DNA of 42,624 nucleotides from Candidatus Rokuibacteriota bacterium. GTDB lineage: Bacteria; Methylomirabilota; Methylomirabilia; Rokubacteriales; CSP1-6. The stretch spans positions 1 to 42,624 of the forward strand of contig JAUSJX010000045.1 in the NCBI GenBank assembly GCA_030647435.1, in the 5' to 3' direction. This document shows, piece by piece, positions 1 to 42,624 of the stretch. Each line of letters begins with the position of its first letter. Positions within the stretch are counted from its first letter, which is position 1. The notes below the pieces were generated by a model. That model was not told the origin of the DNA, searched no databases, and saw only the letters and a list, made by a program, of their open reading frames with translations. Both the position numbers and the translations under genes were made by a program.

Positions 1-170
1 TCATCCGCAAGCATCGGGTTGACGACGCGACGTTCAAGGCGCTCCGGACACGGCTCGGCGATGACGGACTCATCCAGCTCACGGGGGCGATCGGCTATTA
101 CAGCATGCTGTCGATGACGGTGAACGCCTGCGAGCTGGAAGTCGGCAAGGGCGCCGAGGTTCTGCAATGA
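1..170 (+). CDS. Carboxymuconolactone decarboxylase-like protein, C-terminal part
   Basis: The open frame enters from the left edge (codons from base 3) and stops with TGA at 168-170. The visible 55 residues end in LIQLTGAIGYYSMLSMTVN followed by ACELEVGKGAEVLQ, the usual C-terminal helix of carboxymuconolactone-decarboxylase/AhpD-like proteins in catabolic clusters. The CxxC active-site region expected upstream lies outside the window, so whether it is a decarboxylase or a peroxidase-type member cannot be told. Its TGA overlaps the ATG of the next, broken reading frame (ATGA). Confidence 0.7.
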   Translation, partial: IRKHRVDDATFKALRTRLGDDGLIQLTGAIGYYSMLSMTVNACELEVGKGAEVLQ

Positions 171-240
171 TCGTCGACGCGCAGGTCCACATCTGCCTGT
201 GCAAGGACGGCTGGAAGGCCGTGGCCTATCACCCGCCGGC
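167..240 (+). pseudogene. Start of an amidohydrolase gene, truncated
   Basis: The ATG at 167 overlaps the preceding stop (ATGA), as in a translationally coupled operon. The first residues, MIVDAQVHI, are the typical opening of TIM-barrel amidohydrolase (amidohydrolase 2 family) proteins, whose DxH supplies metal ligands. After about ten residues the similarity ends and the frame runs on antisense through sodC, so the rest of the gene is missing. I read this as the 5' stub left by a deletion or rearrangement. The evidence is short, so the family call is tentative. Confidence 0.4.
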
Positions 241-241
241 C

Positions 242-829
242 CTAGCCGCCGCGCTCGATGACCCCGCACGCGATGCGGCGGCCGCTGTTGCCGGCCGGAT
301 CGGTCCGCATGTCATCGGGGCCCTCATGCACGACAAGGGCGGTCCTCCCGCCATCGAGCAGCGACGCCGACCCGGGTTTGAGGGTCACGCGGGGATCGGT
401 GACCTCGAGGTGGCCATAGCCTGTGGCGTCCACGGTGATGTTGGGGAGATCGCCCGCGTGAGGCCCGCGCGGGTTCTCGGTGCCGTGCTCGGCCTTCTTC
501 GGGTTGAAGTGGGCGCCAGCGGAGTCGAAGTTCGGCGCATCACATCGTCCCACCTCGTGGATGTGGACGGCTTTGATGCCCGGCGTGACACCCTTGAGAT
601 CGAGCAGAATACGGACTCCGTCATCTCCCTGTAGAAGCACGGCGCTCCCCACCACGCGGCCGCTGGAATCCTTGAGCGTCACGCCGGCAACGGGAGGGCC
701 CGAGGTCACGCCCGGGATGTAGGGCATGCTGCACGCGCTCAGGGAGAGCGCCAGCGCGACGATCCAGGCCACGCTCCTCAAGGTGGTCACTGGTATCGGG
801 TATCGGGGTCGTGTCTTGTAATCACGCAT
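242..829 (-). CDS. sodC: Cu/Zn superoxide dismutase, lipoprotein
   Basis: It converts superoxide to oxygen and peroxide outside the cytoplasm. The 195-residue product starts at ATG 829; a longer frame upstream is antisense to its neighbour. The N-terminal hydrophobic stretch ends in a lipobox, LSLSAC, so it is probably a lipoprotein. The metal site is complete: HIHEVGRC gives two copper His and the first disulfide Cys, then GAHFNP, the HGTENPRGPHAGD zinc loop, a late LVVHEG copper His, and RRIACGV with the second disulfide Cys. It starts 14 bases after the stop of the TIGR04076-like gene and probably forms an operon with it and the C_GCAxxG gene, a redox-stress set. Confidence 0.93.
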   Translation of the reverse strand: MRDYKTRPRYPIPVTTLRSVAWIVALALSLSACSMPYIPGVTSGPPVAGVTLKDSSGRVVGSAVLLQGDDGVRILLDLKGVTPGIKAVHIHEVGRCDAPNFDSAGAHFNPKKAEHGTENPRGPHAGDLPNITVDATGYGHLEVTDPRVTLKPGSASLLDGGRTALVVHEGPDDMRTDPAGNSGRRIACGVIERGG

Positions 830-843
830 CGCCCTGGCGGATT

Positions 844-1266
844 CTACTTCACGCGCTCCACGGAGACCTTCATGAGGATCTTGCCCCACCCTCCCTTGTC
901 GAGCCCCACGTCCGAGCACTGCACCACCGCGGTCCGCTCGTTGTTCGGGTCCGAGTGGGCGATGAAGCGCTCGTAGATCTGGTTCACCGGGCTCTCGAGG
1001 GCGGCCAGGGCGAAGATGCACATCTTCTCCGGGCACTCCCGGGTGATCATCTGGCCATTGCCGTCCATGACGAACGTCTGCCCCACGGTGTGATGGGCGT
1101 GGCACCCGTGGGACTCGATCACCTCGGCGACGATGCGGGACGTCACGAACTCGGGGCTCTCGGTCACCATCTTCACCTTCAGCGGATCCGACCGGAAGAC
1201 GGCCATCTCCGCGTCCGTGTAGCCCATGTGCGTCTGGAACCGCTCCCAGAGATCTTCCTTGTCCAT
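844..1266 (-). CDS. TIGR04076-like Cys-containing small protein
   Basis: A 140-residue protein of unknown function. I chose ATG 1266 because AGGAGG lies five bases upstream; a GTG six bases earlier would overlap this site. The central part has a GCHAHHTVGQTF segment, then RECPEKMCIFALAAL, and a later VVQCSDVG. The pattern C..H.vGq.F, CP..., ..v.C.D resembles the small TIGR04076 family, which has conserved Cys residues and no established biochemical role. It lies between a C_GCAxxG redox protein and sodC on the same strand, which fits a redox or metal-related job by association only. The family assignment is from memory of the pattern and is moderate. Confidence 0.7.
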   Translation of the reverse strand: MDKEDLWERFQTHMGYTDAEMAVFRSDPLKVKMVTESPEFVTSRIVAEVIESHGCHAHHTVGQTFVMDGNGQMITRECPEKMCIFALAALESPVNQIYERFIAHSDPNNERTAVVQCSDVGLDKGGWGKILMKVSVERVK

Positions 1267-1338
1267 GGTCACCTCCTCAGTGGCCGTCCTTTCGCCGTCT
1301 TGCCCTCATCTGCGCCACGGCGGCTCTCATCGTTTGCC

Positions 1339-1782
1339 TCAGGGCGCTTGCAGCAGCTCCACCACGGTCTGGTAGGCGACGCCCACCGCGGGCATGCAGA
1401 CGGTCCGGGGCACGTCCGAGGCGTAGAATCGCTTGACGCCTTCCCGCGTGCCGAGGTCCATTCCCGTCAGGTCTCGGCAGTCCACGTGGCCCATGGCGGC
1501 CTCGAAGCGACGGCGCAGTTCCTGCGTCAAGGCATAGGCCTTGGCATCGCGCTCCGCCGGATCGCGCCGCCCGTGCCGCAGGCCGATGGCCATGACCGCC
1601 CCGGCCAGGGCTCCGCACACTGACCCGGTTCCACCGATGCCTCCGCCGAAGGCGGTGGCGATGCCGGGAACGACCTCCTACTCGATTCCCAGGTGCCGGC
1701 ACACGGCCAGCAGGACCGCCTCCGATCAGTAGTAGCCCTGCGCCATCAGCTGCTGCGCAGGATTGAGATCCGCCGTCGTCAT
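1339..1782 (-). pseudogene. C_GCAxxG_C_C family redox protein with in-frame TGA and TAG
   Basis: From ATG 1782, preceded by an AGGGGG ribosome-binding site, one frame reads MTTADLNPAQQLMAQGYY, then TGA (1726-1728), SEAVLLAVCRHLGIE, then TAG (1678-1680), then EVVPGIATAFGGGIGGTGS and VCGALAGAVMAIGL to the stop at 1339. This is the full ~147-codon C_GCAxxG_C_C family fold, and the other conserved cysteines are present (VCGAL, VDCRDL, RTVCMP). The TGA sits exactly where the family has its first conserved Cys (GYNCxxAV). That position plus a hairpin downstream suggests selenocysteine. The TAG has no such excuse and argues for decay. Both readings are open; see the finding. Confidence 0.75.
1692..1717 (-). 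promoter_or_regulatory. Candidate bacterial SECIS hairpin after the in-frame TGA
   Basis: Read on the minus strand the element folds as an outer GGU/ACC stem, a CCU bulge, an inner perfect six-pair stem GCUGGC/GCCGGC and a five-base loop CGUGU. The loop begins 21 bases after the UGA and has G at its second position. Known bacterial SECIS elements have a small apical loop with an early G some 16-37 bases after UGA, and E. coli fdhF has a similar outer GGU/ACC stem with a bulge. The hairpin is seen in the sequence; its function is inferred. Confidence 0.4.
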
Positions 1783-2155
1783 CGGCTTTCCCCCTCGGGA
1801 AATCTGGCGCGTAGTCAACATAAACGAACATGGGCCACTGGCCCACCCTGCCACATGAAAATCGGGTACTTACACGCCGATTTTCTGAGCAAAGCCCGTT
1901 CTCGGAGACGGCGGCTGTCACCGCGCAGACGAACCGTGGCCGGGAGCCAGCGGGGGCAGGCGGGCTTGCTCGACGTTGGAGAGAAGCCGGGTGTTCTCGG
2001 GCAGCTCGGCCTCGATCGTCGTCCGCCGTACGGGAGATGGACCTTCATGGAGGCCTCGCTTCCTTGACGGGTCACACGCTCATCGCTACAGTGCGGCCAT
2101 ACTAACCCTGCGGCTCCGGCGACGCGACGACCAATAATCTGACAGGAAGACGACG
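1783..2155. other. Intergenic stretch, no gene seen
   Basis: Divergent region between the C_GCAxxG gene (minus) and the plus-strand acyl-CoA dehydrogenase group. Short open frames exist on both strands but lack family resemblance and ribosome-binding sites. It presumably holds promoters for both sides; I could not fix -35/-10 boxes with confidence. Confidence 0.5.
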
Positions 2156-2293
2156 ATGAAGTTCAAACGACGATACGCAAGCCTCGGCCGCTACTCGAAC
2201 GGCCCCGCGGCGGTGGAGCTGGGGCGCGCGGCCGAGCTCGGCAGGACGTACTGGCTGGAGAAAGCGGAAGCGGAGATGAGGACGCGAGACTAG
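2156..2293 (+). CDS. Small ORF upstream of acyl-CoA dehydrogenase
   Basis: A 45-residue frame starting at ATG 2156, with AGGAAG seven bases upstream, and ending in TAG 20 bases before the acyl-CoA dehydrogenase start. The product is basic and helical (ELGRAAELGRTYWLEKAEAE). I do not recognise a family. The ribosome-binding site and close spacing suggest translation with the next gene, but it could equally be the tail of a lost larger gene. Confidence 0.35.
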   Translation: MKFKRRYASLGRYSNGPAAVELGRAAELGRTYWLEKAEAEMRTRD

Positions 2294-2312
2294 ACAGCCT
2301 CAAGGAGACGCC

Positions 2313-3503
2313 ATGGACTTCAAGCTGTCCCCCACGGAGGAGGCGTTCCGCGACGGGCTCAGGGCCTGGCTCGAGGCGCACTGCCCGCGGGACTGGGAAA
2401 AGACCCGGCAGGCTCTGGGCAGCCCCGAGGCGCGTGCGGAATTCCTCATCGACTGGCAGCGACGGTTGCACGCGGCCGGATACGTGGGACTGCACTGGCC
2501 AATCGCCTACGGCGGCCGCGGCGCCACCGTCATGGAGCAGGCGATCTTCTACGAGGAGCTGGCACGGGCGCGGGCGCCCGAGCTCGCGAACGCGATCGGC
2601 CTGGACATGGCCGGCCCCGCCATCATGGTCCACGGCACGGAGGCGCAGAAGCGCTTCCACCTGCCCCGCATCCTGGCCGCCGAGCACGTCTTCTGCCAGG
2701 GCTTCTCCGAGCCGGGCGCGGGCAGCGACCTGGCCTCGCTCCAGACCCGGGCCGAGCGCAGGGAGGGGGCCTACCGCATCACCGGGCAGAAGGTCTGGAC
2801 GTCCTTCGCGCACTACGCCAACTGGTGCACGATCCTGGCGCGCACGGACCCCAGCGCGGCCCGCCACCGAGGGCTGACCTACTTCCTGGTGGACATGAAG
2901 AGCCCCGGCTTCACGGTGCGGCCGCTGCGCCAGATGAGCGGCGACGCCGAGTTCAGCGAGGTGTTTCTGGACGGCGTGGAGGTGCCGGCGGACGGCGTGC
3001 TGGGGCAGGAGCACGACGGGTGGAAGGTGGCCATCACAACGCTCATGTTCGAGCGCGGACCCCGGACCCTCACGCGCCAACTCATCCTGCGCCAGGGCCT
3101 CGCCGAGCTGCTCGCGCAGGCGCGCACGCCTACCCGCGCCGGGCGGTCCGCTGCCGGTGACCCCCTCATCCGCCAGCGCCTGGCCCAGCTGTACATCGAC
3201 ACGGAGACCCTGCGATACGCGAACCTGCGCATCCTCACCCGGCTGCTGAGGGGCGAGCCGGCGGGACCGGAGGGCTCGGCCTCCAAGCTGTTCTTCAGCG
3301 AGACATGGCAGAAGGTAGCGGAGCTCGCACTGGAGATGCAGGGCGCCTACGCCACGCTCGGGGCGGGCAGCGAGTGGACGCCCGAGGACGGGCGGTGGCA
3401 GTACCGGGCCCTGCGCTCGCGCGGGAACACCATCCAGGGCGGCACCTCCGAGATCATGCGGAACATCCTCGCCGAGCGCGTGCTCGGGCTGCCGAAGGAC
3501 TGA
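2313..3503 (+). CDS. Acyl-CoA dehydrogenase
   Basis: A 396-residue FAD-dependent alpha,beta-dehydrogenase of acyl-CoA thioesters, passing electrons to ETF; full length for the family. The start ATG has AAGGAG six bases upstream. Visible blocks are the N-terminal helical domain, the flavin-binding signature GFSEPGAGSDLASLQT, the beta-domain ITGQKVWTSFAHYANWC, and the C-terminal GNTIQGGTSEIMRNILAERV that binds FAD across the dimer. It belongs to the long-insert FadE-like acyl-CoA dehydrogenases often seen in steroid and branched-acid degradation; the substrate cannot be read. The catalytic Glu was not assigned. Confidence 0.95.
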   Translation: MDFKLSPTEEAFRDGLRAWLEAHCPRDWEKTRQALGSPEARAEFLIDWQRRLHAAGYVGLHWPIAYGGRGATVMEQAIFYEELARARAPELANAIGLDMAGPAIMVHGTEAQKRFHLPRILAAEHVFCQGFSEPGAGSDLASLQTRAERREGAYRITGQKVWTSFAHYANWCTILARTDPSAARHRGLTYFLVDMKSPGFTVRPLRQMSGDAEFSEVFLDGVEVPADGVLGQEHDGWKVAITTLMFERGPRTLTRQLILRQGLAELLAQARTPTRAGRSAAGDPLIRQRLAQLYIDTETLRYANLRILTRLLRGEPAGPEGSASKLFFSETWQKVAELALEMQGAYATLGAGSEWTPEDGRWQYRALRSRGNTIQGGTSEIMRNILAERVLGLPKD

Positions 3504-3521
3504 CCCGGAAGGGGAGCCGCC

Positions 3522-3698
3522 ATGACCACGGTGAGGGTGGATCCTGTTGCGACGCTACGATTCTTTGATGAGTGCCCTGCTCGCAGCATCGGGCATGCTG
3601 CGGCTCTAGTGGCGATGGTGGGTGAGGATCTGGCTGTGGGAGCACTGAAGCGGTATTTGGAGTCAGCTTGGATGGTGATCCAGATCGCTGATCTGTAG
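3522..3698 (+). CDS. Small ORF of unknown function after acyl-CoA dehydrogenase
   Basis: Frame of 58 codons from ATG 3522, preceded by GGAAGGGGAGCC, to TAG at 3698. The opening (MTTVRVDP) looks like a normal gene start just 18 bases after the dehydrogenase stop. The remainder (IGHAAALVAMVGEDLAVGAL, then KRYLESAW) is lower in GC than its neighbours and unrelated to fatty-acid genes. It may be a chimera: an authentic start fused to foreign sequence at a rearrangement junction. No family recognised. Confidence 0.35.
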   Translation: MTTVRVDPVATLRFFDECPARSIGHAAALVAMVGEDLAVGALKRYLESAWMVIQIADL

Positions 3699-4098
3699 CA
3701 GGTCGAAATCATTCGCGAGAGTGCGTAGATAACATAACGCCTGTTCGCGGACGCGGCGGCCCCCAGGGCCGGCCCATCGGGCGTTGCCAGGCGCCGCCGC
3801 CGCTCGTAGCGCGATCGTCTCACGAGAATGCACCAATCGCACTATTGAGGGCCCACCATCTCGGCGCATAGTCTCCTCGTGCGGCCACGCGTCTGCCTGT
3901 CTCAGCCGCCGAGGAGGTGACCGCAACCACTGGCTTTTTCGGGACCGTGACGATCTCATCATGAATGGCGAATAGATGGCGATCGCTCATGCCGGTCTTC
4001 GAGGAGATTACCGCGAGATCGCGCCGCTGAAGCTCGTCGTGACGATCGGAAGGCCGGAACGGGAAATCTGGACTGAGCGCTAACCAAAAGGAGGGGCC
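3699..4098. other. Intergenic stretch, no gene seen
   Basis: About 400 bases without a convincing gene on either strand. GC content is uneven, and an AT-richer patch lies near 3700-3745. The last 15 bases contain AAAAGGAGGGG, the ribosome-binding site of the DUF362 gene. Nothing else could be supported. Confidence 0.5.
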
Positions 4099-5448
4099 AT
4101 GGCTTCCACTGTGTATTACATGAATGCCCGGAGCGCATCGCTCGAGACGGGCCTGGTGCCCAAGCTGCTGGCCGTGTTCGACGCGGCCGGTTTCGACAAG
4201 CTGATCAAGCCGAAGGACGTGGTGGCTATCAAGACCCACTGCGGAGAGTGGAACAACACCGGCTATCTGCGCCCCGTGTACGCTCGGGCCCTGGCGGACC
4301 GGGTCAAGAGCCTGGGCGGAAGACCCTTCGTGTGCGACACCACGACGCTGCCGTACAGCCCCTACGCCAGCCGCGTCACCGAACTGGACTTCCTCACCAC
4401 GGCCGAGCGCAACGGATACAGTCCCGCCGTTCTGGGGTGCCCGTTCATCTGCGCCGATGGATTCATGGGGACCGACGATTACCGGGTCGACCTTCCGGAA
4501 GGGTACATCCTCAAGGAGGCTTTCATTGCCACTGCCATCGCCGCGGCCGACGTCCTCATCACGTTGACCCATTTCAAGGGCCACGCCATGGGCGTCATCG
4601 GAGGAGCCATCAAGAACCTCGGCATCGGCGCACAGTCCAAGCGAGGCAAATTCAACGTCCACATGGGTGGCCATCCACGTTATGGCTTCACCGGGGCGGC
4701 GACGCTTCACCCGGAGAAGCTCGCGGGCCTCAATGGCGGAAACGGCGGGAAATGGCTGGAAGACATCTGCCCTTACGGCCTCGTACACGTCAGGGACAAG
4801 TCCATCGAATGGGATCAGGAGAACTGCCCCACCTGCCGCGCCTGCATGGGTCCCATGACCAGTTGCGGTGTCCTGGAGGTGCACAACGCCAATCAGGAAG
4901 CAGCCAATGCTGCCATTGCCGATGCCTGCCTCGCGACCATCAAGGCCGTGGGCAAGGGGAAGGTCGCGTTCATCAACCTGGCTCTGGATCTCACGCCTGG
5001 ATGTGACTGTCAGGGTTTCAGCGACATGCCCATTGTCCCGAATCTGGGCGTCTTCGCCAGCTATGACCCGGTGGCGATTGACAAGGCATGCATCGACAAG
5101 GCGACCGGCGCCATCGGGATCTCCGGCTCCACGGCTGCCGAGAAGGGGGTGCTGGACGCGGGCGAGCGCAAGTTCGAGGCGTGCTCTTCCCGAGCACCAG
5201 GTGTCAGCGAAGAGATCCAGCTTGTCACCGGCGAGATCATCGGGCTGGGAAGCAGGCAGTACGACCTGGTAGAGGTCGTCCAGGGAAAGCCGGAGGACTT
5301 CGCATTTTCGCCTGATTCGCGCCCGGTCGGGTTGCGATTCCGCGACAAGTTCGCCAAGTTCTCGCCCTTCCCCTACGACCGTTACGACGGCAAGGGCTTT
5401 CTGCGAGAAGACGAAGTGGACCTGGGCCGGGTCAACCCCGGCCGGTGA
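4099..5448 (+). CDS. DUF362 domain protein (Fe-S cluster-binding type)
   Basis: A 449-residue cytoplasmic protein of the DUF362 family; start ATG with AAAGGAGGGG upstream. The N-terminal half has the DUF362 pattern DVVAIKTHCGEWNNTGYLRP, VCDTTTLPYSPY, ADVLITLTHFKGHAMGVIGG and AIKNLGIGAQSKRGK. A central cysteine group, ENCPTCRACMGPMTSCG, resembles part of a ferredoxin-like iron-sulfur site (here four Cys in a compact array), and a second pair occurs in GCDCQGFSD. Family members are suggested to be Fe-S binding or redox accessory proteins, with no defined reaction. No partner gene adjoins it. Confidence 0.9.
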   Translation: MASTVYYMNARSASLETGLVPKLLAVFDAAGFDKLIKPKDVVAIKTHCGEWNNTGYLRPVYARALADRVKSLGGRPFVCDTTTLPYSPYASRVTELDFLTTAERNGYSPAVLGCPFICADGFMGTDDYRVDLPEGYILKEAFIATAIAAADVLITLTHFKGHAMGVIGGAIKNLGIGAQSKRGKFNVHMGGHPRYGFTGAATLHPEKLAGLNGGNGGKWLEDICPYGLVHVRDKSIEWDQENCPTCRACMGPMTSCGVLEVHNANQEAANAAIADACLATIKAVGKGKVAFINLALDLTPGCDCQGFSDMPIVPNLGVFASYDPVAIDKACIDKATGAIGISGSTAAEKGVLDAGERKFEACSSRAPGVSEEIQLVTGEIIGLGSRQYDLVEVVQGKPEDFAFSPDSRPVGLRFRDKFAKFSPFPYDRYDGKGFLREDEVDLGRVNPGR

Positions 5449-5449
5449 T

Positions 5450-5831
5450 GCCGGACGAAGCACCACTTCCTCCAGCGCGGCGGCCGGACCGGTCGTCATC
5501 GGCGGCCTGCTGCGCCTCACGGGAGCCGCCTCGCAGTACTCCCTGTCCATGAACCGCGGCATCGAGATCGCGCTTGCGCAAGCCGATCATCTGTTCCAGT
5601 CCTTGCTCCACCGCGCATTCACGACCGGTCTATGTCTTCGATCGCTCGGCTCGACCCACCGCTCGTTCGCACGATCATTGATTGATTCCCGAAAACTCGA
5701 GAAGGCCGCGGCCCGGCCCACTCTCGCCCACCGCCTCGACTACTTCACACAGGCCCCACGTGAAGGGGCTCGTGCCCCACCACAACATCTTCAACTTCGG
5801 TCGGATGCAGGACGTGTGGGCCGACAGGTAG
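5450..5831 (+). pseudogene. Branched-chain-type ABC substrate-binding protein, middle deleted
   Basis: Two pieces of one gene type lie in order on the plus strand. At 5486-5600 a frame reads GPVVIGGLLRLTGAASQYSL then SMNRGIEIALAQ, the N-terminal beta strand and helix of Leu/Ile/Val-type periplasmic binding proteins just after the signal peptide. At 5757-5831, in another frame, HVKGLVPHHNIFNFGRMQDV then WADR and TAG match the C-terminal end of the same class. Roughly 300 residues between them are missing. I infer internal deletion of a liv-type binding protein; the short length of both pieces limits certainty. Confidence 0.6.
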
Positions 5832-5861
5832 TCGAGGCGGGAGCGGGCGCCGGCGCGACAA

Positions 5862-6719
5862 TCAGTCCGAAGGGCGGGTCCGGATCTCGTCGAGCACGGG
5901 AAGGATGTGCTCGCGGAAGCGGGCGGGGTTCTCGCACATGGGGAAGTGCCCGAGACCGGGCATGGCGCGGAAGGTCGCGCCGCGTACCGCTGCCGCCAGC
6001 GCCTGGCCCATCGCCGGCGTGCTCGACCAGTCGTACTCGCCGGTGAGGACGTAGAGCGGTGTCTTCGTGGTGTCGATGTTGGCGGCGAGGCCCGTGAGGT
6101 CGTGATCGACGTTGTAGTAGTGGAGGTCGCCCTTGAAGACCCCGGGCGCTCCCTGGGAGTAGACCCACGCGGTCTCGCGGCGGAAGGCCTCCGGGCTCTG
6201 GGGTGCCGTGATGCCGTACATGAGGCCGGCCCGGTACTCGTTGCTGATGCGCGGATGGTGGAGGAACGAGAGGTCGCGGCGAGCGGGCGTGCAGAGGGAC
6301 CCTTCCAGGCCGATGGCCGCGCGGAAGACGCCGGGATGGTAGCAGGCGAGGTCGGCGGCCAGGTGGCCGCCGATCGAGCAACCCATGAACACCGGGCGGT
6401 CGAGCGCGAGCTCGGCGGCCAGCGTGACGGGCACCTTCATGAAGAAGTCCCGCGTCAGCCGGTATTCCTCCGTCCACCACTCGACGGCGGCCGGCGGCAC
6501 CGACTTCGCGTGGTACGGAAGGTCGTACGCGATCATCCGGAAGTGCCGGCCGACGTCGGCGTCCTCGAGCAAGTGGCGCCACTGACGGCCGTCGGCGCCC
6601 GCGGTGTGCTGGAGCAGGAGCGGGATCCCCGCGCCCGCCTCCTCGAAGTAGACGCGGTACTCCACCCCGTCGATCGCGAGGTACACGTAGCGGCCGGTGG
6701 CAGCATCGAAGCGAGCCAT
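5862..6719 (-). CDS. Alpha/beta hydrolase
   Basis: A 285-residue single-domain alpha/beta hydrolase. ATG 6719 shares its A with the stop of the SCP2-like gene (TGATG), so the two are coupled. Features in order: an oxyanion-side QHTAGADGRQWRH loop, the nucleophile elbow MGCSIGGHLA (Gly-Cys-Ser-Ile-Gly, Ser as nucleophile), a cap with aromatic residues, the late Asp region VLTGEYDWSSTP, and the His in MPGLGHFPMCENP. The catalytic triad is therefore complete. Likely an ester or C-C bond hydrolase; the substrate is unknown. A longer upstream frame is antisense noise. Confidence 0.88.
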   Translation of the reverse strand: MARFDAATGRYVYLAIDGVEYRVYFEEAGAGIPLLLQHTAGADGRQWRHLLEDADVGRHFRMIAYDLPYHAKSVPPAAVEWWTEEYRLTRDFFMKVPVTLAAELALDRPVFMGCSIGGHLAADLACYHPGVFRAAIGLEGSLCTPARRDLSFLHHPRISNEYRAGLMYGITAPQSPEAFRRETAWVYSQGAPGVFKGDLHYYNVDHDLTGLAANIDTTKTPLYVLTGEYDWSSTPAMGQALAAAVRGATFRAMPGLGHFPMCENPARFREHILPVLDEIRTRPSD

Positions 6720-7111
6720 CAGCGTCCCTCTCCGGTGGAGGCGCGAAGCGTGCGCATCACGGCGAAAAGCCGCGCGGCGGCCTGGTAGTACGCGCTCAGC
6801 GAGAGCATGTCTCCGACAACCTGGAACCCGTGATGCTGCACGCAGCCCCCGAGCAGGTCCTGGTAGAACGGCCGCGGCACCGCGGCGAGAAACTGCGCCC
6901 AGCCGTCGTCCGGCGCGACGACGGTGATCGTGGCCGGCTGGCCGGGCGCGCTCTCCCGGCAGCTCGCGACCCGGCCGTCCGCAATCTCGATGCGAAGGGC
7001 GCACGACGGCGATTCGAGGCTGAGCGTGGCATTCCAGTAGCGCGCGGCCATGCGGAACTCGGGATCCGCGTCGATGCTGGATTGGAGCCGTGTCGGGTCG
7101 GAGAGCTGCAT
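6719..7111 (-). CDS. SCP2 sterol-binding domain-like protein
   Basis: 130 residues from ATG 7111, with GGGAGGGG about eight bases upstream. The sequence RIEIADGRVASCRESAPGQP followed by ATITVVAPDDGWAQFLAAVP and a C-terminal HGFQVVGDMLSLSAYYQAAARLF has the layout of SCP2/alkyl-sulfatase C-terminal lipid-binding folds (a sheet around a hydrophobic tunnel). Single-domain copies sit in many catabolic operons and probably bind hydrophobic acyl compounds. Coupling to the downstream hydrolase suggests a shared lipid-like or aromatic substrate; this is inference. Confidence 0.72.
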   Translation of the reverse strand: MQLSDPTRLQSSIDADPEFRMAARYWNATLSLESPSCALRIEIADGRVASCRESAPGQPATITVVAPDDGWAQFLAAVPRPFYQDLLGGCVQHHGFQVVGDMLSLSAYYQAAARLFAVMRTLRASTGEGR

Positions 7112-7446
7112 CGTGGTGTCCCCTCCCGGAAAGGGTCTAATTTTACCATGGCGGCGATCCCGATCGCCGAGACGGTGATTGCCCCGTCGAGGTCGGACGC
7201 ATCCGAGAGGATAGGCAACATGAACGCCCTCCGGCATCACTCCCCCGTTGCTTGGCCCCCGTCACCATGACGTAAGCCCCCAGACCCGGACGCCGGCGCC
7301 CCCGGGGGGCAGATCACCTACCGCCTGTGTTCACAACGGTCCGGTTGCGAACGATCCCAAGAAGGGTCGAGGGTCCGGCAAGTACTTCGTGCCCACTGTG
7401 CTGCGCCGCGCCGCTCAACGCGCGGGTCGGGCCGATGGGAAACAAA
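7112..7446. other. Region between the SCP2-like gene and the first tRNA-Lys fragment
   Basis: No gene supported. It contains copy A of a dispersed repeat near 7217-7303. The left end should hold the promoter of the SCP2-like/hydrolase pair. Confidence 0.5.
7217..7303 (+). repeat. Dispersed repeat, copy A
   Basis: Shares an ordered set of blocks with copies at 38503-38575 and 40552-40633: AACATGAAC, a CCCC-rich part, GGCCCC-GTCAC-(A/G)TGAC, and (C)TCGGACGCCGGC or a close variant. Copies A and C match from the first block; copy B only over the central part. Identity was judged by eye. Its nature is unknown; it is not a tRNA piece. Confidence 0.45.
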
Positions 7447-7491
7447 GCGGCAGTCAATCGCCTAGACGACTAGAGTGGTAGCAAAAACGGC

Positions 7492-7525
7492 ATCGGCCAC
7501 CCCCGATGTGCCGGAAGTGGCCGAT
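7492..7525 (-). terminator. Rho-independent terminator of the tRNA-Lys fragment, copy 1
   Basis: On the minus strand, downstream of the tRNA CCA end, a nine-pair stem ATCGGCCAC/GTGGCCGAT with a 16-base loop is followed by GCCGTTTTTGC. The position and T-run fit termination of a tRNA transcript. Confidence 0.7.
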
Positions 7526-7530
7526 TCAAG

Positions 7531-7575
7531 TGGTGGGCCGTGGAGGACTCGAACCTCCGACCCGCTGATTAAGAG
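7531..7575 (-). repeat. tRNA-Lys(CTT) 3' half, attachment-site copy 1
   Basis: On the minus strand it reads from CTCTTAATCAGC (anticodon loop with CTT, then the 3' anticodon stem), through the variable loop and the T arm GGAGGTTCGAGTCCTCC, to the acceptor end CGGCCCACCA with an encoded CCA. The D arm and 5' half are absent to the right, so this is not a functional tRNA. The break at the anticodon loop is a common crossover position for tyrosine integrases using tRNA genes. Confidence 0.85.
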
Positions 7576-7931
7576 ACCAAACCCGGATCACACTCCGATG
7601 ATACTGGATGCGCTAAGCTCGCACCAACTTGAGCTTTGGCCTGAGGCATAGTGCCGCTGAGTGACCCTGTGTTCATCCCAATTGGGCAGCAATCCCACGC
7701 GCCTGGAGTTCCCTCCCCGGGGCGCTCAGGACCCTCGTCCCCAACAAACCGACTAACGGGCGATCGCGCATTCGGAAAGCTGAGATGGTTCATCTTGCGT
7801 TGTTGCGGGGGCCCGCAACGCTGAATGCTACACGGTGCCCACGACCTACTGGAATAATTCTTGATCTTAGCTGCTTGCGGCTTCAAAATCGCGCGCACCA
7901 GGTCGCTGAACACGGGTGAAGGGTGCTGCGC
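7576..7931. other. Gene-free stretch right of att copy 1
   Basis: No supportable gene. The 114-codon minus-strand frame here has no family resemblance. No integrase is found where one might be expected beside an attachment site. Confidence 0.5.
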
Positions 7932-8198
7932 CTACGAGGACTCTTCTCTCCTGATCTCGGCGATCTTACGGTCGCGATCATTCGCCAGCCTTTCCTTGTC
8001 GTGCCGTAGATCCTCGTTCAGCCGTTCGATCTCCTCGTGGGTACCGGCGTTGCGAAGCGCGGCTTGGTGGAGGATCTCGCGCTCGGCGACCTTCGCTTTG
8101 TAGAACTGGCGGGCCTCGTCGATGGCGGCTTTCTGCGCGTCGGTGAGTGGGCGATCATCGATGCTGGCCTCCGTGTCCTTCTGCCGGAGGCGTTCCAT
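7932..8198 (-). CDS. Small charged coiled-coil protein
   Basis: 88 residues from the first in-frame Met, highly charged and helical: TDAQKAAIDEARQFYKAKVA then EREILHQAALRNAGTHEEIE and a Lys/Arg/Glu-rich tail. This predicts a long helix or coiled coil. The frame stays open 51 bases further upstream, coding SDDGPKSAFELA directly before the Met, which looks like genuine protein, yet no ATG/GTG/TTG precedes it before the stop. So the natural start may be lost or non-canonical. Function unknown. Confidence 0.65.
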   Translation of the reverse strand: MERLRQKDTEASIDDRPLTDAQKAAIDEARQFYKAKVAEREILHQAALRNAGTHEEIERLNEDLRHDKERLANDRDRKIAEIRREESS

Positions 8199-8517
8199 CG
8201 CCAGCTCGAACGCGCTCTTCGGGCCGTCGTCGGAAATTAGCCCGTAGTGTAGCAGAGGCCCTCACCCGTTTGCCCTTGCCCATACCCGTCCAGATGGCTA
8301 CGCTCGGGCCGGGCTGATTTTCCGGCCGATTTTCCCTACGACCGCCATAAAAACCTTCCCTGACGTTCAGAATCGTCTTCTGTGCCCCAGGGACCCAAGA
8401 ACCGAAAAGAGGCAAGAATGAGTCAAAGTCGCCACTGCGTTTCTCAGACGAAAGCCGGTGAGCCGCGCGTGAGATCCGGTGGCTCGGCACAGGTCCTGGT
8501 CGCTACTTCTGCCGCAG
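8199..8517. other. Gene-free stretch before livF
   Basis: Contains the probable upstream coding extension of the coiled-coil gene (to about 8249) and then no recognisable gene. livF ends at its right border, so a terminator is expected here; none with a clear T-run was found. Confidence 0.4.
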
Positions 8518-9216
8518 CTAGAGTCCGAGGTAGCTTGCCCGCACCCCAGGGTCGGCCCTGAGTTCCGCGGCCGGGCCTTCCCTGACAACGCTCCCGTGCT
8601 CAAGAACATAGCAGCGCTGGGCCAACGTCAGCGCCAGCTCCGCGTTCTGCTCTGCCAGCAGGATGCTGATCCCCAGCTCATGAAGCTCCTTCAGCTTGCC
8701 GCGCAGCAGGTGGACCAGTCGTGGTGCCAGCCCGAAGGTAACCTCGTCCAGCAATAGCACCTTGGGTCCCCCCATCAAGGCCCGTCCGATCGCCACCATT
8801 TGCTGCTCTCCGCCACTCAAGGTCCTCGCCTGTTGCTTCGCCCGCTCCCGCAGCACTGGGAACATCTCGTACACCAGCGGCAATCGAGCCCGGAGCTCTC
8901 CCCACTGCACATACGCGCCCAACTTGAGATTGTCGAGTACCGAGGCCGTTCCCACGAGTTTCCGTCCTTCAGGCACGTGGATAATTCCTAGGCGGGCGAT
9001 CCTCCAGGGGTCGAGCCTTTCAACGCGCCGTCCGTTCAAGCTGACTCTCCCTGAGCTGATGGGTACCAGACCCGATATCGCTCGCAACAACGTGGTCTTG
9101 CCCGCTCCATTCGGGCCGATCATGGCCACGAACTCCCCTTCTCGCACGTTGACAGACACGCCTTCGACCCCATACGCCGCGCCGTACCGAACCGTGAGCG
9201 ACTCTATCTCAAGCAC
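8518..9216 (-). CDS. livF: Branched-chain-type ABC transporter ATPase LivF
   Basis: A 232-residue cytoplasmic ATPase that drives a Liv-type importer. I chose GTG 9216, which follows GGAGGGG at six bases and overlaps livG by eight bases; a TTG 15 bases earlier would include the ribosome-binding site. Walker A is GPNGAGKTTLL, then EGRKLVGTASVLDNL, ABC signature LSGGEQQMVAIGRAL and Walker B VLLLDEVTFGLAP, and H-loop region ISILLAEQNA. LivF proteins normally read DEPSLGLAP; here the Pro-Ser is Val-Thr, although the Asp-Glu pair is kept. Last gene of the livHMGF block. The substrate need not be an amino acid. Confidence 0.93.
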   Translation of the reverse strand: MLEIESLTVRYGAAYGVEGVSVNVREGEFVAMIGPNGAGKTTLLRAISGLVPISSGRVSLNGRRVERLDPWRIARLGIIHVPEGRKLVGTASVLDNLKLGAYVQWGELRARLPLVYEMFPVLRERAKQQARTLSGGEQQMVAIGRALMGGPKVLLLDEVTFGLAPRLVHLLRGKLKELHELGISILLAEQNAELALTLAQRCYVLEHGSVVREGPAAELRADPGVRASYLGL

Positions 9217-9934
9217 CCGTCGCCCCTCCAAGGTACGCTTCTCGCACTACTGGCAGCTCGATCACTTGGTCGAATTTGCCTTCGGCAATCTTCACGCCGA
9301 AATCCAGGACGATAACCTGCTCGGCCAGCCTCCTCAGTTCCCGGAGCACGTGCTCCACGATGACGACCGTCAATCCGCGGTTGATCAGATTCCGCAGAAG
9401 CCCGGAGATCTCACTCACCTCAGCATGACTAAGCCCGCTGAATGGTTCGTCCAACATCACCAAGCGGGGGTTCGTAGCTAACGCCCGGCTGATCTCCAAG
9501 CGCTTAAGGTCTCCGATCGGCAGGCTTCCCGCTCGCTGCCCTTCTTTGCCCGCCAGGCCGACAACAGTCAACACTTGAGTGATCCGATCCTCCAATGCGT
9601 CACCACGGCTCGTTCGGAGCAATGCGGCGGCTCTCACATTTTCGTACACGGATAGGCCACGAAAGACCCGGACAATCTGGAATGTCCGCGCGATTCCTCC
9701 GTCCACGATCTGGTACGGCTTGAGGTGGGTGATGTCTCGGCCATCGAATACCACGCGTCCCGAATCCGGCTTGATGAATCCGGTGATCAAGTTGAAGGTC
9801 GTGGTCTTCCCGGACCCATTCGGCCCCACAATGCCAAGAACCCGGCCTTCGTCCACCGAAAAGGAGAGATCCTTCACGGCCATCAATCCGCCGAATCGCT
9901 TTGTCAGTCCTCGAACCTCCAGGACGGTCGCCAT
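9209..9934 (-). CDS. livG: Branched-chain-type ABC transporter ATPase LivG
   Basis: 241 residues. ATG 9934 sits six bases after AGGAG, whereas the earlier in-frame ATG at 9940 directly abuts it. Motifs: Walker A GPNGSGKTTTFNLITG, signature variant LPIGDLKRLEISRALA, Walker B LVMLDEPFSGLSHAE, H-loop VVIVEHVLRELRRLAEQVIV. The signature LPIGD in place of LSGGQ/LSYGQ is a modest deviation. Pairs with LivF as the heterodimeric motor under the LivH/LivM permeases. Confidence 0.93.
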   Translation of the reverse strand: MATVLEVRGLTKRFGGLMAVKDLSFSVDEGRVLGIVGPNGSGKTTTFNLITGFIKPDSGRVVFDGRDITHLKPYQIVDGGIARTFQIVRVFRGLSVYENVRAAALLRTSRGDALEDRITQVLTVVGLAGKEGQRAGSLPIGDLKRLEISRALATNPRLVMLDEPFSGLSHAEVSEISGLLRNLINRGLTVVIVEHVLRELRRLAEQVIVLDFGVKIAEGKFDQVIELPVVREAYLGGATGA

Positions 9935-9943
9935 GGTCATCTC

Positions 9944-10963
9944 CTAGGTTTTTCTTACGACGGCCATCAGCCCACCCGGGAAAAACCGAAGCACGACGAT
10001 GATGATGGCCGCATAGATGAGCACACGCAGGTACGGCAACGCCTGGAGATACAGGTCCATCAGCGTGATGACGTACGCTCCCATCATCGCTCCCACGATT
10101 GACGACGCCCCCCCCAGCGACATCATGATCACCGGGAGGATCGAATAATGCAGGGAGAGCGTGGTCGGCCCGACAGACCCCATAATGTGGGTGAACAGGG
10201 TTCCGGCCAGGCCAGCGAACCCTCCGCTGATAACGAAGACCAGCACCTTATATTTCGTCGTGTTCACGCCGGACGCCTCGGCGCCGAACTCATCCTCCCT
10301 GACTGTTTTCAGGATGAGCCCGAGATCGCCTCGCGCCAGCCGCAGGACTACCAGGGTCGCCCCGAGCGTGACGAGGAGGACGATATAGAATTGTGCGTAG
10401 AAGGATCCCGACGCCAGCTGCGCAAATCCGGCGATGCCGTCATCACCGCCCAGGTAGCGGGGCGAGAGGTGAACGATATTGGCCGCGACTAGCGGGAACA
10501 CCAGGGTGACGACCGCGAGGTATGGCCCCTTGAGACGGAGACAGATGAAACCCACTCCTAGCGCGGCCACCAGTGACGCCGCCCACGCGACCCCCATAGA
10601 CGCTAGCAGCGGCACCCCTAGGTTGAGGCTCAAGAGCCCTGACACGTATCCGGCCCCGCCGAAAAATAGCGAATGCCCAAAGCTTATGAGTCCAGTGTAG
10701 CCCGCCAGCAGGTCGTAGCTAACCGCATAGATAACGAAAATGTTGGCGAACATGATGGTCCGCAATGTCCATTTATCTTCGACCACGAGCGGCAATGCCA
10801 GCTCGAGCAGGAAAAACAGCAAAACTATGAAGTATACCGCCCCCCGCCTCCCTAACTCCGACAAGGATCCCACAACCCGCTGGCCCTCCTTCGTTGGGGA
10901 TTTCCTGCGGACGGACGCCGCCTTGGCATCCAGCTCTTCGGATGACCCGATGACGTTCCGCAT
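9944..10963 (-). CDS. livM: Branched-chain-type ABC transporter permease LivM
   Basis: 339 residues from ATG 10963 with AAGGAG eight bases upstream. A ~40-residue charged N-terminal extension precedes about nine membrane helices, starting at AVYFIVLLFFLLELALPLVV. The family signature YDLLAGYTGLISFGHSLFFG and the EAA-like loop LKTVREDEFGAEASGVNTTK followed by YKVLVFVISGGFAGLAGTLF are clear. Forms the membrane channel with LivH. Confidence 0.93.
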   Translation of the reverse strand: MRNVIGSSEELDAKAASVRRKSPTKEGQRVVGSLSELGRRGAVYFIVLLFFLLELALPLVVEDKWTLRTIMFANIFVIYAVSYDLLAGYTGLISFGHSLFFGGAGYVSGLLSLNLGVPLLASMGVAWAASLVAALGVGFICLRLKGPYLAVVTLVFPLVAANIVHLSPRYLGGDDGIAGFAQLASGSFYAQFYIVLLVTLGATLVVLRLARGDLGLILKTVREDEFGAEASGVNTTKYKVLVFVISGGFAGLAGTLFTHIMGSVGPTTLSLHYSILPVIMMSLGGASSIVGAMMGAYVITLMDLYLQALPYLRVLIYAAIIIVVLRFFPGGLMAVVRKT

Positions 10964-11016
10964 CAAGCGTTCTCCTTACCCGCAGCACGCCGAGATCATA
11001 CGCCAATGAGCCCGCG

Positions 11017-11916
11017 TCACGTCGGTTGCTCCTCCCATCCCTTCACGCCGAAGAGGCCGGTCGGCTTGAACACCAATACGAGCAGGATGATGATCAGCCC
11101 CACTGAACGCTTTACGATCCCGCCGGACGGGACGTACGCCGTGAATGCCGCCTCGCTGATCCCCAAGATCAGGCCCGCGGGCAGGCACGCCCAGATATTT
11201 CCCATGCCACCGAGCACCATCACAGCAAAGGCGATCACCAACAGATCGAGCCACATGTAAGGATGGGGCGGGTAACTGGAACCGAGGAGCAGACTCGCGA
11301 TCGCGGCGACCACCGCTGCCAACGAGGCCGCCACGAGCCAGATCAGGCGGACATTCCCCCCGGCCAGTTGCATCGCCTCCGGCTGTTCGGCCGTGGCGCG
11401 GATGGCGAGCCCGAGTCGTGTCCGGGTCAGGAACAGCCAAAGCAATGCCATCACGCTGATGGTGACTGCTGCCACCAAAAGCTTCGCGTTGACCACCCAG
11501 ATCCCAAATATGGGCATGGCGCCTTTCAGCACCGTCGGCATATACACAGGTGCGGCTCCCTCTTTGAAAATCAGGAGCTCCTGCACGACCAGCGCCACGG
11601 CAAGGGTTGACACCAGGACCGAAGTCGGTTCCTTCCGAATGGGCAGAATCAAAAAGTAGTGGGTGGCAAGCGCGACGACCACCGCCGCAAAGGCAGCAAT
11701 CACAAACACCAGCCATATCGGGACCGCCGGCACCAGAACTGGGATCAGCGCCACTACCATGTAGGCGGCAATCGCGTAATAGCTCGCATAGACCAGATCG
11801 AATACCTTGGCCACGCCGAGGATGAGGGACATGCCCACAGCCATGAGACAGTAGCCCAACCCCAGCAGCATCCCGTTCACGATTACGTTCACCTTTGTCT
11901 CCGGCGGCGGGGGCAT
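11017..11916 (-). CDS. livH: Branched-chain-type ABC transporter permease LivH
   Basis: 299 residues with about eight membrane helices. Starts MPPPPETKVNVIVNGMLLGL; an internal GTG start about nine codons in is possible because the Pro-rich lead is unusual. Typical LivH features are GLGYCLMAVGMSLILGVAKV and RATAEQPEAMQLAGGNVRLI (the EAA loop), then the C-terminal IIILLVLVFKPTGLFG. Lies 53 bases before livM in the same operon. Confidence 0.92.
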   Translation of the reverse strand: MPPPPETKVNVIVNGMLLGLGYCLMAVGMSLILGVAKVFDLVYASYYAIAAYMVVALIPVLVPAVPIWLVFVIAAFAAVVVALATHYFLILPIRKEPTSVLVSTLAVALVVQELLIFKEGAAPVYMPTVLKGAMPIFGIWVVNAKLLVAAVTISVMALLWLFLTRTRLGLAIRATAEQPEAMQLAGGNVRLIWLVAASLAAVVAAIASLLLGSSYPPHPYMWLDLLVIAFAVMVLGGMGNIWACLPAGLILGISEAAFTAYVPSGGIVKRSVGLIIILLVLVFKPTGLFGVKGWEEQPT

Positions 11917-12103
11917 AGCCGTGATGGGCTCGGCGGGCGAGGTGGCACCGCGGTTCGCATCGTCCCTATGTGCGCGTCATATAGTGCGACTAGTGCGACG
12001 CTATCGCGCCAACTGTTGTGCCTCAAGGCCCGCCTCCCACTCACGGCCGTGCCCCCGTTCGCGTAGGTCGCCCCACGAGACTCGCTCCGGTCCCCGTGGC
12101 GCG

Positions 12104-13402
12104 CTACTTCCGCTTCCACGCCTCCAGCATGTGCGGCGGGATAATCAGGTCCCCGCCCTTATACTCGGGCGGATCAAAGAGAACGACCGTTCCCCCTGGA
12201 CGGTATTGGTAGCTGTAAATGATCAGCCCGTCCTTTGGGGACACGAGGACGCGCTGGTTCTCGTCGAACCGGAACTCCTTCACGCCCCAGGCCTCGCTCT
12301 CCGACAGGCGGACCTTCTTCAGCGCTTCCGCGACCTTGTCCTTGTCCAGGCTTCGGGCCAACTGCACCGCCTTGGCGTACGCCTTGACGCCGTTATACGT
12401 CGGGCCGACATCCAAGTGCGGCGCCCCGCCATAGATGCGCGCGTAGTCCTGTAGCAGCTTCACGGTGTGCGGCGTGGTCGCCATCGTCCCGAAGCCGAGG
12501 CTTACCGTGTAGGTAGCCGCATCGGCGCCGACTGCCTTGATGAAGTCGCTCGTGCTCCACGACAGAGTGATCATGCCGGCAAACAAAGCGGGCACTTTGA
12601 GGTCGGAGGCCTGCTTCATCAACGAATAGCCGGCCGAGTAGCCGGTCGCGCAGAGCACCAGCTGCACGTTCTTCTTCCGCATCTCCGTGAGTTCGGTGGT
12701 GAAATCTATCGCGTCGCGCGAGATCTTCCCGACGTAGACAAGCTCGGCGTCCGGCCGCGCCTTCACCGCCTCCTGAAAGCCCGGATGCATCAGTTCCGTC
12801 CACAGCGCGGCATCCGTGATGACAGCGACGTTGATCTTGGAGAGGCCCAGTTGCTTCTTGAGGGCGTCCACCAGCAGACCCAGCTGACGATCTCGAACGT
12901 AGTCTCGATACTGCACGTCGGACACGATATAGTTCCAGTAGTACTTGTACTTTCCAGGCTCCGCTTTGAAGTTGTTATCGAGAATGTGGGTGGTGCCGTG
13001 GAAGAGCATGATAAGCTTCAACTTCGCTGCTTCCTGCTGAAAGGCTGTCGCCTCTTCGCTCGAGTATGCCCCGACGATGGTATCCACTTTGTCGCTGTAA
13101 TAGAGACGCTCGATGGCTTCCGTCGCCTTGGGTGCCGTCGCTTCCGTGTCCGCCTGCACTAGCTCGATCTTGGCACCCAGCACGCCTCCCGCGTCGTTGA
13201 TCTCCTTTGCTGCCATTGTCGCCCCTCGCACAGATGCCTGGCCAAACGGCTGCTTCAGGGCGGCCGCCACGCCTATCTTGATGACCTTTTTATCCAGGGA
13301 CTGTGCCCTCGCCTGAGGGATGCCGGCGCCGACGAGTAACGCCGCCACCATCACGAGTCCCATGCCGACACCTTGAATCGTTCTGCCCTTAAACTTGGTC
13401 AT
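12104..13402 (-). CDS. ABC transporter substrate-binding protein (Leu/Ile/Val-binding type)
   Basis: 432-residue periplasmic receptor for the adjacent Liv permease. ATG 13402 follows AAAGGAGGG at six bases; upstream codons in the same frame are noise. A signal peptide (MVMVAALLVGAGIPQARAQS-like core, cleaved after ARA) precedes KKVIKIGVAAALKQPFGQAS, then the type I binding-protein fold with DAGGVLGAKIELVQADTEAT and VGAYSSEEATAFQQEAAKLK. It ends YQYRPGGTVVLFDPPEYKGG. Such receptors with aromatic or small-acid ligands are common in this operon layout; the ligand is not readable. A 187-base gap separates it from livH. Confidence 0.92.
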   Translation of the reverse strand: MTKFKGRTIQGVGMGLVMVAALLVGAGIPQARAQSLDKKVIKIGVAAALKQPFGQASVRGATMAAKEINDAGGVLGAKIELVQADTEATAPKATEAIERLYYSDKVDTIVGAYSSEEATAFQQEAAKLKLIMLFHGTTHILDNNFKAEPGKYKYYWNYIVSDVQYRDYVRDRQLGLLVDALKKQLGLSKINVAVITDAALWTELMHPGFQEAVKARPDAELVYVGKISRDAIDFTTELTEMRKKNVQLVLCATGYSAGYSLMKQASDLKVPALFAGMITLSWSTSDFIKAVGADAATYTVSLGFGTMATTPHTVKLLQDYARIYGGAPHLDVGPTYNGVKAYAKAVQLARSLDKDKVAEALKKVRLSESEAWGVKEFRFDENQRVLVSPKDGLIIYSYQYRPGGTVVLFDPPEYKGGDLIIPPHMLEAWKRK

Positions 13403-13506
13403 GTCTACCCTCCTTTTTTTGGATCCGTTCCTGGTCATCGATGCCGTCTGGCGTTGCCACACCCTTCGCGCGACACCTTCTTCACCTCCCCGACTTCGGC
13501 ACTGCC

Positions 13507-14433
13507 TCACACGAGCCCCGCCGCCGCCAGCGCCGCCCGAATTCGGTTCCGTTCCGCGTCGCTGATGGGTTGCAGCGGCGGGCGCACCACCGCCCGGCTG
13601 ATGCGCCCCAGGAGCGCGAGCGCCTCCTTCATTCGATTGTGCATATCCAGGAAAGGCGGAGCGTAGAACACCCGGACAAGTGGATCCAGGCGGTCGTTGA
13701 CCTTTCGCGCTGCCTCCAAATCCCCTTGCTGGACGTGGGCGAACAACTCCGCCTGCAGATCGGCCGCCACGCTCCCCATCCCGGAGATGGCGCCGTCAGC
13801 ACCAAGGAGGAAACTGGCGAGGAGGGACATCGTGAAGCTCGACAGCACGGCCACGGGCCGTCCGGCCGAGCGGATGGCGCGGAGATTCCGCTCGAACGCT
13901 ACGATATCATTGCTCCATTCCTTCACTGCCGCGATCTGCGGGATCTCAATCAGCTGGGTGAGCGTCTCAGGAGAATAGCCGATGCCTGAGGCGATCGGAT
14001 ACTGAAACACGACCATTGGCAAGTCCACCGCTTCGGCGACCAGCGCGAAGTGGCGAAATACCATCTCGGGCCGAAGTTGGCCGCCCCACATGAACAGCGT
14101 CGGTGGAAAGATCAGAACGCCCCGCGCCCCCTCAGCCTGTGCGTCCTTCGCCAGTTCTACCGCCTCGAAGGTGCTGTCCGTGTAGATTCCCGCGATCAAT
14201 GGCAGGCGCTTCCCCACCTCCTCCACCGCGATGGCCAGCGCCCGTCGCCGCTCTTCCCGCGACAGCGAGGACACCTCTGCCGCATGGCCGTTGACCACAA
14301 TGCCGGTGACACCGGGTACGTCGGCCAGCCATCGGAGATGGCGTCGGTAGTCCGTCTCATCGATGGAGTAATCGGACTTGAACGGAAGCAGGTTGGCTGG
14401 CATCACCCCGGAAAAGCTCAGCCCCTCTCGCAT
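13507..14433 (-). CDS. DHDPS/N-acetylneuraminate lyase-family aldolase
   Basis: 308 residues from ATG 14433, which has AGGAGG five bases upstream; a GTG 15 bases earlier would contain that site. A class I TIM-barrel aldolase: VNGHAAEVSSLSREER replaces the GTTGE motif, VVFQYPIASGIG carries the catalytic Tyr, and IAAVKEWSND carries the Schiff-base Lys. The changed GTTGE segment argues against true dihydrodipicolinate synthase; it is more likely a catabolic lyase/dehydratase acting on a 2-oxo acid. It lies upstream of a transporter operon, matching the pairing seen again at 34-38 kb. Confidence 0.9.
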   Translation of the reverse strand: MREGLSFSGVMPANLLPFKSDYSIDETDYRRHLRWLADVPGVTGIVVNGHAAEVSSLSREERRRALAIAVEEVGKRLPLIAGIYTDSTFEAVELAKDAQAEGARGVLIFPPTLFMWGGQLRPEMVFRHFALVAEAVDLPMVVFQYPIASGIGYSPETLTQLIEIPQIAAVKEWSNDIVAFERNLRAIRSAGRPVAVLSSFTMSLLASFLLGADGAISGMGSVAADLQAELFAHVQQGDLEAARKVNDRLDPLVRVFYAPPFLDMHNRMKEALALLGRISRAVVRPPLQPISDAERNRIRAALAAAGLV

Positions 14434-14561
14434 GGTCTCCTCCTTCACACACGCTCGTTCGCGGTGCCTGTCCCGTTGCTACACCCGTCTCCCTCTTCGC
14501 CGCTGTCTCCCGCCGACGTGTCCCGGCGAGGTGCCCACCATCTGACTGCCCTCCGATCCCC

Positions 14562-15332
14562 TCAGTGCATCCAAAGACCCCCGGTGATATTGATGGCCTG
14601 TCCGGTCATGTACGCTGCTTCCTCGGATGCCAGGAAGGCGACAATGCGCGCCGGGTCGTCAGGCTGAGATAGACGCCCCAGGGGTATGCTCGCCTCCCGG
14701 TCCTTGGCGGTCGGTAACCCGTAGTTGCGAGACCTTTCGTCGGCATAGGCCCGAATTCCGGTATTCATCACCGTCCCCGGACAGACGGCATTTACGGTAA
14801 CGTTAAACGGCGCGAGTTCTTGCGCCAGAGACTGCGTGACTCCGATTACCGCGAACTTGGACGCGCAGTACGCCCCGTAATTGGGCCTGCCGACCTTGCC
14901 GAACCAGGACGCGATATTGATGATCCGCCCTTGGCGCCGCGCCACCATCCGGGGAGCGACCGCCTGGCAGCAGTTGAAGACGCCGTCCACGTTGATGCGG
15001 AAGACAAGATTCCAGTCCGCGGGAGGCATCTCCAGCAAGGGGGCGACGCGAATGATGCCGGCGTTGTTGACAAGGATGTGAATCTCCTCAAACGCGTGCA
15101 GGATCTCGCCAACACCGCGCTGGACATCCGCACTCATGCTGACGTCGCATGGCACGACCATACTCTTTCCACCCTGCCCACGTACCAGAGCAGCGGTCTC
15201 CTCAGCGCCTTGTTCATCGACATCCAGCACGGCGATCGTGCACCCCTCCTGAGCGAGGCGAACCGCGATGGCTCGGCCGATTCCCGAACCGGCGCCTGTG
15301 ATCAGTGCGGTCTTTCCGTTCAGTCCGTACAC
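14562..15332 (-). CDS. SDR family NAD(P)-dependent oxidoreductase
   Basis: 256-residue classical short-chain dehydrogenase. The start is GTG 15332 with GAGGGAG seven bases upstream. Rossmann signature TGAGSGIGRAIA, acidic residue at the second strand (AVLDVDEQG, favouring NAD), NNAGI, catalytic IASWFGKVGRPNYGAYCASK (Ser, Tyr, Lys) and a C-terminal ITGGLWMH. It probably oxidises a secondary alcohol in the same pathway as the neighbouring flavoprotein and SDR. Confidence 0.92.
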   Translation of the reverse strand: MYGLNGKTALITGAGSGIGRAIAVRLAQEGCTIAVLDVDEQGAEETAALVRGQGGKSMVVPCDVSMSADVQRGVGEILHAFEEIHILVNNAGIIRVAPLLEMPPADWNLVFRINVDGVFNCCQAVAPRMVARRQGRIINIASWFGKVGRPNYGAYCASKFAVIGVTQSLAQELAPFNVTVNAVCPGTVMNTGIRAYADERSRNYGLPTAKDREASIPLGRLSQPDDPARIVAFLASEEAAYMTGQAINITGGLWMH

Positions 15333-15360
15333 ACAACGCTCCCTCGAAGTGAGTTTCGTG

Positions 15361-16887
15361 CTAACCCGCGGCCGCAGTCATGCCGGCGAGGCGGCCCGAA
15401 GTAAACGCCCAGCAGAGACGCATGCCGTGGGCCTCTAAAAGCAGGCCCCCCTGCCCGGCGGAGCCTGCAGCGTAGAGGCCGGGGATCACCTGTCCATTCT
15501 GGCCCAGCACTTCCATCCGCGTCGTTATAGCCAAGCCGCCGTCCGTAACGACGATCCAGGCCTTGGCCGGGCCGAGCGCATAAAACGGCGGAACCTTGAG
15601 CCCCGGCCCGAGGATGGCACGACCGAATGTGGTGTCCGGCTTCCCTTGATCGACCAGGCCGTTGTAATCGGACACCGTCCGTGCAAGCGATGGAGTCGGC
15701 ATGCCAAGGACCCGCGCCAAGCCGTCCACCGTCGAAGCCTGGGCGTACACGTCTCGGCGGTTCCGGCGGTAGTCCGCCAGGAAGGCGTAGGCAATGCCCG
15801 GCGCAGTGGAAATGAAGTACGGCCATTCGGAAAACCGCCGGGCCACGCGATCGTCGAAGACGATGTAGGCCACGCGGTCAGGCTGCCTTGAAATCGCCGG
15901 GGCCGGCCGCGTGAGCTCATCGACAAATCGGCGTCCCTCTCGGTTCACTAGGATGGCGCCCTCCTCGAAGAGCTTCGGCGACGGGGCCAGGTAGGTCGTC
16001 AGAAAGGAGAGGATGATCGGCCGCAGCCAGCGCGCGGGGAGCCGGCTGGCGACCGCATTCATGGCCTTGGCGAGGGGCGCAAAGGGCGGGAGGAGGGAGA
16101 CAAGCCGCTTCCGGGGCGGTGCCACGAAACGAATCTCGGGTCCAAGGCACAGATCGCCGTTGAGAACCTGAGCCCCGACGTCCAGCGCCATCGAGTGACC
16201 ATCTCCCGTGCTCGTGGGGTTGATGCCTTCGATCTCCGCCAGTTGGGGGGACATGTAGCTCTTCTTCATCTCCAGGTTCGAGCTGTAATCCCCGGACGCG
16301 AGGATGACCGCTCGACGCGCCATGATCTCAAGCATTCCGCCGCTGGCCGTCTGAACCATCACTCCGGTAACACGGTCATGGGCCCGGAGAAGTCGCTCCG
16401 CGCGAGCCCCAAGCATGAACTTGACCCCAAGCCGCCGCGCGTGCCGAGCCAGGTGGTAGATGTATGCATAGGCATTGGGTAGCACGTTGTGCATCCGCGG
16501 ATGCCGGTTGGGCGGCTCGGGCATTGGACCGAAGAATTCCACGCCCATTTGCATGAGCCACTCAATCGTTCTCGGCGATTTCTCTGCGGCGAGCCGCCGC
16601 AGTTCCAAGTTGTCCCGGCTGTCATCCAGTCCATGCTGCCGATTGAAGAGCCCCATGTCCTCGAAAAACTCCTGGGGAGAATCCTGGACCCCTTTTCGCC
16701 GCTGATGCGGTGTGCAGCAGGCCGATACCGACCCCACGGACAAACGCGTGGTGCCGCCGAGCTCCGGATTTTTCTCGAGAACGATCACGCTGGCGCCCGC
16801 GTGCGCCGCCTCGATCGCCGCGGCCAGCCCCGCGCCGCCCCCGCCCACGACCACGACGTCCGCATCGAGCCGATCTGTCGAATTCAT
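15361..16887 (-). CDS. FAD-dependent oxidoreductase (fumarate reductase / 3-ketosteroid dehydrogenase-like)
   Basis: 508 residues from ATG 16887 after GGGGGAAGAGG. The N-terminus DADVVVVGGGGAGLAAAIEA is the FAD dinucleotide fold, followed by VIVLEKNPELGGTTRLSVGS. It ends with the family's C-terminal FAD-binding block VIPGLYAAGSAGQGGLLLEA HG. Middle sequence resembles fumarate-reductase-type flavoproteins, a group including 3-oxosteroid-1-dehydrogenases and urocanate reductases. The usual soluble-enzyme arrangement means no membrane anchor. It likely introduces or reduces a C=C bond next to a carbonyl. Sits between two SDR genes with gaps of about 30-40 bases. Confidence 0.9.
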   Translation of the reverse strand: MNSTDRLDADVVVVGGGGAGLAAAIEAAHAGASVIVLEKNPELGGTTRLSVGSVSACCTPHQRRKGVQDSPQEFFEDMGLFNRQHGLDDSRDNLELRRLAAEKSPRTIEWLMQMGVEFFGPMPEPPNRHPRMHNVLPNAYAYIYHLARHARRLGVKFMLGARAERLLRAHDRVTGVMVQTASGGMLEIMARRAVILASGDYSSNLEMKKSYMSPQLAEIEGINPTSTGDGHSMALDVGAQVLNGDLCLGPEIRFVAPPRKRLVSLLPPFAPLAKAMNAVASRLPARWLRPIILSFLTTYLAPSPKLFEEGAILVNREGRRFVDELTRPAPAISRQPDRVAYIVFDDRVARRFSEWPYFISTAPGIAYAFLADYRRNRRDVYAQASTVDGLARVLGMPTPSLARTVSDYNGLVDQGKPDTTFGRAILGPGLKVPPFYALGPAKAWIVVTDGGLAITTRMEVLGQNGQVIPGLYAAGSAGQGGLLLEAHGMRLCWAFTSGRLAGMTAAAG

Positions 16888-16926
16888 CCTCTTCCCCCTA
16901 TTTCAACAGCGTCCGTCCAAACGGCC

Positions 16927-17706
16927 TCAGCGCGCGCTCATTCCCCCGTCAACCACGAGCATCGAGCCGGTGCAAAACGATGATTCATCCGAGGCCAGAT
17001 AAAGCATCGAATATGCGATCTCCTCCGGCCGAGCCAGGCGCCCCATGGGATGCCGTGCCTCGAGCTGTCCCCGGAGCGACGCCGGATCCACGCTGCTGGC
17101 GAAAATCCCCGCAAAGTACGGTGTGTCGACAGTGCCCGGCGCGACGCAGTTGATACGGATACCATCTCGTACGTGATCCAGCGCCATCGCCCTCGTCAGC
17201 GCGGCCACGCCGCCCTTCGCGGCGCAGTAGGCAGCTCGGTTTTCGATCCCCACGAGGGCCACGACTGACGCGGTATTGATGATCACCCCACCACCCTGGC
17301 GGCGCATCATCGGGATGACGTACTTGCACCCCAGATACACACTCTTCAAGTCCACGGCCATCAGTCGGTCCCAGTCGGATTCCTCCGTCGCTTCCACCGT
17401 GCCGGCAAATCCGTAGCCCGCGTTGTTCACCAGCACGTCGACCCGGCCATAAGTGTCGACCGCCACCGTGAGCATGCCCCGCACGCTCCCGGCATCACTC
17501 ACATCCGCCTCGGCCGCCGTGGCTTCTCCACCCGCCTCCGAGATCAGGTTCACCGTCTCGCCAGCCGCGCTGAGGCCGATGTCCACCACTACCACCTTGC
17601 CACCTTCCGTCGCGAACAGCCGCGCCGCCGCGCGTCCAATGCCAGAACCCGCCCCCGTGATTACGCACACCTTACCGGCCAGCCGCCCTATCTGGGACCC
17701 CGTCAT
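16927..17706 (-). CDS. SDR family oxidoreductase
   Basis: 259 residues. ATG 17706 overlaps the stop of the broken LLM gene (ATGA), fixing the start; the frame upstream is not coding. Motifs TGAGSGIGRAAARL, VVVDIG (Asp after strand 2, NAD preference), NNAGYGFAG, and NTASVVALVGIENRAAYCAA then KGG (Ser, Tyr, Lys), ending CTGSMLVVDGGMSAR. First intact gene of the SDR-FAD-SDR-lyase run. Confidence 0.92.
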   Translation of the reverse strand: MTGSQIGRLAGKVCVITGAGSGIGRAAARLFATEGGKVVVVDIGLSAAGETVNLISEAGGEATAAEADVSDAGSVRGMLTVAVDTYGRVDVLVNNAGYGFAGTVEATEESDWDRLMAVDLKSVYLGCKYVIPMMRRQGGGVIINTASVVALVGIENRAAYCAAKGGVAALTRAMALDHVRDGIRINCVAPGTVDTPYFAGIFASSVDPASLRGQLEARHPMGRLARPEEIAYSMLYLASDESSFCTGSMLVVDGGMSAR

Positions 17707-17960
17707 TGGCTGCCTCTGTCTCCGATGTGCACGCAGGCCCGACACTCTTCGCCTCGCCATAGACCGGTCGGGACATGTTCGGCAATGCAGTCCAGCATGG
17801 CCCCGGGCTTCGCCGAGGCCAGGATGAACACGAAGTGCTCAACTGCTACGTCCACGAACGCCATGAGACCATCGACGCACTCCGTCGGAGTGCCGCAGAC
17901 GACGTAGTGGGGGTCCGAGGTGTGCGGCCACCGATGTCCCTCACGTGTGAGTCCCCTTTA
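17703..17960 (-). pseudogene. LLM-class flavin-dependent oxidoreductase, C-terminal remnant
   Basis: The minus-strand frame from about 17960 reads GHRWPHTSDPHYVVCGTPTE then CVDGLMAFVDVAVEHFVFIL and ends in TGA at 17703. The segment VVCGTP.EC....FVD.GVEHFVF is typical of the C-terminal part of F420/FMN-dependent luciferase-like monooxygenases. About 250 N-terminal residues are missing, and an in-frame TAA lies just upstream. The intact ATGA overlap with the SDR start shows the gene once led this operon. Confidence 0.6.
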
Positions 17961-18009
17961 GTTGTCGTGGCGCCCCGGGTCCAATGCTACGGGAGCGTTG
18001 CCGGCGAGC

Positions 18010-18036
18010 TTACTGACCGTTCGGTAGATTTGACAA
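18010..18036 (-). promoter_or_regulatory. Putative TetR-type operator and promoter
   Basis: Contains the palindrome CTGACCGTTCGGTAG with perfect core ACCGTTCGGT (18016-18025). On the minus strand TTGTCA just upstream could be a -35 box, putting the palindrome in the spacer. TACCGA...TCAGTAA blocks are shared with the operator at 23785-23802, so the same TetR regulator may act on both. This is inference from two sites. Confidence 0.4.
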
Positions 18037-18116
18037 TGAAGCAATCTGCCCATTTCTCCCGTGAGAACGTGCTAGGCCGGATCTCATTGCACCCCGCCCA
18101 GGGAATGAAACAGTCT

Positions 18117-19658
18117 TTAGAGTCTTCCGTATTTCTCCCGGAGCGCCAGCTTCTGCACCTTGCCGGTCGGGTTCCGGGGCAGCGCGTCGATGAACATCAC
18201 CGACCGCGGCTTCTTGTAGCCGGCCAAATGTTGGGCGCAAAAGTCGACGATCTCCTGCTCCGAGGCCTTCACCCCCTCCTTGAGCGCCACTACGACCCGC
18301 ACGCTCTCTCCCCACTTCTCGTCCGGCACGCCGATCACGGCCGCCTCGAGCACAGCGGGGTGCATGTAGACGATGTCCTCCACTTCCTTCGAGGAGATGT
18401 TGATCCCGCCGCTGATGATGATGTCCTTCTTCCGGTCGACGATGTAGACGTACCCGTCCTCGTCCCGCGTGACCAGATCGCCGGAGTGAAGCCAGCCGTT
18501 CCGGATGGCCTGAGCCGTCGCCTCGGGCGAGCGCCAGTATCCCAGCATCACGTGGTCCCCGCGGATGATGAGCTCGCCGACCTCGCCCGCCTCGCAGTCG
18601 GTGCCGTCCTCACGCACCACTCGGAGGTGGACGTTCAGGCCCTCCCGTCCGCAGGAGGCCAGGCGCCGGATCTTCTTCTCGTCCTCCCCGACGAGATGCT
18701 CATCCTTCCGGAGCACGGTCGACACGCACGTCGCCTCCGTCAACCCGTAGATCTGGGCGAAGACGTCACCGAACACCTCGATCGCCTCGCGCAGCCGATT
18801 GACCGGCATGGGCGCCGAGCCATAGACAACGGTCTTCAAGCTCGACAGGTCGTACTTCCGGATGTCGGGGAACTGGAGGAGGGAGATGATCATCGTGGGC
18901 ACCACCTCCATGTAGGTGGCGCGCTCCGCCTGGATCGTCCCCAGGACCACTTGGGGGCTGAACTTCTCGAGGATAACGTTGGTGGCCCCGGCGTAGAGGT
19001 GTGGCCAGATGGTGCAGTTGATCGACGCCGAGAAGAACATCGGCAGGAAGTTGAGGTTGATGCTGCGCTCGTCGACGCCGTAGGCGTGCATGACGTTCAC
19101 GCAGTTGATGAGCAGGTTCCTGTGGGACAGCATGATGCCCTTCGGCAGCCCGGTGGTTCCGCTCGTGAAGAGAATGGAGAAGAGGGCTGTCTCCGGCACC
19201 TCGACCGCGGGCTCCGTCGCGCTCCCTCCCCGCAGGAGGTCCTCGTACGGGCGACCGACAGGGGACGCGCCATGGAGATCCACGTAGTGGACGACCGACT
19301 TCCACTCGCTCCGGTGGGCTTCCACGAGATCACGATAGCGGGGCCCGAAGATCAACAGCGTGGGCTCCACGCTCTCGATGACCTCGGTGAGTTCCCGCCC
19401 CTTGAAACGGATGTTCAGCGGGGCGATCCCGATCCCGGTCTTGGCCGCCGCTCCGTTGGCCTCGAGGTACTGGTGGCAGTTGTCGGCTAGGATCGCGAAC
19501 CGATCGCCCTGGCGCAGCCCGAGGCCAAACAGCGCGTTCGACAGGCGATTCACCCGTTCGTTGAACTCACGGTAGGTGAGCCGGACGTCTCCAAACACGA
19601 CCGCCGTCGTCTCCGGTGTCCGGCGGGCATTGCGGGTGATGAGTTCGCCGAGGTTCAT
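18117..19658 (-). CDS. Acyl-CoA synthetase (AMP-forming)
   Basis: 513 residues, full length for fatty or aromatic acid CoA ligases. It activates a carboxylic acid with ATP to the acyl-AMP and then acyl-CoA. ATG 19658 follows GGAGGG. The AMP-binding P-loop is LFTSGTTGLPKGIMLSHRNL, A5 region IYGLTEATCV, A7/A8 hinge GDLVTRDEDGYVYIVDRKKD then IIISGGINI, and the catalytic A10 Lys in LPRNPTGKVQK. Reads before the SDR/FAD genes and after the ferredoxin oxidoreductase genes on the same strand, fitting entry of an imported acid into CoA-based degradation. Confidence 0.94.
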   Translation of the reverse strand: MNLGELITRNARRTPETTAVVFGDVRLTYREFNERVNRLSNALFGLGLRQGDRFAILADNCHQYLEANGAAAKTGIGIAPLNIRFKGRELTEVIESVEPTLLIFGPRYRDLVEAHRSEWKSVVHYVDLHGASPVGRPYEDLLRGGSATEPAVEVPETALFSILFTSGTTGLPKGIMLSHRNLLINCVNVMHAYGVDERSINLNFLPMFFSASINCTIWPHLYAGATNVILEKFSPQVVLGTIQAERATYMEVVPTMIISLLQFPDIRKYDLSSLKTVVYGSAPMPVNRLREAIEVFGDVFAQIYGLTEATCVSTVLRKDEHLVGEDEKKIRRLASCGREGLNVHLRVVREDGTDCEAGEVGELIIRGDHVMLGYWRSPEATAQAIRNGWLHSGDLVTRDEDGYVYIVDRKKDIIISGGINISSKEVEDIVYMHPAVLEAAVIGVPDEKWGESVRVVVALKEGVKASEQEIVDFCAQHLAGYKKPRSVMFIDALPRNPTGKVQKLALREKYGRL

Positions 19659-19684
19659 ACCGGTACCCTCCGACTGCTCACGGA

Positions 19685-19820
19685 CTAACGCCCCTGGGGC
19701 CGACCTCCCGACCGGGCGGGCATCAAGAGGTTCGGCACGAACATGCTGAGCTGAGGGAAGAACACGGGAAGGAGGTTAACGGCGATCACCCCCGCCAGGA
19801 AGGGAGCCGCCTGCGCCTAC
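19685..19820 (-). pseudogene. TRAP transporter DctM-like C-terminal remnant
   Basis: The minus-strand frame reads AAPFLAGVIAVNLLPVFFPQ then LSMFVPNLLMPAR to a TAG at 19685. A last membrane helix followed by PQL..F.PNLLM is the usual end of TRAP transporter large permease (DctM) proteins. No upstream part is present in any frame. The fragment is only about 45 residues, so this is a tentative call. Confidence 0.5.
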
Positions 19821-19861
19821 CACCACGATGCCGAGCCTCAGACACACGGCAGTACCAGCAT

Positions 19862-20428
19862 CTACACCACCGCCGCCGACCTGGTCAGACTGCCGCTGCA
19901 CTCCGCGCCGCGCCGGAGCGCCGCCTCGTTGGCCGGAATCATGTGATGACGGTATGGAGGAAGCGTCTTCTCCAGGCAGCTCGTGACCGCCTCGAGCGAC
20001 ACCACCCCCGTGTGGGCGATCAGGGCGCCGAGCCCGACCATGCCCGTGAACCTCACGTCGCCGAGCTCCTCGGCGATCTCGTTGGTCGGTACCATCACCA
20101 CGTTGATGTCGTCCCGCGCCGGCTGACGCCTGACCAGCGAGCTGTTCACCACGAGGGTGCCGCCGGGGAGGATGACGGGCTCGTAGACCTCGACCGTGGT
20201 CTCGTCCATCGCCAGGACCGCCGTGGGCGACGTCGTGGTGGGGCCGCCGACGATGGGCTCGTCGGAGACGATGACCGTGCAGAAGATCGGCCCGCCGCGG
20301 ATGGCCGCCGCGTAGATGTTGTACATCGTCGCGTGTTTGCCGGCCTCGTGGACGGCCTGGGCAAGCAGCGCGGCAATGACCTTCATCCCCTGCCCGCCGA
20401 ACCCACCAACGATGATTTCGTGCCTCAT
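19862..20428 (-). CDS. 2-oxoacid:ferredoxin oxidoreductase, gamma subunit
   Basis: 188 residues from ATG 20428, overlapping the beta-subunit stop by four bases (ATGA). It begins EIIVGGFGGQGMKVIAALLA, the signature of the gamma (catalytic-domain III) subunit, with YGAAIRGGPI-type motif here as YAAAIRGGPIFCTVIVSDEP. The C-terminal ~15 residues (after NEAALRRGAE) look extended. With alpha, beta and the ferredoxin subunit it oxidatively decarboxylates a 2-oxoacid to acyl-CoA, reducing ferredoxin, or runs in reverse. Confidence 0.92.
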   Translation of the reverse strand: MRHEIIVGGFGGQGMKVIAALLAQAVHEAGKHATMYNIYAAAIRGGPIFCTVIVSDEPIVGGPTTTSPTAVLAMDETTVEVYEPVILPGGTLVVNSSLVRRQPARDDINVVMVPTNEIAEELGDVRFTGMVGLGALIAHTGVVSLEAVTSCLEKTLPPYRHHMIPANEAALRRGAECSGSLTRSAAVV

Positions 20429-21168
20429 GACGCGGCCACCTTCAGCTCGCCGATCGGATAGGTCTTCATCTGCACCTCGCTCATCCACTTGAGCGACTCC
20501 ACCGGCGTCAGCCGCCAGCCGCTCGGGCAGGCGGTGAGGACCTCGACCATCGTGAACCCCTGCCCCGAGAGCTGGATCTCGAACGCCTTCTTGATGGCTG
20601 CCTTCGCACGCATGATGTTGGCGGGCTTGTCCAGGGCCACCCGGGCGACGTACTTGGCGCCGTCGAGGAGGGCCAGCATTTCGGTGATCCGCGTCGGGTA
20701 GCCGTGGATCTCCGGATCGCGCCCATTCGGCGTGCTCGGCGTGCGCTGCCCGATCACCGTCGTCGGCGCCATGTGTCCGCCCGTCTCGCCGAAGTTCGCG
20801 TTGTTCAACATGAGAACCGTGAACCGCTCGCCGCGCGTGGCGGCATGGACGATCTCCGTGGTGCCGATGGCGGCCAGGTCCCCGTCGCCCTGCATGGTGA
20901 AGACCAGCCGGTCGGGGAGGAGCCGCTTCACCGCCGTCGCCATCGCGGGAGCGCGGCCGTGCAGGGCGAACTGGCAGTCGAAGTTGAACGTGACGGGATT
21001 TGTGCTGTAGCAGCCGACCCCCAGGATGCCTACCGTCTGCCCGCGCAGCCCGAGCTCGTCGATGACCTCGGCGACCAGGCGGACCGCGATCCCGTGACCG
21101 CAACCGGCGCAGTAGTCGTAGCGGCTCTTGAGCGCCGCGGAGGTCGTCTGCTTGAAGACCTGATCCAT
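20425..21168 (-). CDS. 2-oxoacid:ferredoxin oxidoreductase, beta (TPP) subunit
   Basis: 247-residue thiamine diphosphate-binding subunit. N-terminal YDYCAGCGHGIAVRL is the family's CxGCGH, GVGCYST follows, and the TPP motif is MQGDGDLAAIGTTEI ... LMLNNANFGETGG (GDGD to NN). TPP-dependent decarboxylation takes place here. Spacing to alpha is 26 bases. Confidence 0.94.
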   Translation of the reverse strand: MDQVFKQTTSAALKSRYDYCAGCGHGIAVRLVAEVIDELGLRGQTVGILGVGCYSTNPVTFNFDCQFALHGRAPAMATAVKRLLPDRLVFTMQGDGDLAAIGTTEIVHAATRGERFTVLMLNNANFGETGGHMAPTTVIGQRTPSTPNGRDPEIHGYPTRITEMLALLDGAKYVARVALDKPANIMRAKAAIKKAFEIQLSGQGFTMVEVLTACPSGWRLTPVESLKWMSEVQMKTYPIGELKVAAS

Positions 21169-21194
21169 CGCGTGTCTCCCTCTTGCCGGCGCCG

Positions 21195-22349
21195 TCAGGC
21201 GCGGCTGTCGGCCGTGACGAGGCCGAGAATCTGCCGGATCTCCCGACCCACTGTCTCGGGTCTCGGGACCACGCCGCCGAGCGTCGAGAAAAGGTGTACG
21301 GGCGTTCGACCGTTGACGGCGAGCCGCACATCGTCGACCATCTGCCCCATGCTCATCTCGACGACCAGGACGTCACGCACCCGCTCGGCTGCATCGGCGA
21401 TGAGGCGCGAGGGGAAGGGCCAAAGCGTGATGGGCCGGATGAGGCCGACCCGGAGCCCCTCGGAGCGGGCGCGCTCGATAGCAGGCCGAATCAGGCGCGC
21501 AGAGGTGCCGAAGGCGACGACGGCCAGCTCGGCATCGTCGAGGTAGAGCGTCTCGACCCGCACCTCTTCGGCCTCGATGCGGTGGTACTTCTCGGCGAGC
21601 CGCAGCATGTGCGCCTCGAAGGTGTCGGGATCGCGGCCGGCGCGGGCGAGGCCGATCAGGTTGAGCGTGAGATTGCCGGACAGGTACTCGGCCTCCGGAC
21701 CGTAATTCTTGCCCGGGCGCCCCATGTAGATCGGCTCGCGCCCCTTGCATCCAGTCGTCGCCCACCACTTCTCGACGGGCTCCTCGGGAAGCGGGTCCCC
21801 CAGGTCGAACGCTTCCGTGGTCTCCGCCAGCATCTGGTCGGATAGAATGATCGCCGGCGTCCGGTACCTGTCCGCCAGCGCGAAGGCGAGCTTGGTGAGG
21901 TCCGCCGCCTCCTGGACCGTCGCCGGTCCGAAGACCAGGCACCGATAGTCCCCGGGCCCGCCCCCACGCGTCGCCATGCGATAATCGCTCTGCGTCGGAG
22001 CTAGGTTGCCGAACCCGGGCCCACCCCGCATGACATTGACGATGACACACGGGACCTCAGCGATTCCGGCCATGTGCGAGACACCTTCCTGCATCAGAGC
22101 GAACCCAGCACCGGAGGTCGCGGTCATGCACCGGAAGCCCGCTATCGCGGCACCCATCAACATATTGATGGCAGAAACTTCGGCCTCCGCCTGGAGGTAC
22201 ACTCCTCCCGCGGCCGGCAACCGGTGGCTCGCCTGCTCGAGGCATTCCGTCGCAGGCGTGAACGGATAGCCCGTGAAGAACCGGCATCCAGCCTGGATGG
22301 CGGCCTCGACGATTGCCCGGTTACAATTCATAAAGAGCTTCTGGCCCAT
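21195..22349 (-). CDS. 2-oxoacid:ferredoxin oxidoreductase, alpha subunit
   Basis: 384 residues; ATG 22349 after GGAGGAGG. Starts MGQKLFMNCNRAIVEAAIQA then GCRFFTGYPFTPATE, with the catalytic-side Glu in YLQAEAEVSAINMLMGAAIA and SGAGFALMQEGVSHM. This is the KorA/VorB-type pyrimidine-binding plus transketolase C-terminal domains. The C-terminal part GLRVGLIRPITLWPFPSRLI is typical. The exact substrate (2-oxoglutarate, branched-chain or aryl 2-oxoacid) cannot be read. Confidence 0.94.
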   Translation of the reverse strand: MGQKLFMNCNRAIVEAAIQAGCRFFTGYPFTPATECLEQASHRLPAAGGVYLQAEAEVSAINMLMGAAIAGFRCMTATSGAGFALMQEGVSHMAGIAEVPCVIVNVMRGGPGFGNLAPTQSDYRMATRGGGPGDYRCLVFGPATVQEAADLTKLAFALADRYRTPAIILSDQMLAETTEAFDLGDPLPEEPVEKWWATTGCKGREPIYMGRPGKNYGPEAEYLSGNLTLNLIGLARAGRDPDTFEAHMLRLAEKYHRIEAEEVRVETLYLDDAELAVVAFGTSARLIRPAIERARSEGLRVGLIRPITLWPFPSRLIADAAERVRDVLVVEMSMGQMVDDVRLAVNGRTPVHLFSTLGGVVPRPETVGREIRQILGLVTADSRA

Positions 22350-22364
22350 CTCAGCCTCCTCCAG

Positions 22365-22604
22365 CTAGCGGACGACTTCTTGGTACACCTCGATAATCGC
22401 CATGTCGGGACAGACTTTGGCGCAGATTTCACACCCGGTGCAATGTTCCTCATCGAACAACTCCACCACCCGGTGGTTAAGCGAGTTGCGTCGGTTCGAC
22501 AGACGCAATACCTGAGGCGGGCAAAAATAGACGCAGATATCGCACCCCTTACAACGTTCGGGGTCGACCACGATCGTCCCGTGTGCTTTTGCCGTCTTCG
22601 CCAT
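22365..22604 (-). CDS. 2-oxoacid:ferredoxin oxidoreductase, delta subunit (2[4Fe-4S] ferredoxin)
   Basis: 79 residues from ATG 22604. Two complete cluster motifs: CKGCDICVYFCP and CTGCEICAKVCP, the usual delta-subunit pattern. It carries electrons from the TPP site. Only 15 bases separate it from the alpha gene, so the complex is encoded in the order delta-alpha-beta-gamma. Confidence 0.95.
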   Translation of the reverse strand: MAKTAKAHGTIVVDPERCKGCDICVYFCPPQVLRLSNRRNSLNHRVVELFDEEHCTGCEICAKVCPDMAIIEVYQEVVR

Positions 22605-22609
22605 CGCTC

Positions 22610-23080
22610 TCAGGCCTTTCCTGGCGCTCTGACCGAATCTGGAACGACCACGGCGTCTCCCCAGAGGTGGAAGAACTCCTCGAGCGGGGGAATCTGGTCG
22701 GCGCTCGGGTACAGGATCCGGTAGCGGAAATCCGCGATCTCCTCGCCAGCGAGCCTCTCCTCGCCGTCGCGGTACGTGAACATCAGCGCCCGCGGGTCGC
22801 AGAAGTTCATGTAGAGCTGGAGCCCGGGTACGCGGAGCCGCTCGTCGGTCAGGATCCGTTCGCGGGCCTGCCTCCCCGGGACCGTCGCATAGGCGAGCCC
22901 TTCGATCCCCTTCCCCGTCGCGAACCACGGTTCCTTCTTGCCGTCCTTCATGACCAGACAGACGTGGACAGTATCGAGGCTCCCGGCGCGTTCGGGCGGT
23001 TGCATCAGGAGGACTAAGGCGATCTCCTGATAGCGTTCGCCAATCTCGCGCGCCCACTCGGTCAGCTCGGCGGGCACCAA
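22610..23080 (-). CDS. Conserved hypothetical protein in the oxidoreductase operon
   Basis: About 155 residues. The start is TTG 23080 or GTG 23077; AGGAG lies seven bases before the TTG. No membrane segments. The sequence (EIALVLLMQPPERAGSLDTV, GKGIEGLAYATVPGRQAR, IADFRYRILYPSADQIPPL) suggests a mixed alpha/beta protein, but I do not recognise the family. It sits between the TetR gene and the ferredoxin subunit, six bases before the latter, so it is co-expressed with the oxidoreductase and may help its assembly or serve the same pathway. Confidence 0.75.
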   Translation of the reverse strand: MVPAELTEWAREIGERYQEIALVLLMQPPERAGSLDTVHVCLVMKDGKKEPWFATGKGIEGLAYATVPGRQARERILTDERLRVPGLQLYMNFCDPRALMFTYRDGEERLAGEEIADFRYRILYPSADQIPPLEEFFHLWGDAVVVPDSVRAPGKA

Positions 23081-23084
23081 TGAA

Positions 23085-23747
23085 TCACTCCTGGCCGGCC
23101 GGAGGTCCCGGCGGAAGGGGTGCGACCCCAGCGTGGCCTCTCAGGAGGTAGCCGTGGGCGGCCAAGTCGCCCATGATCTGGGCAACGTCTCGCGAGGACA
23201 GCCGCCCGGCCGGGTTGAACCACTGGTAGATCCAGTTCCCCATACCGAAGAGCGAAAAGGTCGCAAGCTTTGGATCGACGTCCCGGAACACGCCCGCCGC
23301 GACACCCTCGTGATACAGCTTCTCGGTGAGCTCGGTGTAAAGAAGCTTCTTGGCGTTCACCCGTTGGTGCTTTTCGGCTGAGAGTTCGCGCTTTTCCTGA
23401 AAGAACACCGTGAAGATCGGCAGGTACTCGGCGACCGTCAGGATGTTGGTCTCGAGAACCTTCGCGAACTTCTCGGCGATCGGTAGATCGGAGTTGATGA
23501 CCTCGGTGAGGCGCCGGATTGCGATGTCCACCACCTCAACGTAGATCTCAGTGAGGAGCTCCTCCTTGGTCCGGATGTGGTAGTAGAGCGCCGGTTTCGT
23601 CACGCGGAGCAGCTTCGCAATGTCGTCGAGCGTCGCGCCGTGGTAGCCGCGCTGTCGAAACACCTCGGAGGCGACGCGGATGATCCGCTCGCGCGTCAGC
23701 GGCCGCCGGCTTCGGCTCCTCGGGCGTTTCGATCGCGTTCTCGGCAT
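23085..23747 (-). CDS. TetR family transcriptional regulator
   Basis: 220 residues from ATG 23747 (an ATG at 23777 is an alternative). A basic N-terminal arm RSKRPRSRSRRPLTRERI leads into a TetR HTH: ASEVFRQRGYHGATLDDIAK then LLRVTKPALYYHIRTKEELL. The C-terminal helical domain, with VEVVDIAIRRLTEVINSD and FGMGNWIYQWFNPAGRLSSR, resembles acyl-CoA-sensing regulators of the FadR/KstR2-like group. It reads into the oxidoreductase operon and an operator-like palindrome lies just upstream, so autoregulation and control of the operon by an acyl-CoA ligand is likely. Confidence 0.92.
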   Translation of the reverse strand: MPRTRSKRPRSRSRRPLTRERIIRVASEVFRQRGYHGATLDDIAKLLRVTKPALYYHIRTKEELLTEIYVEVVDIAIRRLTEVINSDLPIAEKFAKVLETNILTVAEYLPIFTVFFQEKRELSAEKHQRVNAKKLLYTELTEKLYHEGVAAGVFRDVDPKLATFSLFGMGNWIYQWFNPAGRLSSRDVAQIMGDLAAHGYLLRGHAGVAPLPPGPPAGQE

Positions 23748-23784
23748 GACTGGTCCGCCATCACGTTGAGGGCCCATCCGCAAG

Positions 23785-23802
23785 TTACTTACCGATCAGT
23801 AA
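23785..23802 (-). promoter_or_regulatory. Operator-like palindrome upstream of the TetR gene
   Basis: TTACTTACCGATCAGTAA has inverted TTACT/AGTAA arms, located 38 bases before the TetR ATG. Its TACCGA and TCAGTAA parts recur at 18010-18027. The placement is right for autorepression. Confidence 0.5.
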
Positions 23803-23829
23803 AGACCGATATCATCCGAACCCGCTCTT

Positions 23830-24632
23830 GTCAAGAAGGTGGCCTGACCGACCTTTTGTACCAGGCAGAGAGAGAGTCTACATCACAGCCAGGGACTGTG
23901 GAGGTGGCCGCGCTCGTCTGGGCCGTGAAGGAGGCCGGCAATCGCCAGCCTTTCCGCGCCGCACTCTCCACCGCGATGCCGAAGCTCCAGGCCTTGGCCC
24001 CGAGTCAAGCAGGGCGGGTGGGACTGGCGATCGAGGACGCGGTCAGCGGCTGGACCCGCGGCGCGAAGGACTACAGCGCGCTCGAGCCGCTCATCCTCGA
24101 GCTGGTCAGGGCGATCGTCAGACGAACTCGCTGCCGCGTGGCCTATCAATCGCCCGCTCGCAACCGACCGCGCACATCTCCCTTCGATCCCTACCGCTTG
24201 CTGTCCGTCCATGGCGGCCTTTACTGCGTCGGCTTCAGCCACGAGCATCGCCACGTCATCAATCTGGCCGTGGATCGCATTCACGATCTTCAGCCGACGA
24301 GCGAATCATTCGAGATCGATCCGACGTTCGATCCCAAGCGCCTCGAGGCCGAGGCTTTCGGCGTGTCGTGGGAAGACCCCATCGAGGTTGTTGTGCGATT
24401 CTCCGCCGACCAAGCGCCCTACGTGAAGGAGCGCGAGTGGCATCCCAGCCAGAGGCTCAAGGATCTGCGCGATGGCGGGGTCGAGCTTACGTTCAAGGCC
24501 GGTGGAGAGTTCGAAATCATCCGGTGGGTTCTAGGGTGGGGCGCCGCCGTTGAAGTCGTTCGCCCACTCTCGCTCCGACGGGCCGTGTCGGAGAACCTCC
24601 GCCGAGCGCTGGTGACCTACCGAAATCTCTAG
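23830..24632 (+). pseudogene. WYL-domain regulator, N-terminus missing
   Basis: The frame carries a clear WYL domain: VRRTRCRVAYQSPARNRPRT, then FDPYRLLSVHGGLYCVGFSH (the WYL-type core), INLAVDRIHDLQPTSESFEI and a C-terminal WCX-like part ending RAVSENLRRALVTYRNL. Upstream, before about 23830, the frame runs antisense into the TetR gene, and the N-terminal HTH every such regulator needs is absent. No good ATG start exists at the junction; the first Met is at about 23976. I read this as a gene truncated by the insertion of the catabolic block. A ligand-binding half-protein could still be made from an internal start. Confidence 0.75.
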
Positions 24633-24757
24633 GAGGCTCGCCAGATAGCGTCAGGAGACTGACGATTTTCGGAACACCCGCTCGGACTAAGCCGCTCAAA
24701 AGCTTAGATCCCGGCCAGTTACGGCTGGCTCGTGTCTTGCTCAATGAGAAGCTTGGC

Positions 24758-26416
24758 ATGGCACGCCTGCTCCCGTCCGACATCTCGCACTTGGCCTTAG
24801 CCGGCGCCCGAGAGCCCGAGCTGGAGACCCTTCGCCAGCTCCAGGCCAAGCTGCCGGCCGCCTACACGGTCTTCCACGGGGTCCACTGGTCGCGGGAGTA
24901 CAAGAGCGACATCAAGTTCGGAGAGCTCGACTTCGTCGTCGTCAACCAGGGCGGCAAGGTGCTCGTCATCGAGCAGAAGAACGGCCAGCTCGAAGAGACC
25001 GCAAACGGGCTCGTCAAGGTGTATCCGGAGCGCGCCAAGTCCGTGGGCGACCAGGTCCGGAGGGCCCTGGACGGCGTGCGAGAGAAGTTCAAGTGGGTGC
25101 ACCGGAACCGGGCCGATCTGGACCTCGACTACCTCATCTACTGCCCCGACTACCGCGTCGCCGACTTGAACGCCGCCGCGCTCGACGCGAGCCGAATTGT
25201 GGACGCGCCGTCCCGCGACCGACTGGCTGAGAAGGTGGAATCCGTCTTAGGTCCGGGGACACCGTGCCCAGAGGCGGAGCGCGTCCAGAAGTTCTTCCGT
25301 CAGACGTTCGATCTCGTGCCGGACGTGCATGCCCATGTGTCCAGCCAGGAGCGGAACTTCACGCGCTTGAGCACCGAGCTGGTGAACCTCCTCCGCGGCC
25401 TCGAGATGCATCCCCTTCGCCTCCGGGTGGACGGGACCGCGGGAGCCGGCAAGACCCTCATCGCCCGGCAGTTCTTCGACGACGCCGTGGCCCGTGGCCG
25501 CCGGCCTCTCCTCGTCTGCTACAACCGTCCGCTCGCCGAGAAGCTCAAGGTGGTCGTGCAGGAGGGCGGGATGGTCGGGACGTTCCATGGCCTCTGCAAC
25601 CGCTTTCTGACTGAGCGCGGGCACCGATTCGACTATGGGGAGATGAGCCGGGACCCCTCCTTCTGGCAGCGGCTGATCGAGCTGGTGCTCGGCGAGGCGA
25701 TCCCCGAAGAGTGGAAGTTCGACACCCTGATCGTGGATGAGGGCCAGGACTTCGAGGAGGAGTGGGTGGACATCCTCACGCTGTTCCTGCGGGAAGACCA
25801 CGAGGCGCTCTGGTTGGAGGACCGGGACCAGAACCTGAGGGAGCAGCCACTGGTCGTCCTCGACGGGTTCGTAGGCTATCGCGCGAGACGAAACTATCGG
25901 TCCCCGGAAACGATCGCGCGATTCATCCGTCGCACGCTGCCCTTCAAGTTCGAGTGCGCCAACGACCTGCCCGGCTTGGGTGTTGGCGTGACGACCTACT
26001 CGAGCCCGGCCGACCAGCCTGACTTGGTGGGCAAGATCATCAACCGGTTGCTCGAGCAGGGCTTCACCCACGACGACATCGTGATCCTCACGCTGCATGG
26101 CGCGGCCAACTCGGTCTTCAGCGCCCGTGACAGAGTCGGCGGCTATCCCCTCCGGCGCTTTACGGGCGACTACGACCTCGTGGGTAACCAGGTCCTGACG
26201 CCGGGCAAGATCCTGTTCGAGAGCGTTGGGCGCTTCAAGGGACAGCAGGCTCCCGCCATAGTGTTGGTCGACATTGATCCGACCCCGGAGAGACTCGAAC
26301 ACCTTGAGAAGGTCATGTTCGCCGGCATGACTCGGGCGACGGTTCGCCTGGAGGCTGTGGTCAAGGCCGGCAACCCGCTGAACGAGAGGTTCTTGGCTTC
26401 CGGAGTGGCAGGATGA
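24758..26416 (+). CDS. NERD-domain SF1 helicase / ATPase
   Basis: About 552 residues from ATG 24758 (GAGAAG seven bases upstream; a TTG at 24737 is the alternative). The N-terminal part is a NERD nuclease-related domain: EYKSDIKFGELDFVVVNQGG then KVLVIEQKNGQL, with the D...ExK arrangement of PD-(D/E)xK folds. It is followed by an SF1 helicase core: Walker A GTAGAGKTLIARQF near residue 226, LLVCYNRPLAEKL, Walker B LIVDEGQDFEEEW near 326, RNYRSPETIARFI, and the motif VI-like MFAGMTRATVRLE near 521. It is shorter than UvrD and lacks big insertions. Starts a plus-strand run of nuclease genes. Confidence 0.88.
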   Translation: MARLLPSDISHLALAGAREPELETLRQLQAKLPAAYTVFHGVHWSREYKSDIKFGELDFVVVNQGGKVLVIEQKNGQLEETANGLVKVYPERAKSVGDQVRRALDGVREKFKWVHRNRADLDLDYLIYCPDYRVADLNAAALDASRIVDAPSRDRLAEKVESVLGPGTPCPEAERVQKFFRQTFDLVPDVHAHVSSQERNFTRLSTELVNLLRGLEMHPLRLRVDGTAGAGKTLIARQFFDDAVARGRRPLLVCYNRPLAEKLKVVVQEGGMVGTFHGLCNRFLTERGHRFDYGEMSRDPSFWQRLIELVLGEAIPEEWKFDTLIVDEGQDFEEEWVDILTLFLREDHEALWLEDRDQNLREQPLVVLDGFVGYRARRNYRSPETIARFIRRTLPFKFECANDLPGLGVGVTTYSSPADQPDLVGKIINRLLEQGFTHDDIVILTLHGAANSVFSARDRVGGYPLRRFTGDYDLVGNQVLTPGKILFESVGRFKGQQAPAIVLVDIDPTPERLEHLEKVMFAGMTRATVRLEAVVKAGNPLNERFLASGVAG

Positions 26417-26637
26417 GCACCCGACGCCCAGGCACGCGCCGGAAGGAGGCGGCTCTCTGCCCAGCGTGTGGCTCAATGCGCGTGGCGCCGATCGTGTATG
26501 GATACCCCGGTTCCGAGCTGGCCGAGGATGTCGAAAAGGGCCTCATGGTGCTCGGCGGATGTTGTGTGAGTGAGGCAGATCCGACCCGAGTCTGCCTCGA
26601 CTGCGACCACCGTTGGGGCCACTTGCCAATTCGTTGA
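26413..26637 (+). CDS. Small zinc-ribbon protein coupled to the helicase
   Basis: 74 residues; ATG 26413 overlaps the helicase stop (ATGA), so it is translationally coupled. Two cysteine pairs, LCPACGSMRVAPI and RVCLDCDHRWGHL, form a zinc ribbon separated by an acidic turn and a CC pair. Such a protein could bind DNA or the helicase. No family name recognised; its tight coupling argues that it is a working part of the system. Confidence 0.8.
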   Translation: MSTRRPGTRRKEAALCPACGSMRVAPIVYGYPGSELAEDVEKGLMVLGGCCVSEADPTRVCLDCDHRWGHLPIR

Positions 26638-26853
26638 CGGCGGAGAGACAGGGACCGGGGACTTGTTCGATCTCAGGGTATACGCGGCGGGGCGGCGGGC
26701 TCTCATGCTCGAGGGGCAGGGCTATTCGACGATTCACGATCTGCCGGAGGGCGTCCAGCTGCCGTCCAAGATCGCGGGCAGAGTTGACTCTGCCCAGGCT
26801 TGGAGAGGATCGCAGTGATCGATCCCGCGAGGTGAGCAGGGCACTAGTCGGCG

Positions 26854-26931
26854 ATGAAAACTCGAAATGAGACGGCTCGAAAGATTGTCGGCTTTCTGAA
26901 CAATGTAGACGAACAGGTGGGATACAAGTAA
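26854..26931 (+). pseudogene. N-terminal stub of a second DUF262 gene
   Basis: The 25-codon frame MKTRNETARKIVGFLNNVDE then QVGYK ends in TAA. Many DUF262 proteins begin with ..ARKIVGFLNN.DE..GYWLPNIQR; the similarity stops just before the LPNIQR. The next gene, 40 bases on, is a full DUF262 gene of another subfamily. I infer a truncated relative. The evidence is short. Confidence 0.4.
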
Positions 26932-26970
26932 CTTTACCGAAAGCTAAGCACCCAATCATCGGAGGTAGGT

Positions 26971-28854
26971 ATGGGCACGTTCGACAGTGGCAAGCAAGGG
27001 CTGACTGGCCTTCTCGAGGCAGTCGCGAGCGGGAAACTGCAGCTGCCGGACTTCCAGCGCAGTTGGCGTTGGGACGATGCGCACATTCGCTCTCTCCTCG
27101 TGTCGATCGCGCGCCGGTTCCCGGTCGGGGCCCTCATGCTGCTTGAGAAGGGTGGCGATGTGCGCTTCGCCGAACGGCCGGTGGAGGGGGTTGCCTTCGC
27201 CCCGGGCCCCCCGCCCGTGGCTGACAAGCTGATCCTAGACGGCCAGCAGCGCCTCACGACCCTCACGCAAGCCTTGAAGTCGCCGGACCCGGTGAAGACG
27301 TTCGACGACAAGAAGGTACCTATCGATCGCTTTTACTACTTCGATATTGCGAAGGCGCTCGAAGGGCCGGGGAACTTCGTCGCGGAGGAAGCGATTGTCG
27401 CGGTCGATGCCGACCGGACAGTGCGTACGAACTTCGGCCGCGACATCCGACTCGACCTTTCCACGCCGGAGAAAGAGTACGCGGCGATGCACTTTCCATG
27501 CGCCCAAATCATCAACTCTGACGCCTGGGAGGCCGGGTTCTTTAACTGGTGCACGAGCCACAACGCCGATTTCGGCCAGTATATGACTTTCCGCGAAAAG
27601 GTGATGCGGGTGTTCCGCGACTACCAGGTCCCAGTCATCGAACTTGGCAAGGACAACTCGCGCGAGGCGGTGTGCCTGGTCTTCGAGAAGGTGAACACAG
27701 GCGGGGTGGCCTTGAACGTCTTTGAGCTCATCACCGCAACCTACGCCGCCGACGCGTTCAACCTGCGCACTGACTGGTACGGCGACAAGTCGAAGGGGGT
27801 TATCGGTCGACACGAAAGGCTTGCCAAAGACCCGTTGCTCACCGCCATCGAGACCACCGACTTCCTGCAGGCGGTGAACCTTCTTCATACGCTGGAGCGC
27901 CGTGAGGCCGACCTCGCCGCCGGGAAAAGGCCCAAGGAAGCGACCGCGGTATCCGCTAAGCGTGAGACGGTGCTAGACTTGCCGCTCGCCGCATACAAGG
28001 CTTGGGCTGACCGCGCGCTCACCGGCTTCCTGGAGGCTGGCAAGTTCCTGCGAAACGAGCAGTTCTTCTCACCGAAGCTCGTGCCCTACCGCTCGCAGCT
28101 CGTACCACTTGCCGCACTCTGCGCGCGCATCGGCGACGACTGGGCCATGGCCGCCTATCAGGAGAAGCTGCGCCGCTGGTTCTGGTGTGGGGTGTTCGGT
28201 GAGCTCTACGGTGGAGCCGTCGAAACGCGCATCGCGAACGACCTGGAGGACCTCGTCAGCTGGTTAAAGCGTTGGCCACAGGAGCCGCGCACCGTGGTAG
28301 ACGCCGGCTTCCAGCCCAGTCGCCTGGACACGCTCCGCACCCGGCTCTCGGCAGCCTATAAGGGCCTCCACACCCTGGTGCTGCGCGAGGGGGCTAGGGA
28401 CTTCTACTACAAGCAGACGATCCAGCAGATCGACCGCGACGAGGCGAAGCTCGACGTTCATCACATCTTTCCGAAGAAGTGGTGCGAAGCAAACAAGATT
28501 CCGGCCCGGCGCTACAACGCGGCGGTGAACAAGACCCCGATTTCAGCGAAGGCGAACCGGTCCATCGGCGGCAAAGCCCCGTCTTTGTATCTCGAGGATA
28601 TCCAAGAGAACAAGAAGGTTGCGCTCAAGCCACCCGAGATGAACGCGATCCTCAAGACGCACCTCATCGATCCGGCGCTGCTTCGCGCCGACGACTTCGA
28701 TGCCTTCTATGAGGCGAGAAAAGAAGCGCTGCTGACGCTCATCGCGACCGCGATGGGCAAACAACTTCTGCCCGCGGCTGCGGCTGTTGACTCACTTGAG
28801 GACGAGGAGGACGAGGAGGAGGCGCTGGAGGAGGCACTCCAGTCAACAACCTAG
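26971..28854 (+). CDS. DUF262/GmrSD-like protein with C-terminal HNH domain
   Basis: 627 residues; ATG follows GGAGGTAGGT. The N-terminus has the DUF262 ParB-like fold: LQLPDFQRSWRWDDAHIRSL, RRFPVGALMLLE, and the nucleotide-binding motif LILDGQQRLTTLTQ near residue 90. The C-terminus has an HNH nuclease of the DUF1524 type, KLDVHHIFPKKWCEANKIPA near residue 496, followed by NKTPISAKANRSIGGKAPS, and a very acidic tail (DEEDEEEALEEAL). This is the GmrSD/type IV restriction architecture, where NTP hydrolysis controls cleavage of modified DNA. Middle helices are typical of such fused forms. Probably a defence nuclease; its modification target is unknown. Confidence 0.9.
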   Translation: MGTFDSGKQGLTGLLEAVASGKLQLPDFQRSWRWDDAHIRSLLVSIARRFPVGALMLLEKGGDVRFAERPVEGVAFAPGPPPVADKLILDGQQRLTTLTQALKSPDPVKTFDDKKVPIDRFYYFDIAKALEGPGNFVAEEAIVAVDADRTVRTNFGRDIRLDLSTPEKEYAAMHFPCAQIINSDAWEAGFFNWCTSHNADFGQYMTFREKVMRVFRDYQVPVIELGKDNSREAVCLVFEKVNTGGVALNVFELITATYAADAFNLRTDWYGDKSKGVIGRHERLAKDPLLTAIETTDFLQAVNLLHTLERREADLAAGKRPKEATAVSAKRETVLDLPLAAYKAWADRALTGFLEAGKFLRNEQFFSPKLVPYRSQLVPLAALCARIGDDWAMAAYQEKLRRWFWCGVFGELYGGAVETRIANDLEDLVSWLKRWPQEPRTVVDAGFQPSRLDTLRTRLSAAYKGLHTLVLREGARDFYYKQTIQQIDRDEAKLDVHHIFPKKWCEANKIPARRYNAAVNKTPISAKANRSIGGKAPSLYLEDIQENKKVALKPPEMNAILKTHLIDPALLRADDFDAFYEARKEALLTLIATAMGKQLLPAAAAVDSLEDEEDEEEALEEALQSTT

Positions 28855-29018
28855 AGGACTGGGTCCGCCTGCGCTTCCGGCTGGGCTTGTCCGATTCGAC
28901 CTCCGGCATCATCACCGCCGCGGGGCGCCTGACCGAGGCCGGGATGGACGCCGACGAGGCGGTGGAGGCGGTGCTGCGGATCGCGAGGGAAGTGAAGGCG
29001 GAGGCGCGCGGTGGCTGA
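28842..29018 (+). CDS. Small ORF bridging the DUF262 and GIY-YIG genes
   Basis: An open frame overlaps the end of the DUF262 gene and reads NNLEDWVRLRFRLGLSDSTS then GIITAAGRLTEAGMDADEAV and EAVLRIAREVKAEARGG, stopping at 29018. It overlaps the GTG start of the next gene by eight bases. It looks like a real small helical protein, but there is no ATG or GTG before residue 34, so a TTG (in GLSDS) or a coupled non-standard start is needed. Function unknown. Confidence 0.5.
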   Translation, partial: VNNLEDWVRLRFRLGLSDSTSGIITAAGRLTEAGMDADEAVEAVLRIAREVKAEARGG

Positions 29019-29715
29019 CCGGCCGACGTTCGACCGTGTCGCGCGCGTGGTGTCGTTCCTGGCAGAAACGACCGGGACGGGCGTCGACGATCTCTACCCG
29101 GAACCGCCGCGGCGACGCGGGCTTCTGGATGGCGACAGCATCCTCGAGATGTGGCGGGCGTTCCAAGAGGACGACGAAAGGCTACGCCCGTTCAAGCTAA
29201 CCACGCAGCGCAACCAGGGACGGCGGGAGCCTTATGGCCTCTATTCCCTCTTCTACCGACGGGTGGGGCAGACCATCCCAATCTACGTCGGAAAGGGACG
29301 GCTGCCGTACCGGCCGCTCGCGCATCTCGGCCTTCAGAACCAGTATTTCGACCAGGTCATGGCCGCGTACTTTGGGGGGATCCACGGGCGGCCGTGGCGT
29401 GAGGACGTGAATCGACAGGTCGTCCTAGAACGGTTGAGCCGGCTCCAGCTTGGTTTCTGCTTCTGCGCCGTCGGTGCGGGGAGCGAGGCAAAGAGGGACA
29501 GCGGCCAGTACGAGACCCGATTCATCGACGCGCTGCATCCCGTTTGCAACTCCAAGTACTACCCCCCCAGGATCGACCACTTCGACTTGGACCGGCTCGC
29601 CGAGGCATGGCCGAACAACGGTGCGGGCAAGGACTCCATCTCCACCGACGACCTCGAAAACCTGATCACTTCCTGTCTCGATTGTCACCGGCAGTGCGTT
29701 CTTCGAGGGGCGTGA
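29011..29715 (+). CDS. GIY-YIG nuclease family protein (Eco29kI-like)
   Basis: 234 residues from GTG 29011. The GIY-YIG core is PYGLYSLFYRRVGQTIPIYV then GKGRLPYRPLAHLG, giving the two Tyr and the catalytic Arg. Later YETRFIDALHPVCNSKYYPP provides the metal-binding Glu and conserved Asn. The size and this E..FI..LHP.CN arrangement resemble type II enzymes of the Eco29kI group. There is no companion methyltransferase in the window, so it is more likely part of a multi-gene system than a classical restriction-modification pair. Confidence 0.85.
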   Translation: MADRPTFDRVARVVSFLAETTGTGVDDLYPEPPRRRGLLDGDSILEMWRAFQEDDERLRPFKLTTQRNQGRREPYGLYSLFYRRVGQTIPIYVGKGRLPYRPLAHLGLQNQYFDQVMAAYFGGIHGRPWREDVNRQVVLERLSRLQLGFCFCAVGAGSEAKRDSGQYETRFIDALHPVCNSKYYPPRIDHFDLDRLAEAWPNNGAGKDSISTDDLENLITSCLDCHRQCVLRGA

Positions 29716-29852
29716 CCTTCACTGTCACAACTGAAGGAACGGCGCCCAGGTTGCCCCGAGCGCTGCCACCGTGCCGTGCCGAGCCAAGCCATCCGTGCGG
29801 CAGTCAATCGCCTAGACGACCAGAGTGATGGCAAATTGGTGGCAAAGACGGC

Positions 29853-29886
29853 ATCGGCCACCCCCGATGTGCCGGAAGTGGCCGAT
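29853..29886 (-). terminator. Terminator hairpin of tRNA-Lys fragment, copy 2
   Basis: Same nine-pair stem ATCGGCCAC/GTGGCCGAT as at copy 1. The following run is GCCGTCTTTGCC, so the T-tract is degraded relative to copy 1. Confidence 0.55.
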
Positions 29887-29891
29887 TCAAG

Positions 29892-29936
29892 TGGTGGGCC
29901 GTGGAGGACTCGAACCTCCGACCCGCTGATTAAGAG
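29892..29936 (-). repeat. tRNA-Lys(CTT) 3' half, attachment-site copy 2
   Basis: Identical to copy 1 over 45 bases; to the right the next bases TC would continue the anticodon stem of an intact tRNA, then unrelated sequence follows. No D arm present. Confidence 0.85.
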
Positions 29937-30325
29937 TCCACCTCAGGCGTTCCTCAAACCACCACAAATGGATGTAACTCGCGATGAAATCGAGGAACCA
30001 CTATGAAAGTGTATCGGCGTGCATCGCCGTACATCGGGCTGCGTCGGAACCGCTCTGGAACCAAGTTACCTAAGCCTGGCCATCCTATTCCGTGAGGGGA
30101 ATGCCCATGATCCCGCTCACGACCTCTTCATCGATCCCATTCGTCGTCCGCCATCGGGACAACCCTGCCGTCGACGCCATCACGCCGACGTCCACGCCCG
30201 CTTCACGCCCCAAATCTACCACGTTATGCCGGCGCACGACGATCCCCGGCAGTGCAGCCTCGCAAATCAGCCCAAGTCGAGCCCATCGCATCGAGAGGCG
30301 AGGAAGGCGCGGACCTGGGGGCAGC
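29937..30325. other. Gene-poor stretch after att copy 2
   Basis: A 30-codon frame at 30003-30095 (MKVYRRASPYIGLRRNRSGT...) has a GAGGAA site upstream but no recognised family. A minus-strand frame over 30085-30300 shows some protein-like character (VDVGVMASTAGLSRWRTTNG), but I could not place it. Otherwise nothing is supported. Confidence 0.4.
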
Positions 30326-30457
30326 GGCCGGCCATCCAAGTTGACCGAGCAGTGGGCCGAAAGATACATAGTAGCAATCCGAGCAGGAAATTTTCGGACG
30401 ACAGCGGCAAGACTTACGGGGCAGCGTCCAAGCGGCACGATCAGGCTCCGTCGGCCG
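30326..30457 (+). pseudogene. HTH-type gene fragment (terminase small subunit-like)
   Basis: The frame reads GRPSKLTEQWAERYIVAIRA then GNFRTTAARLTG, very like the N-terminal helix-turn-helix of phage terminase small-subunit-type or transposase-associated proteins (GRPSKLT..VAERI..AIRAGN....AAR.AG). It has no start of its own and runs in the same frame into an IS256 fragment, so it is a junction of two broken genes. Confidence 0.4.
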
Positions 30458-30601
30458 CATGTGCGGGGCCTGGAGAAGCGATTCGTGAGCCGCGTCCTGC
30501 CCCTGTTCAAGCGGCGCACGAACGAGTTCGGACGCCTGTTCCCGGAGCTCTACCTGCAGGGGGATGTGTACCAGGCAATAGTGCCACCCGGCGCGCGGTA
30601 G
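30458..30601 (+). pseudogene. IS256-family transposase fragment
   Basis: LEKRFVSRVLPLFKRRTNEF then GRLFPELYLQGD is close to the conserved region of mutator-type (IS256) transposases (..SRVLPLFKRRT.EVG.LLPELYLHGLA). Similarity ends at YLQGD and the frame stops at 30601. About 45 of ~400 residues remain. Confidence 0.6.
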
Positions 30602-30943
30602 CTCCCCTACCCCGGTCGCGTCCGTGCTCCTTCTCCTCCGAAGCCTAAGTGGGCCGAGAAGAAACCCCAGCTGTCATACTCACTGCTTCCGATTAAAGGG
30701 ACACCGTCACGCAAGGATGCGTGGGATGAAGCTCAATCATCGAGCGCGGCAGTGCGGTGTTGGAGCGTGCACCGAAGGTGTGACCGCGCAGCTGATACCC
30801 TGCCGAGCGGGCGGCGGCTTCGGTTGCCCCAGCGCCCCTGCCCCGCGCAGCCCATGGGGATGATCATCTAGGTCTTGGACCTAAGACACGATTGGCCAGG
30901 CAAGTCGCCTCGGCGAGCCTGGATAAGCCATTTCTCTTGCAAG
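30602..30943. other. Gene-free stretch before the AbiE promoter
   Basis: No gene supported. GC content falls sharply near 30900, where the AbiE control region begins. Confidence 0.4.
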
Positions 30944-31006
30944 TTTTGGCAATATTTACACTATGTTAGATAGATTATAGTCTTAGAGTGTTCATATTTG
31001 ACTAAT
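30944..31006 (+). promoter_or_regulatory. AT-rich promoter region of abiEi-abiEii
   Basis: The most AT-rich part of the window. TTTACA at about 30954 and TATAGT 15 bases on, or TTGGCA with TAGATA, could serve as -35/-10 boxes; spacing is not ideal, so the exact boxes are not fixed. Confidence 0.4.
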
Positions 31007-31023
31007 GTTCACGTTTCGTGTAC
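31007..31023 (+). promoter_or_regulatory. AbiE operator copy 1
   Basis: GTTCACGTTTCGTGTAC, an imperfect palindrome around CACG-TTT-CGTG. It matches the site at 31071-31087 at 14 of 17 positions. AbiEi antitoxins are known to bind paired inverted repeats upstream of their genes. Confidence 0.6.
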
Positions 31024-31070
31024 AGTCAAAGGGACTGAACGAAGTGCTCGTGCGTTCATAATTACGACCA

Positions 31071-31087
31071 GTTCACGTAACGTGGAC
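31071..31087 (+). promoter_or_regulatory. AbiE operator copy 2
   Basis: GTTCACGTAACGTGGAC, palindromic core CACGTAACGTG. Starts 64 bases after copy 1, about six helical turns, allowing cooperative binding. It ends 30 bases before the abiEi start. Confidence 0.6.
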
Positions 31088-31117
31088 ACAGCATTAGGAT
31101 GAACACGGAGATTTGCC

Positions 31118-32188
31118 ATGAACAAGACGACGCGACTACACGATCGAGAAGTTAGACTCTTGGATGACGCGCTTGCCGCACTAACGCGCAATACTGGACT
31201 TACCGCGGCGATCGTTACACGCGAGCCACTGCGTGCGACGGGCGCCCGCCCTGACGCGGAAATCCAAATCGAAGCGAACGGAAAGCGATTCCAGTTCTTT
31301 GCCGAAATCAAGACGATCGATCGGGCAGTCGCGCTAGCTACGGCCAAGAACCAACTCGCACCGCACGGCAACAGAGGCGTGCTCGTCGCACCCTACATTA
31401 CGGCCGAGCTCGCGAATCACTGCCGTAACAAACTCGACCTTCACTTCATTGACACTGCCGGCAACGCTTACTTGCGGGCACCAGGCCTTTACGTTTTCGT
31501 CCGTGGCGAGCGCCCCCCGAACCTCCGAGAAATGGGAATGGGCACTCGCGGCGGGGGCACTGCAACCGCCCTGCGAGTCGTATTCGCGCTGCTCTGCAAT
31601 CCAGAACTTCTCAACGCGCCGTACCGAGAAATCGTTGCAGCGGCAGGTGTCGCGCTGGGTGCTGTTGGCTGGGTCTTTTTCGACCTCCAGGGCCGCGGCT
31701 ACATCACCGGTGGCTTGCGGAAGCACAACCGCCGACTGCTAGAGCCTGCCCGCCTGCTCGACGAATGGGTTACCAATTTCCCGATTAAGCTGCGCCCGAA
31801 GCTCAATCCACGCCGATTCCAGGCCCCCGACCCCGGCTGGTGGCGACAGGCGCGCCTCGAAGCTGGGGCGCGTTGGGGAGGCGAAATCGCTGCGGCAAAA
31901 CTAACTGACGATCTCAAACCAGCGATCTGCACTATCTACCTGCATCCAGAGAACGCCCGCGAGGCTCTTCCCGCACTCGTGAAGCAACACCGCCTGCGTG
32001 CTGACCCGCACGGAAACGTCGAGATCCTGGATGCCTTCTGGAACTTCCAACCTAAAGGAACTCAACCCGATCTCGTGCCGCCACTCCTTGTCTATGCTGA
32101 CCTCATGGCCACGTTCGACCCGCGCAACCTGCAAGTCGCAAGACAGATCCGCGGAGAATACATCGACCATGCTCTCCGTCGCGCCTGA
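31118..32188 (+). CDS. abiEi: Type IV toxin-antitoxin system AbiEi family antitoxin
   Basis: 356 residues; ATG 31118 with GGAG nine bases upstream. AbiEi proteins repress their own promoter and counter the AbiEii nucleotidyltransferase. The sequence shows the C-terminal antitoxin layout of the AbiEi_2-like (PF09952) group: FFAEIKTIDRAVALATAKNQ, GVLVAPYITAELANHCRNKL, DLHFIDTAGNAYLRAPGLYV, then a winged-helix-like segment FALLCNPELLNAPYREIVAA AGVALGAVGWVF. It ends ...VYADLMATFDPRNLQVARQI. Overlaps the toxin gene by 20 bases. Lower GC than the flanks suggests transfer. Confidence 0.85.
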   Translation: MNKTTRLHDREVRLLDDALAALTRNTGLTAAIVTREPLRATGARPDAEIQIEANGKRFQFFAEIKTIDRAVALATAKNQLAPHGNRGVLVAPYITAELANHCRNKLDLHFIDTAGNAYLRAPGLYVFVRGERPPNLREMGMGTRGGGTATALRVVFALLCNPELLNAPYREIVAAAGVALGAVGWVFFDLQGRGYITGGLRKHNRRLLEPARLLDEWVTNFPIKLRPKLNPRRFQAPDPGWWRQARLEAGARWGGEIAAAKLTDDLKPAICTIYLHPENAREALPALVKQHRLRADPHGNVEILDAFWNFQPKGTQPDLVPPLLVYADLMATFDPRNLQVARQIRGEYIDHALRRA

Positions 32189-33026
32189 GCGCCCCGTCGC
32201 TCCGATGACGCTTGCGGTTCTGACGCTCGTGGATCGCATCGCACGAGAGCTCGCGCTCGATTACTTCGTGACGGGTGCGATGGCGCGGGACCTCCTTCTA
32301 TACGGTGTCTTCGGCCTCGACACTGGCCGGGCGACGCTGGACGTGGACCTTGCTGTAGCGGTCGACAGCTGGAAGCAATTCGAGGCGGTCAAGGCATGCC
32401 TTCTCGAGACAGGAGTATTTACTACTGCCGGGGATGTGATGCACAGGCTCTTCCATCGCGGAAGCATAGGGCAAAGAGGCTATCCCCTCGACCTCCTTCC
32501 CTTCGGTGGCATAGAGCAACATCCGAACCAGATCGCCTGGCCCCCAGACCTATCCATCATCATGAATGTGGCTGGCTACCGCGAAGCGCTTGCCGCGGCG
32601 GTGGAGGTCGAGGTCCATCCGGGCCTCATCGTACACGTGGCATCGTTGGCGGGCCTTGCCATCTTGAAGTTATTCGCCTGGGCCGATCGCGGGGCTGCCA
32701 ATCCCAAGGACGCTCTCGATTTTGCCGTTCTATTGGGCCAGTACAGCGCAGCCGGCAACGAGGATCGACTCTTCACCGAAGAGCTTGGGCTCTTGAAGGA
32801 CCTCGCCTACAACGTGGATCTCGCCGGCCCGCGGCTCCTCGGCAAAGATGCGGCTCGTGTAGCCACACGCGAGACGAGAAACAAACTCCTCGCACTACTT
32901 GACGATGCAGAACGCCTGGACCGGCTCGTTACAGACATGGCAAGAGTCTTCCGGGGCGCCGAGGATCCTATCGCCAAGGCCGAGGCCTCGGTCGTCCAGT
33001 TCAAAACGGGATTGGGGGAGATTTGA
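32169..33026 (+). CDS. abiEii: Nucleotidyltransferase AbiEii/AbiGii family toxin
   Basis: 285 residues from ATG 32169, inside the end of abiEi. The polymerase-beta-type nucleotidyltransferase motif is complete: VTGAMARDLLLYGVFG (residues 34-49), then GRATLDVDLAVAV with metal-binding Asp58 and Asp60. A later acidic/Lys part, VASLAGLAILKLFAWADRGA then ANPKDALDFAVLL, matches the K..A...R...KD..D pattern of AbiEii/MenT-type toxins, which modify tRNA or other targets with NTPs. Intact, with no sign of decay. Confidence 0.85.
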   Translation: MLSVAPERPVAPMTLAVLTLVDRIARELALDYFVTGAMARDLLLYGVFGLDTGRATLDVDLAVAVDSWKQFEAVKACLLETGVFTTAGDVMHRLFHRGSIGQRGYPLDLLPFGGIEQHPNQIAWPPDLSIIMNVAGYREALAAAVEVEVHPGLIVHVASLAGLAILKLFAWADRGAANPKDALDFAVLLGQYSAAGNEDRLFTEELGLLKDLAYNVDLAGPRLLGKDAARVATRETRNKLLALLDDAERLDRLVTDMARVFRGAEDPIAKAEASVVQFKTGLGEI

Positions 33027-33174
33027 CCCTCCATCATGGCGCAGGTTCTTTGTAGATTCGAACCCTGACTCTTGCGCGATGACCTCACGTGATCAGCTCG
33101 CACGGAAAGGGCGACTGCTATAGCTTCGACGAGCTGAGGAAGGCCAGGCGATGAGGGGCAAGCCGGAAAAGCGA

Positions 33175-33209
33175 AATCGGGCACTCCGGGGATCCCGAAG
33201 TGCCCGATT
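33175..33209 (-). terminator. Terminator hairpin of tRNA-Lys fragment, copy 3
   Basis: An eleven-pair stem AATCGGGCACT/AGTGCCCGATT with a 13-base loop; on the minus strand it is followed by TCGCTTTTCC. A different sequence from copies 1-2 but in the same place, so this att copy came from a different element or locus. Confidence 0.6.
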
Positions 33210-33213
33210 CGAT

Positions 33214-33258
33214 TGGTGGGCCGTGGAGGACTCGAACCTCCGACCCGCTGAATAAGAG
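33214..33258 (-). repeat. tRNA-Lys(CTT) 3' half, attachment-site copy 3
   Basis: Same 45 bases as copies 1 and 2 except one change in the anticodon loop (CTGAATAAGAG on the plus strand instead of CTGATTAAGAG). No 5' tRNA half adjoins. Confidence 0.85.
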
Positions 33259-33497
33259 ACCAGTTACAGACGAAACAGACCTCAGCTTACTGAGACAATT
33301 GCCTAGAAATACAGGCTTCCCGAAACTCAGGAGTTGAGGCTTTTCTCACTACCTCGGCAGTAGTTCTCGGACAGAAGCCGGACATCTGTAGTCGGTCGGT
33401 CAGGCCAGCAGGGCCCGGAGATTCCCGCCGTCCCAGGACGGCCCCGACGCTGCCCTCACAATGGAAGCCAGCTCTCGGGCGCAGATGCCCGGCTAGC

Positions 33498-33640
33498 TCA
33501 CCTGCTCGTCAACGCGGCAATCCTGGGGCCGAACACCATCTTGAACCTAAGGAGCCGATCGATACCCCAGTCTCGGATTTCCTTCAACGTCTCCGGATCG
33601 TCCTCAATGCTACCCGGCCGATAGGTAGCAATGCGTGAGG
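33498..33640 (-). pseudogene. DUF4268-like C-terminal remnant
   Basis: The minus-strand frame reads SRIATYRPGSIEDDPETLKE then IRDWGIDRLLRFKMVFGPRI and stops at 33498. The ending IR.W....LL.FK.VFGPRI is typical of the DUF4268 domain, found on restriction-endonuclease-like proteins. Upstream coding is lost at the IS91 fragment near 33650. Tentative. Confidence 0.4.
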
Positions 33641-33656
33641 CGCTTCGATCGTCGAG

Positions 33657-34056
33657 ACGCTGAAGACGGTCTGGCGCGATGGCACCTCGCATCTACTTTT
33701 CGAGCCAATCGAGTTCATGGAGAAGCTCGCGGCGATCATCCCCCGCCCCGCGGTCAACCTGGTCGTGTATCACGGCGTTCTCGCCCCGCATGCGCGCTGG
33801 CGCGCGCACGTCGTCCGCCACGGCCGCCCGGCCCCCGGACGTCCATGCGCGCGAACGCGAGGCCAGCCCCTGCGCCGCCGGCACCCCAGGTGCGTGGACC
33901 TGGGCCGCCCTGATGCGCCGCGTGTTCGATCTCGACGTCCTCGCCTGCCCACGCTGTGGCGGCCGCCTGCGGCGCATCGCCTCCGTGCAGGATCCCCTCG
34001 ATCGTCTCATCCACGAACGCCTCTGGATGGTTGATGAGCTTCTTCATGGCAGGCTC
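33657..34056 (+). pseudogene. IS91-family transposase, C-terminal fragment with frameshift
   Basis: LKTVWRDGTSHLLFEPIEFM then EKLAAIIPRPAVNLVVYHGV and LAPHARWR is the IS91/IS801 transposase (Y2 HUH class) signature. After about 33830 the match continues in another frame: GAWTWAALMRRVFDLDVLAC then PRCGGRLRRIASVQDP. The shift between frames and the missing N-terminal catalytic part make it non-functional. The end at about 34056 is not the normal IS91 end. Confidence 0.7.
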
Positions 34057-34096
34057 CTCAAGGAAATGGGTGTCGTGCCGCCCAGCGTTGAATGCG

Positions 34097-34984
34097 CTAC
34101 AGCAGGCCGGCGTTCTTCAATGCCTGCTTGATCGGGCCCGCCTGGCGCTCGGAGGTTGCCGGCATCGGCGGCCGGGGGACGCCGGCAGGCCGCCCCAGCA
34201 GCTCCATGCAATGCTTCACGTTCGCCGGCAAGTTGTCGTGGAAGATGGCGTTCCAGATCGGGAGCAGCTTCTCGTGGAGCCGGAGCGCCTCCAGGTAATT
34301 TCCGGCCTTGGCGGCGTTCCAGAGCTGGACGCACAGCGTCGGGACGGCCGTGAGGATAGCGGCAATCGCCCCGTGGGCCCCCAGGACGAAGGAGGGATAC
34401 AGCAGGGCGTCCACGGCGGACATGATCCGCGCCCGGTTGCCTACCAGCAGCAGCAGGTCTGCCAGCATCTTCATGTCCCCGGCGCTCTGCTTGACCCCGA
34501 CGACGCCGTCCACCGACGTGAGGATCCGGGCGAGAAGCTGGGGTGAGAGGTAGGCCCACGGGACCACGTTGTAGATGAGGACGGGGAGCCCGGTCTTGCC
34601 GGCGATGGCGTCGAAGTTCTTGAGCATCGCGTCATCGTCCGGCCGGAACAGGTAGTGGGGCGGTGTGACCTGCAAGGCGGCGACGCCCAAGTCCTTGACC
34701 GCACGCCCCCGCTCGATAGCGGATTCGGTGCTGTCGGTGATGATGCCGGTGATGAGCGGGACCCGCCCCCGTACTTCTTCGGCCACGATGGCGGTGATCC
34801 GCCGGACCTCGTCCGTGGTCAGGGTGTGCCCCTCTCCCGTGCTGCCGGTCACGGCCAGACCATGGACCTTTGCCGTCTCCACCATGTATCGCGTGTCGGC
34901 GCGCAGGGCTTGTTCGTCAATGGTGTTGTCCGGCCGGAAGGGTGTGGTCACCGGCGGGACGATCCCGTAGATGTGCTCGTACAT
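34097..34984 (-). CDS. DHDPS/N-acetylneuraminate lyase-family aldolase
   Basis: 295 residues; ATG follows AAAGGAG at six bases. Full DHDPS fold: VTGSTGEGHTLTTDEVRRI (the GTTGE motif kept as GSTGE), LPVLIYNVVPWAY (catalytic Tyr) and VVGVKQSAGDMKML (Schiff-base Lys). It ends in the C-terminal helices of a catabolic aldolase rather than DapA. Downstream of tctCBA, so its substrate is probably the carboxylic acid that the transporter brings in, or a product of it. Confidence 0.92.
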   Translation of the reverse strand: MYEHIYGIVPPVTTPFRPDNTIDEQALRADTRYMVETAKVHGLAVTGSTGEGHTLTTDEVRRITAIVAEEVRGRVPLITGIITDSTESAIERGRAVKDLGVAALQVTPPHYLFRPDDDAMLKNFDAIAGKTGLPVLIYNVVPWAYLSPQLLARILTSVDGVVGVKQSAGDMKMLADLLLLVGNRARIMSAVDALLYPSFVLGAHGAIAAILTAVPTLCVQLWNAAKAGNYLEALRLHEKLLPIWNAIFHDNLPANVKHCMELLGRPAGVPRPPMPATSERQAGPIKQALKNAGLL

Positions 34985-35107
34985 GCAGGCTCCTTTCGTG
35001 CGCTGCGGGCGAGTGAATCGGGCACCGCCTTCCTCTCCCCGATCAACCGTTCCAACACCCAGTTGTCAACGCTATTCCACCTTCGATAATCCGGACGGCC
35101 GGATCCG

Positions 35108-36622
35108 CTACTCCTCCAGCTTCGCCAGTTGCGCCGCCTCCAGCTTGAGGGCTTGGCGCTGGCGACGCACCGCCACGAAGGTCGTGAAGGCCGCCAGGAC
35201 CAGGATCACCACGGTGATCGGGCGCGTCAGGAAGATCGTGGGATCCCCCCGGGACATGGTCATGGCCCGGCGATAGTTCGACTCCATCATCGCGCCCAGG
35301 ATCTGGGCCAGCACCATGGGGGCCACCGGGTACTCGTAGCGAAGCATGAGGTACCCGAGGAAGCCGAAGATGACGCAGGTCGCCACGTCGTAGAAGACGT
35401 TGTTGATGGCGTAGGAGCCCACCATGCAAGTCATGAAGATCAGGGGAGTCAGGAACTTCCGGTCGAGATTGATCACCTGGGCGAAGAACCGGGCAAAGAT
35501 GAGACCGAGGATCACGAAGGTGACATTTGCCGCGATCATCCCGGCGAAGATCTGGTGCACGACCTCCGGGTGACTCTGGAAGAGCATGGGGCCGGGCTGG
35601 AGGTTATGGATGGTGAGCGCGCCCATGAGCACCGCCGTTGCCGCGTCTCCGGGAATGCCCAGGGTGATCATGGGCAGAACGTCCCCGCCCGTGCTGGCGT
35701 TCTCGCCGCATTGCGCGGCCGCCACCCCGGCGGGCTCCCCGGTCCCGAAGCGCTCCGGGTGCTTCGAGGCCCGCTTGGTCTCGGCGTAGCTCAGGAAGGC
35801 GGACGTATCGGCGCCGATCGCCGGCGTGATGCCCACGATCAGCCCGATGGGGCAGGCGCGCACGTACGCGGGGATGCATTCCTTGAGATCCTTCAGCGTC
35901 GGAAGGATGTTTTTGAGGACCGCGCTGACTCGTGGGGCGGTGAGAATGATCTCCACTTGGCGGAAGCCCTCGGACAGGGCGAACAGGCCGATGAGCATGG
36001 GGACAAAGGAGAGGCCTCCGGTCAGCTCGGCGAACCCGAAGGTGAAGCGCTGGAATCCCCCCATCGGGTCCAGGCCGACCATCGCCAGGAGCAGACCCAG
36101 CAAGCCCGAGATGACCCCCTTGACCGGTGAGCGGCCCGACAGGGTAATGGTCACCGACAGCCCGAAGACCGCCAGTGCGAAGTACTCGGGTGCCGAGAAG
36201 CGGAGCGCGAAGCTGGCCAGGATCGGGGCGAAGAAGGCGAGGCAGATGGCGGTGAACGTTCCGCCCACCCCCGAAGAGATCGTCGCGATACCGATGGCCT
36301 TCCCGGCCAGCCCCTTCTGCGCCATCGGGTAGCCGTCGAACACGGTGGCGGCCGCTGCCGGCGTGCCCGGCGTCTTGATCAGGATCGAGGCGATCCCGCC
36401 CCCGTAGATGGCCCCCGTGTAGATCCCCAGCAGCATGACGATGCCCGTGATGGGCGTCATGCCGAACGTGAAGGGCACGAGGATGGCGATCCCCATCGTG
36501 GCGGTCAACCCCGGGATGGCCCCGATGATGATGCCGAAGAACGAGCCCAGAATTAAGGCCACCAGATTGTAGCCGGAGAGGACCGTCCCAAAGCCCTGCA
36601 GCAGCAGACCCAGATCTACCAT
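35108..36622 (-). CDS. tctA: Tripartite tricarboxylate transporter large permease TctA
   Basis: 504 residues with about ten to twelve membrane helices. Opens LGLLLQGFGTVLSGYNLVAL then ILGSFFGIIIGAIPGLTATM (the GxxxGxxPGLT motif) and has the second conserved block RFGTGEPAGVAAAQCGENAS then TGGDVLPMITLGIPGDAATA. This is the transport subunit of a secondary carboxylate importer driven by an ion gradient. 22 bases separate it from tctB. Confidence 0.95.
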   Translation of the reverse strand: MVDLGLLLQGFGTVLSGYNLVALILGSFFGIIIGAIPGLTATMGIAILVPFTFGMTPITGIVMLLGIYTGAIYGGGIASILIKTPGTPAAAATVFDGYPMAQKGLAGKAIGIATISSGVGGTFTAICLAFFAPILASFALRFSAPEYFALAVFGLSVTITLSGRSPVKGVISGLLGLLLAMVGLDPMGGFQRFTFGFAELTGGLSFVPMLIGLFALSEGFRQVEIILTAPRVSAVLKNILPTLKDLKECIPAYVRACPIGLIVGITPAIGADTSAFLSYAETKRASKHPERFGTGEPAGVAAAQCGENASTGGDVLPMITLGIPGDAATAVLMGALTIHNLQPGPMLFQSHPEVVHQIFAGMIAANVTFVILGLIFARFFAQVINLDRKFLTPLIFMTCMVGSYAINNVFYDVATCVIFGFLGYLMLRYEYPVAPMVLAQILGAMMESNYRRAMTMSRGDPTIFLTRPITVVILVLAAFTTFVAVRRQRQALKLEAAQLAKLEE

Positions 36623-36644
36623 GCGGCCGACTCGTTGCCTCCCG

Positions 36645-37106
36645 CTAGCGGAACAAACCGCGCGGGAGCGGCACGTTGAGGGTTCGATCGAAGAGCAGAT
36701 ACGTCATCACCGGGACCACCAGAGCGAAGAGGAGCAGCCGCACCCACCGCCGCTCGCCCAGCACCAGAACGAAGCCGAACAGGTATGGGGCAGTGGCCGT
36801 GATGAAGCCGATGCGCTCCATGAAGATCACGTACAGGCCGGTCAAGACGGCCACCCAGAGCACCCGGTTGCGATCCGCCCCTTCCACCCGGCCAGGCAGT
36901 GTCAGCGACTGCCCCCGGAGCGCTCGAATGAGCAACAGAGATGCCGCCCCCAGCAGGCAGACGGCGACCCCGCGGGGAATCCAGGCCGGACTCCCCATGT
37001 CCGGCAGGATGGGCCACTGCCCGGATTCATAGAAGACGTACGCGCTGATCGGGAAGATCACCAGCGCCGAGAGGATATCAATCTTCTTCATGGACACGTG
37101 GGGCAT
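36645..37106 (-). CDS. tctB: Tripartite tricarboxylate transporter small permease TctB
   Basis: 153 residues; ATG 37106 has AAAGGGAG about seven bases upstream. Four predicted helices: IDILSALVIFPISAYVFYES, GVAVCLLGAASLLLIRAL, VLWVAVLTGLYVIFMERIGF and LLLFALVVPVMTYLLFDRTL. The end LNVPLPRGLF is the usual TctB tail. TctB proteins are poorly conserved, so the assignment leans on TM layout and context. Confidence 0.9.
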   Translation of the reverse strand: MPHVSMKKIDILSALVIFPISAYVFYESGQWPILPDMGSPAWIPRGVAVCLLGAASLLLIRALRGQSLTLPGRVEGADRNRVLWVAVLTGLYVIFMERIGFITATAPYLFGFVLVLGERRWVRLLLFALVVPVMTYLLFDRTLNVPLPRGLFR

Positions 37107-37140
37107 ACCGTCTCCCTTTCCGGTCAAGCAAGCATGAGAC

Positions 37141-37164
37141 GCCCCGCGGCAACTGCCGCGGGGC
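37141..37164 (-). promoter_or_regulatory. Hairpin between tctC and tctB
   Basis: A perfect ten-pair stem GCCCCGCGGC/GCCGCGGGGC with an AACT loop and no T-run. It lies in the 88-base gap between the receptor gene and tctB. Such a hairpin can protect the upstream mRNA or partly terminate, giving more TctC than permease. The stem is seen; the effect is inferred. Confidence 0.6.
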
Positions 37165-37194
37165 GCTCGCAACCCCCCACAGGGAAATCCGAAA

Positions 37195-38166
37195 CTACTT
37201 CTTCTTCAGCAGGCCCAGCGCTTCCAGGGTCGGCTCCAGGCTCTTCTCCATTCCGATGAGGAATTCCTGGAACTTCTCGTGAGCCAGGTAGGTCCGCGGC
37301 AGGGTCACCTTGTCCATCAGCGCGATGTACTCCGGGTCCTCCGCCGCCTTCTGGAACCCGTCGCGCAGGACCTTCAGGACCTCGGGCGGCGTGCCCTTCG
37401 TCGTGCCCAGGCCGCGCCAGTCGTAGATGTAGCCTTCGAGGGGGTAGCCGGCCTCGGCCAGGGTCGGGACGTCCGGGAAGAACGGGTTGCGGGTGGGCGT
37501 GACGGCCGCCAGGATCCTCACCTGCTTCGTCTGGTAGAACTGCAGTACCTCGTCCATGCCGCTGGCGCACATGCTGATGTGGCCGCCCACCAAGGCGGTC
37601 CGGGTCGGGGCTGCGCCGTCAAAGGGGACGAAGGTGAACTTCAGGCCGAACTTCTGGGCGATGGCCGCGCCAGCGAGATGCCAGGCGCCGGCCGGCCCGG
37701 AATGCCCTATCGTGACCACGCCGGGGTTCGCCTTGGCGTACTCGACGAGTTCCTTCATGCTGCGGAACTGAGAGTCCGCCTTGACCGAAAGACCTGCCGG
37801 GCTCCGGTTGAGCAGCGCGATGAGGTCGAAGTCCCGGTAGGACAGCTCGGACTGGCCGAGCAGCCGGTAGGTGCTGAGGTTGAAGGTGATGACCCCCACC
37901 GTGTATCCGTCCGGCTTGGCCTTGACCACCGAGTCCATCCCCACCACGCCGGTGCCGCCGACGCGGTTGACGACGTTGATGTTGACCCCGAAGTACTTCT
38001 TGCCGTTCTTCACCAGCGTGCGCGCCAGGGTGTCGGTGCCACCACCCGCTGACCACGGCACCACCAGGGTGATGTCGCGCTCGGGGAAGGCCGCCTTCGC
38101 CGGCGCGGGCACGAGCAGCGCCACGGCGAGCACGGCCGCCAGCACCAACCCAACCTTTCGCATCAT
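37195..38166 (-). CDS. tctC: Tripartite tricarboxylate transporter substrate-binding protein TctC (Bug family)
   Basis: 323 residues; ATG 38166 after AAAGGAGGC. A signal peptide MMRKVGLVLAAVLAVALLVP then APAKA precedes the mature start AFPERDITLVVPWSAGGGTD, the Bug family opening that binds the carboxylate. Also NVVNRVGGTGVVGMDSVVKA, the TIGHSGPAGAWHLAGAAIAQ segment and the WRGLGTTKGTPPEVLKVLRD end region. It delivers its ligand to TctAB. First gene of the operon. Confidence 0.95.
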   Translation of the reverse strand: MMRKVGLVLAAVLAVALLVPAPAKAAFPERDITLVVPWSAGGGTDTLARTLVKNGKKYFGVNINVVNRVGGTGVVGMDSVVKAKPDGYTVGVITFNLSTYRLLGQSELSYRDFDLIALLNRSPAGLSVKADSQFRSMKELVEYAKANPGVVTIGHSGPAGAWHLAGAAIAQKFGLKFTFVPFDGAAPTRTALVGGHISMCASGMDEVLQFYQTKQVRILAAVTPTRNPFFPDVPTLAEAGYPLEGYIYDWRGLGTTKGTPPEVLKVLRDGFQKAAEDPEYIALMDKVTLPRTYLAHEKFQEFLIGMEKSLEPTLEALGLLKKK

Positions 38167-38820
38167 GACTGCCTCCTTTCGAGGTTCGAGTTGCCTCTCA
38201 GGTCCGCCGGCAGCATCCGGACGGGCGGACCATTCCTCCGCGCTGGCACCCCCCACGCTGCCAGGAATCGCTGCTCCACTCTGACACATCCCCCTTCGCT
38301 CTGGTTACGCCCTCCTCTGGTTTGTCTGCGACTGAGAACCATCTCAGGTTCATCGGTTCATCCGGACAATGCACGAAGGGATTCATGAATTCTCCGGAAC
38401 AAATGACCAATTCCTCAAATCCCAATGGCGGAACAGAGCCTCACGCTCTGTCACGGTCCGACACGCAGACAGGCCAGCCAACATTAGCACCCTCCGGCGG
38501 CGCGGTCGCCCCGTCCGTGGGCCCCATCACCGTGACATACGGTGCCATACCCGGACACCAGCTGGCGTTGGTCCTGATGTGAGGAAGGTAGAGGACGCCC
38601 AAGTTCCGAACAGCGACTCGCCATGCGTTGTTCTCCAGACGCCACGCTGACGTTTTACAAGGGATCAGACGGGTAGATCTGGGATGCTCGGGACGGCTGT
38701 GAAGTGAGGGAACTGTCGCACTGTATCGCGACTGTAGATTCGCTCCTGATCGGGCTGTTCCGTGAAAGCTGGAGAAGGAGCTTAAGGACGGCAGAGCTGT
38801 CAGCGTGACGTCAGCAGGCC
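38167..38820. other. Region upstream of tctC up to att copy 4
   Basis: About 650 bases without a supportable gene. It should hold the tctC promoter, and it contains copy B of the dispersed repeat. Short frames on both strands have no family resemblance. Confidence 0.5.
38503..38575 (+). repeat. Dispersed repeat, copy B
   Basis: GGTCGCCCC-(G)TCCGTGGGCCCC-ATCACCGTGACATA and CCCGGACACCAGC, aligned block by block with copies A (7217) and C (40552); closest to C in the first half. Lies 290 bases left of att copy 4. Confidence 0.45.
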
Positions 38821-38846
38821 GCGGGCACCTCAGTCGAGGTGCCCGC
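38821..38846 (-). terminator. Hairpin beside tRNA-Lys fragment, copy 4
   Basis: Perfect eleven-pair stem GCGGGCACCTC/GAGGTGCCCGC with a four-base loop, at the position where copies 1-3 have terminators. No T-run follows on the minus strand, so termination would be weak. Confidence 0.45.
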
Positions 38847-38863
38847 TAACCTACTGATTGAAG

Positions 38864-38908
38864 TGGTGGGCCGTGGAGGACTCGAACCTCCGACCCGCTG
38901 ATTAAGAG
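38864..38908 (-). repeat. tRNA-Lys(CTT) 3' half, attachment-site copy 4
   Basis: Identical to copies 1 and 2. The tyrosine integrase starts 150 bases to its right, so this is the attachment site of the element with the working integrase. Confidence 0.88.
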
Positions 38909-39058
38909 TCTCAAGGCAGGGACCCCTGCCGTGTACGATCGTCCACGCAAGGCCGTGTAAATACTCGTTTTCACGAGATTCGACTTCCCACTTGCTACGC
39001 CCTCCCCCGCTGTCGTACGCTCGCGACTGTCTACACAGCGTCTACATGGACGTTAGCT

Positions 39059-40405
39059 ATGCCTAAACTTACTCAGCAGTTCGTTGACCGCGTCACGACC
39101 CCAGCCACGGGGCAGCGTTTCTTCCGAGACGCCCGTGCCCAGGGGCTTGCCCTGCGCGTGACGAGCGGGGGCGCCAAGGCCTGGGTGTGGGAGGGCCGCG
39201 TGAAAGGGAGGGTCCGGCGCATCACGCTCGGGCCGCACCCGGCGCTCTCCCTGTCTGTCGCGAGGGACGAAGCCCTCGCTATGGCGGCCGCGGTCGCTCG
39301 GGGTGAGGACCCTGCGGCGGCGCGAGCTCGCGAGCGCGGCGAGCTGACGTTCGGCGGTCTGGCCGAACTCTACTTCGAACGCCACGCGCGCCCGCGCAAG
39401 CGGTCGGCCAGGCAGGACGAGCGGATGTTGAGGGACGTGCTGGGTCGCCCTGGAAAGGAGCCCGCGCTGATCCCGGCGAGATGGCGGCATCGCCGGCTCT
39501 CCGACCTGACGCGCCAGGACATCGCAGAGCTGCACGCCAGGGTCGGGCGCGATAGCGGCCACTACGCCGCCAACCGAGGGCTGGCCCTGCTCCGCACGAT
39601 GTTCAACCTCGCGCGCACCTGGGGACTCGTCTCCGGCGACAACCCCGCCACGGGCATCCGGGCGTTCCACGAAGAAAAGCGCGATCGCTTCTTGAATCCC
39701 GACGAGCTCAGCCGAGCCCTGGTCGCCATCGATCAAGAGCCGGACTGGCGGTGGCGCGCGTATTTCCGCCTGGCCCTGCTGCTGGGGCCTCGGAGGCAGG
39801 AGCTCCTTCGCGCACGGTGGCCGGAGCTGGACTTCCCGGCGCGGTCCTGGCGACTACCGACGACCAAGGCGGGACGTCCACACCTCCTGCCTCTGCCGAC
39901 CCCAGCCGTCGAGATCCTCGAGTCGCTGCCGAGCCGCGGCCAGTCCGAGTGGGTGTTCCCCTCTCCGACGGCACGCTCCGGCCATCTCGAAGAGCCCAAG
40001 AAGGCCTGGCAGCGCATCCGGGAGCGCGCGAACACGAAGGACGTCCGCATTCACGATCTGCGCCGGACCCTCGGCAGCTGGCTGGCCGCGAGCGGGTACG
40101 GGTTGCCGATGATCGGCCGGGTGCTCAACCACTCCCAGCCGTCCGCCACCGCCGTCTACGCCCGGCTCGACCTGGAGCCCGTGCGCCGGGCGCTCGAGGC
40201 GAACGCCCAGGCCATGCTGGAGGTGGAGCGAAGCCCGGCGGCTGAACTCGCCAAGAACACGCCGGGAGCGGCCGACGACGAGGGGAGACCACTCGATCGG
40301 CGCCAACCCAAGGGGAAAGGCCGTGAGCAACGGGCGCGAGCGCACCCACTCGCCCGCGTGCCGGCTGGCCGCAGGCCGCACCGGCGGGGTGAACCTTCCG
40401 GGTAG
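39059..40405 (+). CDS. Tyrosine-type site-specific integrase
   Basis: 448 residues. The N-terminal DUF4102-like DNA-binding domain (MPKLTQQFVDRV, RDARAQGLALRVTSGGAKAW, RVRRITLGPHPALSLSVARD) is followed by a SAM-like core-binding domain and the catalytic domain: Arg in LLLGPRRQELLRARW near residue 244, Lys in TTKAGRPHLLPLP, HDLRR at about 332-336, and LNHSQPSATAVYARLD with nucleophile Tyr near 367. P4/tRNA-island type. The C-terminal ~60 residues after ANAQAMLEVE are Arg/Pro-rich and may be read-through beyond the original end. Likely recombines at the tRNA-Lys att copies. Confidence 0.94.
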   Translation: MPKLTQQFVDRVTTPATGQRFFRDARAQGLALRVTSGGAKAWVWEGRVKGRVRRITLGPHPALSLSVARDEALAMAAAVARGEDPAAARARERGELTFGGLAELYFERHARPRKRSARQDERMLRDVLGRPGKEPALIPARWRHRRLSDLTRQDIAELHARVGRDSGHYAANRGLALLRTMFNLARTWGLVSGDNPATGIRAFHEEKRDRFLNPDELSRALVAIDQEPDWRWRAYFRLALLLGPRRQELLRARWPELDFPARSWRLPTTKAGRPHLLPLPTPAVEILESLPSRGQSEWVFPSPTARSGHLEEPKKAWQRIRERANTKDVRIHDLRRTLGSWLAASGYGLPMIGRVLNHSQPSATAVYARLDLEPVRRALEANAQAMLEVERSPAAELAKNTPGAADDEGRPLDRRQPKGKGREQRARAHPLARVPAGRRPHRRGEPSG

Positions 40406-40551
40406 GGTCCCGGGGGAAGATGGCGTTGGTGGGTCCTGGTGTGATTGGTGCTCGAACCTCGAGCCCTTCACCTCGACGGAACGCTTCAAGCTCGTGCGAC
40501 ATCGCCAGTCCCTCGGCGTCGACGATGCTCGCGACCTACGGCCGGCGACGG

Positions 40552-40633
40552 AACATGAACCCCTCTGCCAGCGGTCGCCCCCTCGTGGGCCCCGTCCCTG
40601 TGACATAATCTCCCTACTCGGACGCCGGCCGCC
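40552..40633 (+). repeat. Dispersed repeat, copy C
   Basis: AACATGAAC, GGTCGCCCC, TCGTGGGCCCCGTCC-TGTGACATAA and ACTCGGACGCCGGC, aligned with copies A and B. It lies between the integrase and the ParB tail. Confidence 0.45.
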
Positions 40634-40689
40634 CCAGGAGCCCCAGGAGCCGCTGCCACAGCCGGTCGGGGCATGCCCGAAACCGCCCG

Positions 40690-40790
40690 CGCCCGCCTGG
40701 GAAAAGCTCAAGAGGGCCGATCTCGCATCCGTGGCCGAACGCGAGATCGCCGGCACGGGCTGGCTGCCCGCGCTCCTGCGCCGCGCATAA
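40690..40790 (+). pseudogene. ParB-family protein, C-terminal remnant
   Basis: The frame reads AWEKLKRADLASVAEREIAG then TGWLPALLRRA and TAA. The pattern LK.A.LA..AE..IAGTGWLP..LR is characteristic of the C-terminus of ParB-like proteins on plasmids and islands. The rest of the gene is absent; the upstream frame holds repeat C. It points to a plasmid or ICE-type ancestor for segment D. Confidence 0.6.
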
Positions 40791-40836
40791 CCACAGCCAG
40801 GGCGCCGGTCCGGCTCGACGGGCCGGCGTCCCTTGC

Positions 40837-42063
40837 TCACCGTCCCTTTACAATAATCACCTTCCCCAGACGTTTTATCTCCACGTATATAAACAACTCA
40901 TCGTCCTGCGTGATCGGGCGCGAATGCGACGCGGCCAAACGGCCCGGATACAGCCTTTGCAAAGACTCCCTCACGCTCTCCGGCCGACCGAAGAACGGCG
41001 CAAAGACCTCACGCCAGTTGTCACGCCTGCAGATCACCGCCTCGTAATCGGTGAAGTCAGCGTAGACAATCAAAGGCCATTCTCTGCCGCTGACCTGGTC
41101 CCCTTTCCGCTTTTTCACCTGCCACGCCTCGTACATGCCGTTTGGCAGGCGCCGCCTAGGCCAGTCGGCCCCAAATGCCTGTGTCATTTGTTCGTCGATG
41201 AACCGGCGCAGCTGCGTTTCGAGGCGCTGCAGCCAGTCGTGCGCCCTATTGTTGCGCCCGAAACTGTCCTCCTCATCACCCTCAGCGCGCGGCACCGGCG
41301 CTCCGTACCGACGATCCAGCGGCGGCGGCTTGTGCCGCAGCCGCGCAATGCGCAGGCTCTCCTGGAAAGCAGGGGCCGGGAAGTCCGTCAGCGCCCGATC
41401 GAAGCCGCGCCCTGCGTAGAACGCTGACCGCGCCGCCGCATCCGTAAATATCTCCGCCGGCCACGTAATACGGGCCCGCCAGTCCCCCAGGTCGATCCGC
41501 AAGGCAGCCGCCAGATCCTTGTCGAAAGCAGGCAGCCTGCCCAGAGCATGACCAATCCCCTGCAACTCCGCAAAACCCGCCATCGAACGCATCTGTTCCT
41601 GAATATCAAGCCAGGGCGTACGCATGCCCTCGATCGCCAGCTTCAAACCGATTGCCTGCTCACCGAACTTCTTTAGTTCTTCTGCCCCCGGGCTCTTCTG
41701 AAACTCCGCAATCAGCCGGGCAGTGTCCGTTACCTCCGGCAGATGGAAACGCGCATTAAAACCTTCCAGCGCCTGCCGTGCGCTGAATGCCTGCTCCAAC
41801 AATGTCCTGAGCTCCAGCCCTCTTGAGCCTGCGAGATGCTCGAACTCCGCTATCTGCCGCCGGGCGGCTTCTGCTATCTCTGGCATAAAGAACCGCGCGT
41901 CCAAGTCCCCAACCACCGGCCGCGCGCTGAATGCCTGCTCAATCAGCGTCTTTAGCTGTAGCTCACTGAGGGCTTGGGTTTTCCGAAGCGCCGCTATCTC
42001 GCGCGCCCCCAGCTCCGGCAAACGCAAACCCGCATTCACGACACGATGCTTTTCGCTATCCAT
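40837..42063 (-). CDS. Swt1-type HEPN domain protein with N-terminal internal repeats
   Basis: 408 residues from ATG 42063. The C-terminal ~140 residues fit the Swt1-like HEPN domain: RAHDWLQRLETQLRRFIDEQ then MTQAFGADWPRRRLPNGMYE, PLIVYADFTDYEAVICRRDN, and the R-x4-H motif GRLAASHSRPITQDDE with Arg375 and His380, the catalytic pair of HEPN ribonucleases. The N-terminus has tandem ~47-residue repeats, clearest at residues 37-74 and 85-121 (L.TL.EQAFSAR...G..ARF..PE...AR..IAEF), with partial copies at 10-30 and 130-150. Middle is helical. Probably a defence RNase whose repeats sense or oligomerise. It is convergent with the ParB tail. Confidence 0.82.
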   Translation of the reverse strand: MDSEKHRVVNAGLRLPELGAREIAALRKTQALSELQLKTLIEQAFSARPVVGDLDARFFMPEIAEAARRQIAEFEHLAGSRGLELRTLLEQAFSARQALEGFNARFHLPEVTDTARLIAEFQKSPGAEELKKFGEQAIGLKLAIEGMRTPWLDIQEQMRSMAGFAELQGIGHALGRLPAFDKDLAAALRIDLGDWRARITWPAEIFTDAAARSAFYAGRGFDRALTDFPAPAFQESLRIARLRHKPPPLDRRYGAPVPRAEGDEEDSFGRNNRAHDWLQRLETQLRRFIDEQMTQAFGADWPRRRLPNGMYEAWQVKKRKGDQVSGREWPLIVYADFTDYEAVICRRDNWREVFAPFFGRPESVRESLQRLYPGRLAASHSRPITQDDELFIYVEIKRLGKVIIVKGR

Positions 42064-42282
42064 GAATCATCCCCGTTGCTCCCTTTCGTTAACACCTCAC
42101 TCTAGCAGAAACGCACGCCGATGTTGAGTTCCGTCGCCCCATTAATCGGAGGTGGTGTTCACCGGAGGGGATGTCCCGGCCGGTGTTGAACTTGAGAACT
42201 GAGTAGCGGCGGCCCCCTGGTTGGCGTGAGAATCGCGTCGACCAAGACAAGGTCCCCAACGCCGGGACCAAAGGAGCCGCCA

Positions 42283-42624
42283 ATGACGAAGAGAACAGCG
42301 AGAGCCGAGCGAACGCAAGGGGAGAATGAGGCCGGCCCGGCACTGGCCTACCTGGTGGAGCCGATGCTCGCCGGGATGACGAGCACGCGCCACCACCTGC
42401 TGGCGTGGGTCCACGCGCAGGGGCTGGCAGCGCTGGACGAGCTGTTTCGCGAGGAGGCCGTGGCCTTGGCCGGGCCCAAGGGGCGGCAGCAGGCGGCGCG
42501 CACGCATCACCACTGGGGCACGACGGCGACGGAGTTGACGTTCGGCGGCCGGCGGGTGCAGGTGCCGCGGCCGCGGGTCCGGGGCACGAGCGGCGGAGAA
42601 GCGACCTTGCCCTCGGTGGCGCGG
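42283..42624 (+). CDS. IS256-family transposase, N-terminal part
   Basis: ATG 42283 follows AAAGGAG seven bases upstream. The visible 114 codons include EEAVALAGPKGRQQAARTHH then HWGTTATELTFGGRRVQVPR and PRVRGTSGGEATLPS, the characteristic N-terminal region of mutator-type transposases (GPKG..., W G... GGR.V.V.RPRVR). The reading frame runs off the right edge, so the gene is complete only outside the window. The upstream 200 bases hold the IS end, whose inverted repeat I could not define. Confidence 0.8.
   Translation, partial: MTKRTARAERTQGENEAGPALAYLVEPMLAGMTSTRHHLLAWVHAQGLAALDELFREEAVALAGPKGRQQAARTHHHWGTTATELTFGGRRVQVPRPRVRGTSGGEATLPSVAR

Follow-up and report, generated by a model that had tools for sequence, protein, structure and literature searches.

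An in-frame UGA, probably read as selenocysteine, and a private UAG in a C_GCAxxG_C_C family gene of a Rokubacteria genome

The minus strand of the window (that is, the whole stretch of 42,624 nucleotides analyzed here, from an uncultured member of the Rokubacteria) carries a gene which very probably belongs to a selenocysteine-containing clade of the C_GCAxxG_C_C putative redox proteins, its internal UGA being read as selenocysteine with the help of a hairpin and its internal UAG being a stop, whether by mutation or by error (Table 1). The selenocysteine reading of the UGA, proposed in an earlier note on this DNA, is well supported by the presence of UGA in the orthologues, by a conserved hairpin and by the set of sel genes in the same genome. 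We propose that UGA codon 19 would be decoded by SelB together with tRNA-Sec(UCA), directed by a short hairpin with its loop 20 nt downstream of the UGA, and that selenium would thereby be placed where Cys-containing homologues carry their first conserved cysteine. In the present genome such decoding would be followed, 16 codons beyond the UGA and at a non-conserved site, by a UAG. Since UAG is presumably a normal stop here, this allele would yield only a 34-residue fragment.

Table 1. Positions of the gene, its two internal stop codons, the hairpin and the adjoining gene within the window
Feature	Position	Strand	Description	Basis
C_GCAxxG_C_C family gene	1339..1782	-	147 codons, UGA and UAG inside	Translation; PF09719 and TIGR01909 above cut-off
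TGA, codon 19	1726..1728	-	Putative selenocysteine codon where the family has its first Cys	UGA in 18/18 orthologues, Cys in most outgroups
SECIS-like stem-loop	1694..1712	-	7-bp stem, 1706-1712 with 1694-1700; loop CGUGU, 1701-1705	Conserved, compensatory change
TAG, codon 35	1678..1680	-	Private premature stop	Sense codon in 18/18 orthologues
Neighbouring gene, weakly TIGR04076-like	844..1266	-	Intact	28.6 bits, below the 33-bit cut-off

Translation of the gene gives MTTADLNPAQQLMAQGYY*SEAVLLAVCRHLGIE*EVVPGIATAFGGGIGGTGSVCGALAGAVMAIG..., in which the first asterisk represents TGA and the second TAG; the frame closes with a terminal TGA at 1339–1341. With residues substituted for both internal stops, profile searches matched the product to PF09719 (100.7 bits against a cut-off of 27, E 7e-29) and to TIGR01909 (87.5 bits against 47.4). 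The C...GCAxxG...C...C pattern is present, with UGA at its first site and the remaining sites retained in VCGALAG, DCRDLTG and TVCMP. Translation and family profiles thus confirm that an in-frame TGA stands at the first Cys of the family, as the earlier note had claimed. An intact selenoprotein gene should contain no other in-frame stop, and in this respect the gene is deficient because of the TAG at codon 35. An Rfam scan of positions 1–4000 of the window returned no credible match.

Orthologues were sought in 148 genomes, mostly relatives. Nine, at 72–90% identity, came from the same bacterial family but from genera other than that of the window, and each has a single internal stop, which is TGA. 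In the scan of genome contigs several of these genomes bore the name Candidatus Rokubacteria, the closest (G013) being GWA2_70_23. Nine further orthologues at 54–59% identity come from Chloroflexota, Nitrospirota, Myxococcota, Pseudomonadota and others, and all have UGA at the same codon. Scattered stops and frameshifts among the homologues, which had been named beforehand as grounds against selenocysteine, did not appear: all 18 orthologues have UGA at the codon-19 site and a frame otherwise devoid of stops. In the tree they form one clade with the window copy (support 100/99); at the UGA site the majority of outgroups have Cys. The UGA is therefore both aligned with the Cys of homologues and conserved across genomes.

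UGA likewise occupies the first Cys site in four distant members of the family that lie beyond the main clade (L032, L038, L039 and L061). Either selenocysteine and cysteine have been exchanged more than once, or selenocysteine is older than the clade.

The hairpin proposed in the earlier note survives in part. Its inner stem-loop exists and is conserved, the inner six pairs forming in 97% of cells across the orthologues and the distance from UGA to loop being exactly 20 nt in 19/19 sequences. The outer GGU/ACC stem, which pairs in only 59% of cells, is not conserved and was rejected; the conserved element downstream of the UGA is consequently the inner stem-loop only. An uninterrupted stem of 7 or 8 bp is present in 16/19 sequences, and at one pair five sequences show a compensatory exchange of G-C for C-G. 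The covariation score of the hairpin exceeded those of all 500 shuffles, in which sequence relatedness remains, and of all slid controls.

The bacterial SECIS rules (PMC13188914) ask for a loop of 3–9 nt, a stem of at least 4 bp, a G in the first two loop positions, a spacing of 16–37 nt and an energy of -7.5 kcal/mol or lower. The copy in the window satisfies all of these simple rules on loop, stem, G, spacing and energy. In departure from this consensus, the uninterrupted stem of three distant orthologues has just five pairs and, taken by itself, falls short of the energy limit. In this GC-rich window 9% of all TGA triplets precede a hairpin fitting the same simple rules, so that a lone hairpin is weak evidence; it is conservation in the relatives that raises the case above chance. 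Synonymous conservation across the hairpin codons 24–29 (0.85 versus 0.56, permutation p 0.014) is suggestive, though not strong, one other run of columns scoring higher.

The machinery for selenocysteine is present in the same genome. Contig C56 holds selA (583.7 bits), selB (380 bits) and tRNA-Sec (selC; 71.3 bits, anticodon UCA [tca]) together, while selD (343 bits) is located on contig C98 (L071, G000:C98:94090-95046). An absence of sel genes, which would have argued against selenocysteine, is thus not the case, selA, selB, selC and selD all having been found. A selA match above cut-off is widespread, occurring in 108/148 of the genomes searched.

The selD gene of this genome has an in-frame TGA of its own near the N-terminus, in the context TSYAACAG*ASKM. 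This site is presumably the active-site Cys/Sec position of SelD proteins.

The earlier note had warned that the TAG might reflect decay of the gene, a recent mutation or an error of sequencing, and this caution was right, as none of the 18 orthologues has it. The site is variable, all 18 having sense codons there, which in the nearest two are GAG and CAG. Downstream of the TAG the frame contains neither a frameshift nor a further lesion. With the rest of the frame undamaged, the TAG would be either a recent nonsense mutation or a sequencing or assembly error, and we consider these about equally likely. The dN/dS ratio to the nearest orthologue is approximately 0.25 for the whole gene and 0.22 for the part beyond the TAG. 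Changes belonging to the lineage of the window copy comprise, after the TAG, six synonymous and three nonsynonymous (binomial tail for 6/9, 0.01 to 0.04); for the whole gene the figure is 7/13 (binomial tail 0.02 to 0.10). These own-lineage changes are few, and hint weakly at purifying selection on the window copy itself.

The two-gene stretch 844–1786 shows 91–92% DNA identity to GWA2_70_23, a member of another genus, and within the orthologue flanks examined it is only there that the neighbouring gene adjoins the selenoprotein gene. The latter was not found in the four other genomes of the window's own genus. The simplest reading of this distribution is that 844–1786 may be a two-gene piece transferred between genera, or may have been lost from the other genomes of the genus. 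That the contig is a binning contaminant was considered and rejected: positions 4086–5466 are 94% identical to a genome of its own genus (G003), so that the contig fits the genome and only 844–1786 is closest to another genus.

Given a UGA read as selenocysteine, there is an even chance that the TAG genuinely exists as a nonsense mutation of recent origin, and that the gene, small and probably acquired by transfer, is on its way to being lost. The patchy presence of the gene, the affinity of 844–1786 to another genus and the own-lineage changes before the UGA (three nonsynonymous, none synonymous) are consistent with such loss, but the gene shows no further decay and the neighbouring gene is intact. 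Somewhat short of an even chance is the reading, likewise with UGA as selenocysteine, in which the organism lacks the TAG and the metagenome-assembled genome shows it through an error of base calling or assembly, or because a minority strain variant was captured; one change, private to this genome, separates the TAG from a Glu or Gln codon, and the frame is otherwise clean.

That this is an ordinary pseudogene, TGA and TAG both representing decay of a Cys-containing gene, is very improbable. That so small a gene has two in-frame stops, and that it is absent from the other genomes of the genus which were searched, would suit this explanation, but the TGA is common to 18 open-frame orthologues from several phyla, the hairpin is conserved, the genome has the full sel gene set and the gene has no frameshift or other lesion. 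As applied to the TGA, decay is already refuted by the conservation of that codon.

We give almost no credence to double recoding of the one gene, with UGA as selenocysteine and UAG codon 35 read through as another amino acid: the frame is indeed intact beyond the TAG, but no relative has TAG at that site, typing of all 45 tRNA matches in this genome, and of its tRNA-Sec, revealed no CUA anticodon, PylS matches in the genome are below cut-off only (the PylS model also matches nearly all control genomes weakly) and release factor 1 (RF1) is present, so that UAG should terminate and recoding via pyrrolysine or a suppressor tRNA was rejected.

The preferred reading, UGA as selenocysteine with UAG as a stop, places the gene in known company. 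NCBIfam names TIGR01909 the C-GCAxxG-C-C family (seleno)protein; C-GCAxxG-C-C has been tabulated as a prokaryotic selenoprotein family (PMC9312934), and its selenoproteins have been catalogued as "form 1" and "form 2" (PMC13188914). The latter work also describes one Methylomirabilota genome as especially rich in selenoproteins. The deep-Sep paper (PMC12013277) does not name the C_GCAxxG_C_C family. Like the selenoproteins of TIGR01909 and PF09719, the window copy scores well above the curated cut-offs and combines an in-frame UGA with a SECIS-like hairpin of the bacterial type; unlike the catalogued C-GCAxxG-C-C selenoproteins, it bears an extra, private UAG. Because selenocysteine-containing members have already been tabulated, and the NCBI name includes "(seleno)protein", the finding is correct but ordinary. 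It records the putative selenocysteine version of these putative redox proteins in Rokubacteria, and the 19 orthologues allow a SECIS reading through conservation and covariation. Automated annotation would miss the gene or call it truncated. The private TAG serves as a caution on draft genomes, or as an example of the loss of a selenoprotein gene, and in neither case is it new biology.

Elsewhere in the window, positions 1948–2236 are 80–87% identical to sites in two genomes of the same genus (G004 and G002) whose neighbourhoods otherwise differ from that of the window, and this segment is possibly a dispersed element.

Follow-up and report, generated by a model that had tools for sequence, protein, structure and literature searches.

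The window analyzed here is 42,624 nt long and represents the entire contig C45 of a 5.79-Mb Rokubacteria genome. We observed four displaced 3' halves of a tRNA-Lys(CTT) gene within this window, all on the minus strand: fragment 1 (7531–7575) between unit U1 on its left and unit U2 on its right, fragment 2 (29892–29938) at the U2/U3 border, fragment 3 (33214–33258) at the U3/U4 border and fragment 4 (38864–38910) at the U4/U5 border. They align to tRNA positions 32–76, 30–76, 32–76 (with one mismatch near the anticodon) and 30–76, respectively, and are spaced by 22361, 3322 and 5650 nt. Because the anticodon begins at position 34, the break point of every fragment coincides with the 5' side of the anticodon loop or is at most two bases from it. 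The initial annotation had described four such repeats with these positions, strand and spacing, ending in the anticodon loop, and this was confirmed; neither a 5' half nor an intact tRNA was found in the window. The 45-base match to tRNA-Lys(CTT) is not a product of chance. A 33-base stretch of the repeat, with up to 3 mismatches allowed, occurs at six places in the whole genome, namely the four window fragments and the intact gene at C41:12024–12099 (all exact) and C51:6721–6753 (2 mismatches). The last of these, fragment 5, lies about 6.7 kb past the left edge of the window, to which C51 is joined by an exact overlap of 75 bases, and the array thus holds five displaced halves rather than four. 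The 3' half of the intact gene has the same sequence as fragments 1, 2 and 4 in the window, which speaks against an unrelated tRNA-Lys.

Directly 3' of each fragment we found an inverted repeat on the minus strand (7492–7525, 29853–29886, 33176–33208 and 38821–38846 for fragments 1 to 4). The repeat at fragment 1 is terminator-like by eye, that at fragment 2 has the same sequence and the other two differ. Fragments 1 and 2 have 89 exact bases in common, and therefore misassembly could affect this part. An integron-like reading with hairpin-bearing cassettes, prompted by the inverted repeat at every border, was set aside: a terminator is the simpler explanation since most intact tRNAs of the relatives also have one downstream (by eye), and paired arms together with tRNA cores point to phage-type integration rather than to an integron.

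The units between the fragments carry diverse cargo. The right part of U1 (1–7530) contains SOD, acyl-CoA dehydrogenase, DUF362 and alpha/beta hydrolase genes, and the remainder of U1 is located on C51 together with fragment 5. U2 (7576–29891, 22.3 kb) contains a branched-chain-type ABC transporter, an AMP-binding enzyme and 2-oxoacid:ferredoxin oxidoreductase-type genes as well as TetR, WYL, NERD-helicase, GmrSD_N and HNH genes. U3 (29939–33213, 3.3 kb) carries an AbiEi/AbiEii pair and U4 (33259–38863, 5.6 kb) TctA, TctB, TctC and a DHDPS-family protein. The GC content differs by unit, ranging from 0.60 to 0.68 compared to 0.70 in the 11.8 kb before the tRNA. The att cores are kept at all borders of U1–U4, and we found no integrase in these units (HMM search, open frames ≥80 aa) and no transfer genes in the scanned part of the predicted proteins, which is the gene content of a CIME. 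The sole tyrosine integrase found in the array (39059–40405, plus strand; Phage_integrase and Arm-DNA-bind_3) adjoins fragment 4 at the distal end of U5, followed by a HEPN_Swt1 protein (40837–42063, minus strand) as U5 cargo. The integrase gives a full-domain Pfam match and shows RRQEL, HDLR and then Y, which we take to be its catalytic motifs. HMM and Pfam searches agreed with the initial annotation that, of the four copies, the last alone has an integrase as a neighbour. They also bore out its cargo labels of catabolism plus defence (transport, acyl-CoA and 2-oxoacid genes with GmrSD_N, NERD-helicase and WYL), an AbiE pair (AbiEi/AbiEii), a carboxylate transporter (TctABC with DHDPS) and integrase plus HEPN (HEPN_Swt1). 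A search of genome contigs with this integrase gave two loci. A relative in genome G055 (73%) has the same location beside a displaced half; next to the relative in G053 no tRNA half was found.

Next to the integrase we observed a pair of short repeats, TGTAGAC-N4-TGTAGAC (class A), which occurs at just two places in the genome: between fragment 4 and the integrase (39029–39046, minus strand) and 47 nt past the intact tRNA (C41:12146–12163). The two pairs look like both arms of one attachment site, the window copy being the putative distal (X) arm of U5. As this pair ties the C41 tRNA to the integrase end of the window, the intact gene most likely belongs past the right edge of the window, where the initial annotation had expected it, and the serial integration at one tRNA-Lys gene proposed there is favoured. 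C41 runs on into C91 with an exact overlap of 141 bases. The far end of C91 is an IS256-family transposase, consistent with a repeat having caused the gap that precedes the right end of the window; no contig spans from there to C91, and we infer this join. C88 ends in a similar copy of the right end of the window (97% across the last 300 bases), and therefore the IS gap could pair otherwise. An open frame that runs off the contig end (42283–42624, plus strand; near-copy at the C88 end) had no match in Pfam or NCBIfam and may be the N-terminal part of an IS transposase. By end overlap, the right end of the window could be joined neither to C41 nor to C51, and the right end of C91 neither to the window nor to C88 or C51. 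Joined across the IS gap, U5 would be one element of about 51 kb between the intact tRNA and fragment 4. It would have the features of a tRNA-targeted integrative element: a direct repeat of the tRNA 3' end on either border, one of them within the intact tRNA, a complete tyrosine integrase and putative arm-type sites on either side of the core. Relaxase or type IV secretion genes, as expected of an ICE or IME, were not found among the 28 U5 proteins scanned against Pfam, out of about 40 predicted (20/30 on C41 past the tRNA, 5/7 on C91 and 3/3 in the window, with a 1758-aa protein outside the scan).

Further candidate arms were observed at other borders, all on the minus strand: a class-D pair GCTGACGTCACGCTGACA (1 mismatch; 38798–38815) as tRNA-proximal (Y) arm of U4, a class-C pair TGGTTCCAGAGCGGTTCC (1 mismatch; 30046–30063) as distal (X) arm of U3, a degenerate class-B pair (3 mismatches; 29827–29844) as Y arm of U2 and a single class-B half-site TGCTACC (7477–7483) as Y arm of U1. 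In the whole array, 5 of 10 unit ends have an arm pair and the other five have none. For U1–U4 the arms are clear at three of eight ends (U1-X, U3-X, U4-Y), degenerate at two and absent at three, and the flank scan showed no arms at U2-X, U3-Y and U4-X. Given the four sequence classes at the unit ends, tRNA-Lys(CTT) was probably the target of several integrases that differ in arm specificity. The arm classes were defined after looking at these same flanks, and classes A, B and D were tested genome-wide in the 57 genomes of the family. Class A was found at 7 places (reversed control 0), six of them within 350 nt of a tRNA-Lys(CTT) 3' half and the seventh beside the integrase relative in G053. 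Class B occurs at 28 places in 20 of the 57 genomes (reversed control 0), 17 of which are within 350 nt of the 3' half of tRNA-Lys, Thr or Met, and 11 are not near a core. Class D is a weak genome-wide marker (6/27 near a core, 4 hits in the reversed control). At 0–1 mismatch, 25 of 40 scanned cores have no arm pair, including two with too little flank to judge.

Taken together, tandem accretion at tRNA-Lys(CTT) very probably built this region as an array with cis-mobilizable (CIME-like) units, in which at least five foreign DNA blocks appear to have been inserted one by one at the same tRNA gene. Tyrosine integrases would cut near the anticodon loop of the tRNA gene, and the attP of the incoming element would carry a tRNA 3' half and its own hairpin. 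Each new element would thereby restore the tRNA and push the old 3' half and everything behind it one step off. Read from the head, the order would be the intact tRNA-Lys (C41), U5, fragment 4, U4, fragment 3, U3, fragment 2, U2, fragment 1, U1 and fragment 5, with U1–U4 as units of the cis-mobilizable type stacked behind U5, and with U1 and U2 retaining of an integrase just the tail next to the core. Relatives support this reading. Displaced tRNA-Lys(CTT) halves occur in at least 14 of the 57 genomes (own genome included), and in G003 the half abuts genes that are also downstream of the tRNA in G006, G007 and G039. Intact gene and displaced half share one contig and strand in G048, G005, G015 and G007 (partial in G007, positions 34–70).

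Genome growth of this kind is known and has close published precedents; the present case is unusually legible. In the available text of PMC5704250, tandem accretion yields units with shared att ends, of which the older ones have lost the integration genes and keep the att sites; an integrase-bearing element is located at the target gene in both cases. The present array differs in having five halves of a single tRNA and unit ends of four arm classes, and no transfer genes were found in the scanned part. The ssrA islands of Dehalococcoides are likewise several tandem islands bounded by the end repeats of one RNA gene, 15 of them without integration module and with an att repeat embedded in the integrase gene; they use a serine recombinase and tmRNA instead of a tyrosine recombinase and tRNA-Lys, and the available sections describe no arm sites (PMC3146451). 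In Ca. Methylopumilus, from another phylum, the terminal 20 bp of tRNA-Lys(ctt), compared to 45–47 bp here, recur as marks of an additive flexible genomic island whose content varies and whose size ranges from 330 bp to 42 kb, and the sections available mention neither arm-site nor integrase-tail anatomy (PMC10872708). Tycheposons share the tRNA at the border, the tyrosine recombinase and variable cargo, but are described in the same text as starting with a tRNA gene, not with displaced tandem 3' halves. Among the papers listed in a search for Rokubacteria with genomic islands, none deals with such an array judging by its title. The array shows stepwise island growth with legible attachment sites in a little-studied phylum. 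The paired arms help to match element ends even across contigs, and provide an easy way to ask from sequence if a unit without integrase might still be moved.

Because the units keep core and arms, the integrase-less units might also be non-autonomous cassettes moved in trans by the integrases of co-resident elements, rather than dead relics, and in some units a truncated integrase gene, of which the 3' tail is left, would form the tRNA-proximal border. We regard this as unlikely, with a low but appreciable probability. In favour of movement in trans, none of the eight fully bounded units (U1–U4 and those of G048, G005, G015 and G007; same HMM search) contains a tyrosine recombinase, and several are small units of 1.4–4.8 kb with toxin–antitoxin, defence or conflict genes: Phd/ParE in G015 (1.4 kb), AbiE in U3 (3.3 kb), PP2C with weak kinase and VWA matches below the Pfam cut-off in G007 (3.4 kb) and a TOTE primase-helicase in G048 (4.8 kb). 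A Phd/ParE block lies 240–300 nt behind the tRNA-Lys 3' half in three genera (DNA identity 88–90%). U1 and U2 retain only the last ~40 codons of another, class-B integrase adjoining the att core (7432–7485, with an in-frame stop, and 29794–29937, running into fragment 2; both plus strand, the remaining gene being absent). Among ten hand-picked remnants of this kind, with break points taken as alignment starts, nine begin close to the 3' end of the gene, at residue 322 of 444 or further along (P about 2e-6 under a uniform expectation); the other 15 of 25 loci were set aside as full length, contig ends, frameshift, duplicate or no match. However, the remnant at G004:C52, counted among the nine, has an internal deletion and keeps its 5' part (8/9 and P 1e-5 when it is left out; inclusion of the frameshifted G015 copy gives 9/11 and P 1e-5). 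No tRNA core is visible near G047:C40 and G032:C311, two of the ten, and random decay that spares the tail would give a similar picture. Moreover, the U1 tail has an in-frame stop and a single half-site, the U2 pair is degenerate and three unit ends lack arms. Rather improbable, in our view, is that Rokubacteria have minimal cassettes whose mobility parts are only one tRNA 3' half and paired 7-bp arms, some derived from integrase genes cut to a 3' tail overlapping their own attachment site and moved by a resident integrase that reads the arm class, with the tRNA-Lys locus as an open-ended array of defence and metabolic cassettes. If units were moved in trans, this would help to explain the spread of very small toxin–antitoxin and defence cassettes without own recombinase.

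It is decidedly improbable that the stack was acquired whole, as a pre-assembled composite in one or a few events, instead of unit by unit. Conjugative transfer of CIME–ICE tandems was observed according to the available text of PMC5704250, and the flanks of fragments 1 and 2, 97% alike across 104 bases, could reflect a related pair. Against this stand the four arm classes, the different hairpins at the unit ends and the GC content varying by unit. In addition, the 33-base pattern is present at most twice in any other of the 57 genomes, whose assemblies are fragmented, and a search that covered U3 and U4 gave no relative with a match to both. It is extremely improbable that integration played no part and that the fragments arose by retroposition or segmental duplication of tRNA pieces or by misassembly. 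The contig ends are repeats and the window copies share exact repeats of 38–89 bases, but every copy breaks at the anticodon loop, consists of the 3' half, lies on one and the same strand and is followed by a hairpin. Furthermore, the arm pairs, where present, lie at near-fixed distances and the same layout occurs in other genera.

We also searched relatives for the genes of U3 and U4 without fragments, a finding that the initial annotation had regarded as counter-evidence. It was observed for the AbiE pair of U3 and not for U4. The pair occurs with 80–85% identity in G054, G042 and G041 and with 69% in G034, with no tRNA core in the 3–5 kb examined. AbiE hence also moves independently, and the U3 unit is weakened as a dedicated tRNA cassette, as the block of ~2 kb is present elsewhere without tRNA cores. 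In a wider stretch of G054, an intact tRNA-Pro lies about 7.6 kb from the AbiE pair.

The source genome, which is probably metagenome-assembled, comprises 5.79 Mb in 176 contigs; one of these, C45 (42,624 bases), is identical with the window. The four minus-strand repeats starting at 7531, 29892, 33214 and 38864 (fragments 1 to 4), which the initial annotation had described as 3' halves of tRNA-Lys(CTT), proved to be such halves: each spans the anticodon loop to CCA. They had further been called identical or one base apart, and compared with tRNA-Lys(CTT) three are exact and one has a single mismatch. A pattern search of the whole genome returned these four copies, the intact gene within a His-Arg-Lys tRNA cluster on contig C41, and one further half with two mismatches on contig C51. 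The left ends of C51 and the window share 75 exact overlapping bases, oriented such that the C51 half falls some 6.7 kb to the left of the window and shares the strand of the other four. Because this half thereby joins the window's left end, the array consists of five halves and not four, with units U1 (leftmost) to U5 (tRNA side). An inverted repeat lies 3' of every half, on the tRNA 3' side, and is terminator-like by eye. Fragments 1 and 2 have 89 exact bases in common, more than the 75-base contig overlap, so a misassembly at this point is possible.

At the head of the array, GTGTAGACGCCATGTAGAC is located directly past the inverted repeat of the intact tRNA-Lys(CTT), and ATGTAGACGCTGTGTAGAC occurs in the same direction between fragment 4 and the integrase. 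These are the 2 places at which the pattern TGTAGAC-N4-TGTAGAC was found in this genome; in 57 genomes of the family it was found at 7 places, compared to 0 for the reversed control. Six of the 7 pairs lie at most 350 nt from a tRNA-Lys(CTT) half, while the seventh adjoins a relative of the window integrase in genome G053, beside which no tRNA half was seen. From their sequence we take the two pairs in our genome as both arms of one attP, and U5 would therefore have the intact tRNA at one end and fragment 4 at the other. It would be made up of the 34.9 kb of C41 that follow the tRNA, contig C91 (12.7 kb, lying past a 141-base overlap with C41), a gap, and window positions 42624 to 38911. C91 terminates in an IS256-family transposase, and an open frame runs into the window's right end. 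We think that this frame is a transposase N-terminus, an identity for which Pfam and NCBIfam searches gave no support. The join between C91 and the window is inferred, with no sequence covering the junction, and a similar copy of the same open frame at the end of contig C88 counts against it. Within U5, Pfam identified an integrase with Arm-DNA-bind_3 and a HEPN_Swt1 protein in the window. The C41 part carries a DUF3631/DUF3854 protein, an Eco57I-type methylase and helicase cluster, a DprA-like protein, SSB, Rad52 and PD-(D/E)XK, and the C91 part (locus L232) an AAA_13 protein at 2287-4557; some AAA_13-type proteins are anticodon nucleases. No conjugation genes were found among the 28 of about 40 predicted U5 proteins that were scanned.

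An HMM made from the integrases at hand, applied to open frames of 80 aa or longer, detected a single integrase across the window, C41 and C51, in agreement with the earlier remark that only the last copy stands beside one. Fragments 1 and 2 are each flanked, on the tRNA-proximal side, by sequence encoding the C-terminal ~40 residues of another integrase, namely the one in genome G004. In G004 this integrase gene abuts an intact tRNA-Lys(CTT), into which its reading frame extends. The remainder of this gene is absent from U1 and U2, and the U1 remnant contains a stop. An alignment of such tails, the two from the window among them, was searched against 60 genomes of the order and yielded 25 matches spread over 18 of them. 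We set 15 of the 25 loci aside by hand, being complete or almost complete (L179, L182, L186, L193, L194, L203), truncated at a contig end (L185, L188, L191, L192), frameshifted (L181), a duplicate (L202), or without tail or match (L195, L196, L201). Nine of the 10 remaining truncated integrases begin at or past residue 322 of 444 (P ~2e-6 if break points were uniform; 1e-5 to 5e-5 with alternative choices of cases). One of these nine is an internal deletion with the 5' part kept, and for 2 of the ten no tRNA core (the 3' half) is in sight. As the cases were selected by hand and the starts are alignment starts, the apparent clustering of breaks near the 3' end is treated as a lead.

Four classes of paired candidate arm sites were set after inspection of the flanks: A (TGTAGAC), B (TGCTACC), C (TGGTTCC) and D (GCTGACG). 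Usually they lie 46-49 nt after the core (tRNA-proximal) or 125-136 nt before it (distal), with exceptions at +36, +58, beyond +200 and -56. A scan of 40 cores (24 intact tRNAs and 16 halves) found a pair with no more than one mismatch at 15 and none at the other 25, 2 of which have a flank too short to judge. In our array 5 of 10 unit ends carry a pair: class B at the distal end of U1, class C at the distal end of U3, class D at the proximal end of U4 and class A at both ends of U5. The proximal ends of U1 and U2 show degenerate class B together with the integrase tails, and three ends are bare. Class B was found at 28 places in 20 of the 57 genomes (reversed control 0); 17 of these have a tRNA-Lys, Thr or Met 3' half nearby, or 19 if two pairs beside intact tRNA-Lys(TTT) are added, and at the remaining places no such core is in sight. 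Class D is weak, since only 6 of its 27 places are near a core and the reversed control gave 4, and class C comes from a local scan of core flanks only. In two genera (L166, L161) a class-D pair also precedes the intact tRNA-Pro(TGG) gene by 54 nt, so the motif may be no element arm there.

Displaced tRNA-Lys(CTT) halves were found in at least 14 of the 57 family genomes including our own, some of the underlying matches being only 87-92% identical. Four relatives (G048, G005, G015 and G007) carry the intact gene and, 1.4-7 kb away on the same contig and strand, a displaced half; no integrase was found between the two (HMM, open frames of 80 aa or longer). The half in G003 abuts two genes, putatively for topoisomerase VI subunits, and relatives of both are located downstream of the tRNA in G006, G007 and G039. 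Class-B arms also have similar halves of other tRNAs beside them, namely of Lys(TTT), Thr and Met. At L223 (G037:C94, 667-6319) an intact tRNA-Lys(TTT) and its own displaced half are 5.5 kb apart with a truncated integrase in between, which is the same pattern at a different tRNA. At L221 (G036:C132, 6937-9960) 3' halves of tRNA-Lys(TTT) and tRNA-Thr lie 1 kb apart on the same strand with a class-B pair, and a long integrase frame adjoining intact tRNA-Asp follows 1 kb further.

A further point against the array reading is that the AbiE pair of U3 recurs without tRNA cores at 80-85% identity in G054, G042 and G041, with a 69% match in G034. The G054 and G042 matches to the AbiE block (window 30989-33048) begin at the same base at unrelated places, as if the block moved as a unit. 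Tandem arrays of this type have precedents. CIMEs by definition have lost integration and transfer genes and kept attL and attR, and tandems are explained by a decayed element whose att site takes in a new one (PMC5704250, review). In Dehalococcoides, islands stand in tandem at ssrA, and 15 of them have no integration module (PMC3146451); the additive island of Ca. Methylopumilus is marked by recurring 20-bp tRNA-Lys(ctt) ends (PMC10872708). On these grounds we count the array as an instance of an already published kind. The arm classes and tail-only integrases are absent from the limited literature compared, and we do not claim that they are unpublished.

Some smaller recurrences were observed as well. 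A stretch of ~350 bp in U4 (window 33649-33995), whose two open frames match no Pfam family, recurs in the same genome on contigs C155, C2, C7 and C19 (78-92%), and several relatives have all or part of it. Three genera share a Phd/ParE-type pair (Pfam assignment from L081) a short distance behind a tRNA-Lys 3' half (L081, 10508-11157; L080, 9114-9709, flipped; L082, 10507-11141, flipped). In a congeneric species, a 95% relative of a gene adjoining fragment 1 (window 6719-7111) lies at L087 (G023:C100, 3211-3527), on a contig that also carries a displaced tRNA-Lys half.
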